Below are positions 1-64,000 of a stretch of 64,000 nucleotides of DNA, in pieces. Both the position numbers and the translations under genes were made by a program. This stretch comes from Sediminibacterium sp. KACHI17. GTDB taxonomy: Bacteria; Bacteroidota; Bacteroidia; Chitinophagales; Chitinophagaceae. How positions within the stretch are numbered: the first letter of the stretch is position 1; each line of letters starts with the position of its first letter. The stretch spans positions 2,356,001 to 2,420,000 of the forward strand of contig NZ_AP029612.1 in the NCBI RefSeq assembly GCF_040362915.1, read 5' to 3'. The notes beneath the pieces are model-generated. The model was not told the DNA's origin. It ran no database searches and was given only the letters and a program-made list of their open reading frames with translations.

Positions 1-1596
1 CAATTACAACTTAAAGATTACCGGGTTTTTGAAAATAGTTTTAACAGACCCAACATTACCTATTACGTAAAACCCAAACGTAATTATTATGATGAACTGT
101 TAGATTATCTGGAAACACACAAAGACGATAGTGGTATCGTTTACTGTTTGAGTAGAAATGCGACCGAAAAATTAGCTGAAGATCTGAAAGCGGATGGGTT
201 TAATGCAGAAGCGTATCATGCAGGACTGGATAAATCAACACGCGATCAACGTCAGGATCTTTTTTTAAAAGATGATATCAAGATCATGGTGGCAACCATT
301 GCTTTTGGAATGGGCATTAATAAAAGTAATGTGCGCTATGTTATTCATGCTGATCTTCCTAAAAATATTGAAGGGTATTATCAGGAAACAGGAAGAGCCG
401 GAAGAGATGGTTTACCAAGTGAAGCCGTTTTATTTTATGGTGCCGGCGATGTGATGAAGTTGAAAAACTTTGCTCAGATCGATAATAATCCCGAGCAAAC
501 AAAAATTCTTTTGGATAAGCTCGATAAGATGGTTGCATTTTGTGAGACCAGACAATGCAGAAGAAAGTATTTGCTGAATTATTTTGGTGAGCAAGCCCCT
601 GAGTATTGTGGCACATGTGATACTTGTATTCATAAACCTGAGTTATCAGATCAAACCATTGTAGCGCAAAAGATCATGAGTGCTGTAGCACGCGTGAATG
701 AAAAATTTGGCTTGGGTTATATTGCTGATCTGCTGAGAGGAAGCAATAGTGAAAAAATAAGACCTGAACATAAAGAGTTGAAAGTGTATGGTATCGGAAA
801 AGACAAGCCCAGAGACGAATGGATGCACTATACACGAGAACTTTTATCCAGTGGTTATTTGCAAATGAGCGACAGCCAATATCCGGTTTTGCAGTTGACT
901 GAAAAAAGCAAGGGTGTATTGTTTCGTGGAGAGAAAGTATTCCTACATGCACCTATTCAGATCACAACAGTAAAAGAACCTGTGATTTATCAGCAGTTGC
1001 CATATGAAAATGATTTATTTGAGAATCTTAAAAAGCTTCGGAATAAAATTGCACATGAAGAAAATGTACCGGCATATCTGATCTTCAGCGATAGTAGTTT
1101 GATTGATCTGGCTACCTATCTACCTTTTACCACTGACGATCTGAGTAAGATATCAGGTTTTGGTGTATATAAAATCGAAAAATATGGGGAAGCGTTTTTA
1201 GAGCATGTGCAGGATTATTGCAATGAACAAGGATTAGACACAAGAATAGAGCTGAAGCAACCCAAGCGAGAACGAAAGACCAAGCAACCCAGAGAAAGAG
1301 ACACAGATACCAAGAAAGTATCGCTGGAATTTTATCAAAGCGGAATGAGCATTACTGATATTGCAGAAAAAAGACTTCTTTCTGTGAATACAATCGAGAC
1401 ACATTTAGCGTTTTATATTTCATCCGGAAAGCTGGATATTAATAATTTTGTACCCCCCGACAAGCAGGAGCTGATCCGTACCGCACTCACAAAATATGGA
1501 AAAAGTAGTCTGCGACTTTTGAAAGAAAACCTACCTGAGGAAATTGGTTATGGTGATATCAAATTCACCATAGCAGCAACTGAAATCAATTCATAA
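1..1596 (+). CDS. recQ: ATP-dependent DNA helicase RecQ (5' end outside window)
   Basis: This is the C-terminal part of a RecQ superfamily 2 helicase, which unwinds DNA 3'-5' in recombination and fork repair. The reading frame is open from base 1, so the N-terminal ATP-binding half lies off the window. Helicase motif VI reads QETGRAGRDG (nt 382-411). The RecQ zinc-binding cysteines follow (CETRQC then CGTCDTC, nt 541-630), then a winged-helix region, an HRDC domain (about nt 1003-1240) and a C-terminal helix-turn-helix domain of the HTH_40 type (about nt 1310-1580). HTH_40 tails are common on Bacteroidota RecQ proteins. A methionine at nt 148 lies inside the helicase fold and is not the start. 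The family call is secure. Confidence 0.95.
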   Translation, partial: QLQLKDYRVFENSFNRPNITYYVKPKRNYYDELLDYLETHKDDSGIVYCLSRNATEKLAEDLKADGFNAEAYHAGLDKSTRDQRQDLFLKDDIKIMVATIAFGMGINKSNVRYVIHADLPKNIEGYYQETGRAGRDGLPSEAVLFYGAGDVMKLKNFAQIDNNPEQTKILLDKLDKMVAFCETRQCRRKYLLNYFGEQAPEYCGTCDTCIHKPELSDQTIVAQKIMSAVARVNEKFGLGYIADLLRGSNSEKIRPEHKELKVYGIGKDKPRDEWMHYTRELLSSGYLQMSDSQYPVLQLTEKSKGVLFRGEKVFLHAPIQITTVKEPVIYQQLPYENDLFENLKKLRNKIAHEENVPAYLIFSDSSLIDLATYLPFTTDDLSKISGFGVYKIEKYGEAFLEHVQDYCNEQGLDTRIELKQPKRERKTKQPRERDTDTKKVSLEFYQSGMSITDIAEKRLLSVNTIETHLAFYISSGKLDINNFVPPDKQELIRTALTKYGKSSLRLLKENLPEEIGYGDIKFTIAATEINS

Positions 1597-1681
1597 CAAA
1601 GGCGTTTGGATTGCTATAATAAGTTTCATATTCATTAAGTATTATGAAACGATGATGCCATGCGCCATTAAATCAGGAATT

Positions 1682-2341
1682 ATGCATGGAAAGATCACAG
1701 TGATGATCGCTGACGATCATCTTGTTTTTCGTGAGGGATTGAAAGAGATGTTGTCGCGTCACCCTGAGCTGATACTCAAAGCAGAAGCATCCAATGGGAA
1801 AGAATTGTTATTGAAAGCAAAACAATATGCGCCCGAAGTGATCATTACCGATGTAAAAATGCCACATATGGATGGGATAGAGACCACAAAGAAACTTTGT
1901 CGCTCTTATCCTGGAGCAAGGATCATTGCACTCAGTTCTTTTAGTGAAGATCATCTGATCATTGATATGCTCGAAGCGGGAGCCCAAGGCTTTTTATTGA
2001 AGGGTATACAAGAGGAGGAATTGATCACCGCTATTAAAGCTGTCTATGATCATAAACCTTATTTTTCTTCTGATATCACAGAAAAGCTGACCCGAATCAT
2101 TGCCGGGAGATACCATCATAAAAAAGGAGTACAGCATATTGTATTGACAGAGATCGAAAAACAGATCATTATCTTGATCTGTCGCGAACTCACCAGTAAA
2201 GAAATAGCCGAACGCTTAGAAGTCGGAAAAAGAACGATTGAAAGCTATCGTATGCGTATCATGGATAAACTGGGAGCCAAAAGTGTGGCCTCGATCATTA
2301 CGTATGCATTACGGGCCGGTTTGATACACCGAACAGCTTGA
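1682..2341 (+). CDS. NarL/LuxR-type response regulator
   Basis: Two-component DNA-binding response regulator. The receiver domain has the acidic pair (ADDH), the phospho-acceptor Asp in ITDVKMPHMDG, the conserved Ser in ALSSFS and the Lys in FLLKG. A LuxR-type helix-turn-helix follows (LTEIEKQIIILICRELTSKEIAERL) and reaches the C-terminus. I chose the ATG at 1682, giving MHGKITVMIADDH, because receivers usually begin a few residues before the DD pair; the frame also offers an ATG at 1652. No histidine kinase gene is adjacent, so this is an orphan regulator whose signal cannot be read from context. Confidence 0.9.
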   Translation: MHGKITVMIADDHLVFREGLKEMLSRHPELILKAEASNGKELLLKAKQYAPEVIITDVKMPHMDGIETTKKLCRSYPGARIIALSSFSEDHLIIDMLEAGAQGFLLKGIQEEELITAIKAVYDHKPYFSSDITEKLTRIIAGRYHHKKGVQHIVLTEIEKQIIILICRELTSKEIAERLEVGKRTIESYRMRIMDKLGAKSVASIITYALRAGLIHRTA

Positions 2342-2478
2342 TTTTATCTTTTTATTGCGCTTAGAAGGGCAGAAAATGAGGTAAAAGGTGGATTTGACTA
2401 ATTTTTAACCACTTCTGTGCAGCCATTTCTGTTATTTTTGCGCCCTATTGCCATATATTGGCGCAACGAAACGAGACA

Positions 2479-3219
2479 ATGAAAAAATTAGTAGTACTCT
2501 TATTGGCTATTTCAGGAACCCTGCTGGCCAACGCTCAGAAGAAAGAAACCAAGACCAAAACAGACTGGAGTAAAATAGATTTAAGTGATCGTCCCGCAGA
2601 TCATTTCATGATTCAGTACGGTGGTGATTCATGGACGAACCGTCCGGATAGTGTTCGTACCGGAAATGGTTTTAGCAGACACTTCAATATCTATTTTATG
2701 ATCGACAAGCCTTTCAAGACCAACAAAAAAATGAGTCTGGGTTTAGGTGCGGGTCTGGGAACGAGTAATATCTTCTTTAATAATACACGAGTAGATATCA
2801 AATCACCGTCAGCAAGATTACCTTTTACCAGAGTAGATAGTGTAGATCATTTCAAGAAAAACAAACTGACAACCATTTATCTGGAAATTCCTTTGGAGTT
2901 GCGTTATTATTCAAACCCTGAAAATCCGGGTAAATCTTGGAAAGCTGCTGTGGGCTTGAAGATCGGTACTTTATTGAAGGCGTATACGAAAGGGAAAAAC
3001 TACGTGAACAAGAATGGACAAAGTATCTATGGTACCTCTTATGTAGAGAAGCAAAGCAGCAAACGTTTCATCAATGGAACCATGCTTGCAGCTACAGCCA
3101 GAATTGGTTATGGTAGTTTGTCGTTGGATGCAGGTTATCAACTGAATTCAGTGTTGAAAGATGGTGTAGGTCCGTCTATGAGAAAATTCTCTGTAGGGAT
3201 CACCATCAGTGGATTATGA
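2479..3219 (+). CDS. outer-membrane beta-barrel protein, porin-like
   Basis: Secreted protein of 246 residues with a clear signal peptide (MKKLVVLLLAISGTLLANAQ, cleavage after AQ). The mature part is rich in alternating hydrophobic and glycine-containing strands and ends in ...FSVGITISGL, typical of small Bacteroidota beta-barrel proteins. The start is the ATG at 2479; an in-frame TTG at 2458 would only add MAQRNET before the signal peptide. A TATTTTTG match to the Bacteroidota -7 consensus lies at 2433-2440. The gene ends before a strong terminator and appears monocistronic. The substrate or role is unknown. Confidence 0.75.
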   Translation: MKKLVVLLLAISGTLLANAQKKETKTKTDWSKIDLSDRPADHFMIQYGGDSWTNRPDSVRTGNGFSRHFNIYFMIDKPFKTNKKMSLGLGAGLGTSNIFFNNTRVDIKSPSARLPFTRVDSVDHFKKNKLTTIYLEIPLELRYYSNPENPGKSWKAAVGLKIGTLLKAYTKGKNYVNKNGQSIYGTSYVEKQSSKRFINGTMLAATARIGYGSLSLDAGYQLNSVLKDGVGPSMRKFSVGITISGL

Positions 3220-3238
3220 TCTGATATATAATTTATTG

Positions 3239-3276
3239 AAACCCCGCTGAACCTTAGGTATAAGCGGGGTTTTTCT
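3239..3276 (+). terminator. rho-independent terminator after the barrel gene
   Basis: Perfect 10-bp stem AAACCCCGCT / AGCGGGGTTT (3239-3248 and 3263-3272) with a 14-nt loop, followed by TTCTTTT. It separates the barrel gene from hflX. Confidence 0.85.
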
Positions 3277-3305
3277 TTTGATGCAAAAAGCAAAGGTTAC
3301 CTTTG
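3277..3305 (+). promoter_or_regulatory. Bacteroidota sigma-A promoter for hflX
   Basis: TTTG at 3277-3280, 17-nt spacer, TACCTTTG at 3298-3305 (consensus TAnnTTTG). The predicted transcript starts about 13 nt before the hflX TTG codon, which supports that unusual start. Confidence 0.6.
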
Positions 3306-3324
3306 CAAAAAAGAGGAACAGACT

Positions 3325-4512
3325 TTGATCGAGAAGCAACAAAAAATTAAGGGGGAAGAAACAGCAGTTTTAGTGGGATTGATTCAGAAAGAGCAAACCC
3401 AGGAGCAGGTCTATGAATACCTGGATGAACTTGCTTTTTTGGCTGAAACAGCCGGTGCTCAGACTGTACGTAAGTTCACGCAAAAATTACCACATCCCGA
3501 TAGCAGAACTTTTGTAGGAAAAGGAAAACTGGAAGAGATCAAGACCTATGTAAGTGGTAAAAAAATTGATCTGGTCATCTTCGATGATGAGCTTACCGGT
3601 TCACAGATCACCAATATAGAAAAAGAATTAGGAGTAAAGACGATCGATCGAAGCGATTTGATCCTTGACATCTTTGCAAGAAGAGCCAGAACCGCTCAGG
3701 CAAAAGTGCAGGTAGAGTTGGCACAATACCAATACTTGTTGCCACGATTGAAAGGTATGTGGAAACACCTGGAAAGACAAGGTGGTGGTATTGGTACCAG
3801 AGGTCCGGGTGAAACGGAAATTGAAACAGACCGTCGTATCGTAAAAGACAAGATCTCTTTGCTGAGAAAAAGATTGGCAGAGATCGACAAACAATCATTC
3901 ACACAACGCAAAGAGAGAGGAGAACTTATCCGTGTATCATTGGTAGGATATACGAACGTAGGGAAGAGTACTTTGATGAATGTGTTGAGTAAGAGTGATG
4001 TCTTTGCAGAGAATAAACTCTTTGCAACCCTTGATACCACTACTCGTAAGATCGTTTTTGAAAATACGCCCTTCTTGCTAAGTGATACCGTAGGATTCAT
4101 TCGTAAACTACCTCACCACCTTGTTGAAAGCTTCAAGAGTACATTGGATGAAGTACGCGAAGCAGATATTTTATTACATGTGGTGGATGCTTCACATCCG
4201 CAGTATGAAGATCAGATCGGCGTGGTGAATAAAACTTTACAGGAACTGAAAGCATTCGAGAAACCCATTCTGACCATTTTCAATAAAATGGATCTTTATG
4301 AGGAAAAGAATTTCGATGAGTGGCTGGAAGATGAAGTAAAGCAAGAGATCTTATTGGAACTGCGTGAAAAATGGGAGCGTGCAACAGATCATAACTGTGT
4401 ATTCATATCAGCATTGGAAAGAAAAAATATTGATGCATTGCGAGAGCTGATCCTATCAAAAGTTCGGGATATGTATCAGGTGCGTTATCCGTATAAAACC
4501 GTGTATTTCTAA
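3325..4512 (+). CDS. hflX: GTPase HflX
   Basis: Ribosome-associated GTPase of the HflX family, which splits or rescues stalled ribosomes under stress. The N-terminal HflX domain includes the Gly-rich stretch RQGGGIGTRGPGETEIE. The G domain follows with G1 GYTNVGKST (about residue 209), G3 DTVGF (about 253), G4 NKMD (about 320) and G5 SALE. Length (395 aa) fits the family. The only plausible start is TTG at 3325, since the next in-frame Met lies deep in the conserved domain; AAGAGG upstream can act as a ribosome-binding site. The stop codon directly abuts the ATG of the Rieske gene, so the two are probably translationally coupled. Confidence 0.95.
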   Translation: MIEKQQKIKGEETAVLVGLIQKEQTQEQVYEYLDELAFLAETAGAQTVRKFTQKLPHPDSRTFVGKGKLEEIKTYVSGKKIDLVIFDDELTGSQITNIEKELGVKTIDRSDLILDIFARRARTAQAKVQVELAQYQYLLPRLKGMWKHLERQGGGIGTRGPGETEIETDRRIVKDKISLLRKRLAEIDKQSFTQRKERGELIRVSLVGYTNVGKSTLMNVLSKSDVFAENKLFATLDTTTRKIVFENTPFLLSDTVGFIRKLPHHLVESFKSTLDEVREADILLHVVDASHPQYEDQIGVVNKTLQELKAFEKPILTIFNKMDLYEEKNFDEWLEDEVKQEILLELREKWERATDHNCVFISALERKNIDALRELILSKVRDMYQVRYPYKTVYF

Positions 4513-4848
4513 ATGTCTTTTTTCAGTTCCACACCTCAATGGCATTTATTGACGACAGCCCCTGAATCTCTGGATTGGCAGTCAAACCAGATGTGTTTGG
4601 TAGAAGTTGCGGGCAAAAGAATCACCCTAGCTCGTTTTGAAGATCAATATTTTGCGTTTGCGCATAAATGTCCGCATGCCAGTGGGGTAATGGCGGATGG
4701 TTTTATTGATGCCACCGGACAGGTGGTTTGTCCCTTGCACCGTTATCGGTTCAATATCAAAAATGGCCGAAATACCAGTGGAGAAGGCTATTATCTCAAA
4801 ACCTACCCTCTAGAACAGCGTGAAGACGGCTTATACGTAGCTTTTTGA
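4513..4848 (+). CDS. Rieske [2Fe-2S] domain protein
   Basis: Single-domain Rieske ferredoxin-like protein of 111 residues. The cluster ligands are visible: C-P-H (residues 53-55) and C-P-L-H (73-76), spaced as in NirD and dioxygenase ferredoxins. There is no signal peptide or membrane segment, so it is cytoplasmic, probably an electron carrier or small redox subunit. It starts immediately after the hflX stop codon (TAA-ATG with no gap), indicating one transcript. The partner oxygenase or reductase is not in the neighbourhood, so the electron acceptor is unknown. Confidence 0.88.
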   Translation: MSFFSSTPQWHLLTTAPESLDWQSNQMCLVEVAGKRITLARFEDQYFAFAHKCPHASGVMADGFIDATGQVVCPLHRYRFNIKNGRNTSGEGYYLKTYPLEQREDGLYVAF

Positions 4849-4868
4849 CCAAATTTTTGGATATAGAT

Positions 4869-4898
4869 TTTGCCAGATTGCATTTTTCCCTATTTTTG
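4869..4898 (+). promoter_or_regulatory. promoter for the tRNA-Asn transcript
   Basis: TTTG (4869-4872), 18-nt spacer, TATTTTTG (4891-4898). It lies upstream of both the decayed tRNA and the intact tRNA-Asn, so both would be on one precursor RNA. Confidence 0.6.
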
Positions 4899-4920
4899 CC
4901 ACCCCGAAAGGGAAAACGGT

Positions 4921-4994
4921 TTACGAAAAGCTCACTTGGTAGAGCATCCCGACAGTAAGTCGGGAGGGTCGCTGGTTCAAGATTAGCTTTAGTA
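4921..4994 (+). pseudogene. decayed tRNA-like sequence upstream of tRNA-Asn
   Basis: A 74-nt tRNA-shaped remnant. The D arm (GCTC...GAGC, 4930-4945) and the anticodon stem CCCGA/TCGGG (4948-4964) are intact, and the T arm pairs only with two wobbles (GCTGG/TTAGC). The 7-nt loop CAGTAAG has A instead of the invariant T33, with GTA in anticodon position. The acceptor arms TTACGAA and TTTAGTA do not pair beyond a few bases. It shares the 18-mer GAGGGTCGCTGGTTCAAG with the adjacent tRNA-Asn, suggesting a duplicated and degraded copy. Confidence 0.65.
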
Positions 4995-5007
4995 GGTGAA
5001 TAGTGAT

Positions 5008-5081
5008 TCCCAAATAGCTCAGTTGGTTAGAGCATCTGACTGTTAATCAGAGGGTCGCTGGTTCAAGTCCAGCTTTGGGAG
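5008..5081 (+). tRNA. tRNA-Asn (anticodon GTT)
   Basis: Complete cloverleaf: acceptor TCCCAAA/TTTGGGA with discriminator G5081, D arm GCTC/GAGC, anticodon stem TCTGA/TCAGA with loop CTGTTAA (anticodon GTT at 5042-5044), T arm GCTGG-TTCAAGT-CCAGC. CCA is not encoded. Confidence 0.95.
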
Positions 5082-5083
5082 CG

Positions 5084-5117
5084 AAACCCTTCACAGAAAT
5101 GTGGAGGGTTTTTTATT
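5084..5117 (+). terminator. terminator after tRNA-Asn
   Basis: AAACCCT-CAC / GTG-AGGGTTT stem around the loop AGAAAT, followed by a T-rich run. Confidence 0.75.
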
Positions 5118-5159
5118 GGTCGCCCAACTGATAACAGTGCAGGTTTTATATTTTTAAAT

Positions 5160-5534
5160 ATGAAACGACAAACCGCTCTCCTTTTACTACTAGGATTTTT
5201 ATGGAGCCCGTACTTACTTGCCCAAGAACCCTATGTTCGCATCGCTAAAATTATTGTTGATAGTTCTCAGCTAAAAGAATACCAAGCACTTTTAAAAGAG
5301 GGTATTGCAACTTCTGTGAAACTTGAAAAGGGAGTATTGAAAATGTATGCCGTTTATGAAAAAGACAAACCCAATCATGTAACTGTTTTCGAAACTTATG
5401 CCAGTAAATCGGCTTATGAAAGTCATATTAAAACAACACACTTCCAGCAATACAAGAACAGTACACAACAAATGGTTCGATCATTGGAACTGATTGATGT
5501 AGTACCCATTATTTATGAAAGTAAAAAAGAGTAA
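5160..5534 (+). CDS. secreted antibiotic-biosynthesis-monooxygenase-like (ABM) protein
   Basis: Protein of 124 residues with a signal peptide (MKRQTALLLLLGFLWSPYLLAQ) and one ABM-type ferredoxin-like domain: strand YVRIAKIIVD, helix LKEYQALLKEGI, strand LKMYAVYEK, then the typical HFQQYK helix segment near the end. ABM proteins are small dimeric alpha-beta barrels, including quinol monooxygenases and heme-degrading enzymes; many are of unknown substrate. Export suggests a periplasmic role. It converges with the NADP-dependent reductase gene four bases downstream. The catalytic activity cannot be assigned from sequence. Confidence 0.78.
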   Translation: MKRQTALLLLLGFLWSPYLLAQEPYVRIAKIIVDSSQLKEYQALLKEGIATSVKLEKGVLKMYAVYEKDKPNHVTVFETYASKSAYESHIKTTHFQQYKNSTQQMVRSLELIDVVPIIYESKKE

Positions 5535-5538
5535 TTAG

Positions 5539-6150
5539 TTACCTACTGATCAACTTAAAAGCAATATTTCTTCCCATCCCCTGCATAATAGCCAGATTGA
5601 TCCACGATACAGCGAACTGTTCGAGTAATTGTACTTTATCTGCTCTGCCAAAATCATAGCAATTTTCAAAACCACAATCGAATGCTAATTGTTTGGCTAC
5701 TGCTTTTGCTTTTTCATCATCACCTGCCATGAACATATCAATACCTTTTCCATCATAAACAGGGTTCAACATATTTTCAAAGCCGGTTGTATTGAAACAT
5801 TTTACAACAGAAGCTTTTGTTTGATCGCATAAATAATGATATACAGTAGGATAATTTTCCGGAGTCGTTCTTACTGAATTTGTGGCATCAATGATGATCT
5901 TATCTTGTAAGTTGCCCAATGGTACCACTATTCCAGAAATGGCTTGTGGTGGTATGGCAACCAGTATCACTTCAGCTTGTGCAATCGCCTCTGCGATCGT
6001 GTGTACACTTGTGTGCTTGTTTCGTAACAGATCTTTTCCTTTGAATTGGTGAATATCCTGAACACCTAAAAATATTTGATGTCCAGCTTCAGCCCACCGA
6101 GTAGCCAGCGCGCCGCCTACATTGCCTGTTCCTATAATTGCAATATGCAT
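5539..6150 (-). CDS. NADP-dependent reductase of the F420-oxidoreductase-like family
   Basis: Cytoplasmic protein of 203 residues opening with a Rossmann dinucleotide motif GTGNVGGALA (from residue 7), followed by conserved IPPQAI and DATNS segments seen in the NADPH:F420 oxidoreductase-like (NAD-binding, NPDG-type) family. In bacteria without F420 such proteins usually act as general NADP-dependent reductases or dinucleotide-binding regulators. It is the last gene of the leftward group with the barrel protein and the DJ-1/hydrolase fusion, 28 nt downstream of the former. The substrate is unknown. Confidence 0.8.
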   Translation of the reverse strand: MHIAIIGTGNVGGALATRWAEAGHQIFLGVQDIHQFKGKDLLRNKHTSVHTIAEAIAQAEVILVAIPPQAISGIVVPLGNLQDKIIIDATNSVRTTPENYPTVYHYLCDQTKASVVKCFNTTGFENMLNPVYDGKGIDMFMAGDDEKAKAVAKQLAFDCGFENCYDFGRADKVQLLEQFAVSWINLAIMQGMGRNIAFKLISR

Positions 6151-6178
6151 ACTCTAGATTTTTATGTTTGATATCAGA

Positions 6179-6811
6179 TCAGAAATCATGACGAATAAAA
6201 ATACCCATATTATTCTTTGCCTGTAATGAACCGACACTGTGCTGGTTCAGGTCCATCATCAATCCTCCTGTCCAGTTTGTTTTTTTGAATCCCAATCGTA
6301 ATCGTTCTGTCACGTTCCAAATACCACTCTTCAGTTGGTATATCGGAAAGACTTCCACTTGCGAAAACAATTTCCATGTATGATCAATGTCAGGTGTATA
6401 ACGGAACATACCAAAGAGATCCATATTTCCCGATCTTTTGATATCAGCTACCAACCACCCAAAAAATAACCAGTTGCTTTTCTGACGATAGAATTGAACG
6501 CCTGTTTTTCCGGTAAAGCCACTATTCAGAAAAGATCCTACCAATACCAGTCCCAAACCAGTTTTAAAATTATACGAAATGGCATTGGTCGAACCCATTA
6601 AAGAGCCACTGGTTTTATATCCTGTACTCGCACGGTTTCTACTGAAAAAAAGAAAAGGTGTTGACTGATTCTCTTTATGCTTGAGATACCTGAACCACAT
6701 CAAATCAACACCACTTCTTTCAGTTCCTCCATATAATTCAACAGATTGTGCTGTGGTATGATTGATACCTACAATTAATATTATAGCAGCTAGAATCCAT
6801 CTGAACAACAT
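6179..6811 (-). CDS. secreted beta-barrel-like protein, unknown function
   Basis: A 210-residue protein with a signal peptide (LFRWILAAIILIVGINHTTAQ). The rest consists of alternating amphipathic strands rich in Gly, Trp and Phe and ends in ...IFIRHDF with a terminal aromatic residue, as in outer-membrane barrels. No catalytic motif is visible. It lies 7 nt downstream of the DJ-1/hydrolase gene, so it is very likely co-transcribed. I do not recognise a specific family. Confidence 0.7.
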   Translation of the reverse strand: MLFRWILAAIILIVGINHTTAQSVELYGGTERSGVDLMWFRYLKHKENQSTPFLFFSRNRASTGYKTSGSLMGSTNAISYNFKTGLGLVLVGSFLNSGFTGKTGVQFYRQKSNWLFFGWLVADIKRSGNMDLFGMFRYTPDIDHTWKLFSQVEVFPIYQLKSGIWNVTERLRLGFKKTNWTGGLMMDLNQHSVGSLQAKNNMGIFIRHDF

Positions 6812-6818
6812 GGATCAC

Positions 6819-8327
6819 TTATTTGAATTGTGTAAGCTTCTGTAAAAATTCATTGGGCTTCACCACAAAGGGTAAATGTGATGTTTCCATGTCAAGTACT
6901 TTTTTCACGGTTCCGTTTTCTTTGATCATTTGTTGTTGCAGCTGATACGGAACTGCATTGTCTTGTTGAGTACTGATATAGTATTTAGGAATCTTTGAGA
7001 AAGCATCGTTCAGCCTCACTTTATCATTGAAGCCTTTCACAGGCTCAGCCCTGTGGTATTTGATCAATGTTTCTTTCATTTCAGTAGAACAGTCTGCGCA
7101 AACCACTTGCGCAAGTGCCTCTTTTTTTATGGAGATCAAGGAATAATCTTTGTTGAATTCAAAAATGTCAATGGCTTTGTTGCCGTAAAATTGATTGTTG
7201 ATCGATTGTACACTTTCTCCATTTTTGGGTAAGTAAGCTGCAACATAAATCAGCTTATCAATTTTCTCCGGCATCAGTGCGGCTACTTGTGATATGATGA
7301 CTCCGGCCATCGAATGTCCTACCAGTGTTACTTTTCCTTTGTATTGATGGATAGCATTAATAACATGCTTTACATAATCATTCAAGCCGATTGTTGCACC
7401 ATAAGTATTATCTGCTCCATGTGCAGGTAAATTCACAACTTCTACATTTGCACGCACAGCTAATTGATTCCTGATGGCACCCCACGCACTTTCATCAGCC
7501 CAGGCACCATGTACCAGCACATAAGTTGGGTATCTTTTTTTATCTTCTTCCAAAGCTTTTACAACGAGTCTGGCTGCAAGCTCTCCGGAATTTTGTTGCT
7601 GACCTGTGATCAGGTTCCCATCTCTCACGGCATGTGCTTCAAACATTTTCGCAACTTCAAATTTTGTGTTGGGTATTTTTCTCGCTTTATCTTCAATTCG
7701 AAATGGTTGGATTTTCATTCCAACATATGCATCCGCATAATTTTCTTCGCTGTTTGCAAAACCTGTCCATCGTTTTCCTTCAACAATATGTTTACCATTG
7801 TTCAGTTTTGCATCGAGTAAGACCACTGTACCATGGCAGATCGCTGCGGTAGGTTTGCCTGTCTGATAAAATGCAGAGAAAAAAGAACTGATCTGCTGAT
7901 TTTTATACCAGGTGTACATGGGGCCTTGTCCACCACATAAGAAAATGGCTTTGTACTCAGTCGGATTTACTTCAGCAAGCTTTAAAGTCTTTTTGGTTAA
8001 CGCCATTTTCGATGGATCTTTTTTGAATCCTAGTGAGATGTAATCAAACGTAGCATACTTGGCAGCATCTTCAGGATCACTAAAGCCATCAAATTGTAAT
8101 TCACCACCATCTAAGCTGGCAATGTCAACTGAGTATCCGGCTTCAGAAAATACCCAGTATGGGTGTGTGAGTTCTGCATACCAAACACCGATAGGCCATC
8201 CGGTAGTTTTCGAAATACTTGGATTGCTGGCGATCATCAAAATTTTACCATTGTTACCTGCATTGTGTTGTGCAAGTGTAATTGTGGTGGCAAGAGCCAA
8301 TCCCATGAGCATTACTATTTTTTTCAT
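6819..8327 (-). CDS. exported fusion: DJ-1/PfpI-type domain plus alpha/beta hydrolase
   Basis: A 502-residue protein with a signal peptide (cleavage near AQ, residue 20) and two enzyme domains. Residues about 27-262 form a class I glutamine amidotransferase-like DJ-1/PfpI fold with the nucleophile elbow AAICHG (Cys164-His165), similar to Hsp31-like glyoxalases. Residues about 266-502 form an alpha/beta hydrolase with HGAW (273-276), the nucleophile elbow GHSMAG (Ser339) and a late His in TSHLPF. Both domains appear catalytically complete. It heads a leftward unit and is divergent from an HxlR regulator, suggesting electrophile or aldehyde stress control (inference). The fusion is the unusual part. 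Confidence 0.85.
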   Translation of the reverse strand: MKKIVMLMGLALATTITLAQHNAGNNGKILMIASNPSISKTTGWPIGVWYAELTHPYWVFSEAGYSVDIASLDGGELQFDGFSDPEDAAKYATFDYISLGFKKDPSKMALTKKTLKLAEVNPTEYKAIFLCGGQGPMYTWYKNQQISSFFSAFYQTGKPTAAICHGTVVLLDAKLNNGKHIVEGKRWTGFANSEENYADAYVGMKIQPFRIEDKARKIPNTKFEVAKMFEAHAVRDGNLITGQQQNSGELAARLVVKALEEDKKRYPTYVLVHGAWADESAWGAIRNQLAVRANVEVVNLPAHGADNTYGATIGLNDYVKHVINAIHQYKGKVTLVGHSMAGVIISQVAALMPEKIDKLIYVAAYLPKNGESVQSINNQFYGNKAIDIFEFNKDYSLISIKKEALAQVVCADCSTEMKETLIKYHRAEPVKGFNDKVRLNDAFSKIPKYYISTQQDNAVPYQLQQQMIKENGTVKKVLDMETSHLPFVVKPNEFLQKLTQFK

Positions 8328-8388
8328 CGTTTTGTTTTTCTCTCACAAATTTGAATACTGTACCTACATTTGTGATCATATATACTTA

Positions 8389-8403
8389 TATGTATGATAC
8401 ATA
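8389..8403. promoter_or_regulatory. candidate HxlR operator
   Basis: Perfect 7-1-7 palindrome TATGTAT-G-ATACATA in the divergent gap between the HxlR gene and the DJ-1/hydrolase gene. A TACATTTG -7-like box (8365-8372) precedes it on the plus strand. Binding is inferred from position and symmetry only. Confidence 0.5.
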
Positions 8404-8441
8404 CTTTTAGGAAAGTAATATGACAATCAATACTATACGAT

Positions 8442-8789
8442 ATGCCTGATTTCATTTATAACGGGAGAGTTTACTATAATCCGGTTCAATTAGTGATGGA
8501 ACAGATAGGAGGAACCTGGAAAGCGCCGATCCTATGGCGATTGAACAACCAAGTCATGCGCTATAGTGAATTGCGAAAAGACATTCCACATATATCAGAT
8601 AAAATGCTGACTACACAGCTTAGAGAGTTAGAGTTTGACGGTTATATCGAACGCAAAGTTTTTCCTGTGGTTCCACCCAGAACAGAATACTCACTAACGG
8701 AAAAAGGAAAAGACATCATGCAACTGATTACTGTTATCAGAAACTATGGACTCAAAATGATCGAAGAGCATCAACGATCTACAACTTAA
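8442..8789 (+). CDS. HxlR-family transcriptional regulator
   Basis: Winged-helix regulator of 115 residues: IGGTWKAPILWRL, then the recognition segment RYSELRKDIPHISDKMLTTQLRELE and the wing VPPRTEYSLTEKGK are all diagnostic of HxlR/MarR-like DUF24 proteins. Many family members sense electrophiles or oxidants through a Cys just before the IGG motif; here that region reads YYNPVQ (Asn13) and the whole protein has no cysteine, so a thiol switch is ruled out. It is divergently transcribed from the DJ-1/hydrolase unit, which it probably represses. Confidence 0.9.
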   Translation: MPDFIYNGRVYYNPVQLVMEQIGGTWKAPILWRLNNQVMRYSELRKDIPHISDKMLTTQLRELEFDGYIERKVFPVVPPRTEYSLTEKGKDIMQLITVIRNYGLKMIEEHQRSTT

Positions 8790-9004
8790 TGTCATTGAAC
8801 TGTCATGAAAATCATGATCGATCCCGTCTGGATGTTTTAACGTTATCAATACATCCAATCGCTGAAACCCTTGTCAACATTGAATTTTGGGTGTTTGTGA
8901 TTAATAAACGAAACTTTTTTTTCTGCATTTCGTCAATCGCTTTTCTTTTCTCGTAAGTAAGTGTGTATGATTTCAAAACAACTTGCACCCGATTCAAAAA
9001 GAAA

Positions 9005-11251
9005 ATGATGAACAGAAGAATGATAGCCCTTTTATTAGGGACTTTAATTGTAACAACGACAGATGCACAGGAAAAAGAAAGCAAAACCAAGATCGATAGC
9101 TCTTTCTTTCATGCAAAATTTTTGCCTGATATCACATTAGTGGGCAGATATACCAAAGCAGATATACATTTCTTGCCAGAAATCGTAGGCACAACGATCA
9201 ATGCCGGAAAAAAGAATGCCTTGATCATGATGGATAATGTACAAGGCAATGTAGTGACCAATACCATGCGTCAGGTCATGGCCAAAGTACCCGGTATTCA
9301 GATCTGGGAAAGTGATCCGAGTGGTATTCAAATTGGTATTGCGGCACGTGGATTGAGTCCGAATCGTAGCTGGGAGTTTAATCTTCGTCAGAATGGTTAT
9401 GATATCAGTAGCGATCCTTTTGGTTATCCGGAAGCATATTATACACCTCAGTTAAATTCAGTTCAAAGAGTTCAGGTGCTTCGTGGTGCTGCCAGTTTAC
9501 AGTATGGTCCTCAGTTTGGAGGTATGGTAAACTTCATCATGAAAGATGGAAGTGAGATCAATAAACCGTTCCAATATGAATCACAGCAAACAGCAGGAAG
9601 CTTTGGCCTGTTCAATTCTTATAATGCAATCGGTGGTGAAAATGGCAAGACTCATTATTATGCATTTTGGGATCACCGCCGAGGTGATGGCTTTCGTGAG
9701 AACAGCGGATTCAAAGTGAACACAGCTTTTGGAAATTTTTCATGGAACATCAATAAGCGATTGAAAGTTGGATTGGAGATCACTCATTTTGATTATGTAA
9801 GTCAGCAGCCTGGTGGACTTACAGATGCTCAGTTTGCACAAGATGCCTACAAGAGTTTGCGTCAAAGAAATTGGTTTGAAGTGAAATGGAACATGGCGGC
9901 TTTGAATGTTGATTATACGATCAATGATAAGAGCAGATTGAATGTAAAGACTTTTGCCATGACAGGTGATCGTAACAGTGTTGGTTTTATGCAGACACCT
10001 AATATTGCTGATACCATCAATGCTACCACACTGCGCTATAATAATCGCAGAGTAGATATCGATCGATACAGAAATTTTGGAATAGAAGCTCGTTATATTA
10101 CCGACTATCAGATCGGTAAGATGAGAAATACTTTATCTGCAGGTATTCGTTATTTCAGAGGAAGAACAGATCGTTTACAAAATGGGAAAGGGGATACAGG
10201 ATCAGATTATAACCTGAATATTCTCGAACCGTTTCCAACAGATTTAAATTTTATCACGAACAATACAGCCTTCTTTGCTGAAAACATGTTCAGAATCGGA
10301 GACAAACTTGTGATCATACCCGGTGTGCGTGTAGAAAATATTCAGAATGAAGCAGATGGCAGAGTAGGCCTCAGCGGCAATACCGAATTAAAAATCAACA
10401 ATCAAAATAGAACTCGTCGTTTTGTTCTTCCGGGCGTAGGAGCTGAATATCATATCGGTCAAACAGAGATCTATGCGAACTATTCACAAGCATATCGTCC
10501 GGTATTATTCAGTGATTTAACGGGTAATCCGACAACAGATGTGATCGATCAGAATTTGAAAGATGCAAAAGGATACAATATTGATCTCGGTTATCGTGGA
10601 CGTATCAAAGAATATCTCTTCTTTGATGTAAGTGGTTATTTGTTACAATACAATAATCGAATCGGGTTGATCGCTCAGCAAAGATTAGATGGTAGCTTTT
10701 ATAATCTCCGTACCAATGTAGGCAATAGTCGCAGCAGAGGTGTGGAAGCATTGGTAGAGTTTAGTCCATTCAAAGCCTGGGGAGTAAAACCAGTATTCGG
10801 AAACCTTACTGTATTTGTTTCATTGGCATTCATCAATGCGCAGTATGATAATCTACGTGTGATCACTCGTCAGGGAAATACATTGGTGGAATCTAATCTG
10901 AAAAACAAAAAAGTAGAAAATGCACCGGAAAGAATTTATCGTACCGGCATCACCTACAGCAGAAAACAATTAACGGTTACTGCACAATACAGTTATGTAT
11001 CAGAAGCATACAGCGACGCGAATAATACTATTATACCAACATCAAATGGTGTGAATGGATTGATCCCAGCGTATGATGTGGTAGATATCAGTGGTACTTA
11101 TAAATTCAGTGAAAAGTTCTTTATCAAAGGAGGTATCAATAATGTACTCGGAGAAAAATATTTTACACGAAGAGCAGGTGGTTATCCAGGTCCGGGCTTG
11201 ATGGCGGCCGAGCCAAGAAATTTCTTTATGACATTGGGCGTAAAGCTCTAA
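9005..11251 (+). CDS. TonB-dependent outer-membrane receptor (FecA-like)
   Basis: Outer-membrane active transporter of about 748 residues. It has a signal peptide (MMNRRMIALLLGTLIVTTTDAQ), a plug domain with VMAKVPGIQIWE and the conserved VQRVQVLRGAASLQYGPQFGGMVNFIMK, and a 22-strand-type barrel ending ...RNFFMTLGVKL. The closest named relatives by plug motif are ferric dicitrate or siderophore receptors. There is no N-terminal carboxypeptidase-like domain and no SusD partner, so glycan uptake is unlikely. The frame opens at 8963, but the methionine at 9005 begins the signal peptide. It is monocistronic and ends in a terminator. The ligand is unknown. Confidence 0.9.
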   Translation: MMNRRMIALLLGTLIVTTTDAQEKESKTKIDSSFFHAKFLPDITLVGRYTKADIHFLPEIVGTTINAGKKNALIMMDNVQGNVVTNTMRQVMAKVPGIQIWESDPSGIQIGIAARGLSPNRSWEFNLRQNGYDISSDPFGYPEAYYTPQLNSVQRVQVLRGAASLQYGPQFGGMVNFIMKDGSEINKPFQYESQQTAGSFGLFNSYNAIGGENGKTHYYAFWDHRRGDGFRENSGFKVNTAFGNFSWNINKRLKVGLEITHFDYVSQQPGGLTDAQFAQDAYKSLRQRNWFEVKWNMAALNVDYTINDKSRLNVKTFAMTGDRNSVGFMQTPNIADTINATTLRYNNRRVDIDRYRNFGIEARYITDYQIGKMRNTLSAGIRYFRGRTDRLQNGKGDTGSDYNLNILEPFPTDLNFITNNTAFFAENMFRIGDKLVIIPGVRVENIQNEADGRVGLSGNTELKINNQNRTRRFVLPGVGAEYHIGQTEIYANYSQAYRPVLFSDLTGNPTTDVIDQNLKDAKGYNIDLGYRGRIKEYLFFDVSGYLLQYNNRIGLIAQQRLDGSFYNLRTNVGNSRSRGVEALVEFSPFKAWGVKPVFGNLTVFVSLAFINAQYDNLRVITRQGNTLVESNLKNKKVENAPERIYRTGITYSRKQLTVTAQYSYVSEAYSDANNTIIPTSNGVNGLIPAYDVVDISGTYKFSEKFFIKGGINNVLGEKYFTRRAGGYPGPGLMAAEPRNFFMTLGVKL

Positions 11252-11253
11252 AT

Positions 11254-11286
11254 AAAAACCCCGAATTTTATTCGGGGTTTTTATTT
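11254..11286. terminator. bidirectional terminator between convergent genes
   Basis: AAAACCCCGAA / TTCGGGGTTTTT stem with a short TTTTA loop; it serves the receptor gene and, on the other strand, overlaps the end of the acetyltransferase gene. Confidence 0.85.
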
Positions 11287-11977
11287 ACGCTATTTCCTTC
11301 TTCTTGAATATTGCAAAATAAATATCTGCTCTGATCTCAAACCCCAGCTTTTCATACAGTTTGATCGCACCTGCATTGTCTTGTCGCACATGTAAAAACG
11401 GTGTTTTACCTGCATCATAAATACCGGAACATACTTGTTGCGTGAGGGCTGCTGCATATCCTTTTCCCAGATGTGCAGGATCTGTACAGATAGCGCTCAC
11501 TTCTGTAAAATGATGGGTCTGCAAGCGTTGTCCGGCCATAGAAACCAGTTGATCCTCTTCAAAAATGCCATAATAATGACCAAATTCAATGGTTTTATTA
11601 CCAAAAGGACCAGGCTTGATTTTTTCGGTAAGCTTTAGCATTTGCGGAACATCTTCATTAGATAACTTTCTAATGATAGCATGATGTGGGTGTTGATTAG
11701 AAAATGTTTTCGTAGCAACCATCTGATACAGTGGTAATGATAACTGTATCTGTATCGTATCTGGAATTGTTATTTCTCTGGCGATCAAAACAAAAAAAGA
11801 TCTATCTGCGGGAAGATATTGCTGTAGTGCATCATGATCTTTTTGATCCCAGTTCTTGAGTGCAAATAAAGGAGAGATTTCTTTCGGAAAATATTTTAGT
11901 TGATCAGTACCTGCATTCAGGTATTGTTGATGCGTACTCAAAGCTTCCCATATGGCGTTATCAAGAACATTGACCAT
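11285..11977 (-). CDS. GNAT-family N-acetyltransferase
   Basis: A 230-residue protein whose C-terminal half is a GNAT/FR47-like acetyl-CoA-dependent acetyltransferase: VSAICTDPAHLGKGYAAAL contains the pyrophosphate-binding motif (LGKGYA), followed by FLHVRQDNAGAIKLYEKLGF, the classical motif B. The N-terminal 110 residues are divergent and may form a second degenerate GNAT lobe. No signal peptide. The substrate is unknown. It is transcribed alone, convergent with the TonB-dependent receptor gene. Confidence 0.88.
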   Translation of the reverse strand: MVNVLDNAIWEALSTHQQYLNAGTDQLKYFPKEISPLFALKNWDQKDHDALQQYLPADRSFFVLIAREITIPDTIQIQLSLPLYQMVATKTFSNQHPHHAIIRKLSNEDVPQMLKLTEKIKPGPFGNKTIEFGHYYGIFEEDQLVSMAGQRLQTHHFTEVSAICTDPAHLGKGYAAALTQQVCSGIYDAGKTPFLHVRQDNAGAIKLYEKLGFEIRADIYFAIFKKKEIA

Positions 11978-12093
11978 ACTATAAAGGTAACAGTACTCAT
12001 GAAACCATTCTTCATCGTGATAAAAAAGTTAAAGCAATTACTGCGGCATTTCTATCCCGATCTTTTGTGTAATTTCAAGACAAATTCTTGATC

Positions 12094-12765
12094 ATGCGAA
12101 AGATAGTGATTGTAATAAGTATGCAATGCCTGATGGTATTATCGGCTGTAATTACACAAGCGCAAGAGTGGACACCCGAGCAACAGGTGGAATTATTCGG
12201 TTATTGTGAGAAACCTGCTTTGATCAAACAGTTGAAAATATCGGAAGCAGTAGCAGATAAAATTGGACAGATTCATTACTGGGCCAGACTTACAAAGATC
12301 AAGATCGAAGCGAATGCCAGTGATACTTTTGCTACGGCAGGGGAGGTAGAGGAAGAAGTAGTAAAGAAATATCGGTCACTTTCTTTGTCAAGTGATCAGG
12401 TTAAATCATTGGTAGAGCGCAGAAAGAAAAGTTTAACCGAGCCTTGTGAAGTCATCACATTGACGGTGAATCGCAATTATGATACGATCGCTAAACCGCA
12501 ATTACAATTGCAGTTTCGCAATAAATTCAGACGTACACTAATGGATAAACTGGAAGTAAATGGAAAGCAGGCTGATATGTTGATAGAAGCAGAGGTATGG
12601 AAACAAAAAGAAGCATTAGAGATTGCCAAAATACCAGAAACCGATTTTGAACGTATTCGTAAAACAGTATCGATGTACAAAGAGTTAGAACGGAAATACG
12701 GTTTTATCGGTATTACAGAACAGCAGAAGGAATGGGCAAAGAGTATTTTCAAAGGCTCAGAGTGA
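12094..12765 (+). CDS. secreted helical protein, unknown function
   Basis: A 223-residue exported protein. The signal peptide MRKIVIVISMQCLMVLSAVITQAQ starts at the ATG at 12094 (an in-frame TTG at 12088 adds only two residues). The mature part is highly charged and predicted helical (many Lys/Glu, e.g. EVEEEVVKKYRSLSLSSDQVKSLVERRKKS), with repeated segments of the form helix-LxxxQxxxL that recall Spy/LTXXQ-like periplasmic helical proteins, but I cannot assign a family. It is flanked by genes on the opposite strand and is probably monocistronic. Confidence 0.65.
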   Translation: MRKIVIVISMQCLMVLSAVITQAQEWTPEQQVELFGYCEKPALIKQLKISEAVADKIGQIHYWARLTKIKIEANASDTFATAGEVEEEVVKKYRSLSLSSDQVKSLVERRKKSLTEPCEVITLTVNRNYDTIAKPQLQLQFRNKFRRTLMDKLEVNGKQADMLIEAEVWKQKEALEIAKIPETDFERIRKTVSMYKELERKYGFIGITEQQKEWAKSIFKGSE

Positions 12766-12778
12766 TAGGATCTAAGGA

Positions 12779-12937
12779 TCATTCATATCGGTTTTCATCT
12801 TTTGTATCGTTGTGCACTTCAAAATCATGATAGAGTTCTTCTTCTAATGTTTTTCGATCGATCCTACTTCTGTATACAAGGAATATAATCAGTGCGCTGG
12901 AGATAAGTAAAGTGAGTACGATCAATCCAAGCTGCAT
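12779..12937 (-). CDS. small single-pass membrane protein (52 aa)
   Basis: A short reading frame coding for 52 residues from ATG at 12937. Residues 2-22 form one hydrophobic segment (LGLIVLTLLISSALIIFLVY), followed by a basic stop-transfer (RSRIDRKT) and an acidic tail (LEEELYHDFEVHNDTKDENRYE). The basic residues after the segment predict a cytoplasmic C-terminus. AAAGAAAG upstream is a weak ribosome-binding site. The strong TM/charge pattern and its filling of an otherwise empty 256-nt gap support a real gene. It resembles small CcoS-like or accessory membrane subunits only in overall layout; no function is claimed. Confidence 0.55.
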   Translation of the reverse strand: MQLGLIVLTLLISSALIIFLVYRSRIDRKTLEEELYHDFEVHNDTKDENRYE

Positions 12938-13021
12938 ATATAGACTTTCTTTAAAGTTACCTGACTTTTATCAGTGTATTGCTATGAATGTTCCGTTACC
13001 TTGCGCTCTTAACCCTTAGAA

Positions 13022-13603
13022 ATGAAATTGGAAGAAATCCTTTTGAACAGAAGTAATCAATCGTGTGAGTTATGTTCCTCAAAAGCATCTTTACAGATGT
13101 ATAAGGTTCCGCCGCAAGACCATGCTTATGCTGAGAATACCGTCATGATCTGTAGTAAATGTCTGGCACAGGTAGAGAAGAAAGAGCCATTAGACTATGA
13201 CCATTGGCGATCACTTACCGAAACCATGTGGAGTGAAATTCCCGGCGTACAAGTCATGGCATGGAGAATGCTGAATCGACTCAGTAAAGAAAGTTGGGCT
13301 GCAGACCAATTAGATATGTTATATCTCGATGAAGAAAACCTCTCTTGGGCTAAAGCCACCGGTGATCATGAAAATGATGGTGAAGCAGAGTTGCACACGG
13401 ATGCCTATGGAAATTTTTTGCAGGAAGGTGATACGGTGATCCTTACAAAGTCATTGGATATAAAAGGTACGAGTATGAGTGCCAAAGTAGGAACGGTAGT
13501 GAAAAATATCCGATTGGTAAAAGACAATAAAGAACAAATTGAAGGAAAGATAGAAGGGCAGATGATTGTGATATTGACGAAGTATCTAAAAAAACAGGGG
13601 TAA
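13022..13603 (+). CDS. phnA: PhnA-family zinc-ribbon protein
   Basis: A 193-residue protein with an N-terminal zinc ribbon (CELCSS at about residues 15-20, then CSKC near 48) and the C-terminal PhnA/YjdM domain (DAYGNFLQEGDTVILTKSLDIKGTSMSAKVGTVVKNIRLV...EGKIEGQMIVILTKYLKK). Despite the historical name, PhnA proteins are widespread and not tied to phosphonate use; the biochemical role is unresolved. The middle region carries an insertion (DHWRSLTETMWSEIPGVQVMAWRML) usual in the longer family members. It is transcribed alone, upstream of a tRNA gene. Confidence 0.88.
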   Translation: MKLEEILLNRSNQSCELCSSKASLQMYKVPPQDHAYAENTVMICSKCLAQVEKKEPLDYDHWRSLTETMWSEIPGVQVMAWRMLNRLSKESWAADQLDMLYLDEENLSWAKATGDHENDGEAELHTDAYGNFLQEGDTVILTKSLDIKGTSMSAKVGTVVKNIRLVKDNKEQIEGKIEGQMIVILTKYLKKQG

Positions 13604-13627
13604 TGTCCTTGGCCATCTTTTAAATGG

Positions 13628-13659
13628 TCTGGAAAATTAAGTTCAATTCATTATTTTTG
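13628..13659 (+). promoter_or_regulatory. promoter for the CAT-anticodon tRNA
   Basis: TCTG (13628-13631, one mismatch to TTTG), 20-nt spacer, TATTTTTG (13652-13659), ending about 20 nt before the tRNA. Confidence 0.5.
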
Positions 13660-13679
13660 CCGCCTCAACCGCAAGGTTG

Positions 13680-13753
13680 GGGCCTATAGCTCAGCTGGTT
13701 AGAGCACCTGACTCATAATCAGGGGGTCCCTGGTTCAAGCCCAGGTGGGCCCA
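13680..13753 (+). tRNA. tRNA with CAT anticodon (probably Ile2, possibly Met)
   Basis: Complete cloverleaf: acceptor GGGCCTA/TGGGCCC, discriminator A13753, anticodon stem CCTGA/TCAGG with loop CTCATAA (CAT at 13714-13716), T arm CCTGG-TTCAAGC-CCAGG. Position 1 pairs with 72, arguing against initiator tRNA. C4-G69 and C5-G68 match features reported for TilS recognition in tRNA-Ile2, and the acceptor resembles tRNA-Ile, so lysidine-modified Ile2 is favoured over elongator Met. CCA is not encoded. Confidence 0.85.
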
Positions 13754-13754
13754 C

Positions 13755-13787
13755 AAAACCCATTGAAATTTTCAATGGGTTTTTTAT
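13755..13787 (+). terminator. terminator after the CAT-anticodon tRNA
   Basis: AAACCCATTGAAA / TTTCAATGGGTTT-type stem followed by TTTTTT. Confidence 0.85.
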
Positions 13788-13848
13788 TGTATCAATATGG
13801 CGATCTCCCGACCTATATCGGATGAGTTAAAAAAGAATATCACTTAAA

Positions 13849-14640
13849 ATGAAAAACCTATTTATTAAATCACAAGATGGAATTGATATTCATTGTCTTG
13901 TATCAGAGCCGAAAACAACTGCACTAATATTTGTACATGGATGGCTTGGAAATGCCAATTGGTGGAATCATCAACAAGTTTATTTTGAAAAAACATATAG
14001 GGTAGTTCAAATCGATTTGCCTGGCAGAGGACAATCTGGAAATGGACGTAAGAAATGGTCTTCCACCCAATATGCCTACGATATTAAAGCTGTTGCTGAT
14101 AGTATTGAGGCAGAAAAAATTATTTTAATAGGGCATTCTATGTCTGGACCTTATGTACTAGAGGCCTCATTAATGATTCCTCAAACTAAAATGGTCGTCT
14201 TAGTTGATACCTTGAAGAATATGGATCAGCTAATGAATTATCAGCAAGCAAATAAATTGCTCTTTACCGCATATCGAAATGACTTTAGTGAAGCAATAAA
14301 ACAGCTTTTACCTAAATTTCTATACTCACCGGCTACTCCTATTTCAATTATAAAACAATTGGAATATGAATTTTTACGAAGTACGCCTGAATATGCGATA
14401 GATTCAATTGGTCCACTTTACAAAATGGCAATCACTGAAATAGCGAAACAAATTCAAATCCCAGTCAGGGCAATTAATTCTGACCTTACCCCTACGATCA
14501 AAAGTTCACTTAAGAAATACCTTAAAAATTTTGAATTTGAAGTTATTCCCGGAACAGGGCACTACCCCATGCTTGAAAAGCCAAATGAGTTTAATGTTGC
14601 ATTAGAAAAGATACTGCGAGAAGTATCTGAATCGATTTAA
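13849..14640 (+). CDS. alpha/beta hydrolase
   Basis: Cytoplasmic alpha/beta hydrolase of 263 residues. It has the oxyanion HG motif FVHGWLGNANWW, the nucleophile elbow GHSMSG (Ser near residue 100), an acidic residue in the NSDLTP segment and the catalytic His in GTGHYPMLEKP, all in order. The fold resembles haloalkane dehalogenase/esterase relatives, but the substrate is open. The gene is more AT-rich than the ribosomal-factor genes. Its TAA overlaps, tail to tail, the stop codon of the leftward membrane gene (shared TTAA), so the two units converge without a terminator. Confidence 0.9.
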   Translation: MKNLFIKSQDGIDIHCLVSEPKTTALIFVHGWLGNANWWNHQQVYFEKTYRVVQIDLPGRGQSGNGRKKWSSTQYAYDIKAVADSIEAEKIILIGHSMSGPYVLEASLMIPQTKMVVLVDTLKNMDQLMNYQQANKLLFTAYRNDFSEAIKQLLPKFLYSPATPISIIKQLEYEFLRSTPEYAIDSIGPLYKMAITEIAKQIQIPVRAINSDLTPTIKSSLKKYLKNFEFEVIPGTGHYPMLEKPNEFNVALEKILREVSESI

Positions 14641-15056
14641 TGGAACATAAGTACTGCAACAACAACAATACATACACCTGTTAATAGTGCTAATTTTCCA
14701 AAAAGTTCCATTTTTTTGAATTGCATCTCTGTATCACCAACTTTGGCTTTACTTCCAGCATGTCCTATTAGTGTAATTAATATAACCAATATCAACACTA
14801 AGGCCAATTTGATCACTAATAAAGGCATCATCAAAATACTATTCCAATATGGGTTTATCAAATACACGCCCGAGATTAACAATAAGGTTATTCCTAAATA
14901 ACCCATTTTACTTAAAGCCAATATCTGTAGACGAAAATTTACTGCATCATTGACGGTCATCTTAGAAGTTACCGAACTTAAAAAAGCGTTTGCGAAACCT
15001 GTACCTAAACCCATTGTCAATCCTATAAAATGGAGAATCATCATTACATCTTTCAT
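14637..15056 (-). CDS. small four-helix membrane protein
   Basis: About 139 residues with four predicted transmembrane helices (around MMILHFIGLTMGLGTGFANAF, MGYLGITLLLISGVYLI, MPLLVIKLALVLILVILITL and LALLTGVCIVVVAVLMF). It resembles DUF2269-like or CopD-like small membrane proteins with a His in the first helix (LHFIGL), but the family is not certain. I chose the ATG at 15056 (MKDVMMILHF); the frame extends to 15089 with hydrophilic residues. It is the last gene of the leftward unit with the decarboxylase. Function unknown. Confidence 0.7.
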   Translation of the reverse strand: MKDVMMILHFIGLTMGLGTGFANAFLSSVTSKMTVNDAVNFRLQILALSKMGYLGITLLLISGVYLINPYWNSILMMPLLVIKLALVLILVILITLIGHAGSKAKVGDTEMQFKKMELFGKLALLTGVCIVVVAVLMFH

Positions 15057-15095
15057 TCTTTTATTTTTTATTGTTATGATATAACCCAATAATAA

Positions 15096-16565
15096 TTATT
15101 TCACTATTAAGCTTTTCATCGTATCAAATATCAATGCAACATCTTTTTCGGTAGTACGCCAATTTACAAAAGCAGCACGAATACACATTTTACCTTTATA
15201 AACAGTTGGGGTCATAAAAACTTTACCGGAAGCTGTTAAACGATGGAGGAATTGTTGCAGTTTTGATGGGTCATCATTATTAGCCAAAGTAAAACAAACC
15301 GTATTCAAACGAACTGGGGCTAATAAAATAAAATCTTCTGTTGATTGAATTTTTTGGCCAAGTAATCGTGCATTTGCAATGCTTCTTAATACTATCTCCT
15401 GGTATCCCATTTTACCGTAAGCCATTAAAGTGAACCATGCTGGTAATGCTCTCATCCTTCGTGAATTTTCAGGTAAAAAATTTAAGTAAGAAAAATTTTC
15501 TAAAGGATCTCCCAAATAAGGAGCATTGGAGTTTTGAAAAGTCTCAACTTGTAGATATCTATGTTCTTCCCTTATTAGGAAAACCCCACTATCGTATGGA
15601 ACATTCAACCATTTATGACAATCAATAGTAATACTATCAGCTAATTCCCACCCCTTTAGTAAGTAAGCATATTCAGATGTACATGCTGCAAATGCGCCAA
15701 ATGCAGCGTCAATATGCCACCAAAAATTGTATTTTCTTTTTAACAAAGAAATTGCGTGCATATCGTCAAAATCAACTGTATTTACGGTGCCACCACTGCT
15801 GATTAATAATGCGGGCTCTCCATTCAATGCTATTAATTGTTCTTCGAGTAGTTGAACATCAATAGATTCTCGATCTTCTGATATAGTATCCAACATGAGT
15901 ATATTACTGCTGCCTATGCCTAACATTGAAAGGCACTTTATTGAAGATGAGTGAGGTGTGGCGGCTATTATTTTATATGATTGTGTAACACCATGGAGGG
16001 CAACATTCTGACTTAGTTGCTTTCCGAGCCATTGACGAGCCACTGCAAGACAAGTAAAATTAGACATCGTAGCTCCTGTTACAAACCCCCCCATATAGAC
16101 GTGTGGTAAATTCAATAATTCAAGTATAAGCTTGATTGTATTCAACTCAATTTGTGCAGAAACATCACCGTTACCCCTTACTGATTGTGTATTTTGGTCA
16201 TATATACTTACTAACCAATCTCCAACTAATGCAGCGGGTGTTGTTCCTCCGGTTACAAATCCTAAATATCTTGGACCAGCTGATGCTACCATCAATTTTT
16301 CAATATTATCGTTGAACATATTTAGTGTAGCTAAAGTACCTAAACCTTCTTCTGGCAATACTGATGCTTCTATAGTACTGATGTTTGTAACTGTAGACCT
16401 ATTTGGCAACTGGCTTAAAAAATCTAAAGATTGCTTTTTAGTGATATCCAATATAGAACTTAGGTTATCTCTATCTTGATTAAGTTGTGTGTACATGGTT
16501 TGATTAAATAGTGTATAAGATATTATAGATCTATAGTAAGAAAAGTGGTCACTAAAACCAATCAT
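15096..16565 (-). CDS. PLP-dependent group II amino-acid decarboxylase
   Basis: A 489-residue pyridoxal-phosphate enzyme of the aromatic-L-amino-acid/glutamate/diaminobutyrate decarboxylase group. The aldimine Lys is in TIDCHKWLNVPYDSG (Lys318); the PLP-ring Asp is in HIDAAFGAF (Asp286); the phosphate-binding region is GFVTGATMSNFT. The actual amino acid cannot be read from these motifs. The gene begins one base after the stop of the upstream STAS-like gene, so coupling is likely and the ATG at 16565 is plausible; a second Met at residue 24 could also start the protein. It belongs to the unit driven by the conserved activator site near 17.1 kb. Confidence 0.88.
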   Translation of the reverse strand: MIGFSDHFSYYRSIISYTLFNQTMYTQLNQDRDNLSSILDITKKQSLDFLSQLPNRSTVTNISTIEASVLPEEGLGTLATLNMFNDNIEKLMVASAGPRYLGFVTGGTTPAALVGDWLVSIYDQNTQSVRGNGDVSAQIELNTIKLILELLNLPHVYMGGFVTGATMSNFTCLAVARQWLGKQLSQNVALHGVTQSYKIIAATPHSSSIKCLSMLGIGSSNILMLDTISEDRESIDVQLLEEQLIALNGEPALLISSGGTVNTVDFDDMHAISLLKRKYNFWWHIDAAFGAFAACTSEYAYLLKGWELADSITIDCHKWLNVPYDSGVFLIREEHRYLQVETFQNSNAPYLGDPLENFSYLNFLPENSRRMRALPAWFTLMAYGKMGYQEIVLRSIANARLLGQKIQSTEDFILLAPVRLNTVCFTLANNDDPSKLQQFLHRLTASGKVFMTPTVYKGKMCIRAAFVNWRTTEKDVALIFDTMKSLIVK

Positions 16566-16566
16566 T

Positions 16567-17010
16567 TTATAGATGAAAGGAGTCTATCCATTCTTTAGCA
16601 ACTGTTTCATCTGTAAAAAAACGTTCTGTTTCACAGCTGTACAATTCATCATATTTTTTGATCTTACTTTCATCCTGATGTATGTGTGCTGCGGCTTTAC
16701 ATTGAATATTTCTGGTTGTATTAGTTTTTACTGATACTTCAGGAAACATATCTAAATACCCCACTCTCCACCCATAATTTAGTAGTGTACCGGGAATCAC
16801 ATCACGAAATACTTTATGCACTTCAAAATTAACCGCCTTAAATCCGTAGAGATTTACATAAATTTTGAATTCGCTATTATCAGGGATCTGGTTTAATGTT
16901 TCTATTAATGATAATTTCCATTGAATTATATCTTGTAAATCTGCATTACCACTGATCTGGGTAGAAACTAACTTTTGACTTGGATACCATTTTGAATTTA
17001 CAGTTACCAT
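16567..17010 (-). CDS. uncharacterised protein, paralogue of the gene at 19714-20161
   Basis: About 147 residues, no signal peptide or membrane segment. Unrecognised family; the order strand-helix-strand with VNLYGFKAVNFEVHKVFRD and the ending ...WIDSFHL superficially recall STAS/SpoIIAA-like proteins. It aligns end to end with the frameshifted product at 19714-20161, both sharing SxWxPxxxLxxT, FKIxVxLxxF and YRIGYLDMFPE-like segments. The start at 17010 (MVTVNSKW) is chosen because it matches the paralogue's start and leaves a 5' leader after the predicted -7 box at 17058-17065; the frame continues to 17046. First gene of the decarboxylase unit. Confidence 0.65.
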   Translation of the reverse strand: MVTVNSKWYPSQKLVSTQISGNADLQDIIQWKLSLIETLNQIPDNSEFKIYVNLYGFKAVNFEVHKVFRDVIPGTLLNYGWRVGYLDMFPEVSVKTNTTRNIQCKAAAHIHQDESKIKKYDELYSCETERFFTDETVAKEWIDSFHL

Positions 17011-17057
17011 AACAGCTGATATAGGTTTATTAATAATTAACAGCATTGAATATTTAG

Positions 17058-17124
17058 CAAAAATCTTTAGGCTTATAAAATTGATTATTATATAATTGAT
17101 ACTTAGATGTATAAGATTTTTAGG
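17058..17124 (-). promoter_or_regulatory. regulon promoter 1: activator site plus -7 box (decarboxylase unit)
   Basis: Read leftward: AATCTTATACATCTAA (17118-17103; 14 of 16 match the site consensus AATTATATACATCTAA), then GATTTTTG (17065-17058; one mismatch to TAnnTTTG). The last G is 48 nt from the C of CATC. No -33 box is evident. Confidence 0.6.
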
Positions 17125-17413
17125 CTACTATGAATTAATTTAATAGAAGAGGCATATTAGAATAATAGCACTTAAATAATATTACTTGATCCTAAAATTT
17201 AGAATCTTGTTATCCAAAATGAATAATACATTCGTTTTAATTTTTTAACCCAAACTCGTAGAATGACTGATCATAATATATATAAGACTTGCTCTAACTA
17301 CTATTGCTTTTACTGATTACTAAATTGAGGTAAAACACTCAACTGTTGTTTCAATTTTAATTGTACTTAGTAAAAATCAATATCAAGAGGATATGCGGGT
17401 TTGCAAATTAGAA
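17125..17413. other. AT-rich intergenic stretch, nothing recognised
   Basis: Between the activator site and the hairpin beyond the MFS gene I see no reading frame with protein-like composition and no RNA gene. The sequence is strongly AT-rich with many short A/T runs. Confidence 0.6.
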
Positions 17414-17442
17414 GAGAGTAAAATATTAAACATTTTACTCTC
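17414..17442 (-). terminator. hairpin after the MFS gene, probable terminator
   Basis: Perfect 11-bp inverted repeat GAGAGTAAAAT / ATTTTACTCTC with a 7-nt loop, 14 nt after the MFS stop codon. The following T-tract is weak (TTCTAATTT), so termination may be partial. Confidence 0.55.
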
Positions 17443-17455
17443 CTCAGATCCCTGT

Positions 17456-18871
17456 TTATTTGGGAGATCTAATCTTTGTGATAATGATCAATAAGCCAAT
17501 AAAACAAAAAATACCTGCTCCGGCAAAAGCCATTTGGAATCCTGAGTTTAAAGCCTGTTGATTGCTACTCCCAGACTCGATATTGAATTTTGTTATTGTA
17601 ACAGCAATAACTGAGATGATTGCTAAGCCAATTGCAGAGCCAATCTGATAGCTTGTATTTACAATTCCTGAAGCAAGACCCGTTTCTTCAGGCTTAGCTC
17701 CTGACATGGATGCCATAGTTCCTGGTATATAAGCTAACGACATACCTAAAGCTCCTAGTAAGGAAGCCGGCAATACATGTACCCAATAACTTCCTTCATC
17801 AGGTACAAACGAGAAAAGGATTAAAGAACAGGTGAGAGAGATGAATCCGGCAATCAGATTCTTCTTAACTCCAAACTTGGCAATTAGTTTACTGGTAAAT
17901 CCTACCATAATTAACATTATGATGATGGTCATAGGTAATAAAGCTAGACCACTATTAAATGCATTCAATTGAAGAATTTGTTGCAGGTATAGATTCAAGA
18001 AAAACCAAAGTGGTATCCAGGAAGCTGCCATCAATGCCATCACAACATTGCCAGCAGCAAGATTCGGCGCTTTGAAGATTTGTAAAGGCAAAATGGGATC
18101 ACTTGTTTTTTTCTGAAGGCTTATAAAAATAATAGTAAGGAATACTGTAATGAGCATTAATCCAACTGTTTGCAGACTTAACCATCCAACAGATTCGGCA
18201 GTAACAATTCCATACACCAATAAAATAAGGGCAGTAGTACCCAATATAGCACTGGTCCAGTCTACCTTGCCTGAACTAACTCTGCCGGGTACTAGGTATC
18301 TTTTACTAAATATTAATACAGTAACTGCAATAGGGATATTGATAAAAAAAACCCATCTCCAATCAAGCCATTCGGTGATAACACCGCCTAAAAATACTCC
18401 GGCAGATCCACCTGCAGCGGCAGATGCACCCCAGAATCCAAAAGCTTTTCCTAATTCTTTTGGATCTGTAAAAGTACTCATGAGTAACGTCATTGCTGCG
18501 GGTGCGATCAGAGCTGATCCTAATCCTTGGAGCGCTCTTCCAGTGTTTAAGATAAATGGCGAGCTAGAAATACCTGCAATAAAAGAAGCGATCGTTAAAA
18601 TCAAAAATCCCCAGATGAATATTTTTCTTGCACCAAATAAGTCTGATAAACGACCCCCTAATAATAAAAAACCACCAAATAAAACTACGTATGCATTAAA
18701 AATCCATTGAAGACCATTTTGTGAGTAACCTAAATCATTTTTTATTGCTGGTAATGCGACACCAATAATAGATGTATCCATGATGACCATGAATTGCGAC
18801 GTACATAATAATAATAGCGCCAGCCATCTATTTTTATTTTTTACGCTATGTAGATTCATTACATTTTCCAT
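17456..18871 (-). CDS. MFS exporter, DHA2 (14-helix, EmrB/QacA type)
   Basis: A 471-residue drug:H+ antiporter-2 family exporter. Conserved motif A is LGGRLSDLFGARKIF; the N-terminal motif D1 region reads FMVIMDTSIIGVALPAI, typical of EmrB/QacA/LfrA proteins; about 14 hydrophobic helices can be counted. No EmrA-like adaptor lies next to it. The ATG at 18871 would leave only about 7 nt of leader after the predicted -7 box, so the in-frame ATG at 18859 is an alternative start. The unit is flanked by the candidate activator promoter upstream and a hairpin downstream. The exported compound is unknown. Confidence 0.9.
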   Translation of the reverse strand: MENVMNLHSVKNKNRWLALLLLCTSQFMVIMDTSIIGVALPAIKNDLGYSQNGLQWIFNAYVVLFGGFLLLGGRLSDLFGARKIFIWGFLILTIASFIAGISSSPFILNTGRALQGLGSALIAPAAMTLLMSTFTDPKELGKAFGFWGASAAAGGSAGVFLGGVITEWLDWRWVFFINIPIAVTVLIFSKRYLVPGRVSSGKVDWTSAILGTTALILLVYGIVTAESVGWLSLQTVGLMLITVFLTIIFISLQKKTSDPILPLQIFKAPNLAAGNVVMALMAASWIPLWFFLNLYLQQILQLNAFNSGLALLPMTIIIMLIMVGFTSKLIAKFGVKKNLIAGFISLTCSLILFSFVPDEGSYWVHVLPASLLGALGMSLAYIPGTMASMSGAKPEETGLASGIVNTSYQIGSAIGLAIISVIAVTITKFNIESGSSNQQALNSGFQMAFAGAGIFCFIGLLIIITKIRSPK

Positions 18872-18884
18872 AATTATTTTTTTT

Positions 18885-18949
18885 CGAAATTATATTCACG
18901 GTACACCTTAGTTGTTATACCTGTATTGTTTAGTTGTATATAATTTTAG
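18885..18949 (-). promoter_or_regulatory. regulon promoter 2: activator site plus -7 box (MFS exporter)
   Basis: Leftward: AATTATATACAACTAA (18945-18930; 15 of 16) then TAATTTCG (18892-18885; one mismatch to TAnnTTTG), last G 48 nt from the C that ends the CAAC/CATC element. Confidence 0.6.
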
Positions 18950-18965
18950 TAGTATCTAAACAAAA

Positions 18966-18999
18966 GAAAGAGCCATGTCATCGTAAGACCGGCTCTTTC
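18966..18999 (-). terminator. terminator of the barrel gene at 19025-19582
   Basis: Perfect 9-bp stem GAAAGAGCC / GGCTCTTTC with a 16-nt loop, followed leftward by TTTTG. Confidence 0.75.
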
Positions 19000-19024
19000 A
19001 AATAGATCAAACTATAATTGGTTT

Positions 19025-19582
19025 TTATTTTAAGTTAAATGCATATGCAATTCGAAGACCCCAAAAATCAGGCCTGCTACTGCTTTTATAAAGGCGTGAA
19101 TTACTTTCATATCTAATACCTGCATCAATAAAATTTCCTTTGCCTAATGGAATTAAGAAACCTGTTTGCGGAGCATAAGTAAATAATACTGAACGATCAG
19201 CATCGATGTCTTTTGCATTTGTAACAAAACTTGTGCCTGCTTCTGCTTGGATGTAGAAGAAGTTTACAGGCATAAATTTCAAACCTGCCTTTACGGGAAT
19301 CATACTTATATCGCCTTTTGTACCTCTTTCAGCATAAGTATAATTGAAGCCTGCATTTGCAGTAAGATAGAGTACGTTCTTTGCAATATTAAGATCAGCC
19401 TGCACCGATCCACCAAGATTCCACTTTGCAGTTCTTCCAAAACCTCCACTTGGAATACCTGCATCAACGCCAAAACTAATTCGACTTTTATTTTCCTTTG
19501 TTTCTTTTTTTGTTTGTGCATTTGTATTTGTAACAATTACAGTCATTGCAAAAACACTAAAAATTGTAAAAATCCTTTTCAT
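19025..19582 (-). CDS. outer-membrane beta-barrel protein (porin-like)
   Basis: A 185-residue exported protein with signal peptide MKRIFTIFSVFAMTVIVTNTNAQ and OmpA-like eight-strand barrel features: SFGVDAGIPSGGFG, GGSVQADLNIAKNVLYLTANAGF, FFYIQAEAGTSF, NFIDAGIRYESN and the C-terminal WGLRIAYAFNLK. It resembles the outer-membrane beta-barrel family PF13568/13505. It lies between the MFS gene and the RND operon, with its own terminator and its own regulon-type promoter. It could be an adaptor pore for the pumps, but that is inference. Confidence 0.78.
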   Translation of the reverse strand: MKRIFTIFSVFAMTVIVTNTNAQTKKETKENKSRISFGVDAGIPSGGFGRTAKWNLGGSVQADLNIAKNVLYLTANAGFNYTYAERGTKGDISMIPVKAGLKFMPVNFFYIQAEAGTSFVTNAKDIDADRSVLFTYAPQTGFLIPLGKGNFIDAGIRYESNSRLYKSSSRPDFWGLRIAYAFNLK

Positions 19583-19625
19583 AATAAACTCCTTTTTGTT
19601 TTACTTATAATTTGATCTTGCATCA

Positions 19626-19687
19626 CAAAATTCTAAAGACCAGATCTGAGTGCTTTATATTATAGCAAATTAGAGTTATAAAATTCT
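19626..19687 (-). promoter_or_regulatory. regulon promoter 3: activator site plus -7 box (barrel gene)
   Basis: Leftward: AATTTTATAACTCTAA (19685-19670; 13 of 16), then GAATTTTG (19633-19626; one mismatch to TAnnTTTG), spacing 47. The weakest of the sites by sequence but with conserved geometry. Confidence 0.45.
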
Positions 19688-19713
19688 CTAACATTTATGG
19701 ATGATGTTGAATA

Positions 19714-20161
19714 CTATTCATTGATCGATAATATCCACTTCATCGCTTTATCTCTATCAGTATAATATTGTTCGCGGGTACTCGAAAATCTTGATTGATA
19801 ATCGGTCATCTTTTCTTCATTATGATGAACGTTTACCATGGCAAGACACTCGATTCCTCTTTTTTTTCTGAGCTGTATAGATGCTTCCGGGAACATATCC
19901 AGATATCCTATCCTATAATGATGATCTGCAAGCAGTAGTGGAATGATATTCCTGAAATATTTATGTGCCTCTGTATTTTCTGCTTCGAAATTCGAAAGAT
20001 CTACCATGATCTTAAATGAAGAATCAGATGGAATACTATCTATAACTTTCAGAAGATCCCCTTCCCATTTTTTTTATATCATTAATAGACACCTTTCCAT
20101 TCAATCTGGTTACAATTAATCTTTCATTTGGATGCCAAGATGATTGCATATTCAATTTCAT
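19714..20161 (-). pseudogene. paralogue of the gene at 16567-17010 with a frameshift in an A8 tract
   Basis: From ATG at 20161 the reading frame codes MKLNMQSSWHPNERL... and then reaches a run of eight A (T8 on the plus strand, about 20068-20075). Reading on in the original frame gives a stop after about 15 codons; dropping one A restores a full protein of about 149 residues continuing KKWEGDLLKVIDSIP...FKIMVDLSNFE and matching the intact paralogue throughout. So one base is inserted relative to the ancestral frame. It starts 3 nt after the TolC gene and is the last gene of the RND operon. Options are a recent pseudogene, slippage-based expression, phase variation or a sequencing error. Function unknown. 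Confidence 0.75.
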
Positions 20162-20164
20162 AGT

Positions 20165-21502
20165 TTATAAATTAAGCTTACCTAATGTTTTTTTTATTTC
20201 AGTTTCTAAAATCTTTATGCTGAATAAGTAAGACTTCTCTTCAAGTTTGGATTTTGTCAACGCTAATTCAGCGTCTGAAAGCTCGATCCTATTGCTAAGA
20301 CCTGCCTGGTATCTTTCATAAATAATTTGATAAGCTTCTTGAGCTGCAGTAATACTCTTCTGTTGCGTTTGCCATTGTTTTATTTCATCAGATAATCGAA
20401 GAGTCAGTGCCGATAATTCTGCTTTCGCCTTATCTGTAAGCTCAGATTTTTCTAATTCCCTTTTTTTTGAGAGAAGTTTAGCACTTGATGTTTGATGTTG
20501 TATTCGTTTTCCAGCATATATGGGCACCTGAAGTTTTAAGCCGATTAATGATGTCCTAGGAAGTGTATAAGCTCTTAGCTTAAAATTATCTGCTTGAGAT
20601 TGTACCTGATATTGAGCAAAGGACATTAACATAGGTTGATACATCGACTTATATCGCTTTAAATCGGTTTGACTACTTTGAATAGCTAAAGATGCTAGTT
20701 TGATATCAGCCCTTTCGTTCAGTAAATTTTCTCGCGCCTCTTTATTTTTTATATAAGTCACTATGTCACTATCAATTGCTAGATCGCCTTCTAATTGAAT
20801 TGGCATCTCAAGATCAAAAGCACATAACCTTTTTATCTGTAAGAGATTAATATGAATTTGATTGGCCAAAGCAGATAATCCATTCTCTAATCTTTGAATA
20901 TCAATCATATAATTAAGCGTATCTGTTTTTAATGCTTTACCTTCTAAATAGAGATTTTTTGCATCAAATAAGGCTTTCTTATTACGTTCTAGACTTTGTA
21001 ATAAAACAGATTCCTGATGTTTTAAAAAAATCGTATTGTAAAATAAACGAGACAGCTGAAAAGCAAGCTCCTCGCAGAAGAGCTTGCTTTCTTGAACTTT
21101 TTTGTCTGTTTCAATTTGGGTGGATGCTATCTCTGCTTTAGCAACAGGATTAGTGATAGCATAACTAGCATTAATGGACGCATCCAATGCAAGACTTCCG
21201 TTATACTTTACTGGGTTTGCTTTTGGTAATTGATTTTCATCACGTAAATAAATTACAGGTCTTTCTAAAAAATATGTATAACTGCTAGTAAAAAAAATTT
21301 GCGGCAGTAACATGCTTTTAACTTCAGCCGTAGTCGATTCGGTTAATGTTTTCTCTAGGAGTTTTACCTGTATCGTTTTATTTCCGGAAGCAGCGGCTTG
21401 AAATATAGCGTCAAGCGTTAAGGATCTTGTTTGGGCTTTCAAATGGAAAGCAATCGATAATCCGAATACAACGTAAATAAGTCTCTGTATAATCTGTTTC
21501 AT
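20165..21502 (-). CDS. TolC-family outer-membrane efflux protein
   Basis: The 445-residue outer-membrane channel of a tripartite pump. Signal peptide MKQIIQRLIYVVFGLSIAFHLKAQ; two repeated helical OEP domains rich in coiled-coil heptads, including the typical ERYQAGLSNRIELSDAELAL segment near the C-terminus. It is the third gene of the MFP-RND-TolC operon, 3 nt after the permease. It would conduct substrates from the RND permease across the outer membrane. Confidence 0.92.
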   Translation of the reverse strand: MKQIIQRLIYVVFGLSIAFHLKAQTRSLTLDAIFQAAASGNKTIQVKLLEKTLTESTTAEVKSMLLPQIFFTSSYTYFLERPVIYLRDENQLPKANPVKYNGSLALDASINASYAITNPVAKAEIASTQIETDKKVQESKLFCEELAFQLSRLFYNTIFLKHQESVLLQSLERNKKALFDAKNLYLEGKALKTDTLNYMIDIQRLENGLSALANQIHINLLQIKRLCAFDLEMPIQLEGDLAIDSDIVTYIKNKEARENLLNERADIKLASLAIQSSQTDLKRYKSMYQPMLMSFAQYQVQSQADNFKLRAYTLPRTSLIGLKLQVPIYAGKRIQHQTSSAKLLSKKRELEKSELTDKAKAELSALTLRLSDEIKQWQTQQKSITAAQEAYQIIYERYQAGLSNRIELSDAELALTKSKLEEKSYLFSIKILETEIKKTLGKLNL

Positions 21503-21505
21503 ACG

Positions 21506-24500
21506 TTATTTGTTTGTTGAATGATTTTCCTCAGGTTGAACAAGTTCAATAACCTCTTTTTTTCTTTTACCTGATGAAAGAAATGAATAAACGGCAGGGA
21601 TGATGAATAATGTAAGAACTCCGGCAAACACCAATCCACCTGCAATTACAATACCCAATGATTGTCTGCTGTTATATGTTAGAGCAATTGGGATTGCTCC
21701 AAAAATCATAGCTAATGATGTCATCAAAATGGGTCGGAATCTTTGCTCAGCAGCTTGTATAGCAGCTTCTATTTTAGTAAGTCCACTTTCTTTTAAATGA
21801 TTCGCAAACTCGACAATCAGGATTCCGTTTTTTGTGATGAGACCTACTAATGTGATTATCCCGATCTGACTAAACACATTCAAACTTTGGTTGAACCAAT
21901 ACAGACTGATCAATGCACCCGTTACAGCCATTGGCACCGTCAACATAATAATTAAAGGATCTCTCAAACTTTCAAATTGGGCCGCCAGGATCATATAGAT
22001 GAGCAGTAAAGCCAGTATTAATGTGAAGTTGATATTACCCTGACTTTCCCTAAAGTCTCTTGATTGTCCTGCTAGTGATGACTTAAATGTCTCTCCGAGC
22101 ACTTGAATCTTTATTTTTTCCATTTCTTCAATACCCTCTGCTAAACTCACACCCGGAGCGAGACCTGCTGAAACGGTAGCTGATGTGTATTGATCATAAC
22201 GATAGATGGCTGCAGGGCTGATTCCTTCATCTATTGTAACAAGATTATCTAAAGAAATCATGGAGCCATTACCAGATCTTACATAGAGTGATCGCAAATC
22301 ACTAATATCATTTCTACTACTTCTTTCTACTTGTCCAATGACTTCATACTGTCTGTCATTTTGTAGAAAATACCCATAACGTTGACCAGAGAATGAGAGT
22401 TGAAGTGTACGAGCTACCTCTTGAATGGATACCCCCATCAATGCAGCTTTGTTTCTGTCGATACTGATTTTAAGTTCCGGTTTATTCATTTTAAGATCTG
22501 AATCAACAAACATTAGCTTTTTACTTTGACGAGCAGCAGCCAAAAACTTCGGTAGGGCTGCGTTAATTTTTTCCAAGTCTGAAGCTTGAAGAACAAATTG
22601 TACAGGCATCCCTCCACCATATCTAGTTCCAATAGTTGGAGGGAGATACGGGAAGAGCAAAATATTTCTAAACTTGCCAGATGCAATTCCGTATTGCTGA
22701 TACAGTTGTTGAATGGATGTCTTTCTGTGTTTGGGGTCTTTTAAATAAATAGATTGAACTGCAAAACTTGTAGGTGCGGGTGCCGGAATGAATGAAATCG
22801 CAACCATTGAATAGGTTTGATACAACCCATCAGTTGAGTCATTGACATATCGGCCCACATCAATCATATTTTGTTTCATTTTTTCAAATGATACACCTTC
22901 AGGAGCGATAGCGATTAAACTCATATTGCTTCTATCCTCAGTAGGCGCTAATTCAGAGGGTAATTTTTTCCCAATCAAAAAAATTAATACTGAGGTTAGG
23001 ATAAGAAATATCCAAGCCAGCCAACGAACGCGCATGAATTGTCTTAAAACTCGTCCATATCCATTATTAAATCTTATAAAAAAGGGTTCTGTTTTTCTAT
23101 ATAGCCAATTAGGCTTATCAGTTTTTTTCAAAAGGTAAGCGCTGAGCATTGGCGAAAGGGTCAAAGCAACAAATGCTGATACCAATACGGAGCCAGCAAC
23201 CACGATAGCAAATTCCTTAAATAGCTGACCGCTAATTCCACCCATAAAAATAATAGGCATGAATACAGCTGCTAGGGTAATAGTAGTTGATATCACGGCA
23301 AAATAGATTTCTTTGCTCCCTGCAAATGCAGCCTGGACTGGATTCATGCCTTCTTCTACTTTCTTGTAAATATTTTCAAGAACAACAATTGCATCATCAA
23401 CAACAAGTCCGATAGCCAATACCAATCCTAATAACGTCAATACGTTAATAGAAAATCCAGCTATATACATAATGAAAAAGGCAGAAAGTATAGAAACAGG
23501 AATTGCTAATACGGGTATTATAGTAGATCGCCAGTCTCTCAGGAAGAGAAAGATGATGATAACAACAAGGCCGAAAGCAATAAATAATGTTTCTTCAACT
23601 TCTTTTATTGATTCACGAACTGGTCTGGTAAAATCAAATCCAACAATGAGCCTGTATTCACTTGATATTTCTTTTTTTAATTGTTCTAGTCTTTTATAAA
23701 ATTCATCTACAACTTCGATCGCATTTGCACCTCTTTGAATTTGAATAGCAACACCTACACCTACCACGTTCTTTCCACCTGTTTCGTTGATGATTGCATT
23801 TCTTTCATTCATTTCACCTAACTCAGCATAGCCAATATCTTTTAGTTTGATACTATATTCCGTAGTTTTATGAATGATCATTTCATTGAAATCATTGGGG
23901 TTGGTTAGTCGCCCGAGCGTACGTACACTTAACTCATTGCTATTACCTTCTACACGACCAGATGGCAAATCAATATTCTCTTTTTGAAGTGCAATGCGTA
24001 TATCTTCAGCAGTTAATCCAAAGGCAGCCATTTTAACCGGATCAAAGCGAAGTCTCATTGCATACTTGTGTTCTCCAACGATAGCTACTCTTTGGATGCC
24101 TGGAATTGACTGCATTCTGTCTTTAATAGTCGTTGAAGCGAGGTGGCTAACTTCTTTGATATCTTTTGTATCACTCTCTACTTCTAAAAATGCAACTAGG
24201 TTATCTGGTGAACTTGCTTTTTCAACAATCGGCGGATCAACATCGGCTGGCAATTGATTTTTTGATTTCGCTACCTTATCTCGTACATCATTCAAGGCAT
24301 CTTCCAAATTAATATCTCTATTAAATTCAATAGAAATTATACTTGCTTGCTCTCTTGATTCACTGGATATGGTTCTTACACCGGCCGCTTCAGCTATAGA
24401 CTCTTCGAGAGGCTTGGTAATTTTAGATGCGATTACATCTGGGCTTGCCCCCGGATAAAATGTTACAACTGATATAACTGGGGGTTCGGTCATCGGGAAC

Positions 24501-24607
24501 TCTCTGACGCCTAAATAACGCCAGCCAACAAGACCTGCAATCACAATTAAGGCAGAAAATACGGCAGCTAATACGGGCTTTTTTATACTTAATGATGGTA
24601 AACTCAT
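21506..24607 (-). CDS. RND efflux permease, HAE1 (drug) type
   Basis: A 1033-residue inner-membrane proton/substrate antiporter of the AcrB family with 12 predicted helices and two large periplasmic loops. The proton-relay Asp pair lies in TM4 (GLVVDDAIVVLENI), the signature of HAE1 drug pumps; heavy-metal CusA-type pumps lack this pair. The start SIKKPVLAAVFSALIVIAG and the later GIITLVGLITKNGILIVEFAN are canonical. It sits between its membrane fusion protein (10-nt gap) and TolC partner (3 nt). It neighbours a copper ATPase yet is a drug-type pump, so its substrate is probably organic or a metal complex. Confidence 0.95.
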   Translation of the reverse strand: MSLPSLSIKKPVLAAVFSALIVIAGLVGWRYLGVREFPMTEPPVISVVTFYPGASPDVIASKITKPLEESIAEAAGVRTISSESREQASIISIEFNRDINLEDALNDVRDKVAKSKNQLPADVDPPIVEKASSPDNLVAFLEVESDTKDIKEVSHLASTTIKDRMQSIPGIQRVAIVGEHKYAMRLRFDPVKMAAFGLTAEDIRIALQKENIDLPSGRVEGNSNELSVRTLGRLTNPNDFNEMIIHKTTEYSIKLKDIGYAELGEMNERNAIINETGGKNVVGVGVAIQIQRGANAIEVVDEFYKRLEQLKKEISSEYRLIVGFDFTRPVRESIKEVEETLFIAFGLVVIIIFLFLRDWRSTIIPVLAIPVSILSAFFIMYIAGFSINVLTLLGLVLAIGLVVDDAIVVLENIYKKVEEGMNPVQAAFAGSKEIYFAVISTTITLAAVFMPIIFMGGISGQLFKEFAIVVAGSVLVSAFVALTLSPMLSAYLLKKTDKPNWLYRKTEPFFIRFNNGYGRVLRQFMRVRWLAWIFLILTSVLIFLIGKKLPSELAPTEDRSNMSLIAIAPEGVSFEKMKQNMIDVGRYVNDSTDGLYQTYSMVAISFIPAPAPTSFAVQSIYLKDPKHRKTSIQQLYQQYGIASGKFRNILLFPYLPPTIGTRYGGGMPVQFVLQASDLEKINAALPKFLAAARQSKKLMFVDSDLKMNKPELKISIDRNKAALMGVSIQEVARTLQLSFSGQRYGYFLQNDRQYEVIGQVERSSRNDISDLRSLYVRSGNGSMISLDNLVTIDEGISPAAIYRYDQYTSATVSAGLAPGVSLAEGIEEMEKIKIQVLGETFKSSLAGQSRDFRESQGNINFTLILALLLIYMILAAQFESLRDPLIIMLTVPMAVTGALISLYWFNQSLNVFSQIGIITLVGLITKNGILIVEFANHLKESGLTKIEAAIQAAEQRFRPILMTSLAMIFGAIPIALTYNSRQSLGIVIAGGLVFAGVLTLFIIPAVYSFLSSGKRKKEVIELVQPEENHSTNK

Positions 24608-24617
24608 ATGGATAGTA

Positions 24618-25673
24618 TTATTGTTTGATTGAAGCTATTTGAACAGGCATTCCATTAGAAACACGCAGTAGATTAGAGATCAAAATGCTATCCCCCTGCT
24701 TAATACCAGATTTGATCAAGACATCATTATCTGTTCTGTCAATGATTTCTACAGGTTGTAGCTTGGCAGTTCCTTTTGAGAACAGAAATACACTATAGCC
24801 TTTTTCACTAGGGACAACTGCTTCTGTAGGTACAGAAAATCCGATTCTATCTGTTTTGTTTGTAGCAAAGAAAACTTTAGCTGACATGCCAGGTCTCAAG
24901 TGTCCGTTTGTGTTTGAGATCAGAGCATGAACCAAAATACTTCTGGTGTCGTTGCTCAACGCAACATCGGTTGATACAACTGTTGCTTTTAGTTTATCAT
25001 TTCTATCAACTGTAGTAAATGAAACGATCATTCCCGGTTTTAAGAGAGTCACATATTTTTCAGATACATGAAACTGAAGTTTTAAAATGCGTTGTTCTTG
25101 GATGGTAGTTAAAGAATTACCTGGAGTAACATAGGACCCTGTAAAAACCTTACTGATTCCCACAATGCCATCAAATGGAGCACGAATAAATGTTTTGCTT
25201 AATTCATCTTGTAGTAATTGTTTATGAGCCAGCAAAGCATTTTTCTTTGCAACTGCTATATCATGTTCTTCTCTGCGAACTGACTCAGTTTTTAAAAGTG
25301 AAGCAAGTCTTTGTTCATTTAAACTAGCTAAGTCGAGTTCTGCCTGAAGTTGCTGAATTTTTGCTTTTATATCGCCATCTTCAAGTTTATAAAGAACAGT
25401 ACCCATTTTAACGGTACTTCCATCTTTAAAATTGACCGAATTAATTTTTTTTGATAACTCACTGTTAATTTCAACAAACCTGTTTGCAATGATACTACCG
25501 GCTACTATCTCATTTTGCGAATAATTATCAGACTTTGCAATCGTAATATCAACCGGGAGCCCAGAGTTGTCACTAGATGCTGTAGTATTGTTTTTTTCTT
25601 TTTCTGAACAAGAATAAAAAAAAGCAACTGTAAATAATAGTAGACAGGTGCGTTTGAATAAATAAGTTTTCAT
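24618..25673 (-). CDS. RND membrane fusion protein (lipoprotein)
   Basis: Periplasmic adaptor of 351 residues. A lipobox ends FFYSC (Cys22), so it is a lipid-anchored AcrA-like protein. It has a lipoyl/barrel-sandwich hybrid domain (SVNFKDGSTVKMGTVLYKLEDGD ... FIRAPFDGIVGIS), a short alpha-hairpin (QLQAELDLASLNEQRLASLL) and a C-terminal beta-barrel and membrane-proximal domain. It heads the operon MFP-RND-TolC. The promoter region upstream contains an activator site and a perfect inverted repeat that covers the -7 box. Confidence 0.93.
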   Translation of the reverse strand: MKTYLFKRTCLLLFTVAFFYSCSEKEKNNTTASSDNSGLPVDITIAKSDNYSQNEIVAGSIIANRFVEINSELSKKINSVNFKDGSTVKMGTVLYKLEDGDIKAKIQQLQAELDLASLNEQRLASLLKTESVRREEHDIAVAKKNALLAHKQLLQDELSKTFIRAPFDGIVGISKVFTGSYVTPGNSLTTIQEQRILKLQFHVSEKYVTLLKPGMIVSFTTVDRNDKLKATVVSTDVALSNDTRSILVHALISNTNGHLRPGMSAKVFFATNKTDRIGFSVPTEAVVPSEKGYSVFLFSKGTAKLQPVEIIDRTDNDVLIKSGIKQGDSILISNLLRVSNGMPVQIASIKQ

Positions 25674-25679
25674 ATCAGA

Positions 25680-25713
25680 TTTTTACTTTTAAATAATATT
25701 TCAAAAGTAAAAA
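25680..25713. promoter_or_regulatory. inverted repeat covering the RND operon -7 box
   Basis: Perfect 11-bp arms TTTTTACTTTT (25680-25690) and AAAAGTAAAAA (25703-25713), 12-nt spacer, 7 nt upstream of the adaptor start codon. One arm contains the -7 box TACTTTTG, so a repressor bound here would block it. No specific binder is proposed. Confidence 0.4.
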
Positions 25714-25762
25714 CCTATGAAACCCTTGGTATTGCACTATTCCAGCTTAGATGTATATTATT
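25702..25762 (-). promoter_or_regulatory. regulon promoter 4: activator site plus -7 box (RND operon)
   Basis: Leftward: AATAATATACATCTAA (25762-25747; 15 of 16) then TACTTTTG (25709-25702; exact TAnnTTTG), last G 48 nt from the C of CATC. Confidence 0.7.
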
Positions 25763-25799
25763 ATTATTAAAAAAGGAAGGGACTGAGAACAGTCCCTCC
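25762..25799 (-). terminator. terminator of the lipoprotein unit
   Basis: Leftward: AGGGACTG / CAGTCCCT stem (25797-25790 and 25785-25778) with a 4-nt loop, then TCCTTTTTT. It separates the upstream lipoprotein unit from the RND operon. Confidence 0.8.
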
Positions 25800-25833
25800 G
25801 ATTTCACTACGTGTTTGTATATGAAACTGATAC

Positions 25834-27315
25834 TTACCGATACTGATAAATCTTTTTCATTCGAAATGAATGTTTTTGTGATGTATAGCCTTTATAACTA
25901 ATGATTACTTCTGAAGGGTAACCGTCTTCAGTATAGCTATACTTCACATGATAGGGAACTACGGCTGGAAATGATCCAAAGTATAGCTTTGAGCTACTAA
26001 TTACATTATTCTTAGAATGTCCTGATAAAAACAGATCGTCAAAATCTAATTGATAAAATGGATTAATATTCGTGTCATACAAATAATTGCCTGACTCAAT
26101 ACTTCCTGTTGAACTAGTTGCCTTATCCTGAATATTATTCCCCTTTTTAAAATACATTTTATAATCAAGCGAATTGCCATTACTAAAGCGATAAGTTGCA
26201 TTGACCTCATTACGATCTGCAGAAGTATGATAACTATAATCTGCGTTTGTATAATAATCATAATTTTTTTCCTGCGCAGATATCACTTTATCATTATTGA
26301 ATGTTCTGCTCAAGTAGCCGACCAGTTCGCCTGCAGCATTGTATCTTAATATCGTATCCCATTTATTGCCGGAATGATAACGAAAGTTTGATTGAAATGT
26401 CAGGGCCATTTCCTGTTGACTGGCGGATCTTTGATAATACAATGTTTTCTCAATTCTGTCATAAGTGTCATAAAAAAAATACTTTTTACTATCAGGAATA
26501 TATCCTGCACCATTATCTATAAATACTGATTCAGATATAAGATAACGGGCTTCTTTTTCAGCTGTTAAGTGAATGTGATCTCCCGAATGGATTGTATTTT
26601 CATTTAATTTTTTGTGCATTATTACGCCCCATTTTTCGATATCTAGTTCATATTCTTTTAAGCCTGATGGTATATTTATTCTTGTTAGACCTTCAGATAA
26701 TTGAATTTCTCTCGTCCAAATTTGTCCATCAGTGTACCTAGCTCGGATAGTTAATAGGCCTGGTAAACTGTCGTACCAAATCTTTCCGACCTTAACACTT
26801 AAATGAAACAATAATGGGATGGTTGAATAAGATCCAAATTCTGTTTGATGATATCCATATGCAGCTGCATTTTCAGAAGGATCCACAGCGGTAACGGGAA
26901 CGCTTAATTGATTTTCGCTATTTTTTTGGATGTTAAATTTGATGGGAAGTGCTTTCGATACACTTTTTTCTTTAATGCTTCCTGTCTTTGGATTTGCTAA
27001 GTATATCGAATCAGCTGAATAAAAAACAAGGAATTTAGTAATTACTAATTCACTTGCATTAACTGGTAATGCTTTAGTAGTATATCTTCCCTGTTCATTC
27101 ATTACAGAAATTTTTCTATTACTGAAGATCGTATCTCCGTTTTCTTTGACAGCAGTAACAAGAACATACATCTCATTTCTCTCAGAAGGTATTCCTGATA
27201 GATGGAATCTGACTGAAGTTTCTTTTTCTAATTCGTTCGGCAGATTAATTTTTTTTCCGCAACCCAGAAATACTAGTAAAAGGATTGGCAAGAGTGACGC
27301 AATAATCTTTGTCAT
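25834..27315 (-). CDS. large lipoprotein, unknown function
   Basis: A 493-residue exported lipoprotein; the lipobox is LVFLGC (Cys19). The N-terminal third contains beta-sandwich-like segments (VRFHLSGIPSERNEMYVLVTAV), the middle is rich in Tyr/Asn/Ser, and the C-terminal half has YD-repeat-like strands (YDTYDRIEKTLYYQR, LRYNAAGELVGYLSRTF, YSYTEDGYPSEVIISYKGY) similar to DUF4595 or Rhs-like domains. No enzymatic motif. It follows the small HMA-like gene by 10 nt and ends at a terminator, so these two genes form one unit under a regulon-type promoter. Confidence 0.7.
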   Translation of the reverse strand: MTKIIASLLPILLLVFLGCGKKINLPNELEKETSVRFHLSGIPSERNEMYVLVTAVKENGDTIFSNRKISVMNEQGRYTTKALPVNASELVITKFLVFYSADSIYLANPKTGSIKEKSVSKALPIKFNIQKNSENQLSVPVTAVDPSENAAAYGYHQTEFGSYSTIPLLFHLSVKVGKIWYDSLPGLLTIRARYTDGQIWTREIQLSEGLTRINIPSGLKEYELDIEKWGVIMHKKLNENTIHSGDHIHLTAEKEARYLISESVFIDNGAGYIPDSKKYFFYDTYDRIEKTLYYQRSASQQEMALTFQSNFRYHSGNKWDTILRYNAAGELVGYLSRTFNNDKVISAQEKNYDYYTNADYSYHTSADRNEVNATYRFSNGNSLDYKMYFKKGNNIQDKATSSTGSIESGNYLYDTNINPFYQLDFDDLFLSGHSKNNVISSSKLYFGSFPAVVPYHVKYSYTEDGYPSEVIISYKGYTSQKHSFRMKKIYQYR

Positions 27316-27325
27316 GATTCAATTT

Positions 27326-27559
27326 TTAATAGATCAGATAATAATCCTCAATACTTATTGCGGAAAATCCTGCTTTATGAATTGCACTAATGATTTCAAT
27401 TTCATTAAGTATACTTTGCGAATAAGCTGTAAGCTTTTTATCAGAACTGGAAATGTCTATTTGCCAGTTGGCTTTGCCAACAATAGTGTTTAGCAAAGGA
27501 GCAATTTTTTCAACAGCAGATTCACTGTTAATATTTGTTTTGAAGGTGATAAATTCCAT
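27326..27559 (-). CDS. small HMA-like protein lacking the CxxC motif
   Basis: A 77-residue cytoplasmic protein. It aligns over its length with the CopZ-like protein at 31427 (EFITFKTNINSESAVEKI versus TLKFKTTIKCMGCVSKAT; VGKANWQIDISSSDKKL versus VGSENWKVDVNNPDKVL), so it has the ferredoxin-like HMA fold. The two metal-binding cysteines are replaced (NINSESAV), so it should not bind Cu(I) in the usual way. I chose the ATG at 27559 because the predicted -7 box lies 32-40 nt upstream; the open frame continues further without HMA similarity. First gene of a two-gene unit with the lipoprotein. Confidence 0.65.
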   Translation of the reverse strand: MEFITFKTNINSESAVEKIAPLLNTIVGKANWQIDISSSDKKLTAYSQSILNEIEIISAIHKAGFSAISIEDYYLIY

Positions 27560-27591
27560 TTTTAAAATTTTTAATTTATCAAAAGCATGCA

Positions 27592-27652
27592 CAAAATTAT
27601 CCTTGGGTAAAATTTTTAATTTGCATATTAACTTGCTTGTTGTATATAATTC
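27592..27652 (-). promoter_or_regulatory. regulon promoter 5: activator site plus -7 box (HMA-like/lipoprotein unit)
   Basis: Leftward: AATTATATACAACAAG (27651-27636; 13 of 16), then TAATTTTG (27599-27592; exact TAnnTTTG), spacing 47. The site begins inside the T-run side of the copA terminator. Confidence 0.6.
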
Positions 27653-27654
27653 AT

Positions 27655-27682
27655 ACAAAAAAACCCGGCTATTAACCGGGCT
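27655..27682 (-). terminator. terminator of copA
   Basis: Leftward GCCCGG-TTAATA-CCGGG(T) stem followed by a run of seven T, about 25 nt after the ATPase stop codon. Confidence 0.85.
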
Positions 27683-27705
27683 GTAACACCAAACCAACTA
27701 CACTT

Positions 27706-29946
27706 TTATATCGAAGAGAGTTTTAGTCTTAAGCTATTACTAACAACACTTACACTGCTCAGTGCCATCGCAGCTCCTGCAATCATTGGGTTTAAAAGAA
27801 ATCCATTTACCGCAAATAAGACACCTGCTGCAATGGGGATACCAATAATATTATAAATAAATGCCCAGAATAAATTCTGTTTGATCGTTGCTACAGTTTT
27901 CTTTGAAAGTTGAATGGCTTTTGGGATACTAGTCAGATCTGATGTGATCAATGTCATTTTTGCAACATCCATCGCAATATCACTACCCTTACCCATTGCG
28001 ATACTAACATCAGCAGTAGCCAATGCATGACTATCATTGATACCATCGCCAACCATTGCCACTATTTTTCCTTGTTTTTGCAGTTGCTCAATGAATGCTG
28101 CCTTTTCAGCAGGCATTACTTCTGCCTTGTATGTTGTAAGACCTACCTGATCAGCAATTGCTCTTGCAGTTTGCTGATTGTCTCCTGTTAACATATATAC
28201 TTCAATATCCATTTTATGTAAACGTTCGATAGCGGCGGCCGAACTTTCTTTGATTTTATCTGTGATGGCTAATACAATTCTCGCAACACTATTTTTTGAA
28301 AAAACAATCACTGTTTTAGCCTGTTTTTGAAGCTCATCTATTCTTTTTTGTAAAACCATATCTATGGTAGTTTTATTTTCTTTCATCATTGATGGACTTC
28401 CGATAGCATATTGCTGATCATTGTAATCCGCGATCACTCCTTTGCCGGTTACACTCTCGATCCTGTGTAAGTGTACGGGCTTGATAGCGCTGTTTTCAAA
28501 ATGTTGAACAACGGCTTCTGCTAAAGGGTGTTCTGACTGAAGTTCGATGGATAATAAAACAGATTGTAGTTCACTCAAATCGTGTTCATCTTTAAAAATC
28601 ACATCACTTACCTCAGGTTTTCCTTCCGTAATGGTTCCTGTTTTATCTAATACTACAGCGTTGATACTATGTGCTAATTCCAGACTTTCAGCATCTTTAA
28701 TAAGTATATTGTTTTCGGCACCTTTTCCGATACCTACCATGATAGCAGTAGGTGTGGCCAAACCCAAAGCACAAGGACAAGCAATGACCAAAACGGTAAC
28801 CGCATTCATTAAGGCATATGTGAATGCATTTTCATTACCCCAAATCATCCAACTGATAAATGTAAGTATAGAGATTCCGATCACAACAGGAACAAAAATT
28901 CCTGCGATCTTATCTACCAGTTTTTGAACAGGGGCTTTACTTCCCTGCGCCTGTTCCACCATCTTGATGATCTGTGCCAAAAATGTTTCTGATCCAATCT
29001 TTTCAGCCCTGAATCGAAAACTACCTTTCTGATTAATGGTTCCTGCAAATACGTTTTTCCCTACAATTTTTTCTACCGGAACAGGCTCACCCGTGATCAT
29101 GCTTTCATCTACATAAGAACTTCCATTTGTGATGGTGCCATCTACAGGAATTTTCTCACCCGGCTTTACCAATAAGATATTGCCCTTTTGAACGGAAGCA
29201 ATGGCTATCTCTTTTAATTGATCCTCTTCAGTCACCAATGTCACATACTGTGGCTGTAAACCAATTAATTTTTTGATCGCAGATGAAGTATTTGATTTGG
29301 CTTTTTCCTCCAATAATTTCCCCAATGAAATAAACACAATAATTACGGCAGCAGCTTCAAAATAAACATGCGGGTGTGTGCCACGCTCATGCCAGAAATC
29401 AGCGAAGAGTGTATTAAAAGCACTGAAAAGCCAAGCAATACCGGTACTAAGCGCAACCAGGGTATCCATATTTGCTTTACTATGCTTGGCTTGCTTCCAT
29501 GCATTAATAAAAAAGTTTTTACCGAAATAAAAAACTACAGGAGTTGATAGTGCCATCATGATATAGTTTCCCCCTGTTAGGTCCATGAAGAACATGCCTA
29601 GAATAACTATCGGCAGTGATAATATGGAAGACCAGATCGTTCTTTTTTTGATTGACTCATAATGCTGAATCCTTGCTGCTTCTTTTATCTCGTTTTTATT
29701 TTCTTCTGTTATTACGATGTCATATCCAATAGATCGAACTACTGTCTGAAATTTTTCCGGATTGGTTATTTCAGGATCATATTCGATCCATGCGTCTTGA
29801 TTGGCAAAGTTTACTCCTGCATCCAATACACCTTCAGAAGACCTGAGCATTGATTCAACACTCACTGCACAAGCTGCACAAGTCATCTCCAAAATAGGAA
29901 ATGTTTTTCGTACAGATTTGATATTTGGAGAATCTTCTTGTTTCAT
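27706..29946 (-). CDS. copA: Cu(I)-exporting P1B-type ATPase
   Basis: A 746-residue copper-transporting P-type ATPase. One N-terminal HMA domain carries MTCAAC (Cys23 and Cys26). The transmembrane metal site CPC is in [15 protein letters not shown] (about residue 392), the phosphorylated Asp in [11 protein letters not shown], the TGEP loop in [11 protein letters not shown], the HP dipeptide in [10 protein letters not shown] and the hinge [10 protein letters not shown]; all essential parts are intact. CPC type and context assign it as CopA (P1B-1). It is monocistronic, between the divergent AraC/copper genes and the HMA-like unit, under a regulon-type promoter. Confidence 0.96.
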
Positions 29947-29963
29947 GTTAAATTATTTTAGTA

Positions 29964-30025
29964 CAAAGCTAAATACAGCTATTACTGATGTCTTTATATA
30001 ATGAGCTTAATGATGTATAAAATTT
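29964..30025 (-). promoter_or_regulatory. regulon promoter 6: activator site plus -7 box (copA)
   Basis: Leftward: AATTTTATACATCATT (30024-30009; 12 of 16, with the core TATACATC exact), then TAGCTTTG (29971-29964; exact TAnnTTTG), last G 48 nt from the C of CATC. Confidence 0.6.
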
Positions 30026-30029
30026 ATAG

Positions 30030-30593
30030 CTACCTATTTGTTTTAATTCCACTTGCATGTATGGTTTTAAAATCGCTAGGAGTCATTCCTGTATATTGTT
30101 TAAACTGTCTTGAAATATGCGCAGTACTACTAAATCCCAGTTTAAATGATATTTCTGTTAATGTATATTCCGTATACAGAAGAAACTCTTTTGTCTTTTC
30201 TATTCGGTACTCAATAAGATACTTTTCAATAGTAGAGCCTTCTTCAGAGGAAAATAAATGACTAATAGTATCGTAGCTTTTGCCTATCTGTTTTGATAAA
30301 TATCCGGAAAAAAGAAAACCTTCCGGAAAATCAAATGCTCCATTGTACACATCATGGATTATCTTTTTTATTATTCCGGCGATCTTCTCTTTTCTATTTT
30401 CAAGAATGCTGAATCCTAAAGGCCTTATTTGATCATTCAATAGATTGAGATCTAAGTAACGGTTGTCAGACGAAAATTTCAATTCCCCAAGCATAACTTC
30501 AGCAGGTAGTAAGTTGATTTTTTTGAGTTCCGTAGTGATGATTTCGATACAACGTTGACAAACCATTCCTTTTATAAATACTGTCTGTTGCAT
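30030..30593 (-). CDS. HMA-AraC fusion transcriptional regulator (first copy)
   Basis: A 187-residue protein joining two modules. Residues 1-60 form an HMA-like domain with the metal-ligand motif MVCQRC (Cys12, Cys15). Residues about 85-180 form a complete AraC/XylS DNA-binding domain with two helix-turn-helix motifs, the second being ISFKLGFSSTAHISRQFKQYTGMTPSDFK. So metal binding and DNA binding are joined in one short protein. Its close paralogue is divergently encoded at 30727. It faces copA and a regulon-type site lies in its own promoter, suggesting autoregulation. The Cu(I) ligand is inferred from the CxxC and the context. Confidence 0.85.
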   Translation of the reverse strand: MQQTVFIKGMVCQRCIEIITTELKKINLLPAEVMLGELKFSSDNRYLDLNLLNDQIRPLGFSILENRKEKIAGIIKKIIHDVYNGAFDFPEGFLFSGYLSKQIGKSYDTISHLFSSEEGSTIEKYLIEYRIEKTKEFLLYTEYTLTEISFKLGFSSTAHISRQFKQYTGMTPSDFKTIHASGIKTNR

Positions 30594-30610
30594 ACTTTAT
30601 GTTTTGAAGT

Positions 30611-30675
30611 CAAAGTACGCAGCTAAGTATTGGATGATTGTTATAGGATTTTAAGAAAGATGTATATAATCCATC
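30611..30675 (-). promoter_or_regulatory. regulon promoter 7: activator site plus -7 box (first HMA-AraC gene)
   Basis: Leftward: GATTATATACATCTTT (30671-30656; 13 of 16), then TACTTTG (30617-30611), with last G 48 nt from the C of CATC. The -7 box lacks one base of the TAnn spacer. Confidence 0.5.
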
Positions 30676-30726
30676 TTTAAATATGTATCGTATTTAATAA
30701 ATGACTGTTTGTATATTTGATGTCTT

Positions 30727-31302
30727 ATGTCTGAACAATTACACATAAAAAATATGGTTTGCGATCGTTGTATTATGGTCGTAAAGCAGTTGTTTATGGA
30801 TCTTCAGATTGATTTTAACCAAATACAATTGGGTCAGGTAGAGTTGAAGAATACACCGGATCGGCAACAATTGGAAACAATCAGATCTCTTTTACAAGAT
30901 CACGGGTTTGAATTACTCGATGATAAAAAATCTAAAATCGTTGAAAAGATCAAGACCACAATTGTTTCATTGATTCACGGAAAAGATGCAGAAGAGTTGA
31001 ACTTAAAATTATCTGCCATACTGGAAGAGAAACTACAGACCGATTATCATTATCTAAGTACACTTTTCTCTTCGGTAGAAGGGGTTACCATCGAACGATA
31101 TGCAATTCTCCAGCGTATTGAGAAAGTCAAGGAGTTATTGATGTATGATGAGAAAAGCCTCAGCGAAATTGCCTATGAAATGGGCTATAGCAGTGTTCAG
31201 CATTTGTCTCAACAGTTTAAAAAAGTAACCGGATTAACGCCTTCACACTTCAAGCAGTTAAAGGAAAATAAGCGTAAACCCCTGGATAAGATCAAAGACT
31301 GA
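30727..31302 (+). CDS. HMA-AraC fusion transcriptional regulator (second copy)
   Basis: A 191-residue paralogue of the protein at 30030: N-terminal HMA-like domain with NMVCDRC (Cys12, Cys15) and a C-terminal AraC DNA-binding domain (LSEIAYEMGYSSVQHLSQQFKKVTGLTPSHFK). The linker helix (KIVEKIKTTIVSLIHGK) parallels the other copy. A TATATTTG -7 box (30712-30719) ends only 7 nt before the ATG, so the transcript would be nearly leaderless. It is followed by the CopZ-like unit at 31427. The fusion suggests a sensor that reads Cu(I) directly; whether it activates or represses is not visible, but AraC family and site position favour activation. Confidence 0.85.
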   Translation: MSEQLHIKNMVCDRCIMVVKQLFMDLQIDFNQIQLGQVELKNTPDRQQLETIRSLLQDHGFELLDDKKSKIVEKIKTTIVSLIHGKDAEELNLKLSAILEEKLQTDYHYLSTLFSSVEGVTIERYAILQRIEKVKELLMYDEKSLSEIAYEMGYSSVQHLSQQFKKVTGLTPSHFKQLKENKRKPLDKIKD

Positions 31303-31316
31303 TCTACGACCAACTG

Positions 31317-31379
31317 AAAATTATATACATCTACTTGAGGATTCTATAACAAGTCGGTCACATAGTGATTCTAATTTTA
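31317..31379 (+). promoter_or_regulatory. regulon promoter 8: activator site plus -7 box (CopZ-like/MCO unit)
   Basis: Rightward: AATTATATACATCTAC (31319-31334; 15 of 16) then TAATTTTA (31372-31379; one mismatch to TAnnTTTG), last base 48 nt from the C of CATC. This is the only site on the plus strand, and it precedes the only rightward unit in the set. Confidence 0.7.
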
Positions 31380-31426
31380 CATTGTTATTAAACGGGGAAT
31401 GATCCCCACTAAATCAAATGTGAAAA

Positions 31427-31642
31427 ATGGAAACACTGAAATTCAAAACAACCATTAAATGTATGGGTTGTGTATCAAAAGCTACTCCTTTTCTGAATGA
31501 AGTTGTAGGATCTGAAAATTGGAAAGTGGATGTGAATAATCCTGATAAAGTATTAGAAGTTACTGCCAATGGAAATACAGCTGCAAGTGATGTTGTGAAA
31601 GCGGTACAGGAAGCAGGATTTAAAGCAGAACCCATTCAATAA
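31427..31642 (+). CDS. CopZ-like HMA copper chaperone
   Basis: A 71-residue single HMA domain with the copper-binding motif KCMGCVSKA (two Cys) and the ferredoxin-like pattern ENWKVDVNNPDKVLEVTANG. Its role would be cytoplasmic Cu(I) trafficking to CopA. It heads a rightward unit followed by the DUF3347 protein (42 nt) and the multicopper oxidase. The Cys-less paralogue at 27326 lies upstream of the lipoprotein. The gene name copZ is not applied because the bacterial family is broad. Confidence 0.88.
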   Translation: METLKFKTTIKCMGCVSKATPFLNEVVGSENWKVDVNNPDKVLEVTANGNTAASDVVKAVQEAGFKAEPIQ

Positions 31643-31684
31643 TGGGTTCTGTTATTACGCTTTGTAAACACTAAAATCAATTAT

Positions 31685-32167
31685 ATGAAACAGCTACTGA
31701 TCATCATCATGTTACTCATTTCGAAAATGGGTATCGGACAAACCGCTTCTTTACAAGAACTTTTACGTCAATACCTGGATCTAAAAAACCAATTAGTTGA
31801 GAGCAATGCAGCCAATGCACAAAAATCGGCTACTGTATTGAATGGGAAGATCGAGAATCTCTCTGCACAAGCTCTTTCTGAAAAAGAAGCCAAAGCTTTC
31901 AGCTCTCTCAAGGATGTATTAAATAAGCATGCAAAAGAGCTGTCTTCACAATCTGATCTGGCAAAACAACGGGTGGCTTTTGCAGCATTATCACAACCCA
32001 TGATCGATTTGTTTAAGATCGTATCTGTAAAAGAATCCTCACTTTATGTGGACTATTGTCCAATGAAAAAAGCCTATTGGTTAAGTACAGAAAAGACGAT
32101 CCGTAATCCTTACTATGGAAATGCCATGCTTTCATGTGGTAGTATCAAAGAAACAATCAAAGAATAA
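31685..32167 (+). CDS. DUF3347 secreted copper-associated protein
   Basis: A 160-residue exported protein (signal MKQLLIIIMLLISKMGIGQ). The C-terminal signature YVDYCPMKKAYWLSTEKTIRNPYYGNAMLSCGS belongs to the DUF3347 family, typically fused to or next to CusB-like copper efflux proteins; the two Cys and two Met spaced as CPM...MLSC could hold copper. A four-helix bundle fills the N-terminal part. It is located between the HMA chaperone and the multicopper oxidase, consistent with a periplasmic copper role. The stop codon lies 4 nt before the oxidase start codon. Confidence 0.85.
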   Translation: MKQLLIIIMLLISKMGIGQTASLQELLRQYLDLKNQLVESNAANAQKSATVLNGKIENLSAQALSEKEAKAFSSLKDVLNKHAKELSSQSDLAKQRVAFAALSQPMIDLFKIVSVKESSLYVDYCPMKKAYWLSTEKTIRNPYYGNAMLSCGSIKETIKE

Positions 32168-32171
32168 AGAA

Positions 32172-34355
32172 ATGCGTTTATTGCTTTTAGTATATATCCT
32201 TCTTTCCGTATCTCTTAATGGCATTACGCAACATAATGCACATGCTGTTTCAGCAACACGTCAACCTTTTATGGTGCGACAAGGGAACAAGATTGTTTAT
32301 CATTTGTATGTAACGGATACCGTTGTGAATTATACCGGAAAGAAATCTAACGCGGTTGCTATCAATGGCTCTATTCCAGCGCCCACACTTTATTTCACTG
32401 AAGGCGATACTGCTGAGATACAGGTGCACAATCTGATGCACATGGAAACTTCTATTCATTGGCATGGCCTTATACTTCCGAATGAGCAGGATGGCGTACC
32501 CTATCTTACAACAGCTCCCATTCATAAACTTAGTACGCATGTGTTTCGGTTTCCGATTGTTCAGCATGGCACGTATTGGTATCATTCACATACCATGCTT
32601 CAGGAGCAAAGCGGTATGTATGGGGCTATTGTGATTCAGCCGAAAAAGAAAATTACAGAAGCCGAGGAAGTAGTACTATTAAGTGATTGGATCAATGAAA
32701 ATCCCCATCAGGTAGAAAGGTCCTTGCATTTTGCCACAGACTGGTATGCCATTAAAAAAGGAGCTACACAGAATTATATACAAGCCATTCGCGAGAAAAA
32801 ATTCGGAACCAAAGTAATCAATGAGTGGAAAAGAATGATGGCCATGGATGTGAGTGACGTTTATTATGATGCATTGTTTACAAATGGGAAAGTGGATGAC
32901 ATGCATGCCCGATACAAGCCGGGAGATAAAGTAAGATTGCGAATCATCAATGGAAGTTCTTCCACTTATTTCTGGATACGTTTTGCGGGCGGCAAGATGA
33001 GTGTTGTTGCAAATGATGGTGCAGAAGTTGTTCCGGTAGAAGTAGACCGACTGATTATCGGAGTATCAGAAACCTATGATGTAGTTGTTACTATTCCAGA
33101 TGCAGGCAGTTATGAATTATTGTCTACTGCAGAAGACAGAACACGCAGTACTTCATTATGGCTTGGGGAAGGAGAGAAAAAATATGCGCCTGTACTACCT
33201 CGCTTAAAATACTTTGAGGGAATGAAGATGATGAATGGAATGATGAATATGGATGGTACCATGAATGATATGGGGATGAAAATGAGTTTGCAGCAAATGG
33301 ACATGAATACTGTCATGTACCCGGAGATCGTAGACAGTAATGAAAACATTGTAACACTGAATTATGCGATGCTTCGCGCGCCGGCTAAAACTACACTACC
33401 TGATGGACCGGTTAGAGAGTTGAAATTTGAACTTACCGGTAATATGAATCGCTATGTGTGGACACTTGATAATAAAACCATTTCCGAGTCGGATAAGATA
33501 TTGATCAAGCAGGGAGAGAATATACGTATCATACTCACCAATAATTCTATGATGCGTCACCCCATGCACTTACATGGACACTTCTTTCGTACGTTGAATG
33601 GGCAAGGTGAATATGCTCCATTAAAAACAGTTTTGGACATTATGCCTATGGAGACTGATACCATTGAGTTTCATGCATCAGAGAAATATGGGGATTGGTA
33701 TTTTCATTGTCATATCTTATATCACATGATGAGTGGAATGGGGAGAATATTTTCTTATGAGAATACGCCTGCTAATCCACAAATTCCTGATCCAATAAAA
33801 GCTTTACGAAAAGTTTATCGAGATGACAGACGTTTCTATTTAGGGGCACAAATAGGAGTAGAGAGTAATGGTAGTGATGGAGAGATCATGTTGGCCAATA
33901 CCAGATGGATGTTTCAGAATGAATGGCGATTAGGGCTTACGCCGGAAAAGGGCTATGAGAATGAGTTTCATATTGGCAGATTGATCGGGAGAAACCAATG
34001 GTTCATGCCTTATATTGGTTTTGACTGGCGTTATCGGAAACATACGGAAATGGAAAAGAATATTTTTGGTCAAGTGAATACCAAAGATCAACGTGGCGTT
34101 ATTTGCTTTGGATTTCAGTATACACTTCCCATGTTATTAAGATTTGATACCCGCGTTGATATGAAAGGAAATGTTCGTATGCAAATCGGTAGAGAAGATA
34201 TTCCTGTCAGTAGCAGACTACGAATGAATCTTATGTGGAATACAGACAAAGAGTATACGACAGGATTTCGGTACATATTGTCTAAGTATGTTTCAGTCTC
34301 ATCGCATTATGATAGTGATATGGGTTGGGGTGCAGGTATTACCATTACTTATTGA
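32172..34355 (+). CDS. multicopper oxidase fused to a CopB-like outer-membrane barrel
   Basis: A 727-residue exported protein. The signal peptide starts at the ATG at 32172 (MRLLLLVYILLSVSLNGITQ). The first 535 residues are a three-domain multicopper oxidase of the CopA/PcoA group with all copper sites: HWHG, WYHSH, HPMHLHGH and WYFHCHILYHMMSGM. A Met-rich segment (MKMMNGMMNMDGTMNDMGMKM, about residues 353-375) matches those of copper-oxidising members. The last 190 residues are a barrel-like module (WRLGLTPEKGYENEFHIG, FMPYIGFDWRYRKH) resembling CopB/PcoB, normally a separate protein. So oxidase and outer-membrane parts are one chain. It overlaps the TraB-like gene by 7 nt. Confidence 0.88.
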   Translation: MRLLLLVYILLSVSLNGITQHNAHAVSATRQPFMVRQGNKIVYHLYVTDTVVNYTGKKSNAVAINGSIPAPTLYFTEGDTAEIQVHNLMHMETSIHWHGLILPNEQDGVPYLTTAPIHKLSTHVFRFPIVQHGTYWYHSHTMLQEQSGMYGAIVIQPKKKITEAEEVVLLSDWINENPHQVERSLHFATDWYAIKKGATQNYIQAIREKKFGTKVINEWKRMMAMDVSDVYYDALFTNGKVDDMHARYKPGDKVRLRIINGSSSTYFWIRFAGGKMSVVANDGAEVVPVEVDRLIIGVSETYDVVVTIPDAGSYELLSTAEDRTRSTSLWLGEGEKKYAPVLPRLKYFEGMKMMNGMMNMDGTMNDMGMKMSLQQMDMNTVMYPEIVDSNENIVTLNYAMLRAPAKTTLPDGPVRELKFELTGNMNRYVWTLDNKTISESDKILIKQGENIRIILTNNSMMRHPMHLHGHFFRTLNGQGEYAPLKTVLDIMPMETDTIEFHASEKYGDWYFHCHILYHMMSGMGRIFSYENTPANPQIPDPIKALRKVYRDDRRFYLGAQIGVESNGSDGEIMLANTRWMFQNEWRLGLTPEKGYENEFHIGRLIGRNQWFMPYIGFDWRYRKHTEMEKNIFGQVNTKDQRGVICFGFQYTLPMLLRFDTRVDMKGNVRMQIGREDIPVSSRLRMNLMWNTDKEYTTGFRYILSKYVSVSSHYDSDMGWGAGITITY

Positions 34356-35236
34356 ATCATTGCCTTAAGTGTTCTTTCAATGGTAACAGCATGGCTTGCA
34401 CCCATCGTTACAAAAACACGTTGTCCTTTTCTAACTAGGTCAATGATCGATCTACAAAGATGTTCATCTCTTATATAGCTAGTAAGCTCAGATATATCTT
34501 CAAGCTTCCCGGATGGCCAACCGTTTTTGGGGTGTTTATAACTTCGCCAGCTGGGAATATTCGGACACTCTGCTTTCCAAATGCTATCAATTTCATTTAC
34601 AGAAGTAATAAGTCCTTTTAAGGATGAATATTTTTTTGTTTTACTGTCAATAGCATTCATCATTTCTTTGTTCTGGTTTTCAGCGGAGAAATTCTTCCAA
34701 TTGTTATTATGAACACCTAAGCTAAAAAATGCGGCTACTAATTTCGGATGGTATCCTTTATGGATCAGTTCATTGATCTCATTTTCGCGCCCGGGCTCCC
34801 ATGTGAACAGTTCTATTCCTTTCTTTTTTGCTTTCCTGGCAGTAAAGCCACTTTCTCCTTTCTTTTCTATAGGATTATGTAACCACGTGATCAAATACCC
34901 TAATCTTCCCTCCAGCATGGCTGTAGTTGGATTGAATAGATCCCATATACTATCCATCATTGCTACTTGTGGGTGTTTGGGATCTTTACTGTGCGCTGCT
35001 CCAAAAACATAAACTGCTCCTCCGTTCGTACTATTTGTAATCTGGTATATGTAAGGTCTCGCATGTGTATTTATCAATCCACTAGTAGTATATTCTCTCA
35101 GTGTCATTACCGGCGGGTTCAATACAATTACCTTGTCAGGTATATATATTTTCGGTGGCAACCAAATCACACGGCACTGAACAAGTGTTAAAACGATGAT
35201 GCTTAATGCAATAATTAGATAAGTGGTTTTTTTCAT
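34349..35236 (-). CDS. TraB/GumN-like lipoprotein
   Basis: A 295-residue exported protein with a possible lipobox (LTLVQC, Cys18) from the ATG at 35236. The order VYVFGAAHSKD ... LEGRLGYLI ... FTWEPGRENEINELI ... FVTMGASHAVTIERTL fits the TraB/GumN family (metal-dependent hydrolase-like, with GxxH and acidic segments), which also resembles erythromycin-esterase-like proteins. The activity is not assigned. The 3' end overlaps the multicopper oxidase gene tail to tail by 7 nt. No regulon-type site is seen upstream. Confidence 0.6.
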   Translation of the reverse strand: MKKTTYLIIALSIIVLTLVQCRVIWLPPKIYIPDKVIVLNPPVMTLREYTTSGLINTHARPYIYQITNSTNGGAVYVFGAAHSKDPKHPQVAMMDSIWDLFNPTTAMLEGRLGYLITWLHNPIEKKGESGFTARKAKKKGIELFTWEPGRENEINELIHKGYHPKLVAAFFSLGVHNNNWKNFSAENQNKEMMNAIDSKTKKYSSLKGLITSVNEIDSIWKAECPNIPSWRSYKHPKNGWPSGKLEDISELTSYIRDEHLCRSIIDLVRKGQRVFVTMGASHAVTIERTLKAMIQ

Positions 35237-35447
35237 GATCAACCAGATTGTTCTTGACATAACAAAGTGCTTAAGAATGTGCGCACGATACTGTGATCAT
35301 GCTATTTCTGGTTGAAGAAGGAGAAAGTATAAGGAAGGTATATATGCAATCTGGATTGAGTAATTAAATTCTATCAATAGCTTACTATCGTCGATAGATT
35401 GTAGCTTATTCAGTATCTTATCGCTTTATTTGTAGAATAAATTTTAG

Positions 35448-36314
35448 ATGTACGATATCTGTTGCATAGGTCACCTCACACATGATAAGATCGTAACGCC
35501 TCATCATACGGTTCATATGGCGGGAGGTACTTCTTTTTATTTTTCGCATGCCATCAAAAAAATGCCTGTTCGCTATCATTTGGTAACATCTCTAGCAAAA
35601 ACTGATATTGCATTTGCAGAGGATCTGATACAAGCAGGAATTGATACAACAGTTTTATCAAGTGAGCATACAGTATACTTTGAAAATATCTATCCTGATC
35701 AAAGTGATCATCGAGAACAAAAAGTATTGTTTACTGCCGATCCGTTTCAGTTTGCAGATATTGCAGCTCTTCAATCTTCAATATTTCATCTCGGACCATT
35801 GCTAGCAGAAGATATGTCCGCAGAACTGATACAAGCTCTTGCAGCAAAGAGTAGGGTCTCATTAGACGTTCAAGGCTACCTACGTAAAGTGATAGATCAG
35901 GAAGTGGTGGCTACAAGCTGGAGCCAGGCAAAGCAAGTACTACCCTATATCAGCATTTTAAAAGCCAATGAAACAGAAGCTGAAAAATTAACAGGCCTAT
36001 CTGATCATTATGGAGCGGCAAAATATTTAGCAGATACAGGTGTTAAAGAAGTGATCATCACTTTAGGAAGTAAAGGGTCACTGATTTACGCAGAAGGAAA
36101 TTTTTATGAAGTTCCTGCAATACAACCAAGCGCTGTGGTGGATGCAACAGGTTGTGGTGATACTTATATGGCGGGGTATTTGTACAAACGGTTTCAAAAA
36201 GCGAGCTATTATGAAGCAGGGATCTTTGGTGCAGCAATGGCATCTGTGAAAATAGCTGCTTCAGGTCCGTTTAATGGAACGGAAACAGCTATAACCGATT
36301 TACTGAACTCATGA
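35448..36314 (+). CDS. PfkB-family sugar/nucleoside kinase
   Basis: A 288-residue kinase of the ribokinase/PfkB family. The N-terminal GG motif region reads HMAGGTSFYFSHAIKK, the ATP-binding region includes ILKANETEAEKLTG, and the C-terminal signature is VDATGCGDTYMAGYLYKRF with the catalytic Asp in DATGCGD. In this signature the usual GAGD is GCGD, so the catalytic base is retained. The substrate (fructose, ribose, inosine or other) cannot be fixed. It is followed by a HAD hydrolase gene 88 nt downstream. Confidence 0.88.
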   Translation: MYDICCIGHLTHDKIVTPHHTVHMAGGTSFYFSHAIKKMPVRYHLVTSLAKTDIAFAEDLIQAGIDTTVLSSEHTVYFENIYPDQSDHREQKVLFTADPFQFADIAALQSSIFHLGPLLAEDMSAELIQALAAKSRVSLDVQGYLRKVIDQEVVATSWSQAKQVLPYISILKANETEAEKLTGLSDHYGAAKYLADTGVKEVIITLGSKGSLIYAEGNFYEVPAIQPSAVVDATGCGDTYMAGYLYKRFQKASYYEAGIFGAAMASVKIAASGPFNGTETAITDLLNS

Positions 36315-36402
36315 TCCATTCATCAGTTTTTCTACATCATACTATTTCGACACAGCATTCTACTCTGAGAAAGAAGTTAAGTTTGTAATTGAAAGAATCA
36401 TT

Positions 36403-37017
36403 ATGAATGTAGTTAAGAATATCTTGTTTGATCTCGGAGGAATTTTTTTAAATATCGATTATCAAAAAACGGAACAAGCTTTTGTTGATCTGGGCGTCAA
36501 AGAGTTCAATCAATTTTTTAGCCAACAATTTTCAAATACTTTGTTTGAATCTTTAGAAACGGGCAAGATCACGCCGGTTGATTTTTATGATGCATTCAGA
36601 AAGGAAACAAAGACGAGCTTATCTGATGAAGCTATTGAGAATGCATGGAATGCGATGTTGTTGGATTTTCCGAAAGAGCGTTTACAATGGTTGGAAGAGA
36701 TTGGGCAACGATATCCAATATACCTGTTTTCAAATACTAATATTATTCATTATCAGTGCTTTATAGATAAATTTGAAAAGCAATTCCCACAGTCGTCTTT
36801 CAACGATTATTTCAGGAAAGCCTATTATTCTCATGAATTAGGGATGCGAAAACCTTACCCGGACTCGTATAGAAAGATCATGGAATTGGAAAATCTAGAC
36901 CCCGCGGAGACATTATTTATAGACGATACTCCAAAAAACATCGAAGGGGCACAACAAGCCGGCTTACAAACCATTCTATTAAATAATGGTAGAACAGTGC
37001 TGGATTTGGGGTTTTAG
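36403..37017 (+). CDS. HAD-superfamily hydrolase (HAD-IA)
   Basis: A 204-residue HAD phosphatase-like protein. Motif I FDLGGIFLNI carries the nucleophile Asp but has Gly in the general acid position (DLGG), as in epoxide-hydrolase-like and YihX-like members. Motif II is FSNTN, motif III Lys in GMRKPYPDSY and motif IV FIDDTPKNIEGA. It is probably a sugar-phosphate phosphatase, by analogy with YihX. The stop lies near 37.0 kb and is followed by an imperfect 7-nt-period repeat. Confidence 0.88.
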   Translation: MNVVKNILFDLGGIFLNIDYQKTEQAFVDLGVKEFNQFFSQQFSNTLFESLETGKITPVDFYDAFRKETKTSLSDEAIENAWNAMLLDFPKERLQWLEEIGQRYPIYLFSNTNIIHYQCFIDKFEKQFPQSSFNDYFRKAYYSHELGMRKPYPDSYRKIMELENLDPAETLFIDDTPKNIEGAQQAGLQTILLNNGRTVLDLGF

Positions 37018-37091
37018 GGGAGTTGATAGATGACAGACCATTAAAAGATCTATTGTCCTCTTTTCGTCGGACTTCATGTTGCGGTATGTAA

Positions 37092-37127
37092 ACTTGTATT
37101 CTGGCTACTTGGATCTTGTATCTTCCT
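37092..37127. repeat. degenerate 7-nt-period repeat (CTTG family)
   Basis: Successive heptads ctacttg, gatcttg, tatcttc carry CTT(G) in the same register; a weak example of the 7-nt-period elements described elsewhere in this window. Confidence 0.4.
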
Positions 37128-37130
37128 CAC

Positions 37131-37373
37131 TCACTTAACTTCCTCAAAATCAATATAATCTTCATCTTTCTTAGGGGCTGAAGCTTGATTTGCAGCTTGC
37201 TGTTGGAATCTTTGTTGCTCTTCAAACTCCTTTCTGGCCGCTTCTTGTTGTTCCTGCATTTTTTTCACTTGTCCTTTCATCTGTGATGCCACTTTACTCA
37301 CCGGAACCACGAATTTGAAAATAAGATTGTAAAGGAAGTAGATCAACAACCCCCATAATAATAGTTTCATCAT
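37131..37373 (-). CDS. DUF4834 small membrane protein
   Basis: An 80-residue protein with one N-terminal transmembrane segment (MKLLLWGLLIYFLYNLIFKFVVPV), a coiled-coil/Gln-rich middle (KKMQEQQEAARKEFEEQQRFQQQAANQ) and a conserved end EDYIDFEEVK. This layout is DUF4834, found across Bacteroidota near translation-factor genes. Function unknown. It is divergent from rimP. Confidence 0.85.
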   Translation of the reverse strand: MMKLLLWGLLIYFLYNLIFKFVVPVSKVASQMKGQVKKMQEQQEAARKEFEEQQRFQQQAANQASAPKKDEDYIDFEEVK

Positions 37374-37390
37374 GCCTCAAAGATAAAACA

Positions 37391-37445
37391 TTAACCTAAC
37401 CTCGCCCCGGCATCACCCCTCGAAAGGTGGAGGGGATGAGGTTAA
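37391..37445. repeat. GC-rich palindromic intergenic element
   Basis: TAACCTC (37397-37403) and GAGGTTA (37438-37444) flank CACCCCTC-GAAAG-GTGGAGGGG. This is a compound hairpin of higher GC content than the surroundings, with an end adjoining the -33 box of the rimP promoter. Confidence 0.5.
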
Positions 37446-37478
37446 TTTGGAGCGTAAGGGTTAAATACACTACATTTG
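37446..37478 (+). promoter_or_regulatory. promoter for rimP-nusA-infB
   Basis: TTTG (37446-37449), 21-nt spacer, TACATTTG (37471-37478). The expected start is near 37485, giving a leader of about 50 nt with a hairpin. Confidence 0.7.
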
Positions 37479-37496
37479 CACTAGGAAAAGAACAAC

Positions 37497-37522
37497 AGAA
37501 GGGAACGGAAGCGTTCCCTTCT
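37497..37522 (+). ncRNA. rimP leader hairpin
   Basis: Perfect 11-bp stem AGAAGGGAACG / CGTTCCCTTCT with loop GAAG, ending 11 nt before the rimP ATG. No long T-tract follows, so it is more likely an RNA-level control or stability element than a terminator. Confidence 0.5.
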
Positions 37523-37533
37523 TCTATTTAGAT

Positions 37534-38004
37534 ATGTCAACAGAAACACAAATAGCGAAGATCGAGCAGCTGATTGAGACCATGCTGGCAGAAGAACCTG
37601 CCTATTTCTGTGTGTCGGTTCGCATTAAACCCACCAACAATGTAAAAGTGTTTTTGGATGGGGATGAAGGGCTGGCCATTGAGAAATGTGTATCGTTCAA
37701 TCGCAAGCTGTATAAGCTGATTGATGAAACCGGTATGTATCCTGAAGGAGAGTTTTCATTGGAAGTATCATCGCCGGGATTGGATGAGCCGTTGAAACTG
37801 CATCGTCAGTACAAAAAAAATATCGGTCGTTTTATCGAAGTACTGTTTAATGATGGAACAAAAAAGGAAGGGAAATTATTGGAAGTAGCAGAAGCGGATA
37901 TCATCGTAGAGCATACGGAAGGCAAAGGCAAAAAAGCCGTTACACAACAATTGGTTATACCATTCAATCATATAAAATCAACAACAGTTCAAATCAAATT
38001 CTAA
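37534..38004 (+). CDS. rimP: ribosome maturation factor RimP
   Basis: A 156-residue RimP, required for 30S subunit maturation. N-terminal alpha-beta domain with YPEGEFSLEVSSPGLDEPLK, the family hallmark, then a C-terminal Sm-like barrel (GRFIEVLFNDGTKKEGKLLEVAEADIIVEH). First gene of the conserved rimP-nusA-infB operon; the promoter and leader hairpin are upstream. Confidence 0.95.
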   Translation: MSTETQIAKIEQLIETMLAEEPAYFCVSVRIKPTNNVKVFLDGDEGLAIEKCVSFNRKLYKLIDETGMYPEGEFSLEVSSPGLDEPLKLHRQYKKNIGRFIEVLFNDGTKKEGKLLEVAEADIIVEHTEGKGKKAVTQQLVIPFNHIKSTTVQIKF

Positions 38005-38012
38005 TTCAGTAA

Positions 38013-38047
38013 GACTTGTAGCTTAAAGCTTGCAGCTTGAAGCTTGT
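38013..38047. repeat. heptamer repeat, AGCTTGn family (copy 1)
   Basis: Five 7-nt units in register: gacttgt, agcttaa, agcttgc, agcttga, agcttgt. In the rimP-nusA gap. Confidence 0.8.
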
Positions 38048-38072
38048 CTTGCGAATTTCTAAAACTTAAGAC

Positions 38073-39323
38073 ATGGCTAGTATCAACCTCATCGAAGCGT
38101 TTCAGGAATTTAAAGACGCAGAAAATATTGATCGTCCCACGATGATGAAAGTGGTGGAAGATGTATTCAAAACACTGCTTCGTAAGAAATACGGTAGCGA
38201 CGAAAACTTTGATGTCATTGTAAATGCTGAAAAAGGAGACTTGGAAATCATCCGTAGACGTATGATCGTAGAAGACGGAGAAGTGATCGATCCTTTGTCT
38301 GAAGTGGCTTATACAGATGCAGTGAAAATTGAACCTGACTTTGAAGTTGGGGAAGAATTGTATGAAGAAGTAGATATGGTAGACTTCGGTCGCCGTGCGA
38401 TTCTTGCTGCAAAACAAACACTGGCAAGTCGTATCAGTGATTTGAAGAAGAATGTATTGATCAAAAAATATGGTGACAGAATCGGAGAGATCATCAGTGC
38501 AGAAGTATACCAGGTTTGGAAAAAAGAAGTATTGCTGTTGGATGAAGAAGGTAATGAATTGATCCTTCCCAAATCAGAGCAAATCCCGCAAGATTATTTC
38601 AAAAAAGGAGAAAATATCCGTGCGGTGGTTGAGCGTGTAGACCTTAAGAACAATACACCGGTGATCATCCTTTCAAGAACCAGTCCAACCTTCCTTGCTA
38701 AATTGCTGGAGATTGAAGTACCTGAGATCTTTGACGGACTGATCGCCATCAAAAAGATTGTACGTGATCCGGGAGAGCGTGCGAAAGTGGCAGTTGAATC
38801 TTATGACGACCGTATCGATCCGGTAGGAGCTTGCGTGGGTATGAAAGGTAGCCGTATTCACGGTATCGTTCGTGAGTTGAAGAATGAAAATATTGACGTG
38901 ATCAACTTCACTACCAATATCCAATTATTGATCCAGCGTTCACTGACGCCAGCCAAGATCAGTTATATGGAACTCGATAACGAGAAGAAGCATGCAGAAG
39001 TGTACCTGAAAGCAGATCAGGTATCACTTGCGATCGGTCGCCGCGGTGTCAATATCAAACTGGCCTGTGAACTTACCGGATATGAGATCGATGTATTCAG
39101 AGAAGATGAAGAAGTGGTGGATGAATTTGATATCGATCTGGATGAATTCAGTGATGAAATTGAGCCATGGGTGATCGACGAATTCAAGCGAATTGGTTGT
39201 GATACTGCCCGTAGTATCCTGAATTTGACCGCAGAAGAGCTTGAAAGAAGAACCGATCTTGAAAAAGAAACCATTGCTGAAGTAAGAAGAATCTTACAGG
39301 AAGAGTTCGATAGAGAAGAATAA
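38073..39323 (+). CDS. nusA: transcription termination/antitermination protein NusA
   Basis: A 416-residue NusA: N-terminal RNA-polymerase-binding domain, S1 domain (GDRIGEIISAEVYQVWKKEVLL), then KH1 and KH2 (GACVGMKGSRIHGIVRELKNENIDVI and SLAIGRRGVNIKLACELTGYEIDVF). A short C-terminal acidic/HhH tail follows (DEFDIDLDEFSDEIEPW ... LTAEELERRTDLEKETI). Length is as expected for Bacteroidota. It lies between rimP and infB, with period-7 repeats in both gaps. Confidence 0.96.
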   Translation: MASINLIEAFQEFKDAENIDRPTMMKVVEDVFKTLLRKKYGSDENFDVIVNAEKGDLEIIRRRMIVEDGEVIDPLSEVAYTDAVKIEPDFEVGEELYEEVDMVDFGRRAILAAKQTLASRISDLKKNVLIKKYGDRIGEIISAEVYQVWKKEVLLLDEEGNELILPKSEQIPQDYFKKGENIRAVVERVDLKNNTPVIILSRTSPTFLAKLLEIEVPEIFDGLIAIKKIVRDPGERAKVAVESYDDRIDPVGACVGMKGSRIHGIVRELKNENIDVINFTTNIQLLIQRSLTPAKISYMELDNEKKHAEVYLKADQVSLAIGRRGVNIKLACELTGYEIDVFREDEEVVDEFDIDLDEFSDEIEPWVIDEFKRIGCDTARSILNLTAEELERRTDLEKETIAEVRRILQEEFDREE

Positions 39324-39394
39324 GCGCTTGTAAGGAGCTATATTTGTTGCGTAACAAACCGTTATCCAACAGATTGGTAGCCGTATAATAATTC

Positions 39395-39448
39395 GTCCAT
39401 GGACAATAGTCCATAGTCCATGGACCATTGACTATGGACTATGGACCA
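39395..39448. repeat. heptamer repeat, TGGACTA/TAGTCCA family (copy 1)
   Basis: Seven consecutive 7-nt units in register: gtccatg, gacaata, gtccata, gtccatg, gaccatt, gactatg, gactatg. The first half is the reverse complement of the second, so the array is also a long hairpin; it ends 11 nt before the infB ATG. Confidence 0.85.
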
Positions 39449-39459
39449 AAAAAACTTGA

Positions 39460-42366
39460 ATGTCAGAACTGAAATTACCAAGACTGTTAGCAGCCGCCAA
39501 GGAGTTCAATATTGGTCAGGATACCCTGATCGACTTCCTGGTGAAGAAAGGATTTAATAAAGATGAACTGAAGCCTACCGCTAAGCTTTCAGAAGACCAG
39601 TACTATGCCCTTCAGGCAGAGTTTCAAAGTGATAAAGTAGCGAAGAACAAGGCTGATCAGGTAGAGATACCAAAAGCAGCACAGGCTGAAGCGAAGAAGA
39701 AAAAAGACGAAGAGGATCTTTCTTTCAATAAAAAAGAAGAGAAAAAACCAGCAGCCGCAGCCGCTCCCAAAGAAGAGCCTAAACCGGAGGTAAAACCTGA
39801 ACCGGTAGTAGAAGCGAAACCTGTTGAACCACAGCCTGAGCCGGTTGTAGAAAAAGCAGAAGTGATCAAAGCAGAAGCTCCGGAGATTGAGTTGCCAAAA
39901 GTGTTGGATAAGATTGATCTCTCTGCGATCGATTCTTCTACTCGCCCTAAAAAAGCGTCAAAGAAAAAAGAAGAAGCTTCTGCGCCGAAAGAACCGGTTG
40001 CAAAAGCCAAAAAAGAGGAGCCTGTTGCGCCCGTTGTACCGGAAGCTCCCGCTACACCTGCACCTCAGGTAACAGAAGAAGCAGATAATAATGCGCCTCC
40101 TGTGATCGAGAATATCCGTGCAGAAAAATTAGAAGGTCCGAAGATCCTTGGTAAGATTGAACTTCCTGTTAACAGTGATACCCGTCCAAAACCGGCAGCA
40201 AGAGATGAAAAGCGTAAACGCAAACGCATCCCTGTTGATCGTAAAGAAGGTGGGGCACCTCCGCCACAAACGGGTCCTGATGGACGTCCGCTGACAGGTC
40301 CAAATCGTCCGATCGTTCCAGCAAATAACAGAAATAACCAAGGTGGAGGTGGAGGAAACTTCAACCGTAACCAAGGTGGTGGAAATAAAGGCGGTGGTAA
40401 CCGCGACAGAAATAGAAGAGGTGGTGGACAGGCAGAAGACAAAGAAATAGATCAGAAAGCAATTCAGGAAAAGATCCGTGAAACACAGGCCAAACTGGCC
40501 GGAACTGGTGGTCGCGGCAAGAGCCTGAAAGCCAAATACAGAAGAGCAAAGCGTGATGAAGCTGCTGAGGCGATGGGCAATGAGATGGGCGAAGACAACA
40601 AACTACAGGTAACAGAATTTGTGACCGTGAGTGAGTTGGCCAACCTGATGGATGTGAGCTTTGCAGACGTGATCGGAAAATGTATGAACCTTGGTATCAT
40701 GGTATCTATCAACCAGCGTTTAGATGCTGAAGTGATTGAGTTGGTAGCAAGTGAATATGGTTTTGAAGTAGAGTTCATTGGTGTAGATGAAACTGATGAG
40801 TTTGATGATGAACAAGATGAGGATAGCGAAGAAGATCTGGTATCAAGACCACCTATTGTTACGATCATGGGTCACGTTGACCATGGTAAAACTTCATTGC
40901 TTGACTATATCCGTAATGCCAATGTGGTAGCGGGTGAGGCAGGAGGTATCACGCAGCACATCGGTGCGTATGAGGTAACATTACCCAATGGAAAAGCGAT
41001 TACGTTCTTAGATACACCGGGTCACGAAGCGTTTACCGCGATGCGTGCACGTGGTGCGAAAGTGACGGATATTTCGATCATCGTAGTGGCTGCGGATGAT
41101 GCAGTGATGCCTCAGACAAGAGAAGCCATCAGTCACTCACAAGCAGCGAATGTACCGATGATCTTCGCGGTGAATAAGATCGATAAAGACGGTGCTAATC
41201 CGCAAAAAATATACGAGCAGTTATCACAGATGAATATTCTGGTAGAAGCATGGGGTGGTAAATTCCAAAACCAGGAACTCTCTGCCAAGCAAGGTCTGAA
41301 TGTTGATCTGCTCTTGGAAAAAGTATTGCTGGAAGCTGAATTATTAGACCTGAAAGCCAATCCAAACAGAGAAGCGGCAGGTACTATCATTGAAGCTTCA
41401 TTGGATAAAGGACGTGGATATGTTGCAACAATCTTGGTACAAAACGGAACATTACGTCAGGGTGATCTGATCGTGTCCGGACAATACTACGGTCGTGTAA
41501 AAGCCATGTTCAATGAGCGTAATCAACGCATCGATGAAGCACCGCCTTCTACACCGGTTGTGATCTTAGGTTTGAATGGTGCACCACAAGCGGGTGAGAA
41601 ATTCAAAGTGTATGAAGACGAAGCAGAAGCAAAAGAAACAGCTACCAAACGTGCTCAGATCCTGCGTGAGCAAGGTCTGCGTGCAAGAAAACATATTACA
41701 CTTGATGAGATCGGACGTCGTCTGGCCTTGGGTAACTTTAAAGAACTCAATATCATCATCAAGGGTGACGTGGATGGATCGGTAGAAGCCCTGAGTGATT
41801 CATTACAAAAACTGTCAACTGAAGAGATCGCTGTAAGAGTGGTGCATAAAGGGGTTGGACAGATTTCTGAAAGTGATGTATTGTTGGCAACGGCTTCAGA
41901 TGCCATCATCATCGGCTTTAACGTACGACCTTCTATGCAGGCCAATAAACTGTCTGAAAATGAAGGAGTGGAGATCAAATTATACTCTATCATCTATACA
42001 GCCATCGATGAAATCAAGAGCGCGATGGAAGGAATGTTGGAGCCTAAGATACAGGAGAAGATCACTGCCAACGTGGAAGTACGTGAAGTGTATAAGTTCG
42101 ATAAAGCCACCGTTGCGGGTTGTTTCGTCCTCGATGGAAAGATCAGCCGTAACAGTAAGATCAGGATCATTCGTGACGGTATCGTGGAATATCCTAAAGG
42201 TGAAGGACAAAGTGCAGAACTGGGCAGCTTGAAGCGCTTCAAAGATGATGTGAAAGAAGTAGCATCGAATATGGAGTGTGGTCTGACCATCAAAAACTTC
42301 AACGACCTCAAAGTAGGAGATATCGTAGAAGCATTTGAAGAAGAAGAAGTGAAGAGAACTTTATAA
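39460..42366 (+). CDS. infB: translation initiation factor IF-2
   Basis: A 968-residue IF2. N-terminal region of about 450 residues: an IF2_N start, then low-complexity Ala/Pro/Lys/Glu ([17 protein letters not shown]), an Arg/Gly-rich tract ([13 protein letters not shown]) and a second IF2_N domain. The GTPase follows with G1 GHVDHGKTS (about residue 470), G3 DTPGHEAF, G4 NKID and G5 SAK. Two beta-barrel domains and the fMet-binding C2 domain close the protein. The long N-terminus is typical of Bacteroidota. Its 3' end is followed by a nested repeat-terminator structure. Confidence 0.96.
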
Positions 42367-42401
42367 AGCTTCAAGCTACAAGCAGTAAGCTACAAGACTA
42401 G
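42367..42401. repeat. heptamer repeat, AGCTTGn family (copy 2, inverted)
   Basis: agcttca, agctaca, agcagta, agctaca, agactag in register, on the opposite strand sense relative to copy 1. It starts at the infB stop codon. Confidence 0.75.
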
Positions 42402-42403
42402 AG

Positions 42404-42447
42404 AGGGAATGACTACTATTTAAAGATGGTTTCATTCCCTTTTCTTT
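42404..42447 (+). terminator. terminator after infB
   Basis: AGGGAATGA / TCATTCCCT stem (42404-42412, 42432-42440) and TTTCTTT; nested between two inverted heptamer arrays. Confidence 0.75.
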
Positions 42448-42460
42448 AAATGAAATCTTA

Positions 42461-42488
42461 TAGCTTGTGGCTTGCCGCTTGTCGCTTT
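42461..42488. repeat. heptamer repeat, AGCTTGn family (copy 3)
   Basis: tagcttg, tggcttg, ccgcttg, tcgcttt in register; inverted relative to copy 2, so the pair could fold over the terminator. Confidence 0.75.
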
Positions 42489-42560
42489 TTTTTTGTTAAA
42501 ACCCTTATCAGACAAAGGAAACACGTCTTGATTAATTACATTTGAAGCAGATAATTTGAT

Positions 42561-43949
42561 ATGAAAAAGGTATTTCTGATAGTTGTTTTGTTAAGTGCCG
42601 GTATGGTGTCTGTAATGGCACAGGCCAAAAAAGTGGTGGCAGATAAGATCGTGGGTCAGGTGGGTGACAGAATCATTCTGCGTTCCGATATTCTCAACGA
42701 GATCGCTGATATGAAAAGACAGTATCAGGGTCAGGAGAATATTGTATTTCCTACAGAGTGTCAGGTTTTGGAAAGACAGCTGATTCAAAAAGCATTGATC
42801 CTTCAGGCCGAAAAAGATTCATTGGTAGTTACCGAAGAAGAAATCGATGCCACGATCGATAATCGTATCCGCGCAGCCATCCAACAATATGGATCAAAAG
42901 ATGTACTCGAAGAGATCGCAGGAAAAACCGTGTATCAGTTAAAAGAAGATTTCCGTAGCAGCTTCCGTGAACAAAAGTTGGCGGAACAAATGCAAAACAA
43001 GATCATCGAGACCGTAAAGATCACACCTACAGAAGTTAAAGCCTATTACAACAAGATCCCGAAAGATAGTTTGCCTTTTTATGAGAGTGAAGTGGAGTTG
43101 AGTCAGATCGTGATCATTCCCAAAGCCAATCGTGATGTAGAGGAATATGTATCGAAACAAATGTATGATTACAAAAAATCAGTAGAGTCCGGTACACAGA
43201 AATTTGAAGCACTGGTAAAATTGTATTCTGAAGATCCGGGTAGTAAAGATCAGGGAGGGCAATACAACCTGAATAGAAATGATCGCAACTGGGATCCAGC
43301 TTTTCTTTCTGCATCATTCAGACTAAAAGAAAATCAAATCTCTCCTGTGGTGAAGTCGAAGTTCGGTTTGCATATCATTCAACTGATGTCACGCTCAGGC
43401 GACGAAGCAGTGGTAAGACATATCCTGCGCATTCCTCCGGTAACAGAAGATGAGATCAAGGACGCTGTTAAAAAATTGGATTCCGTAAAAAAACAATTGC
43501 TCGCCGGTAGCCTTTCTTTTGGTGAAGCCGTGAGTAAGTACAGTGAAGACGAGAATAGTAAATTCAGTGCTGGTTCTATCTCAGGACAAGATGGTAATGT
43601 TTTCCTGAGTATTGATATGTTGGATAAAGACATGGTGGTAGCATTGAAAGATCTCAAACCAGGCGATTACTCGGCACCACAAGTATATACAGATGAGCGT
43701 GGCCGTAAAGCGGTTCGCTTGATTCATCTGAAACGTAGAACAGAACCACATCGTGAAAACCTGATGGATGATTATAACCGTATTGCACAAAGAGCATTGG
43801 AGTCAAAAAAGACACAGGCTTTGGATAAATGGTTCAAAGAGCATATCCCGAACTATTTTATTTCCATCGATAAAGATTTCACCGGTTGTGAGAGCTTAAA
43901 AGAATGGAAAGCAGCTGCAGCAAAAGCAGAAATCGATCGTAAGAACTAA
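42561..43949 (+). CDS. SurA-like periplasmic peptidyl-prolyl isomerase
   Basis: A 462-residue exported chaperone/PPIase. Signal peptide MKKVFLIVVLLSAGMVSVMAQ, a SurA_N-type helical region (VADKIVGQVGDRIILRSDILNEI), then two parvulin (rotamase) domains: one at about residues 175-285 (LYSEDPGSKDQGGQYNLNRNDRNWDPAF ... FGLHIIQL) and one at 285-390 (YSEDENSKFSAGSISGQDG). A role in outer-membrane protein biogenesis is expected by family. It follows the infB unit and ends at a strong terminator. Confidence 0.9.
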   Translation: MKKVFLIVVLLSAGMVSVMAQAKKVVADKIVGQVGDRIILRSDILNEIADMKRQYQGQENIVFPTECQVLERQLIQKALILQAEKDSLVVTEEEIDATIDNRIRAAIQQYGSKDVLEEIAGKTVYQLKEDFRSSFREQKLAEQMQNKIIETVKITPTEVKAYYNKIPKDSLPFYESEVELSQIVIIPKANRDVEEYVSKQMYDYKKSVESGTQKFEALVKLYSEDPGSKDQGGQYNLNRNDRNWDPAFLSASFRLKENQISPVVKSKFGLHIIQLMSRSGDEAVVRHILRIPPVTEDEIKDAVKKLDSVKKQLLAGSLSFGEAVSKYSEDENSKFSAGSISGQDGNVFLSIDMLDKDMVVALKDLKPGDYSAPQVYTDERGRKAVRLIHLKRRTEPHRENLMDDYNRIAQRALESKKTQALDKWFKEHIPNYFISIDKDFTGCESLKEWKAAAAKAEIDRKN

Positions 43950-44008
43950 TGTTTTGAAGGATCAGGAACGAAGATTCAGGAAATAAGAAAGGACATCAAT
44001 AATAATAG

Positions 44009-44046
44009 AAAAGAACGCGGATCAACTACTGATCCGCGTTCTTTTT
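44009..44046 (+). terminator. terminator after the SurA-like gene
   Basis: Perfect 15-bp stem AAAGAACGCGGATCA / TGATCCGCGTTCTTT with 5-nt loop ACTAC and following T's. Confidence 0.9.
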
Positions 44047-44138
44047 GTACCTACATCTATTATTTAGAATTTTTATTTCGAAATTAAAAATTTGATAATC
44101 AATGTTTTAAACCCAAATAAAAATATTTTTTGAATAAT

Positions 44139-44156
44139 TAAATGTATGTACATATA
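44139..44156. promoter_or_regulatory. candidate MarR operator, copy 1 (autoregulatory)
   Basis: TAAATGTA-TG-TACATATA, an 8-2-8 inverted repeat with one mismatch; overlaps a TATATTTG -7-like box (44153-44160) directly before the MarR start. Confidence 0.6.
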
Positions 44157-44164
44157 TTTGTGTT

Positions 44165-44623
44165 GTGAAACTGGAACAAGCCATACAAAGTACAAGATTT
44201 AAGAGCGAAGTGCATAAGGCGGGATTAAATATACTGTATACAGCCTGGTGGTTGAAAACAGTGATGAGCAGAGAATTGAAAGAATTTGGGTTAACACATG
44301 AGCAGTACAATGTATTGCGAATACTCAAAGGGAAACATCCGGAATTGATCTGTGTGAAAGACATTGCGTGCAGGATGATCGAAAAAAACTCGAATGTTCC
44401 CCGGATCATTGACCGATTAGAGATCAAAAAGTTGGTAAAGCGTGCCACTTCAGAAGCGGATAAAAGAGAGACTGTGATCTCATTAACACAAAGTGGAATT
44501 GCGGTACTTGAAGCCAGCACACATCGTATCAATGCTATTTTCGATGATGTGATGGTGATCAATGAAGATGAAGCTTTAGCGATCAATCAACTACTTGAAA
44601 AAGTACGAGAAAAAGAAAGCTGA
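44165..44623 (+). CDS. MarR-family transcriptional regulator
   Basis: A 152-residue winged-helix regulator: LTHEQYNVLRILKGKHPELICVKDIACRMIEKNSNVPRIIDRLEIKKLVKRATSEADKRETVISLTQSG. The start codon is GTG at 44165; the next Met lies after the first helices, so no better start exists. The operator-like palindrome directly upstream and a second, near-perfect copy before the pirin genes indicate that it regulates itself and the pirin/YceI/OsmC cluster. The only cysteines are two in ELICVKDIACR, which could form a redox switch, but this is inference. Confidence 0.88.
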   Translation: MKLEQAIQSTRFKSEVHKAGLNILYTAWWLKTVMSRELKEFGLTHEQYNVLRILKGKHPELICVKDIACRMIEKNSNVPRIIDRLEIKKLVKRATSEADKRETVISLTQSGIAVLEASTHRINAIFDDVMVINEDEALAINQLLEKVREKES

Positions 44624-44639
44624 TATTTTTTTGAACAAA

Positions 44640-44657
44640 TACATGTATGTACATGTA
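44640..44657. promoter_or_regulatory. candidate MarR operator, copy 2 (pirin cluster)
   Basis: TACATGTA-TG-TACATGTA, a perfect 8-2-8 inverted repeat with the same TG centre as copy 1, 17-34 nt before the first pirin ATG. Confidence 0.65.
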
Positions 44658-44673
44658 TCTATAAACATACGTT

Positions 44674-45393
44674 ATGAAAACAATACTTCACAAAGCAAAC
44701 ACAAGGGGACATGCCAGTTTTGGTTGGCTGAACAGTTACCATACATTCAGCTTTGGACATTACTATAATCCTGAACGTATTCATTTTGGTGCGCTCCGCG
44801 TATTGAATGACGATACTGTCAAAGGTGGGATGGGCTTTTCCAAACACCCGCATGATAATATGGAGATCGTTTCAATTCCACTATCAGGCGATTTACACCA
44901 CAAGGATACCACCGGTAGAGACGAGATCATTCGTCAGCACGATGTTCAGATCATGAGTGCTGGTAGCGGTATTGCACACAGTGAGACCAATGCCAATCAT
45001 GATAAAGAAGTAAAATTTTTACAGATCTGGGTATTTCCCAAAGAGAAAAACATCGAACCCCGTTACCAACAAAAGTCTTTCAAACCGGAAGATCGTTTGA
45101 ATCAGGTATTGACCGTTGTTGCTCCTGATGATGAGCATGCAGTATGGATCAATCAGGATGCATGGTTTTCTCTTGCTAACCTGGAAGCAGGTGTTGAGAA
45201 GATCTATCAGATCAAAAGAAAAGAAAATGGTGTGTATGCATTTATCATTGGTGGACAAGTGACCATCAATGGTGAGCAACTCGATGCGAGAGATGGGTTA
45301 GGGATCTGGGAAACAGAAACGATCAATATCACTGCAAATAGCAATACTGAAATATTATTGATCGATGTACCGATGAAATTAGAGGAGGCGTAA
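44674..45393 (+). CDS. pirin-family protein (YhaK-like)
   Basis: A 239-residue bicupin of the pirin/YhaK group. The N-terminal cupin holds the iron-ligand motif HPHDNMEIVSIPLSGDLHHKDTTG ... HSE (with His-x-His and His/Glu ligands), and the C-terminal cupin is degenerate. Pirins can have quercetinase or redox-linked regulatory roles; YhaK members respond to oxidative stress. First gene after the MarR operator. It overlaps the next pirin gene's start closely (one base between stop and ATG). Confidence 0.9.
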   Translation: MKTILHKANTRGHASFGWLNSYHTFSFGHYYNPERIHFGALRVLNDDTVKGGMGFSKHPHDNMEIVSIPLSGDLHHKDTTGRDEIIRQHDVQIMSAGSGIAHSETNANHDKEVKFLQIWVFPKEKNIEPRYQQKSFKPEDRLNQVLTVVAPDDEHAVWINQDAWFSLANLEAGVEKIYQIKRKENGVYAFIIGGQVTINGEQLDARDGLGIWETETINITANSNTEILLIDVPMKLEEA

Positions 45394-45394
45394 A

Positions 45395-46267
45395 ATGAAC
45401 AAGAGCAGAACCATTAAAAGTATTTTATACGCAACACCAATGGACATGGGTGGTATGCCTATCAGGCAGCCATTCCCTTCTGCGAAAGCAGAAAGTATCG
45501 ATCCATTTTTATTGTTGCATCATGCGGATATCAAAGTCCCTACACATGTTGATGTAAAACATGCAGGCGTGGGTCCACATCCACACCGTGGATTCTCTCC
45601 GGTGAGTTTTATTTTCAAAGGAGGTGTGCATCACCGTGATAGCAGAGGTAATAATAATGTGGTATATGCAGGTGGTACACAATGGATGAATGCAGGCATG
45701 GGAGTGATCCATAGCGAAAGACCTCCGGCAGATATTCATGAGATCGGTGGAAGACAAGAACTGATTCAGTTATGGGTGAATACACCCGCTAAACATAAAA
45801 TGGATCAGCCTTCTTATCAACCGCTCACAGCAGATGATACACCGAAGATCACAACAACAGATGGATTGGTTCAAGTCAATGTCATTGCCGGAAACTTAGG
45901 CAATACAACCGGTAAAATTCATACACTCTCTGATGTGAACACTTTTACCGCAACTTTTCAAAAAGGGGGAAAATATTTTTTTCAGATTCCCGAATCTCAC
46001 AATGCTTTTATCTATGTGCTTCAAGGTAAGATGCAAGTGACAGGTGACAGTGAAGTAGAAGGAAAATATGTAGCCGTCTTTCAAAACGATGGTGAAGGGT
46101 TTGAATTAGAAGCATTGGAAGACAGTACCGTATTTATCGGAACAGGAGAACCAATCAATGAACCAGTAGCTTCTCATGGTCCGTTCGTCATGAACAACCA
46201 AACCGAACTCATGGAAGCTTTCCGTGATTATCAGTTGGGGAAGATGGGGGTGTTGATAGAAGAATAG
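45395..46267 (+). CDS. pirin-family protein
   Basis: A 290-residue true-pirin-type bicupin. The metal site reads HPHRGFSPVSFIFKGGVHHRDS ... HSE with the usual His-His-His-Glu set. A C-terminal pirin domain is present (DVNTFTATFQKGGKYFFQIPESHNAFIYVLQG). Second gene of the cluster, directly after the YhaK-like pirin. The function may be quercetin dioxygenase or nuclear-pirin-like redox regulation. Confidence 0.92.
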   Translation: MNKSRTIKSILYATPMDMGGMPIRQPFPSAKAESIDPFLLLHHADIKVPTHVDVKHAGVGPHPHRGFSPVSFIFKGGVHHRDSRGNNNVVYAGGTQWMNAGMGVIHSERPPADIHEIGGRQELIQLWVNTPAKHKMDQPSYQPLTADDTPKITTTDGLVQVNVIAGNLGNTTGKIHTLSDVNTFTATFQKGGKYFFQIPESHNAFIYVLQGKMQVTGDSEVEGKYVAVFQNDGEGFELEALEDSTVFIGTGEPINEPVASHGPFVMNNQTELMEAFRDYQLGKMGVLIEE

Positions 46268-46299
46268 TCCATGGTCCATGGACGATAGTCAATAGTGAA
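46265..46299. repeat. heptamer repeat, TGGACTA/TAGTCCA family (copy 2)
   Basis: tagtcca, tggtcca, tggacga, tagtcaa, tagtgaa in register, beginning at the pirin stop codon. Confidence 0.8.
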
Positions 46300-46356
46300 G
46301 AACAAATGAAAATTACTATCAATAATTCTTAACATAAAATCAAATCGTAAACAATA

Positions 46357-46380
46357 CCATGGTCTATGGACTATGGACTA
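46357..46380. repeat. heptamer repeat, TGGACTA family (copy 3)
   Basis: ccatggt, ctatgga, ctatgga and a partial unit, 14 nt before the YceI ATG. It is inverted relative to part of copy 2. Confidence 0.75.
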
Positions 46381-46393
46381 AAAACCACAAACA

Positions 46394-46921
46394 ATGGCAA
46401 CTTACAAAATCGACGCAGCACACAGTGAGATCACATTCAAGGTAAAACACCTGATGATCACCAACGTAACCGGTAGTTTTACCAAATTTGATGCTACCAT
46501 GGAATCTGAAGCAGCTGATTTCAGCGATGCAAAAATTTCTTTTGAAGCAGACATCGACAGCGTGAATACCAATAACGAACAGCGTGATGGTCACCTGAAG
46601 AGTGATGACTTTTTCGCTGCAGAAAAATTTCCTAAACTGACTTTCGTTTCTAAAAGCCTGACAAAGAAAAGTGATGATGAATACACCCTTACCGGTGATC
46701 TTACCATCCGTGATGTAACAAAAACCATCGACCTTGCAGTTGAATTTGGTGGTACTATGGTAGATCCTTGGGGTCAGCATAAAGCTGGATTTGAGATCAA
46801 CGGAAAGATCAACCGTAAAGAATTTGGTTTAGGCTGGGGTGCAGTAACTGAAGCAGGTGGTGTTGTAGTAAGTGATGAAGTAAAACTGCATTTAGCAGTT
46901 CAGATGATTAAGCAAGCATAG
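46394..46921 (+). CDS. YceI-family protein (cytoplasmic form)
   Basis: A 175-residue YceI lipocalin-like barrel that binds isoprenoid-type lipids. Signature: YKIDAAHSEITFKVKHLMITNVTGSF at the start, then FPKLTFVSKSL and GDLTIRDVTKTIDLAVEF. There is no signal peptide, unlike the classical periplasmic YceI. It sits in the MarR/pirin cluster. Confidence 0.92.
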   Translation: MATYKIDAAHSEITFKVKHLMITNVTGSFTKFDATMESEAADFSDAKISFEADIDSVNTNNEQRDGHLKSDDFFAAEKFPKLTFVSKSLTKKSDDEYTLTGDLTIRDVTKTIDLAVEFGGTMVDPWGQHKAGFEINGKINRKEFGLGWGAVTEAGGVVVSDEVKLHLAVQMIKQA

Positions 46922-46958
46922 TTGTGAATAGGATTTGTACGATTTATTCCAAATAGTC

Positions 46959-46986
46959 ATTCACAATTGACAATTCACCATTCACA
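46959..46986. repeat. heptamer repeat, ATTCACA family
   Basis: attcaca, attgaca, attcacc, attcaca in register, 14 nt upstream of the OsmC ATG. Sequence unrelated to the other heptamers, but the same period. Confidence 0.8.
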
Positions 46987-47000
46987 TAAAAATTACCAGT

Positions 47001-47381
47001 ATGACAAAAGCCAGCATAACAACCACAAAGTATCAGGTCCATTTGGAGAATGGAAGGCATGTATTTAGTGCGGATGAACCAGCGGCGCAAGGAGGAACGG
47101 ATTTGGCTCCTGCACCTGATGAGTTACTGGAAGCTGCGTTGGCAAGTTGTACTGCAATTACCCTTCGGATGTATGCTGACCGAAAACAATGGCCGGTAGA
47201 AGCAATAGATGTAGCAGTTGGTTTGGAAAGAATGGATGGAAAAACGGTTTTCAGTCGCAACATCCAACTGAAGGGTAACCTGGATCAGGAACAGAAAGAT
47301 CGATTATTACAGATCGCAAAACTCTGTCCCGTATCCAAAACATTGAGCGGCGCAATAGAAGTAAACAGTTCTATCAACTAA
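47001..47381 (+). CDS. OsmC-family peroxiredoxin-like protein
   Basis: A 126-residue OsmC/Ohr protein, thiol-dependent peroxidase for organic hydroperoxides. Two conserved cysteines: SCTAITLRMYADRK (Cys near 53) and KLCPVSKTL (Cys near 112). The EGG/QGG motif is present as AQGGTDLAPAPDELLEAAL. Consistent with the oxidative or electrophile stress theme of the cluster. Confidence 0.92.
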   Translation: MTKASITTTKYQVHLENGRHVFSADEPAAQGGTDLAPAPDELLEAALASCTAITLRMYADRKQWPVEAIDVAVGLERMDGKTVFSRNIQLKGNLDQEQKDRLLQIAKLCPVSKTLSGAIEVNSSIN

Positions 47382-47401
47382 AAAACTCCGCGCCACCTCC
47401 C

Positions 47402-47448
47402 TTTCTCATGTTCGCTGCCGTGAATTTTTATCCAGCGAACATGAGAAA
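47402..47448. repeat. 16-bp perfect inverted repeat
   Basis: TTTCTCATGTTCGCTG and CAGCGAACATGAGAAA with a 15-nt spacer, in the gap between the OsmC and third pirin genes. No T-tract follows, so it is not a standard terminator. Confidence 0.75.
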
Positions 47449-47474
47449 TAAGGGGGACGCAGAAGAACAATAAT

Positions 47475-48185
47475 ATGAAAATAAAATTTTTTCCCGCAGC
47501 AGAAAGAGGAGTAAAAGATATTGGCTGGCTTATCAGTAATTTTTCTTTCAGTTTTTCGTCTTATCAAGACCCCTCTCGTAAGGCATTTGGATTACTGCAC
47601 ACTTTCAATGATGATACCGTAAAAAAAGGTGGAGGATTTGGTTTACATCCACATACCAATATGGAGATCATCAGTGTGATGCTGCAAGGAAAAATGAACC
47701 ATAAAGACACGATGGGTTATGCGGAGGTAGTCGAAAAAGACTGGGTACAGATCATGAGTGCTGGAACAGGTCTCAGACATGAAGAGCATAATATAGGTGA
47801 TGAAGATGTACAGTTCCTGCAAATATGGATCGAGCCAAAATTGCAAAATATTACACCGCGCTATCAAAAAAGATATTTTCCGGAAGCAAAAAGAAAAAAT
47901 CAACTGACCACAATCGTCAGTAACGAAGAAGGTATAACACATTGTTGGATCAATCAGAATGCGAAGTTGAGTCTGGGTTATTTTGACGCGAATCAATCTA
48001 TCCAATATCTATTTCCTCCCTTGAACAAGTGTGTCTACATATTTGTCATCGAGGGTTCACTTACGATAAACGGAACAATCCTCAATAATAGAGACGCAGT
48101 AGGCATCTGGGACACCAACGAATTTACCTTGCATACTGAACAGGAGAGCCGCTTTATTGTTATAGAGGTGCCGATTAATCATTAG
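47475..48185 (+). CDS. pirin-family protein (YhaK-like, third copy)
   Basis: A 236-residue bicupin related to the YhaK-like pirin at 44674. Metal site HPHTNMEIISVMLQGKMNHKDT ... HEE (Glu replacing the usual Ser-Glu order). Both cupins are recognisable. It follows a 16-bp hairpin; a further heptamer repeat pair separates it from the FMN reductase gene. The presence of three pirins in 4 kb is unusual. Confidence 0.88.
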   Translation: MKIKFFPAAERGVKDIGWLISNFSFSFSSYQDPSRKAFGLLHTFNDDTVKKGGGFGLHPHTNMEIISVMLQGKMNHKDTMGYAEVVEKDWVQIMSAGTGLRHEEHNIGDEDVQFLQIWIEPKLQNITPRYQKRYFPEAKRKNQLTTIVSNEEGITHCWINQNAKLSLGYFDANQSIQYLFPPLNKCVYIFVIEGSLTINGTILNNRDAVGIWDTNEFTLHTEQESRFIVIEVPINH

Positions 48186-48194
48186 AGGAGTCGA

Positions 48195-48222
48195 TAGACC
48201 ATGGTCCATAGTCCATGGTCAA
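48195..48222. repeat. heptamer repeat, TGGACTA/TAGTCCA family (copy 4)
   Basis: tagacca, tggtcca, tagtcca, tggtcaa in register, just after the third pirin stop codon. Confidence 0.8.
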
Positions 48223-48243
48223 GGCAAATGAGAATGTACTAAC

Positions 48244-48273
48244 GATGGTCTATGGACTATGGGCTATTGACCA
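48244..48273. repeat. heptamer repeat, TGGACTA family (copy 5, inverted)
   Basis: gatggtc, tatggac, tatgggc, tattgac in register; inverted relative to copy 4, 20 nt before the FMN reductase ATG. Confidence 0.8.
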
Positions 48274-48292
48274 TCTCCCAAACTTGCAAAAC

Positions 48293-48856
48293 ATGAACAT
48301 AGAAATCATTTCAGGAAGTCCAAGGACAAATAGTGTTACTTATAGAGTGGCTTTGTTCTTACAAAAACATTTGACACAGCATACCCCTCATCAGGTGAAT
48401 ATCATTGATGTACGTGATTGGAAACTGCCTTTGTTGGAGAATGTATTTTCCTCTGTTGAGAATACCCCAGAAGCTTTCAAGCCATTGGCAGAAAGAATGT
48501 TTGCGGCAGATGCTTTTATTCTGGTAACACCAGAATACAATGGCAGTTATTCTCCGGCATTGCAAAATTTGATGGATCATTTTCCTAAACAGGCGCATAA
48601 GCCTTTTGGTCTTGTAACCGCATCAACCGGTGCCATGGGTGGTATGAGAGCGAGTCAGCAGTTATTATTACTGGTACCTGCATTATTTGGTGTCGCTTCA
48701 CCATATATGTTGGTGACGCCATTTGTTGACAAGAAATTCAATGAAGCAGGAGAACTCACAGATAGTTCTTTCAGCAAGTCTATTGACCTGTTTACCAATG
48801 AGTTCCTATGGTTGGCAGAGACCCTGAGACCGGAATTGAGTACGGCTTACAATTAA
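48293..48856 (+). CDS. NADPH-dependent FMN reductase
   Basis: A 187-residue flavodoxin-fold NAD(P)H:FMN/quinone reductase. The flavin phosphate-binding start is SGSPRTNSVTYRVA, then TPEYNGSYSPALQNLMDHF and STGAMGGMRASQQL. The frame could be read upstream to 48215, but that part is translated heptamer repeat, so the ATG at 48293 is the true start. Last gene of the stress cluster, followed closely by a terminator. Confidence 0.9.
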   Translation: MNIEIISGSPRTNSVTYRVALFLQKHLTQHTPHQVNIIDVRDWKLPLLENVFSSVENTPEAFKPLAERMFAADAFILVTPEYNGSYSPALQNLMDHFPKQAHKPFGLVTASTGAMGGMRASQQLLLLVPALFGVASPYMLVTPFVDKKFNEAGELTDSSFSKSIDLFTNEFLWLAETLRPELSTAYN

Positions 48857-48867
48857 CTTTATAAAAC

Positions 48868-48900
48868 GTGGCGGAGTTGTTAACTTCGCCACTTCTTTTT
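48868..48900 (+). terminator. terminator after the FMN reductase
   Basis: GTGGCGGAGTT / AACTTCGCCAC stem (11 bp, one G-U) with a 3-nt loop, followed by TTCTTTTT, 10 nt before the next start codon. Confidence 0.85.
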
Positions 48901-48910
48901 AAATCATAAC

Positions 48911-50758
48911 ATGAGCGACGAGATCAAACACGAATGTGGGCTAGCCTATATTCGACTCCGGAAACCTTTCTCCTATTATTTACAGAAACATGGTACGGTA
49001 ACCTATGGCCTCAATAAGCTGTATCTGCTGATGGAAAAACAGCATAACCGTGGACAAGACGGTGCCGGAATCGCCGCTGTGAAACTGAATACTGAGCCGG
49101 GTAACCCCTTCCTTCATCGTATGCGCAGCAATGCACCGCAGCCTATCGCAGATATTTTCTTTAAGATCGGACAGGAAGTACAGGAACTGGAAAAATACCA
49201 GCCAGATATCAAACAACACCCGGGATTGATGAAGGGACATCTCCCTTTTCTTGGAGAGCTTTTACTCGGACACCTTCGTTATGGTACGCAGGGAAAGAAT
49301 AATGTAGAGTTCTGTCACCCTTTTATTAAAAGAGACCTGATGCCGGGTAAGAACCTGGCACTTGCGGGGAACTTTAATTTGGTGAATACAGATGAGTTAT
49401 TCGATCTCATCAATATGAACCCCGGTGACTTTCAAAAACAGAGTGACCTTGCTGCGATGATGGAAGTGATCCATCATTTTCTGGCCAAAGAAGATGAGCT
49501 TCATCCCAATGCAGCGGATCTGAAAAAAGTATTGCAAAAAGCAACGCCTTTGTTTGATGGTGGTTATACCATTGGGGGGCTGCTGGGTAACGGGAGTAGT
49601 TTTGTGATGCGAGATGCACATGGTATTCGTCCTGCATATTTTTATATCAATGACGAAGTGATCGTTGCGGCCAGTGAACGCGCAGCCATCAGAACAACTT
49701 TCAATGTGGGTGAGAATGAAGTGATGGAATTGATGCCGGGTAAAGCCATTATTGTAGATGATGCAGGAAATTATAGCATCGAACAAATAGTAGAACCCAA
49801 AGAAAGAAGAGCTTGTAGTTTTGAACGTATTTATTTTTCACGCGGCAGTGATGAAAAAATTTACCGTGAGAGAATTGCATTGGGTCATCATTTGAGTCAG
49901 ACAGTATTGGAGCGTATCAACAATGACCTGAAGAATACCATCTTCTCTTATATCCCGAATACTGCAGAAGTTGCTTTTTATGGATTGGTAAAAGGAATGG
50001 AAGAATACCTGAACAAGATCAAAGTAGAACGTATTCTTAGTTGGGGTAATGATTTTACGCCGGACAAATTAGAGGAGATGATCACGCGTAAGATCAGACA
50101 AGAGAAGATCGCGATCAAAGATGTGAAACTGCGTACATTCATTACCGAAGATGCCAATAGAAATGAAATGGTGCAGCACGTATACGATGTAACATATGGT
50201 ACAGTGCGTCCGGGAGAAGATACATTGGTGGTGATCGATGATAGCATTGTGCGTGGTACAACCTTGAAAGAAAGTATTGTACGCATGCTGGCGCGATTGA
50301 AACCCAAAAAGATCATCGTCGTTTCTTCGGCACCACAGATCCGTTATCCGGATTGTTATGGAATTGATATGAGTAAACTCGGCGATTTCATTGCTTTCCG
50401 TGCAGCGATCGCATTATTAAAAGAAAGAAATATGGAACATGTGCTTACAGAAGTGCATGAGAAAATAAAAGAACTGGCACGTGCAGGACAGCTACATACC
50501 GAGAATGTAGTACGTCAAGTATACAAGCCGTTCAGTACCGAAGAAATTTCTGAAAAAATTGCACAACTGATTACGCCTGCAGAGATCCATATACCGGTGG
50601 AAGTGATTTACCAAACCATTGAAGATCTGCATGATAGTTGTCCGACCAACACCGGCGACTGGTACTTCACAGGCAACTATCCAACTCCGGGTGGTAACAA
50701 AGTTGTGAATAAAGCATTTTTGAATTTTATTGAAGGAAAGAACGTTCGCGGATATTAA
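48911..50758 (+). CDS. PurF-like amidophosphoribosyltransferase, long form
   Basis: A 615-residue class II glutamine amidotransferase joined to a phosphoribosyltransferase. The N-terminal nucleophile is Cys9 in HECGLAYI (not residue 2, so a propeptide may be cleaved), followed by QHNRGQDGAG. The PRPP motif is VVIDDSIVRGTTLKESI. Typical PurF is about 470-510 residues; this form carries about 110 extra, mostly in an insertion around HPFIKRDLMPG... and a C-terminal extension (PAEIHIPVEVIYQTIEDLHDSCPTNTGDWYFTG). It may be a second PurF copy with another substrate. Confidence 0.85.
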   Translation: MSDEIKHECGLAYIRLRKPFSYYLQKHGTVTYGLNKLYLLMEKQHNRGQDGAGIAAVKLNTEPGNPFLHRMRSNAPQPIADIFFKIGQEVQELEKYQPDIKQHPGLMKGHLPFLGELLLGHLRYGTQGKNNVEFCHPFIKRDLMPGKNLALAGNFNLVNTDELFDLINMNPGDFQKQSDLAAMMEVIHHFLAKEDELHPNAADLKKVLQKATPLFDGGYTIGGLLGNGSSFVMRDAHGIRPAYFYINDEVIVAASERAAIRTTFNVGENEVMELMPGKAIIVDDAGNYSIEQIVEPKERRACSFERIYFSRGSDEKIYRERIALGHHLSQTVLERINNDLKNTIFSYIPNTAEVAFYGLVKGMEEYLNKIKVERILSWGNDFTPDKLEEMITRKIRQEKIAIKDVKLRTFITEDANRNEMVQHVYDVTYGTVRPGEDTLVVIDDSIVRGTTLKESIVRMLARLKPKKIIVVSSAPQIRYPDCYGIDMSKLGDFIAFRAAIALLKERNMEHVLTEVHEKIKELARAGQLHTENVVRQVYKPFSTEEISEKIAQLITPAEIHIPVEVIYQTIEDLHDSCPTNTGDWYFTGNYPTPGGNKVVNKAFLNFIEGKNVRGY

Positions 50759-50790
50759 AACCTCTTCTGCTGAAGGATTAGAATAGTTTG

Positions 50791-50823
50791 AACGCCTCAT
50801 TTTTCATGGGGCGTTTTGCTTTT
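50791..50823 (+). terminator. terminator after the PurF-like gene
   Basis: AACGCC-CAT / ATG-GGCGTT stem (one bulge) with a TTTTC loop, followed by TTGCTTTT. Confidence 0.75.
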
Positions 50824-50953
50824 GGAAAGTTTTCTAACTTTTTAAAAGTCCATCCTCAATCAATCGAAAAGCTATAATTGATGAGTAAACTTTCGTAAAT
50901 TGATAAGTCGTCTGTAATTTCTTCCACATCTATTCTCTGAAAAACAATTCTTT

Positions 50954-51685
50954 ATGACTAAATACAGGACTTTGCATCTTTGGATGCTCATCCCAATGGT
51001 TATAATGCAACTAGGTATACTAAAAGATTATTGGGGTGATTTTTCGGATAATGCATGGTCAGTTCATATCCATTACTGGACCGGTACTGTATGGTATTTG
51101 TACCTGATCATTCAGCCTTATTTTGCAACGCATCAGCAACTTAATCGACATAGAACGAATGGTATCATTGGAATGTTTATTGCGGGAGGAGTTTGCCTTT
51201 CTGCTCTGAGTATGATGAATCGGGATATTGTAAATGCTCAAAATGCATTAGAGAAGGCAGATGTATTTGGTCCATTTCAACCATGGTTCTTTTTAGGTGT
51301 TGCAGCAATAGAAATTATAATGATGACAGCATTTGGTGTTGCAGTAATAAAAAGTATCATTCACAGAAAGCAACTAGAAGATCATTCTTGGTGGCTTATC
51401 TCAACTGTTTTCATTATCATGATGCCCGCTTTGGGTAGAGGGATACAAAATGTATATGTTGGTATGCAAATAAAGCAGTGGCCTGATATTAATATCATGC
51501 AGCCCATTTATTTTACAGAAATTATCATTATCGTACTGCTATTTTTAGGAGCCTGGAGATATAACAAACTAAAACACCCTGCTACTTATCTAGCATTAGG
51601 AGTCAATTTATTTAATTGTCTCATAGAGCCACTTGGAAAGTCAGAGAGTATTCAGGAATTACTAAAGTCTATTGTAAAAGGCTAA
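50954..51685 (+). CDS. multi-pass membrane protein, unknown function
   Basis: A 243-residue integral membrane protein with about seven hydrophobic segments, including LWMLIPMVIMQLGI, VWYLYLIIQPYFA, GIIGMFIAGGVCLSAL, WFFLGVAAIEIIMMTAFGVAVI, WWLISTVFIIMMPALG and IYFTEIIIIVLLFLGAW. Conserved-looking His residues lie in helix edges (HIHYWTG, HRTNG, HSWWL), which could bind heme or metal, but this is inference. No family recognised. It precedes a Crp/Fnr regulator by 128 nt. Confidence 0.65.
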   Translation: MTKYRTLHLWMLIPMVIMQLGILKDYWGDFSDNAWSVHIHYWTGTVWYLYLIIQPYFATHQQLNRHRTNGIIGMFIAGGVCLSALSMMNRDIVNAQNALEKADVFGPFQPWFFLGVAAIEIIMMTAFGVAVIKSIIHRKQLEDHSWWLISTVFIIMMPALGRGIQNVYVGMQIKQWPDINIMQPIYFTEIIIIVLLFLGAWRYNKLKHPATYLALGVNLFNCLIEPLGKSESIQELLKSIVKG

Positions 51686-51812
51686 AAATAAACCTTACAT
51701 CAAGGATCAACCCTTCCCTAAGACATTTCTTAGCTGAAAGGTTATTATTAAATTAACGTCTAATGCTAAGAAAGAGATCGCACAAATAACACCGTACGCT
51801 AAAATTCATTAG

Positions 51813-52403
51813 ATGATAAATAATCAGCAAATCATTGACTACGTTAAAAGAACGGTTGATCTGACAGATCAAGAAGCTGTGATATTTGCTGCCTCTTTTC
51901 GAGAAGTGAAGATCAAGAAACGTCAGTTTATTGTTCAGCCAAATTTTATTGTTAAGAATAGAAACTACGTCGTCAAAGGGGCATTTAGAGCTTATGTAGT
52001 AGATGATTATGGTCAAGATAGTACGATTGCTTTTGCGATTGAAGACTGGTGGATCACAGATTATAACAGTTATATCTTACAAAAACCTGCTACCATGTTT
52101 GTGATTGCGTTGGAAGACAGTATCATTCTGGAGATATCCTATGAAAAGGAGCAAATGCTCAAACAATCCAACCATAAGTTTGAAACCTTCTTTCGAATTA
52201 GGGCAGAAAGAACTGCTGCTTTCATGCAACAGCGCATAATCTCTAATCTCACGCAAACTGCAGAAGAACGATATGATCGTTTTATGGAGAGGTATCCTCA
52301 GATTGCTGAAAGAATTCCCCAGTATGCTTTGGCTTCTTATTTGGGAATGACAACAGAGTTTTTATCAAGGATCAGAAATAAAAAAGCATCTAAAAAAAGT
52401 TGA
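51813..52403 (+). CDS. Crp/Fnr-family transcriptional regulator
   Basis: A 196-residue protein with a cyclic-nucleotide-like sensor domain (VKIKKRQFIVQPNFIVKNRNYVVKGAFRAYVVD ... GQDSTIAFAIEDWWITDYNSY) and a helix-turn-helix end (RIPQYALASYLGMTTEFLSRIRNKK). Many Bacteroidota Crp/Fnr proteins of this shape control the gene next to them. The downstream neighbour is an AhpD-like carboxymuconolactone decarboxylase family protein, the most likely target. Confidence 0.88.
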   Translation: MINNQQIIDYVKRTVDLTDQEAVIFAASFREVKIKKRQFIVQPNFIVKNRNYVVKGAFRAYVVDDYGQDSTIAFAIEDWWITDYNSYILQKPATMFVIALEDSIILEISYEKEQMLKQSNHKFETFFRIRAERTAAFMQQRIISNLTQTAEERYDRFMERYPQIAERIPQYALASYLGMTTEFLSRIRNKKASKKS

Positions 52404-52504
52404 TCTAGATCAACCTCATTTCCTAAACTAGATCATTTTTATACTTTATAGGTCGTTGCAATTTTGTTCTGTCAATTATGACAAACAATTTAAAACAACA
52501 TACC

Positions 52505-53056
52505 ATGTCAACGACCACAACACGAGTGTTTACGATTCCAACCAAAGCAGAAGTTTCTCAAAACAATCAATCTCTTTTTGATAACCTGCAAAAGGGGCTA
52601 GGCTTCGTTCCTAATCTGTATGCTTATTTCGCAAAAAGTGAAACAGCATTAGGCGATTATCTCACTTTACAAAACCGTAAAAGTTCTTTAAGAGCCAAAG
52701 AAAGAGAAGTCATCAATCTCGTCACCAGTCAGATCAACGGTTGCCGCTATTGCCAGTCTGCTCATACAGTTATAGGTAAAATGAATGGATTTACCGATGA
52801 GCAAATTCTAGAGATCAGAAAAGGAACCGCTTCATTTGACAATAAATTAGATGCCTTGGCAAAATTCACAACATCTGTAATAACCAACCGTGGACGAGCA
52901 ACCGACGAAAGCAAGAATGATTTCTTCGCCGCAGGTTATACCGAAGCGAATTTGATTGATGTAATAATTGTTGTGGGGGATAAGATCATCAGTAATTATA
53001 TTCACAATTTAACTGAATTCGAAATCGATTTTCCAGTTGCCGATGCGATTGAATGA
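52505..53056 (+). CDS. AhpD-like/carboxymuconolactone decarboxylase family protein
   Basis: A 183-residue protein with the alkylhydroperoxidase D core CRYCQSAH (CxxCxxxH), the redox pair and histidine typical of peroxidase-related AhpD proteins. A CMD domain surrounds it (LSLQNRKSS... REVINLVTSQINGCRYCQSAH). The preferred start is the ATG at 52505; the frame also opens at 52478. It probably detoxifies peroxides under control of the Crp/Fnr gene 100 nt upstream, and it ends at a long terminator. Confidence 0.88.
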   Translation: MSTTTTRVFTIPTKAEVSQNNQSLFDNLQKGLGFVPNLYAYFAKSETALGDYLTLQNRKSSLRAKEREVINLVTSQINGCRYCQSAHTVIGKMNGFTDEQILEIRKGTASFDNKLDALAKFTTSVITNRGRATDESKNDFFAAGYTEANLIDVIIVVGDKIISNYIHNLTEFEIDFPVADAIE

Positions 53057-53085
53057 ATGTAATTGCATAGAAGTCTTTTCTATAG

Positions 53086-53134
53086 AAAATGGAAAGGAAG
53101 TACGGATTTTATTATACTTCCTTTCCATTTTTTA
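53086..53134 (+). terminator. terminator after the AhpD-like gene
   Basis: Perfect 17-bp stem (53086-53102 with 53115-53131), 12-nt loop and trailing T's. Confidence 0.9.
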
Positions 53135-53229
53135 GTAATACAGAATGTGGTAAAAGGTAAAATGCATTCAATACTTAATACTTATTTTGCTTATGATAGA
53201 ATTTTGTTGTATCGATTAAATTTTCAATA

Positions 53230-53898
53230 ATGAGAATGATTTTATTTCTTTTCAGTATAGCCTTAACCAGCCAGATAAGTGGCCAAGAAATCAATTTAGA
53301 CCAAGAAAATCTCATACCAAATAAGGTTTATATGACTAGAGATAAGACTGATGGCAGAGAAGTTGTAAAAGTTAGTAAGGATTCAACAGTCAAAGAAGCA
53401 GATGAACCCACTTTTGTGCGTATTAAAAATATTGATTTTAAAGATGGTGTCATTGAAGTCAATGTGTTGAGTAAGCTTTTACCAACTGCTTCTCCAACAG
53501 ATCGTGGATTTATTGGACTGGCATTTAGAATTGATGAAAAGAATTCAAAGTTTGAAAGTATTTATATACGCCCAACCAATGGTAGAGCCGATGATCAGAT
53601 AAGACGCAATCATTCCATACAATACTTCTCTTTTCCTGATTATAAATTTTCTCGATTGCGAAAAGAATCGCCCGAAAAATATGAATCCTACGCAGACATG
53701 GGATTGAATGAATGGATTAAGATGAAGATCGTAGTTAAGGGTACTCAGGCGAGGCTCTATTTGAATAATAATGCACAACCTTCTTTAGTTGTAAATGACC
53801 TAAAGCTCGGCGCAACAGCATCAGGAGGCATTGGGCTATTTGTTGATGTTGGCACTGAAGGTTATTTTAGAGACTTGAAAGTATCTGTACATCAATAG
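53230..53898 (+). CDS. secreted protein with a concanavalin-like (DUF1080/LamG-type) domain
   Basis: A 222-residue exported protein (signal MRMILFLFSIALTSQISGQ). The pattern VRIKNIDFKDGVIEVNVLSK ... GFIGLAFRID ... NEWIKMKIVVKGTQARLYLNN ... GGIGLFVDVGTEGYFRDLKV matches the beta-sandwich of DUF1080/LamG-like glucanase-related proteins. No catalytic residues can be read. Possibly sugar binding. It stands alone between two terminator-like structures. Confidence 0.75.
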   Translation: MRMILFLFSIALTSQISGQEINLDQENLIPNKVYMTRDKTDGREVVKVSKDSTVKEADEPTFVRIKNIDFKDGVIEVNVLSKLLPTASPTDRGFIGLAFRIDEKNSKFESIYIRPTNGRADDQIRRNHSIQYFSFPDYKFSRLRKESPEKYESYADMGLNEWIKMKIVVKGTQARLYLNNNAQPSLVVNDLKLGATASGGIGLFVDVGTEGYFRDLKVSVHQ

Positions 53899-54065
53899 CT
53901 GCTTTCCTATTGATGGTTATCATAAGATTTGTATGTCGGATTTTTCTTTTCTAATGACGTTCATGGTTTAGATTGACCACTCTTCCGTTTTAACATAAGA
54001 GCTATTGGCATATTTCTTTGTTTTAACTGTTTGTTTCATTTATAAAAACAGTTGGCAAAAAAATC

Positions 54066-55529
54066 ATGAAGTCATTAGTATTATTTGTTTCTTCTATTTC
54101 CAGAAAAACGATTTTCTTTTTCTTGTTATTACTGAGCTGCTTACAAAGCAGCTTTGCTCAGAATATCAGTCGGTCTATGGATACACTTGTTTCCAAGTAT
54201 GCAGCATTGAACTGGAGTGGGGTAGTATTTGCAGGTAATCATAAAGAGATCCAGTATAAAAGGGCTTTTGGCTATGCAGACAGAGAACAACAAAGACCTG
54301 TACAACTGAATACGCCCTTCAAAACAGAGTCTGTGGGTAAGATGTTCACGGCTGTACGTATTATGCAATTGATCAGTGAGGGCAAGTTGAACCTGAATAA
54401 GACAGTAGCAGAACTGTTGCCTGATTGGTCCATTCCTAATGCGGATAAGATACAGATCAAACACATGCTAAATCATACGTCCGGGTTGAGTAGTCCATGG
54501 GAACATCCGGAATTTGAGTTCGGTAAAGTGTATTCCAAAGCGGCTTTGAAAAAAATCATAGAAACAGCACATATAGCTTTTGATACGCCGGGTAAGCGCA
54601 GGTACTATAGCAATTCAGCGTATATCTTGCTGGAAGAGATCATTGTGAAACTGGATCAGCAAAGTTTTGAGTCTTCTATACGCGAACATATTTTCAATGC
54701 GGCGGGTATGACGCAAACAAGGTTTTTGAATGATTCTATACTGCCTGCCAACGGGGCTCTTCCTTATTATCAGATCAGTACCAACAAGTTTGTAAAAGAC
54801 GACACGCGCTATGGTGATGGTAAAGCCAGTGGTGCCGGTGGATGGATGTCTACAGCAGAAGATCTGTACCTGTTTGCAAAAGCCTATCTCAATGAAATAT
54901 TACTACCTGCTGATTGGATGAAAGTGCAGATCACCAATGATCATACTTTGGCAGACAGCATACCTGATGCTAGATTCGGTCTTCATGTGTTAAGAGCAAC
55001 ACCCAAGAATAGTTTTGTGATCGGGCATAATGGTGGTGGGAAAGGGTTTAGTGTGGACGTATACTTTGATTTTTATACTAAAAATATTGTTGTGTATTGC
55101 AGCAATCTATATGGTGTTGGTTATGCATTAACCACAAAAGCTTTTCATGTGTTGAATAATCAGAAATATCCTGAGCCTACTCCGCCCAGCAGGGTAAAAC
55201 TGGCAGATTGGTTATTGGCTAATCCGGGTACGGATAGTATTAGTAATACTGTCTTCCAACAATTAGATATCAATGATGCAAATGATTATCTTTTTTTCAA
55301 TGTCTTCGATAATCTTACATTGGCTAATGAACACAGGGCAGCAGAGAAAGTCATGAAAATATGCAGAGAAAAATATCCTGTTCATGTATATAGTTGGGTC
55401 AAGAGTGGTGAGAATGCATTAGCACTGAATAATACGGAAGCGGCAAAAAATTATTTTAGTAAAGCCTATGCTTTAGCTGAGGAACAAAAAGATGAAGAAG
55501 CAAAAAAAATGCTGAAAGGAAAGTTTTAA
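54066..55529 (+). CDS. exported serine hydrolase of the beta-lactamase/DD-peptidase family
   Basis: A 487-residue penicillin-binding-like protein. The signal peptide lies around FFFLLLLSCLQSSFAQ. The active-site SxxK is in TESVGKMF, the second motif YxN in RYYSNSAYILL and the third in GHNGGGKG (replacing KTG). A C-terminal tail of about 120 residues is helical and TPR-like (AAEKVMKICREKYPVHVYSWVKSGENALALNNTEAAKNYFSKAY). Class C beta-lactamase/D-Ala-carboxypeptidase relatives of this type often hydrolyse esters or D-amino-acid peptides. Confidence 0.9.
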   Translation: MKSLVLFVSSISRKTIFFFLLLLSCLQSSFAQNISRSMDTLVSKYAALNWSGVVFAGNHKEIQYKRAFGYADREQQRPVQLNTPFKTESVGKMFTAVRIMQLISEGKLNLNKTVAELLPDWSIPNADKIQIKHMLNHTSGLSSPWEHPEFEFGKVYSKAALKKIIETAHIAFDTPGKRRYYSNSAYILLEEIIVKLDQQSFESSIREHIFNAAGMTQTRFLNDSILPANGALPYYQISTNKFVKDDTRYGDGKASGAGGWMSTAEDLYLFAKAYLNEILLPADWMKVQITNDHTLADSIPDARFGLHVLRATPKNSFVIGHNGGGKGFSVDVYFDFYTKNIVVYCSNLYGVGYALTTKAFHVLNNQKYPEPTPPSRVKLADWLLANPGTDSISNTVFQQLDINDANDYLFFNVFDNLTLANEHRAAEKVMKICREKYPVHVYSWVKSGENALALNNTEAAKNYFSKAYALAEEQKDEEAKKMLKGKF

Positions 55530-55606
55530 ATATTTCTGTTTGGATTATTTACAAATAGCCCAAACAGAAGTAGTAGAATTCCCAAGTAATTAGTAGAACT
55601 TTATAC

Positions 55607-55626
55607 ATAGCAATTTTCGGGTTGTA
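55607..55626. promoter_or_regulatory. 20-nt direct repeat, copy 1 (upstream of the AraC-Ogt gene)
   Basis: ATAGCAATTTTCGGGTTGTA, exactly repeated at 56523-56542. Copy 1 lies about 50 nt upstream of the AraC-Ogt start. Likely operator of that protein's AraC domain. Confidence 0.6.
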
Positions 55627-55674
55627 CCTCAATCTTTTCAACCAGACATTTGCAGGTATAAAGTCGGACCAGCT

Positions 55675-56526
55675 ATGAATAAACAACAGCAACTAAACTA
55701 TGATCGTATTGCCGAAGCTATTACATATATACGCGATCATTTCAGAACACAACCCAGTTTAGATGAATTGGCTGCCAAAGTCCATCTGAGCCCTTTTCAT
55801 TTTCAGCGATTATTCACGGAATGGGCAGGAACTTCTCCTAAAAAATTCCTTCAGTACATCAGTACCGAACATGCTAAACAATTATTAAAAGAGCAACAAG
55901 CTACTTTATTTGATACAGCTATCGAAGTTGGGCTATCAGGTACAGGCAGATTACATGATCTCTTCATTAATATCGAAGGCATGACACCTGCCGAATATAA
56001 AAATGGAGGACAACAACTTAACATTCACTACAGTTTTGCAGAAAGTCCTTTTGGTAATCTGATTATTGCATCAACGCCTAAAGGCATTTGTTATATGGCA
56101 TTTGAAGATGGTGAGGCAAGAGCATTAGATGATCTTCAAGAAAAATTCCCCAATGCTACTTACTTACGTAAACTTGACCTGCTTCAACAAAATGCTTTAT
56201 TCATTTTTCAAAATGACTGGACACAACTGTCTAAGATCAAATTGCATTTAAAAGGAACGGACTTTCAATTAAAGGTATGGGACTCGCTTTTGAAAATTCC
56301 CATGGGTAAACTATCTACTTATGGTGCTATTGCTACTCATGTTGGTAATCCTGCAGCATCCCGTGCGGTGGGAACAGCGATAGGGAGCAATCCCGTTGCA
56401 TTTCTTATTCCTTGTCATCGGGTGATACAATCCAGCGGACAAATTGGTGGTTATATGTGGGGGCCCGTAAGAAAAACGGCGATTATTGGATGGGAGCATG
56501 CGAGAACCGAGACATCATCAATATAG
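55675..56526 (+). CDS. AraC-type regulator fused to O6-alkylguanine-DNA alkyltransferase (Ada-like)
   Basis: A 283-residue protein. The N-terminal half is an AraC DNA-binding domain (LDELAAKVHLSPFHFQRLFTEWAGTSPKKFLQYI, FDTAIEVGLSGTGRLHDLFINIEGMTPAEY). The C-terminal half is an Ogt-type alkyltransferase with IPCHRVI (nucleophile Cys247). It lacks the Ada N-terminal zinc/methylphosphotriester domain, so the alkylation signal must come from the Ogt domain or from elsewhere. Related to Ada and AdaB/OgtA hybrids. The 20-nt repeats flank it. Confidence 0.92.
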   Translation: MNKQQQLNYDRIAEAITYIRDHFRTQPSLDELAAKVHLSPFHFQRLFTEWAGTSPKKFLQYISTEHAKQLLKEQQATLFDTAIEVGLSGTGRLHDLFINIEGMTPAEYKNGGQQLNIHYSFAESPFGNLIIASTPKGICYMAFEDGEARALDDLQEKFPNATYLRKLDLLQQNALFIFQNDWTQLSKIKLHLKGTDFQLKVWDSLLKIPMGKLSTYGAIATHVGNPAASRAVGTAIGSNPVAFLIPCHRVIQSSGQIGGYMWGPVRKTAIIGWEHARTETSSI

Positions 56527-56542
56527 CAATTTTCGGGTTGTA
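56523..56542. promoter_or_regulatory. 20-nt direct repeat, copy 2 (before the alpha/beta hydrolase)
   Basis: Same 20 bases as at 55607; overlaps the stop codon of the AraC-Ogt gene and lies 49 nt upstream of the hydrolase ATG. Confidence 0.6.
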
Positions 56543-56590
56543 AACAGGTATTGGTCGATGCATCTTCGCATCAACATCAAAACCTATACA

Positions 56591-57313
56591 ATGAAGACAT
56601 TTATATTGATCCATGGATCTTGGCATAGTGCATGGAACTGGCATAAGGTGATTCCTATTTTAAAAGCACTAGGGCATCGCGCTATCGCAATCGATCTTCC
56701 GGGAATGGGGAGAGATAAGATGCCTATTCAGGAAGTCACCTTAGAAAAGTCGGTAGAAGCCGTATGTAAGGTCATTGACGCATTGGATGAACAAGTGATA
56801 TTGGTTGGACATAGTAAAAATGGCATTGTGATTTCCCAGGTGGCGGAATATCGGGCACATCGCATTGAAAAACTCATCTATCTGGCTGCCTATCTTATCC
56901 CTAATGGGAAAACACAAGCAGAGTATTCAGCTATGGATACAGCCGGTGTATTGAAACCGTATGTATCTCGATTTCCCGAAACAGGATCGCATACACTGCG
57001 GCCGGAGATTTACAAAGAAGGCTTATATCATGATTGTGAAGAATATATCACTGATCTGGCTCAATTATTATTGAGTCATGAAAGTGTAGCAACAGGTATC
57101 ACACCATTATCATTGAGCGAAATAAACTATGGTTCTGTTCGCAGATTTTATATTGAATGTACAGAAGACAAGGCTGTAACGCCTTTTATTCAGCAAAAAA
57201 TGTATTCAGAGACACCTTGTGAGAAAGTCTATCAAATGGCCACCAGTCATTCCCCTTTCTTCAGTCAACCGCAGGCCTTGTGTGAATTGTTCATGGAAAT
57301 TGCGTTCTTATAG
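56591..57313 (+). CDS. alpha/beta hydrolase
   Basis: A 240-residue alpha/beta hydrolase of the methylesterase/hydroxynitrile-lyase-like subgroup: FILIHGSWHSAWNW (oxyanion), the nucleophile elbow VGHSKNG (Ser near 80), and the late His in TSHSPFF. The preferred start is the ATG at 56591 (MKTFILIHGSW); the open frame extends back to 56486 through the preceding gene. It follows copy 2 of the 20-nt repeat, so it may be coregulated with the AraC-Ogt gene. It resembles the C-terminal domain of the DJ-1/hydrolase fusion. Confidence 0.88.
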   Translation: MKTFILIHGSWHSAWNWHKVIPILKALGHRAIAIDLPGMGRDKMPIQEVTLEKSVEAVCKVIDALDEQVILVGHSKNGIVISQVAEYRAHRIEKLIYLAAYLIPNGKTQAEYSAMDTAGVLKPYVSRFPETGSHTLRPEIYKEGLYHDCEEYITDLAQLLLSHESVATGITPLSLSEINYGSVRRFYIECTEDKAVTPFIQQKMYSETPCEKVYQMATSHSPFFSQPQALCELFMEIAFL

Positions 57314-57439
57314 TTTGTTACTATCATCGCCCATATAGTAACGGCTGCCTTCGTCAAGCCATGATTCCGCTCGACCTTTTTAAGCTAGTAACCTAGATGA
57401 TATCCCTGATCTTTGTATCTTCTAATTAAAAGATGACTT

Positions 57440-58207
57440 ATGTCTATTACCAAAGAGTGGGAATTACTGGGAATGCAGGAAGTGAGTAAAGTAGTGGCAG
57501 TAACTTTGAAAAAGATGCAGGAGTATGCTCGTCCGGGTATGACTACCAAAGAGTTGGATGAGTACGGAGGAGAACTGTTGAAATTTTTTGGAGCACGATC
57601 TGCCCCTTATGTTATTTATGGTTTTCCGGGATATACTTGCATAAGTGTGAATGAAGCGATGGCTCATGGCATTCCTTCTGATAAAATAATTTTAAAAGAA
57701 GGTGATCTCATCAATATTGATGTATCAGCCTCGCTGAATGGTTTCTGGGCAGATAATGGAGGTTCTTTTGTACTCGGGGATGTTGATAGTGAAAAACAAA
57801 GACTGGTGAATGCTTCTAAAAAAATATTGCATAAAGCGATTCATTCCATCAAAGGAGGTGTTCGCATTGCAGATATTGGTGGATTGATCGAGACAGAATC
57901 GAAAAAAGAAGGCTATAAAGTGATCAAGAACCTTACAGGTCACGGTATTGGAAGAAGCTTACATGAAGCACCACATGAGATCGCAAATTTCAGAGATCGA
58001 ACTAATAAAGAACGATTCAGAAAAAATAGTGTGGTGGCAATCGAAACCTTTATTGCTACCGATTCAACGATGGCAGATACTTTACATGATGGCTGGACGC
58101 TCGTAGGAAATAAAGGAGGATATGTTGCACAACACGAACATACAATCCTGATTACCGATGAAACACCCGTGATACTTACATCTATGAACGGTATTTGGGA
58201 ATCTTGA
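57440..58207 (+). CDS. map: type I methionine aminopeptidase
   Basis: A 255-residue MetAP that removes the initiator methionine. All five metal ligands are visible in order: Asp in NIDVS, Asp in WADNGGSF, His in TGHGIGR, Glu in VAIETF and Glu in AQHEHTI (last in the series). The substrate-binding His is in MAHGIPS. It is preceded by no operon partner. In Bacteroidota a second map usually exists in the ribosomal protein region, so this may be a paralogue. Confidence 0.93.
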   Translation: MSITKEWELLGMQEVSKVVAVTLKKMQEYARPGMTTKELDEYGGELLKFFGARSAPYVIYGFPGYTCISVNEAMAHGIPSDKIILKEGDLINIDVSASLNGFWADNGGSFVLGDVDSEKQRLVNASKKILHKAIHSIKGGVRIADIGGLIETESKKEGYKVIKNLTGHGIGRSLHEAPHEIANFRDRTNKERFRKNSVVAIETFIATDSTMADTLHDGWTLVGNKGGYVAQHEHTILITDETPVILTSMNGIWES

Positions 58208-58215
58208 ATCATATG

Positions 58216-58243
58216 CTTGTCATACAATAGATATTTATCTTTG
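58216..58243 (+). promoter_or_regulatory. promoter for the fluoride riboswitch/CLC-F transcript
   Basis: CTTG (58216-58219), 16-nt spacer, TATCTTTG (58236-58243; TAnnTTTG). The transcript would begin at about 58250, immediately before the riboswitch. Confidence 0.5.
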
Positions 58244-58253
58244 TATGTATTTC

Positions 58254-58308
58254 AAAGGAAATGGTGTCTTCCTAATTGAACCGCCCTAAAAAGCTGATGG
58301 CGCCTGAT
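58254..58308 (+). ncRNA. fluoride riboswitch (crcB motif)
   Basis: The sequence shows the crcB-motif pattern: GGAAATGGTGTCTTCC, then AACCGCCCTAAAAAGCTGATGGCGCC split across 58278-58305. GGTGTC pairs with GGCGCC (with two G-U pairs) and GGAA with TTCC, as in known fluoride riboswitches (GGnGAUGG...CCGCC...AGCUGAUGnCGCC). It is directly upstream of a CLC-type fluoride exporter, the classic regulated gene. No alignment was run; the conserved core and the context make this strong. Confidence 0.9.
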
Positions 58309-58341
58309 CATAAATGTTGAGTACATTTAAATCAGGATTTT

Positions 58342-59550
58342 ATGTCAGTATCACAAGCTCCAACAACAAACAATGTTTCATTTTTTCAACGACTGTTGAA
58401 ATGGATCTTTTTATGTGGATTGATCGGTCTTAGTTCCGGCTCTGCTTCTGCACTATTTCTTTCCACTTTAGATTTTGTCACCAACTTCCGTGAAAGTCAT
58501 ATTTGGATCATTGTCTTCTTACCAATTGCAGGTTTTTGTGTGGGCTGGGTCTACCATCGTTATGGTAAAGAAGTGGAAGGTGGAAATAAAATATTACTCA
58601 AAGCGATTCAAGATCCACATCAAAAGATCACCCCATGGATCATGGCTCCGTTTATTTATGTAGGAACTTTACTCACTCATTTATTTGGAGGCTCAGCAGG
58701 CAGAGAGGGAACAGCATTGCAGATGTCAGGAGCTATTGCAGATCAATTCAGTAAACCTTTTGCATTAAACGAACAAGAACGCAAGACATTATTGATCGCA
58801 GCTATTGCTGCAGGATTTGGTGCTGTATTTGGTACACCTTTGGCGGGTTTTATTTTTGCGTTAGAGATCAACCGAAGAAGTAAGCTGAGTTATCATTCCA
58901 TACTTCCCACTTTTATTTCAGCAATATTGGCGGATATGGTTACAAGAGCCTCGGGCGTTCCTCATACCCTTTATATTGTTGACATCATTCCCTCTATTTC
59001 CTGGATCAACATGGGTTATACCGTATTGGCAGGAATCCTATTCGGCGCGTGTGCTTTTGTATTTACCAAACTCATGCATCTTACATCATATCAGTATAAA
59101 AAACGAATACCTTATTCACCGATGCGTCCTTTTATTGGAGGTGTTATTCTGATACTTCTTTTTTGGTGGATCGGTAATAGTAAATACATGGGATTGGGAA
59201 TACCTGTGATCGTTCAATCATTTAGTGAACAGATGGAAGTTTATGATTTTGCTTTGAAGCTGTTACTGACGGTCTTAACATTGGCGGCAGGATTCAAGGG
59301 AGGAGAAGTAACACCCTTGTTTTTTATCGGAGCTCTTTTAGGTAATGCACTATCTATATGGATTCCATTACCCTTGGCATTATTATCAGGTTTAGGTTTT
59401 GTGTCAGTGTTCGCAGGTGCTACCAACGCACCATTGGCTTGTATGGTAATGGCGATGGAATTATTCGGCAAGGAAATAATGCCGTATGCAATGATCGCTT
59501 GTTTCGTTGCTTATCTTTTATCCGGCAAGTCAAGTATTTATCAATCGTAA
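58342..59550 (+). CDS. CLC-family fluoride/proton antiporter (CLC-F)
   Basis: A 402-residue CLC exporter. It has GSAGREGT at the gating-glutamate motif, where chloride CLCs have GREGP, GGNKIL in place of GSGIP, and GFKGGEVTPLFFIGALLG at the third motif. These substitutions (GREGT, GNNLI-like, GGExTP) mark the fluoride-specific CLC-F branch. Start at ATG 58342, 34 nt after a fluoride riboswitch. Its job is export of F- from the cell in exchange for protons. It ends at a bidirectional terminator. Confidence 0.92.
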   Translation: MSVSQAPTTNNVSFFQRLLKWIFLCGLIGLSSGSASALFLSTLDFVTNFRESHIWIIVFLPIAGFCVGWVYHRYGKEVEGGNKILLKAIQDPHQKITPWIMAPFIYVGTLLTHLFGGSAGREGTALQMSGAIADQFSKPFALNEQERKTLLIAAIAAGFGAVFGTPLAGFIFALEINRRSKLSYHSILPTFISAILADMVTRASGVPHTLYIVDIIPSISWINMGYTVLAGILFGACAFVFTKLMHLTSYQYKKRIPYSPMRPFIGGVILILLFWWIGNSKYMGLGIPVIVQSFSEQMEVYDFALKLLLTVLTLAAGFKGGEVTPLFFIGALLGNALSIWIPLPLALLSGLGFVSVFAGATNAPLACMVMAMELFGKEIMPYAMIACFVAYLLSGKSSIYQS

Positions 59551-59560
59551 AAATGTAGAA

Positions 59561-59599
59561 TCATAAAAAAGGATGTCGTTTAGACATCCTTTTTTATGA
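59561..59599. terminator. bidirectional terminator
   Basis: Perfect 17-bp stem (59561-59577 with 59583-59599) with loop GTTTA and A/T ends on both sides; between the CLC-F gene and the convergent lipoprotein gene. Confidence 0.9.
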
Positions 59600-59610
59600 T
59601 CCGCAAGATG

Positions 59611-60438
59611 TTACTTCGTAATCTTTACAGTAAGATGTGAAGTGAAATGGGTGTTATATCCAAATAACATAACAGAGTATTGTCCGGTCCTCGGATTATT
59701 GAAGAAGCAAACTTCTTCTTCACGATTAGATTTTACAGGAGCACAATCAGCTACCCATCTGTATTGAGGCGAAAGTGTAACTGTTGGGTCTGAACCATAG
59801 CGTACACCCATATCGGCAGTATTGTAATAATAGACATTGGGCAATTCTGAAATTTTTACTTCCAGTGTTTTTGTTCCGCTTGGAACAGTGAATCGGAAGA
59901 TCTTTTTATCACCTCTATTTCCTTCTACTTTTTGATTGATCAGAAACTGTGTAACAGGACCTGTAGTACCGCCACCAGAGCCACCACCGGTGCTACCACC
60001 AGAACCGGACCCGCCTCCTGTACTACCACCAGATCCAGAGCCACCACCAATACTTACACCTCTTGTACCTTTAGTACCACCATACGTTTCTCCTGCATCC
60101 GTATTGAATACGATGACATTACCAATGATGTCTACCGCACCTGGCACCATGCTACCAAAACCTTTGTTATTACGAATGCTACCTCTCCATGAGTCACCAT
60201 CTTCTCGCTTTAAACCAATACCGATCTTACTACCGGTAGAAATTCCGGGTTTACTGTTCCCGGCAGTTATGAAAATCGCTTCATCTCTACTTAATTCAAT
60301 TTGCCATCCTTCTGACATATCAAAAACACCTTCCCAATAAGCATCCCATAATTCTTCAGCTTTTTTACAGCCACTAGATTGTATCAAAACGCCTACTAAA
60401 AAACAGGCTAGGACTAATTTTGTAAACGTATTTCTCAT
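59611..60438 (-). CDS. lipoprotein with Gly/Ser linker and PPC domain
   Basis: A 275-residue exported lipoprotein (lipobox LIQSSGC from ATG at 60438). An N-terminal domain of about 100 residues is unrecognised; then a low-complexity linker with two copies of GGGSGSGGST (about 59964-60054) and a C-terminal pre-peptidase (PPC) beta-sandwich (KKIFRFTVPSGTKTLEVKISEL ... YRWVADCAPV ... GQYSVMLFGY). PPC domains often sit at the end of secreted proteases and are sometimes cell-surface adhesins. The role of this stand-alone version is unknown. Confidence 0.7.
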   Translation of the reverse strand: MRNTFTKLVLACFLVGVLIQSSGCKKAEELWDAYWEGVFDMSEGWQIELSRDEAIFITAGNSKPGISTGSKIGIGLKREDGDSWRGSIRNNKGFGSMVPGAVDIIGNVIVFNTDAGETYGGTKGTRGVSIGGGSGSGGSTGGGSGSGGSTGGGSGGGTTGPVTQFLINQKVEGNRGDKKIFRFTVPSGTKTLEVKISELPNVYYYNTADMGVRYGSDPTVTLSPQYRWVADCAPVKSNREEEVCFFNNPRTGQYSVMLFGYNTHFTSHLTVKITK

Positions 60439-60712
60439 AGATATTGATTTCAGCAAATCTATTTGATATGCGAACCCATACAAATACTCATTATCGTGTA
60501 TTTTAATATGTTATCTTTCTAACGAACCTGTTAGAATATGATGTGATCATCCATTAATAGAATGATACCAGCGTATCAAGATCTCTTCGTACTTGTGTAA
60601 TACACAACTTTATAGAGGATCTTAATTTGATAAGATGCTACTTTATTCATGCTGTTACAAACCAGTAAATAAAAGGGGTACAGTGGTAATGACTACAACA
60701 ATCAGGTGCGGG

Positions 60713-61783
60713 TCAGACTCTATAACAAACTGCATTGATATTCATACCTGCACCCACAGATGCAAACATTACAATATCACCGGCTTGTAAAGAATGATCA
60801 TCTAGCACACCACGTTTTACCAGATCGTACAACGTAGGAATCGTTGCTACGGAGCTGTTGCCGAGTTTATGAATACTCATGGGCATTACGCCGGCCGGAA
60901 CTTCTTTTAGACCGTATAATTTGTACAATACTTTTATAAATCCTTCATCCATTTTTTCATTGGCCTGGTGAAGGAAGAATTTTTTGACTTCAGTTACGTG
61001 TATTCCTGCTTTATCCAAACAGTCTTTCATGGCAGCAGGAACATTTTTGATGGCATACTCATATACTTTTCTGCCTTTCATTTTGATGTAACGGATACGT
61101 GGATCTGATTCAGGAAAATTCGATTTACCCATGTACAGATAATATGCTTCATCCATACAATGGCTTTGCACACTAGCAGCCAAAATGCCATTCTCACTTT
61201 CTTTGGCTTCAATGATGCAGGCGCCCGCACCATCGCTGAAGATCATGCTATCTCTATCGTAATGATCGATCACACGACTCAGTGTTTCTGTTCCTATGAC
61301 CAAACATTTTTTTGCAATGCCGGCTTTGATGTATGCATCAGCTTGAATAACACCTTGTATCCAACCCGGACAACCAAACAGAATATCATAAGCTACACAG
61401 GATGGATTTCGAATTTGTAAACCTTGTTTTACGCGGGAAGCCAGCGCAGGGAGAATATCGGTTTGAATGGTATGTTTTACCACGTTACCGAAATTGTGTG
61501 CAACAATGATCTGATCAATTGTTTCAGGATCTATACCAGCATCTTCAATGGCATGTTTTGCAGCAATCAGTGCCATGTCCGAAGCATTGAACTCAGTACC
61601 TACATATCTTCTTTCTTCAATACCGGTAATATCGCGGAATTTCTCAATGATATCATTTGGAGCGGCAACAATACGCTCATGGTCTTCTGTATAAAAATCC
61701 TGAATAGTAAAATCCCTGTTGGTCTTGATATGTGGCGGGATATAACTTCCTGTTCCGGTAATAACGGTTTTCATCTCTGGCAT
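60713..61783 (-). CDS. FabH-like 3-oxoacyl-ACP synthase III
   Basis: A 356-residue thiolase-fold condensing enzyme. Catalytic triad: Cys138 in FGCPGW, His in FFLHQANEKM and Asn in LGNSSVAT. It initiates fatty-acid synthesis (acetyl-CoA plus malonyl-ACP) in canonical FabH; this paralogue, not in a fab operon, may serve a specialised lipid or polyketide-like product. Longer than E. coli FabH (317) by N-terminal and internal segments (GVIQADAYIKAGIAKKCLVIG). Confidence 0.9.
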   Translation of the reverse strand: MPEMKTVITGTGSYIPPHIKTNRDFTIQDFYTEDHERIVAAPNDIIEKFRDITGIEERRYVGTEFNASDMALIAAKHAIEDAGIDPETIDQIIVAHNFGNVVKHTIQTDILPALASRVKQGLQIRNPSCVAYDILFGCPGWIQGVIQADAYIKAGIAKKCLVIGTETLSRVIDHYDRDSMIFSDGAGACIIEAKESENGILAASVQSHCMDEAYYLYMGKSNFPESDPRIRYIKMKGRKVYEYAIKNVPAAMKDCLDKAGIHVTEVKKFFLHQANEKMDEGFIKVLYKLYGLKEVPAGVMPMSIHKLGNSSVATIPTLYDLVKRGVLDDHSLQAGDIVMFASVGAGMNINAVCYRV

Positions 61784-61914
61784 TTTACGAAATCGAGTAA
61801 GGCCTGTTACAATAAACAGGTTACGCCAAATCTAATGAATACCCTGCATCTCAGGACAACAAATTTTTCTGAAGCGATTGATCGTTAGTTTTAAAGTAAA
61901 CGATCCTGAAAATA

Positions 61915-62997
61915 TTATAGATACTTATCGCCTTTGTTTCTCTTCACTTCAGCTACGTATTCTTTAATAGATTGTTCCTTGTCTTTTCTGCAAATCAATA
62001 ACACATCTTTGGTATCTACTACGATGAAATCATCCAGTCCTTGTAGTACCAATAATTTTTCTTTGGGGGCAGATACCATACATTTAGTAGCATCAATCAC
62101 AATTACGTTATCACTCGCAACGGCATTACCGAGATAATCTTTTTCCAGGTTATCATACGCGCTGTTCCAGGTACCAAGATCGCTCCAGCCGAAGGAAGAA
62201 GGGATCACATAAACGTTATCTGCTTTTTCCATAATGGCTACATCGATGGAAATATTGGTACAAAGCGGGTAGATTCTTTCAATAGCTGCTTTTTCGTCAG
62301 GCGTGTTCAAATTTTTCTTTTCTGTATCGAAAAGCTCGAACATCTCCGGTTGATATTGTTCGAAGGCTTTGAGTACATTTTTTACCTGCCATACAAAGAT
62401 GCCGGCATTCCAAAGAAAATCGCCGCTACTGATAAAGGTTTTGGCTAATTCAAGGTTCGGTTTTTCAGTAAAGGTTTTCACTTTGTAAATACCTTCCGCC
62501 ACTGTCATGCTATCATGCTGAATATAACCATAACCTGTGTTTGGATGGGTGGGAGTGATACCCAATGTTACCAATGATTTGATATGACCTACGAAATCGA
62601 GTGCTTTTAAAGTGATACTGCGGAATGCCTCATTATCGAGGATCATATGATCACTTGGGGCAACTATGAGGGATGCTTCCGGATCTTTCTGAGCTAATTT
62701 AAAAGAGATGTAAGCGATACAAGGAGCTGTATTTTTTCGGCTGGGTTCTGCAACAATATTCTCAATCGGGAGTTGTTTCAGCTGTTGATGAACAATAGAA
62801 ACGTATTCCTCAGAAGTAACAATGAAAATATTTTCTTTTGGAATGAACGCTGCATATCGTTCATAGGTCCATTGAAGTAATGATTTGCCGGTATGTAAAA
62901 TATCTAAAAACTGTTTTGGATAAGCTGTTCTGCTCATGGGCCAGAAACGACTACCGATTCCTCCCGCCATGATGGCTACATAGTGATGTTGATTCAT
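61915..62997 (-). CDS. manC: mannose-1-phosphate guanylyltransferase
   Basis: A 360-residue GDP-mannose pyrophosphorylase. The nucleotide-binding signature is IMAGGIGSRFWPMSRTAYPKQF; further motifs are IVAPSDHMI, FTEKPNLELA and WNAGIFVWQ. It makes GDP-mannose for surface polysaccharide. There is no C-terminal phosphomannose isomerase cupin, so it is the single-function form. Followed downstream by the FabH-like gene on the same strand. Confidence 0.93.
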   Translation of the reverse strand: MNQHHYVAIMAGGIGSRFWPMSRTAYPKQFLDILHTGKSLLQWTYERYAAFIPKENIFIVTSEEYVSIVHQQLKQLPIENIVAEPSRKNTAPCIAYISFKLAQKDPEASLIVAPSDHMILDNEAFRSITLKALDFVGHIKSLVTLGITPTHPNTGYGYIQHDSMTVAEGIYKVKTFTEKPNLELAKTFISSGDFLWNAGIFVWQVKNVLKAFEQYQPEMFELFDTEKKNLNTPDEKAAIERIYPLCTNISIDVAIMEKADNVYVIPSSFGWSDLGTWNSAYDNLEKDYLGNAVASDNVIVIDATKCMVSAPKEKLLVLQGLDDFIVVDTKDVLLICRKDKEQSIKEYVAEVKRNKGDKYL

Positions 62998-63105
62998 TCA
63001 CATTCTTTTTAAATTCCCGAATAAACGGTGCAATATTACAGGCTTATTCAGTAACCCAACTATTTATATTTATCCTATTGTATTTACTGTCTACAGCCTC
63101 AATAC

Positions 63106-64000
63106 TTAAATAATTCCCTCTCTTACTAAATCATGTATATGTAAAATGCCAAGATACTTCTCATTTTCTGCAACCACTAACTGGCTGATGTCATGGTTTC
63201 TCATGATATCTAATGCTTCTACTGCGAGCATACCGGGGTCAATACTTTTTGGATGGGCAGTTAAAATATCTGCTGCTTTGATGGCTCCGAGTTCATTGGT
63301 TTTTTCCAGCATTCTTCGTAGATCTCCGTCAGTGATGATACCCAGCACTTTATTATTTTCATTGACCACCGCAGTTACTCCCAATCGTTTCTCAGTTATT
63401 TCTACGATCACTTGTTTGAGTGTGGCATCCGGAAGCACTTTTGGTTGTTCATTATTGGTATAAAGATCTGCCACTCTCAAATACAAACGCTTACCCAGAT
63501 TGCCGCCGGGATGGTATTTCGCAAAATCATGTCCTGAAAAACCATGTAATTCCATCAAACAAACTGCTAAAACATCACCCATCACCATTTGAGCGGTGGT
63601 ACTGCTGGTGGGAGCCAGGTTATTAGGGCATGCTTCCTGACTTACCGTCGTATTCAAGATATGATCAGAAGATTGGGCCAGAAAACTTTGCATATTGCCA
63701 ACCATACCGATCAAGGTATTGCCAAAATTCTTGATCAGGGGTACCAATACCTTGATTTCAGGGCTTTCGCCGCTTTTACTGATCAGCATCACGATATCTT
63801 CTCGTTGGATCATGCCCAGATCCCCATGAATAGCGTCAGCGGCATGCATGAATAAAGAAGGGGTACCGGTAGAATTAAGGGTGGCAACGATCTTTTGCGC
63901 AACGATCGCACTTTTTCCAATACCACTGATCACGATTCGTCCTTTGCAGGCGGCTAACTCATGAATCGTCTTTTCAAAAGAATCGTCAATAAATACCGAT
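63106..64000 (-). CDS. KpsF/GutQ-type arabinose-5-phosphate isomerase (5' end outside window)
   Basis: Sugar isomerase converting D-ribulose-5-phosphate to D-arabinose-5-phosphate for KDO synthesis. The open frame runs to the window edge (SVFIDDSFEKTIHELAACKGRIVISGIGKSA...), so the N-terminus is off the window. It has a SIS domain (GIGKSAIVAQKI ... SKSGESPEI ... PTSSTTAQMVMGDVLA) and two C-terminal CBS domains (TEKRLGVTAVVNENNKVLGIITDGDLRRML and ISQLVVAENEKYLGILHIHDLV). Same strand as manC, 108 nt apart. Confidence 0.93.
   Translation of the reverse strand, partial: SVFIDDSFEKTIHELAACKGRIVISGIGKSAIVAQKIVATLNSTGTPSLFMHAADAIHGDLGMIQREDIVMLISKSGESPEIKVLVPLIKNFGNTLIGMVGNMQSFLAQSSDHILNTTVSQEACPNNLAPTSSTTAQMVMGDVLAVCLMELHGFSGHDFAKYHPGGNLGKRLYLRVADLYTNNEQPKVLPDATLKQVIVEITEKRLGVTAVVNENNKVLGIITDGDLRRMLEKTNELGAIKAADILTAHPKSIDPGMLAVEALDIMRNHDISQLVVAENEKYLGILHIHDLVREGII

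What the first reader, a model, noticed from the sequence alone, without database searches (positions are those of the whole stretch)
14637..34355. A candidate undescribed regulon with fixed promoter architecture controlled by HMA-AraC sensors
Eight transcription units in 20 kb each carry a site close to AATTATATACATCTAA about 60-110 nt upstream of the start, always oriented towards the gene: at 17103, 18930, 19670, 25747, 27636, 30009, 30656 (leftward) and 31319 (rightward). Matches are 12 to 15 of 16. In each case the last base of a TAnnTTTG-like -7 box lies 47 or 48 nt from the C of CATC (48,48,47,48,47,48,48,48), with no evident -33 box. Such fixed spacing is not expected by chance. The units are the decarboxylase, MFS, barrel, RND, HMA-like/lipoprotein, copA, first regulator and CopZ/MCO units. 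The two HMA-AraC proteins are the obvious activators, and the set links copper handling with a drug pump, an MFS exporter and an amino-acid decarboxylase.
Basis: partly seen in the sequence, partly recalled or inferred. Interest (0 to 1): 0.92.

Follow-up and report, generated by a model that had tools for sequence, protein, structure and literature searches.

The report
Bacteroidota copper sensor's promoter code
Eight neighbouring promoters in a Bacteroidota genome, for copper export and a few other genes, share a paired DNA site at a nearly constant distance from the promoter box; it is likely read by an apparently undescribed type of regulator, predicted to join a copper-chaperone-like domain to an AraC-type DNA-binding domain, and the same arrangement recurs across the phylum, so this would be how many of these bacteria switch on copper defence.

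Summary
All eight sites are at the stated places and face their genes; the last C of CATC lies 47-48 nt from the end of a TAnnTTTG-like box. The 16-mer is only the distal half: a second copy of the pattern lies exactly 21 bp downstream, where a -33 box would be. That is the geometry of an AraC-type class II activator site. A profile made only from relatives' sites ranks the eight first in the window; genome-wide, six lead and two fall among weak matches. In 80 named Bacteroidota loci an operator-only score finds the site just after the HMA-AraC gene in 58 (2.4 expected); 50 of those 58 carry the box at one exact offset. Of 95 model matches there, 69 precede P-type ATPases or CxxC proteins. A recognition-helix residue (His/Tyr) covaries with operator base 27 (T/C). 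The N-terminal domain is modelled as an HMA fold with invariant MVCxRC. The RND pump and MFS units recur as members elsewhere; the decarboxylase unit does not. Copper binding, activation and transcription starts are inferred. Nine paper searches listed no description of this regulator.

The parts
17058..17118 (-). operator (two half-sites 21 bp apart) and -7 box of the 16567/15096/14637 unit (SpoIIAA-like protein, PLP decarboxylase, small protein)
18885..18945 (-). operator and -7 box (TAATTTCG) of the MFS exporter 17456-18871
25702..25762 (-). operator and -7 box (TACTTTTG) of the RND unit 24618-25673, 21506-24607, 20165-21502, 19714-20007
27591..27651 (-). operator and -7 box (TAATTTTG, spacing one shorter) of the Cys-less CopZ-like protein (ATG at 27559) and the 493-aa protein 25834-27315 (lipoprotein by its signal, read by eye); weakest site
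29964..30024 (-). operator and -7 box (TAGCTTTG) of copA 27706-29946
30611..30671 (-). operator and -7 box of the first HMA-AraC regulator 30030-30593
31319..31379 (+). operator (half-sites 31319-31331 and 31340-31352) and -7 box (TAATTTTA 31372-31379) of the copZ / DUF3347 / multicopper oxidase unit
30727..31302 (+). HMA-AraC regulator P0002 (KNMVCDRC type), predicted main sensor-activator; no site of its own among the window's matches
30030..30593 (-). second HMA-AraC regulator P0001 (KGMVCQRC type), 35% identical, carries the site in its own promoter
27706..29946 (-). CopA, Cu-type P-type ATPase (TIGR01511 617 bits, cut-off 397)
31427..31642 (+). CopZ-like chaperone (best NCBIfam match CopZ family, 29.3 bits, below its cut-off of 85)
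31685..32167 (+). DUF3347 protein
32115..34355 (+). multicopper oxidase, nearest to the copper-resistance type
20165..25673 (-). RND tripartite pump (adaptor, permease, outer-membrane factor); permease scores best against multidrug RND models, far lower against CusA/CzcA
17456..18871 (-). DHA2-family MFS exporter
14637..17046 (-). SpoIIAA-like 159-aa protein, PLP-dependent decarboxylase and 150-aa protein; unit with the site only in this genome among those examined

Best explanation
Eight promoters in this 20-kb cluster carry a 21-bp-spaced direct repeat whose proximal half ends 26-27 nt before the last base of a -7 box, and this is likely the binding site by which an HMA-AraC regulator (P0002, perhaps also P0001), predicted to bind copper through its N-terminal MVCxRC domain, would recruit RNA polymerase as a class II activator. 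Shown: two half-sites of the pattern AATnnTATA(A/C)(A/C)A, 21 bp apart; nearly constant spacing to TAnnTTTG; the proximal half-site lies where the -33 box would be; the same unit sits before copA, copZ and related genes across Bacteroidota, usually just after the regulator gene; a regulator recognition-helix residue covaries with an operator base. Inferred: Cu(I) binding by the two cysteines, copper-dependent activation, one protein per half-site, and transcription starting a few bases after the box. P0002 has no site and is presumably made constitutively; P0001 has one and would add feedback or feed-forward. The RND pump and MFS exporter are presumably recruited defence members; the decarboxylase unit is a local addition.
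For: Window: eight sites far above background, leave-one-out operator scores 13.3-25.3; relatives-only profiles rank exactly these eight first in the window; profile self-match only at 21 bp. Own genome, 3.14 Mb: the eight are the top 8 of 14 matches, the other six E 0.02-4 and none spanning the whole model; relatives-only model: window sites ranks 1-6, 10 and 13 of 13. Phylum: 58 of 80 named loci have an operator-only score >10 within -60..+300 of the regulator stop, 2.4 expected; 50 of 58 have >=5/6 of TAnnTTTG at offset 54, no other offset 37-80 has more than 4. Direct repeat at 21 bp in those 58 (score 3.86, next -4.79; best inverted -7.6). Genes after 95 model matches in 65 of 80 loci: 47 P-type ATPases (46 with CPC), 12 small CxxC proteins, 10 N-terminal CxxC proteins including HMA-AraC regulators, 22 other, 4 none. 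Co-occurrence: 76 of 87 regulator-positive against 8 of 30 regulator-negative genomes have a match. Covariation: His regulators have T27 in 46 of 46, Tyr regulators C27 in 23 of 33. Domain: MVCxRC invariant in 30 of 30; model pLDDT 87.4, beta-alpha-beta-beta-alpha-beta; matches to CopZ, GolB, Atx1 and by sequence to Cu-ATPase metal-binding domains.
Confidence: 0.82

Rival explanations
1. The operator is real but is read mainly by the site-bearing regulator P0001, or by P0001/P0002 heterodimers, with P0002 only priming the system.
For: Both proteins have the HMA-like and AraC domains and His at the covarying helix position; P0001 is itself under the site, as are 3 of 4 KGM-type regulators caught by a script, against 1 of 84 KNM-type.
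Against: Only 4 of the 99 HMA-AraC genes that the script caught in 101 sources are of the KGM type, and the covariation was measured on P0002-type proteins. The script missed some second regulators (one in L078 is seen) and the loci were chosen by P0002 similarity, so this is weak.
Confidence: 0.12
2. The shared element is a general promoter feature (an alternative sigma factor or upstream element) that copper genes use, not a regulator's operator.
For: Nearly constant spacing to a TAnnTTTG box and location over the -33 region.
Against: No full-length match elsewhere in 3.14 Mb was listed (150 first-look candidates scored in each); it lies next to the regulator gene in 58 of 80 loci; it is a 21-bp direct repeat and covaries with a recognition-helix residue.
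Confidence: 0.04
3. The regulator represses at this site and copper releases it.
For: The proximal half-site overlaps the -33 region, where a bound protein could block polymerase.
Against: No -33 box is left for unaided transcription, and a nearly constant operator-to-box spacing fits contact with polymerase better than blocking (inference from AraC-family class II promoters, recalled).
Confidence: 0.07

Closest known systems
AraC at araI1-I2 (E. coli) and other AraC/XylS class II activators
   Different: N-terminal domain is HMA-like with MVCxRC instead of a sugar-binding domain (recalled for AraC); 191 aa; Bacteroidota -7 promoter
MarA / SoxS / Rob
   Different: They bind one site as monomers (recalled); here there are two half-sites and a sensor domain
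CueR, CsoR, CopY, CusRS (known bacterial copper sensors, recalled)
   Same: Control copA/copZ-type genes
   Different: None is an AraC-family protein (recalled); the regulators here match only AraC-type HTH families in Pfam
Siderophore-dependent copper response of uropathogenic E. coli (PMC8725597; title and start of abstract seen in listings; the regulator name YbtA is recalled)
   Same: AraC-type regulator linked to copper
   Different: Siderophore-dependent by its title; an HMA fusion is not mentioned in what I saw
CorE sigma factor of Myxococcus xanthus (PMC3107203, listing only)
   Same: Copper-dependent transcription regulator outside the usual sensor families
   Different: A sigma factor, not an AraC protein

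Membership tests
AraC/XylS transcriptional activators | C-terminal two-helix-turn-helix domain | tested here: met
   HTH_18 E 2.5e-19 and 3.9e-17 for P0001 and P0002; fold matches of P0002's model to AraC, MarA, Rns, ToxT and others
AraC/XylS transcriptional activators | binding site made of two direct-repeat half-sites about two helical turns apart, the proximal one over the promoter's upstream element | tested here: met
   21-bp direct repeat in the window and in 58 relatives' sites; box at one offset in 50 of 58; that this site belongs to this protein rests on adjacency and covariation
AraC/XylS transcriptional activators | the protein binds the site and activates on ligand | not testable with these tools
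   only covariation of regulator residue and base
HMA (heavy-metal-associated) domain | ferredoxin-like beta-alpha-beta-beta-alpha-beta fold | tested here: met
HMA (heavy-metal-associated) domain | CxxC metal loop at the first loop | tested here: met
   MVCxRC invariant in 30 of 30
HMA (heavy-metal-associated) domain | Pfam PF00403 model match | tested here: not met
   no match at E<=0.001 for either regulator; a profile of 30 members does match Cu-ATPase metal-binding domains in the PDB
HMA (heavy-metal-associated) domain | binds Cu(I) | not testable with these tools
   none
Bacteroidota primary-sigma promoter | -7 box TAnnTTTG | tested here: met
   consensus from PMC7366714, passages seen
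Bacteroidota primary-sigma promoter | -33 TTTG box | tested here: not met
   the position is taken by the proximal half-site TATAACA; the same passage of PMC7366714 says the -33 motif was not found in Flavobacterium johnsoniae either
MerR (CueR), CsoR or CopY copper sensors | their family domains in the regulator | tested here: not met
   Pfam and NCBIfam hits of the two regulators are AraC-type only

The most novel reading that the evidence does not exclude
HMA-AraC is an unrecognised class of copper sensor and the main copper switch of the phylum Bacteroidota: a chaperone-like HMA domain fused to an AraC activator that takes Cu(I), perhaps straight from CopZ, and reads a conserved 21-bp direct repeat that replaces the -33 box, with a one-residue His/Tyr code in its second recognition helix setting operator base 27; in some lineages it has also captured a multidrug-type RND pump and an MFS exporter.
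Probability: 0.6. Interest if true: 0.86.

Novelty: new variant of a known kind. Interest (0 to 1): 0.78.

Why it matters
How Bacteroidota sense copper appears to be little described (paper searches). This gives a candidate sensor present in 139 of 296 sampled Bacteroidota genomes, its operator to base level and a residue-base pair that can be swapped, so the claim can be tested in any tractable member. It also suggests how an AraC activator works with the unusual -7 promoter of this phylum: the proximal half-site stands in for the -33 box. A multidrug-type RND pump and an MFS exporter under a copper-linked site would connect metal exposure and drug efflux.

Tried and rejected
The 10-mer TATACATCTA genome-wide is at background (10 matches against 17 for the reversed pattern), so the core alone is no evidence. 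Off-cluster matches of the model were read for five of the six: none spans the whole model; three lie inside a gene, one between genes and one at a gene's start; they were not counted as sites. An inverted-repeat reading of the operator fits worse than the direct repeat. The decarboxylase was tested as a conserved member: 14 of the other 194 family genomes have it, 11 of their loci (1.5 kb flanks) were examined and none has the site. RND loci from 29 other genomes were scanned with model R1: no match at E<=1. Six of the 29 were rescored with a phylum-wide profile: the 82%-identical orthologue in L166 has a weak site (12.9) about 32 nt before its adaptor gene, while L167 (64%) and four paralogues of 51-54% score at most 5.6. 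The MFS protein was found in no other of 296 phylum genomes at E<=1e-150. Pfam finds nothing at E<=0.001 in the 185-aa, 493-aa, 123-aa, 159-aa and 150-aa proteins. The PDB has no sequence relative of the 493-aa protein at E<=0.1. Nine paper searches aimed at the regulator listed no description of an HMA-AraC copper regulator; a tenth was for the promoter consensus. I saw listings and starts of abstracts, and passages of two papers (PMC7366714 and PMC4938975). Several searches listed only the best 10-20 of many papers and the library lacks most subscription journals, so absence is not proof.
Full report
WHAT WAS CLAIMED AND WHAT IS THERE. All eight are present at the stated coordinates and strands. 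As a lone 16-mer the excess is modest (7 matches, 2.0 expected, 1 of 100 shuffles as high). Aligning the eight promoters shows more: positions 1-15 AATnnTATACATCTA, then a second conserved block at 23-31, ATnnTATAA, then a TAnnTTTG-like box at 54-61 (53-60 in two). Comparing the profile with itself at shifts of 11-47 gives one good match, 21 bp (score 1.0, next -2.7). The site is therefore a direct repeat two helical turns apart.

IS IT CHANCE. A 34-nt operator plus box profile scores the eight at 34.9-41.1 and nothing else in the window above 12.9; left out one at a time, each operator still scores 13.3-25.3. A profile made only from 27 sites of 14 relatives gives the eight 23.3-36.6, the next place 11.8, and the best of 100 random 64-kb sequences 21.0. 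The same training set as a sequence-only covariance model (R2) finds exactly eight matches at E<=10 in the window, the eight sites. In the whole 3.14-Mb genome the model that includes window sites ranks the eight first of 14 matches; the relatives-only model ranks them 1-6, 10 and 13 of 13, with five partial off-cluster matches between. Only 150 of 1309 and of 972 first-look candidates were scored in these two searches, so weak sites elsewhere may be missed. No full-length match outside the cluster was listed. A second P-type ATPase of this genome (34% identical, at 1649288) has no match near it.

THE SAME ARRANGEMENT ELSEWHERE. In 20 stretches around relatives' regulators the profile finds matches in 18, many before genes of copA, copZ or regulator length. 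In 117 family genomes, 87 have a P0002 homologue and 84 have a site match: 76 of 87 regulator-positive and 8 of 30 regulator-negative genomes (p 1.2e-9); at E<=1e-4, 44 of 87 against 0 of 30; leaving out the 15 genomes that gave training sites, 61 of 72 against 8 of 30. This is confounded: 49 genomes have a close CopA (>=47% identity) and 47 of them are regulator-positive (my count). Across the phylum 139 of 296 genomes have a P0002 homologue at E<=1e-25.

POSITION AND SPACING WITH LITTLE CIRCULARITY. Eighty named loci were fetched by the regulator alignment alone (by eye, none shares a contig length with the training loci). Scoring the operator only, with a profile of the 35 window and family sites, 58 of 80 have a score above 10 within -60..+300 of the regulator's stop codon, against 2.4 expected from the rate over 1.56 million positions. 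In these 58 the box was not used for selection, yet 50 of 58 have at least five of six TAnnTTTG letters at offset 54, and no other offset from 37 to 80 has more than 4 of 58. Their consensus is AATnTTATAAATC..AATTnTATAACA..AnCTTTGT, again a direct repeat at 21 bp; a profile of these sites also ranks the window's eight first (13.0-35.2, next 8.0). With the full model, 65 of 80 loci have 95 matches; the next gene is a P-type ATPase in 47, a small CxxC protein in 12, an N-terminal CxxC protein in 10 (HMA-AraC regulators among them), other in 22, none found in 4. The 80 loci include Flavobacterium, Chryseobacterium, Hoylesella, Bacteroides, Dysgonomonas, Pontibacter and Ignavibacteria, and each of these has a match.

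WHO READS IT. Among the pairs of variable regulator and operator columns in those 58 loci, the strongest covariation is between the His/Tyr of SSVxHLSxQF (P0002 H159, second recognition helix) and operator position 27. In 79 regulators (the 58 and 21 of 29 family loci), His goes with T27 in 46 of 46 and Tyr with C27 in 23 of 33. On a tree made without that column, His-to-Tyr is inferred seven times and three of those branches also change position 27 (9 such changes on 156 branches; p 0.004, for a pair chosen after the scan); positions 5, 8 and 29 are not significant. All eight window sites have T27 and both window regulators have His, as the rule predicts.

HOW IT PROBABLY WORKS. The published Bacteroides promoter is TAnnTTTG at -7 and TTTG near -33 (PMC7366714, passages seen). 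Here the proximal half-site covers the -33 region, so an activator bound at the two half-sites would touch polymerase, as AraC does at araI2 (recalled). Copper would be sensed by the two cysteines. These steps are inferred. KNM-type regulators such as P0002 rarely have a site (1 of 84 caught by a script), KGM-type such as P0001 often do (3 of 4); 11 others have none (the sample is biased towards P0002 relatives and incomplete: it missed a site-bearing second regulator in L078 that one search shows). A constitutive primary sensor and an induced second one is the simplest reading.

THE OTHER MEMBERS. The RND permease scores 1037 bits against a multidrug RND model (below its cut-off of 1250) and 360 against CusA/CzcA. 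Its close orthologues in L044 (84.5%) and L083 (83.6% over the 268 aa held) also follow a site before the adaptor gene, and L166 (82%) has a weak one. The MFS exporter follows a site in L044 (69%) and L114 (67% over the 132 aa held). So these two units are recurrent, if uncommon, members. The decarboxylase unit is not, as far as examined. The 185-aa protein, the Cys-less CopZ paralogue (35% identical to CopZ) and the lipoprotein are of unknown role; the last two have relatives side by side in L039 and L076, and in L039 a site lies about 300 nt upstream of them.

VERDICT. It is an AraC-type activator system with a new kind of sensor domain and a newly defined operator: a new variant of a known kind, with function still to be shown at the bench.

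Noticed in passing
window 27326-27559 (-): CopZ paralogue that has lost the CxxC motif (35% identical to CopZ at 31427) yet keeps a regulon site; relatives in L039 and L076 are next to the same lipoprotein.
   Followed up: partly
window 16567-17046 and 19714-20007 (-): Two paralogues (42% identical over 91 aa) sit in two different regulon units; the shorter has a weak, below-cut-off match to Pfam SpoIIAA-like.
   Followed up: partly
L114 5555-10138: One MAG locus has four regulon-type sites in 5 kb, the last before an MFS exporter 67% identical to the window's over 132 aa.
   Followed up: partly
L089, L100, L106, L149 about 5575 and L086 at 1286: In five loci the gene after the site is a 418-419 aa membrane permease resembling the SO_0444 Cu/Zn efflux family (name recalled, no call).
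   Followed up: no
G000:C1:2432967-2436026: A second multidrug-type RND permease, 48% identical, lies about 13 kb beyond the window's end with no listed site match near it.
   Followed up: no
window 31685-32167 and 32115-34355 (+): DUF3347 and multicopper oxidase reading frames overlap by 53 nt as listed; DUF3347 recurs in the same loci as the oxidase in several relatives.
   Followed up: no
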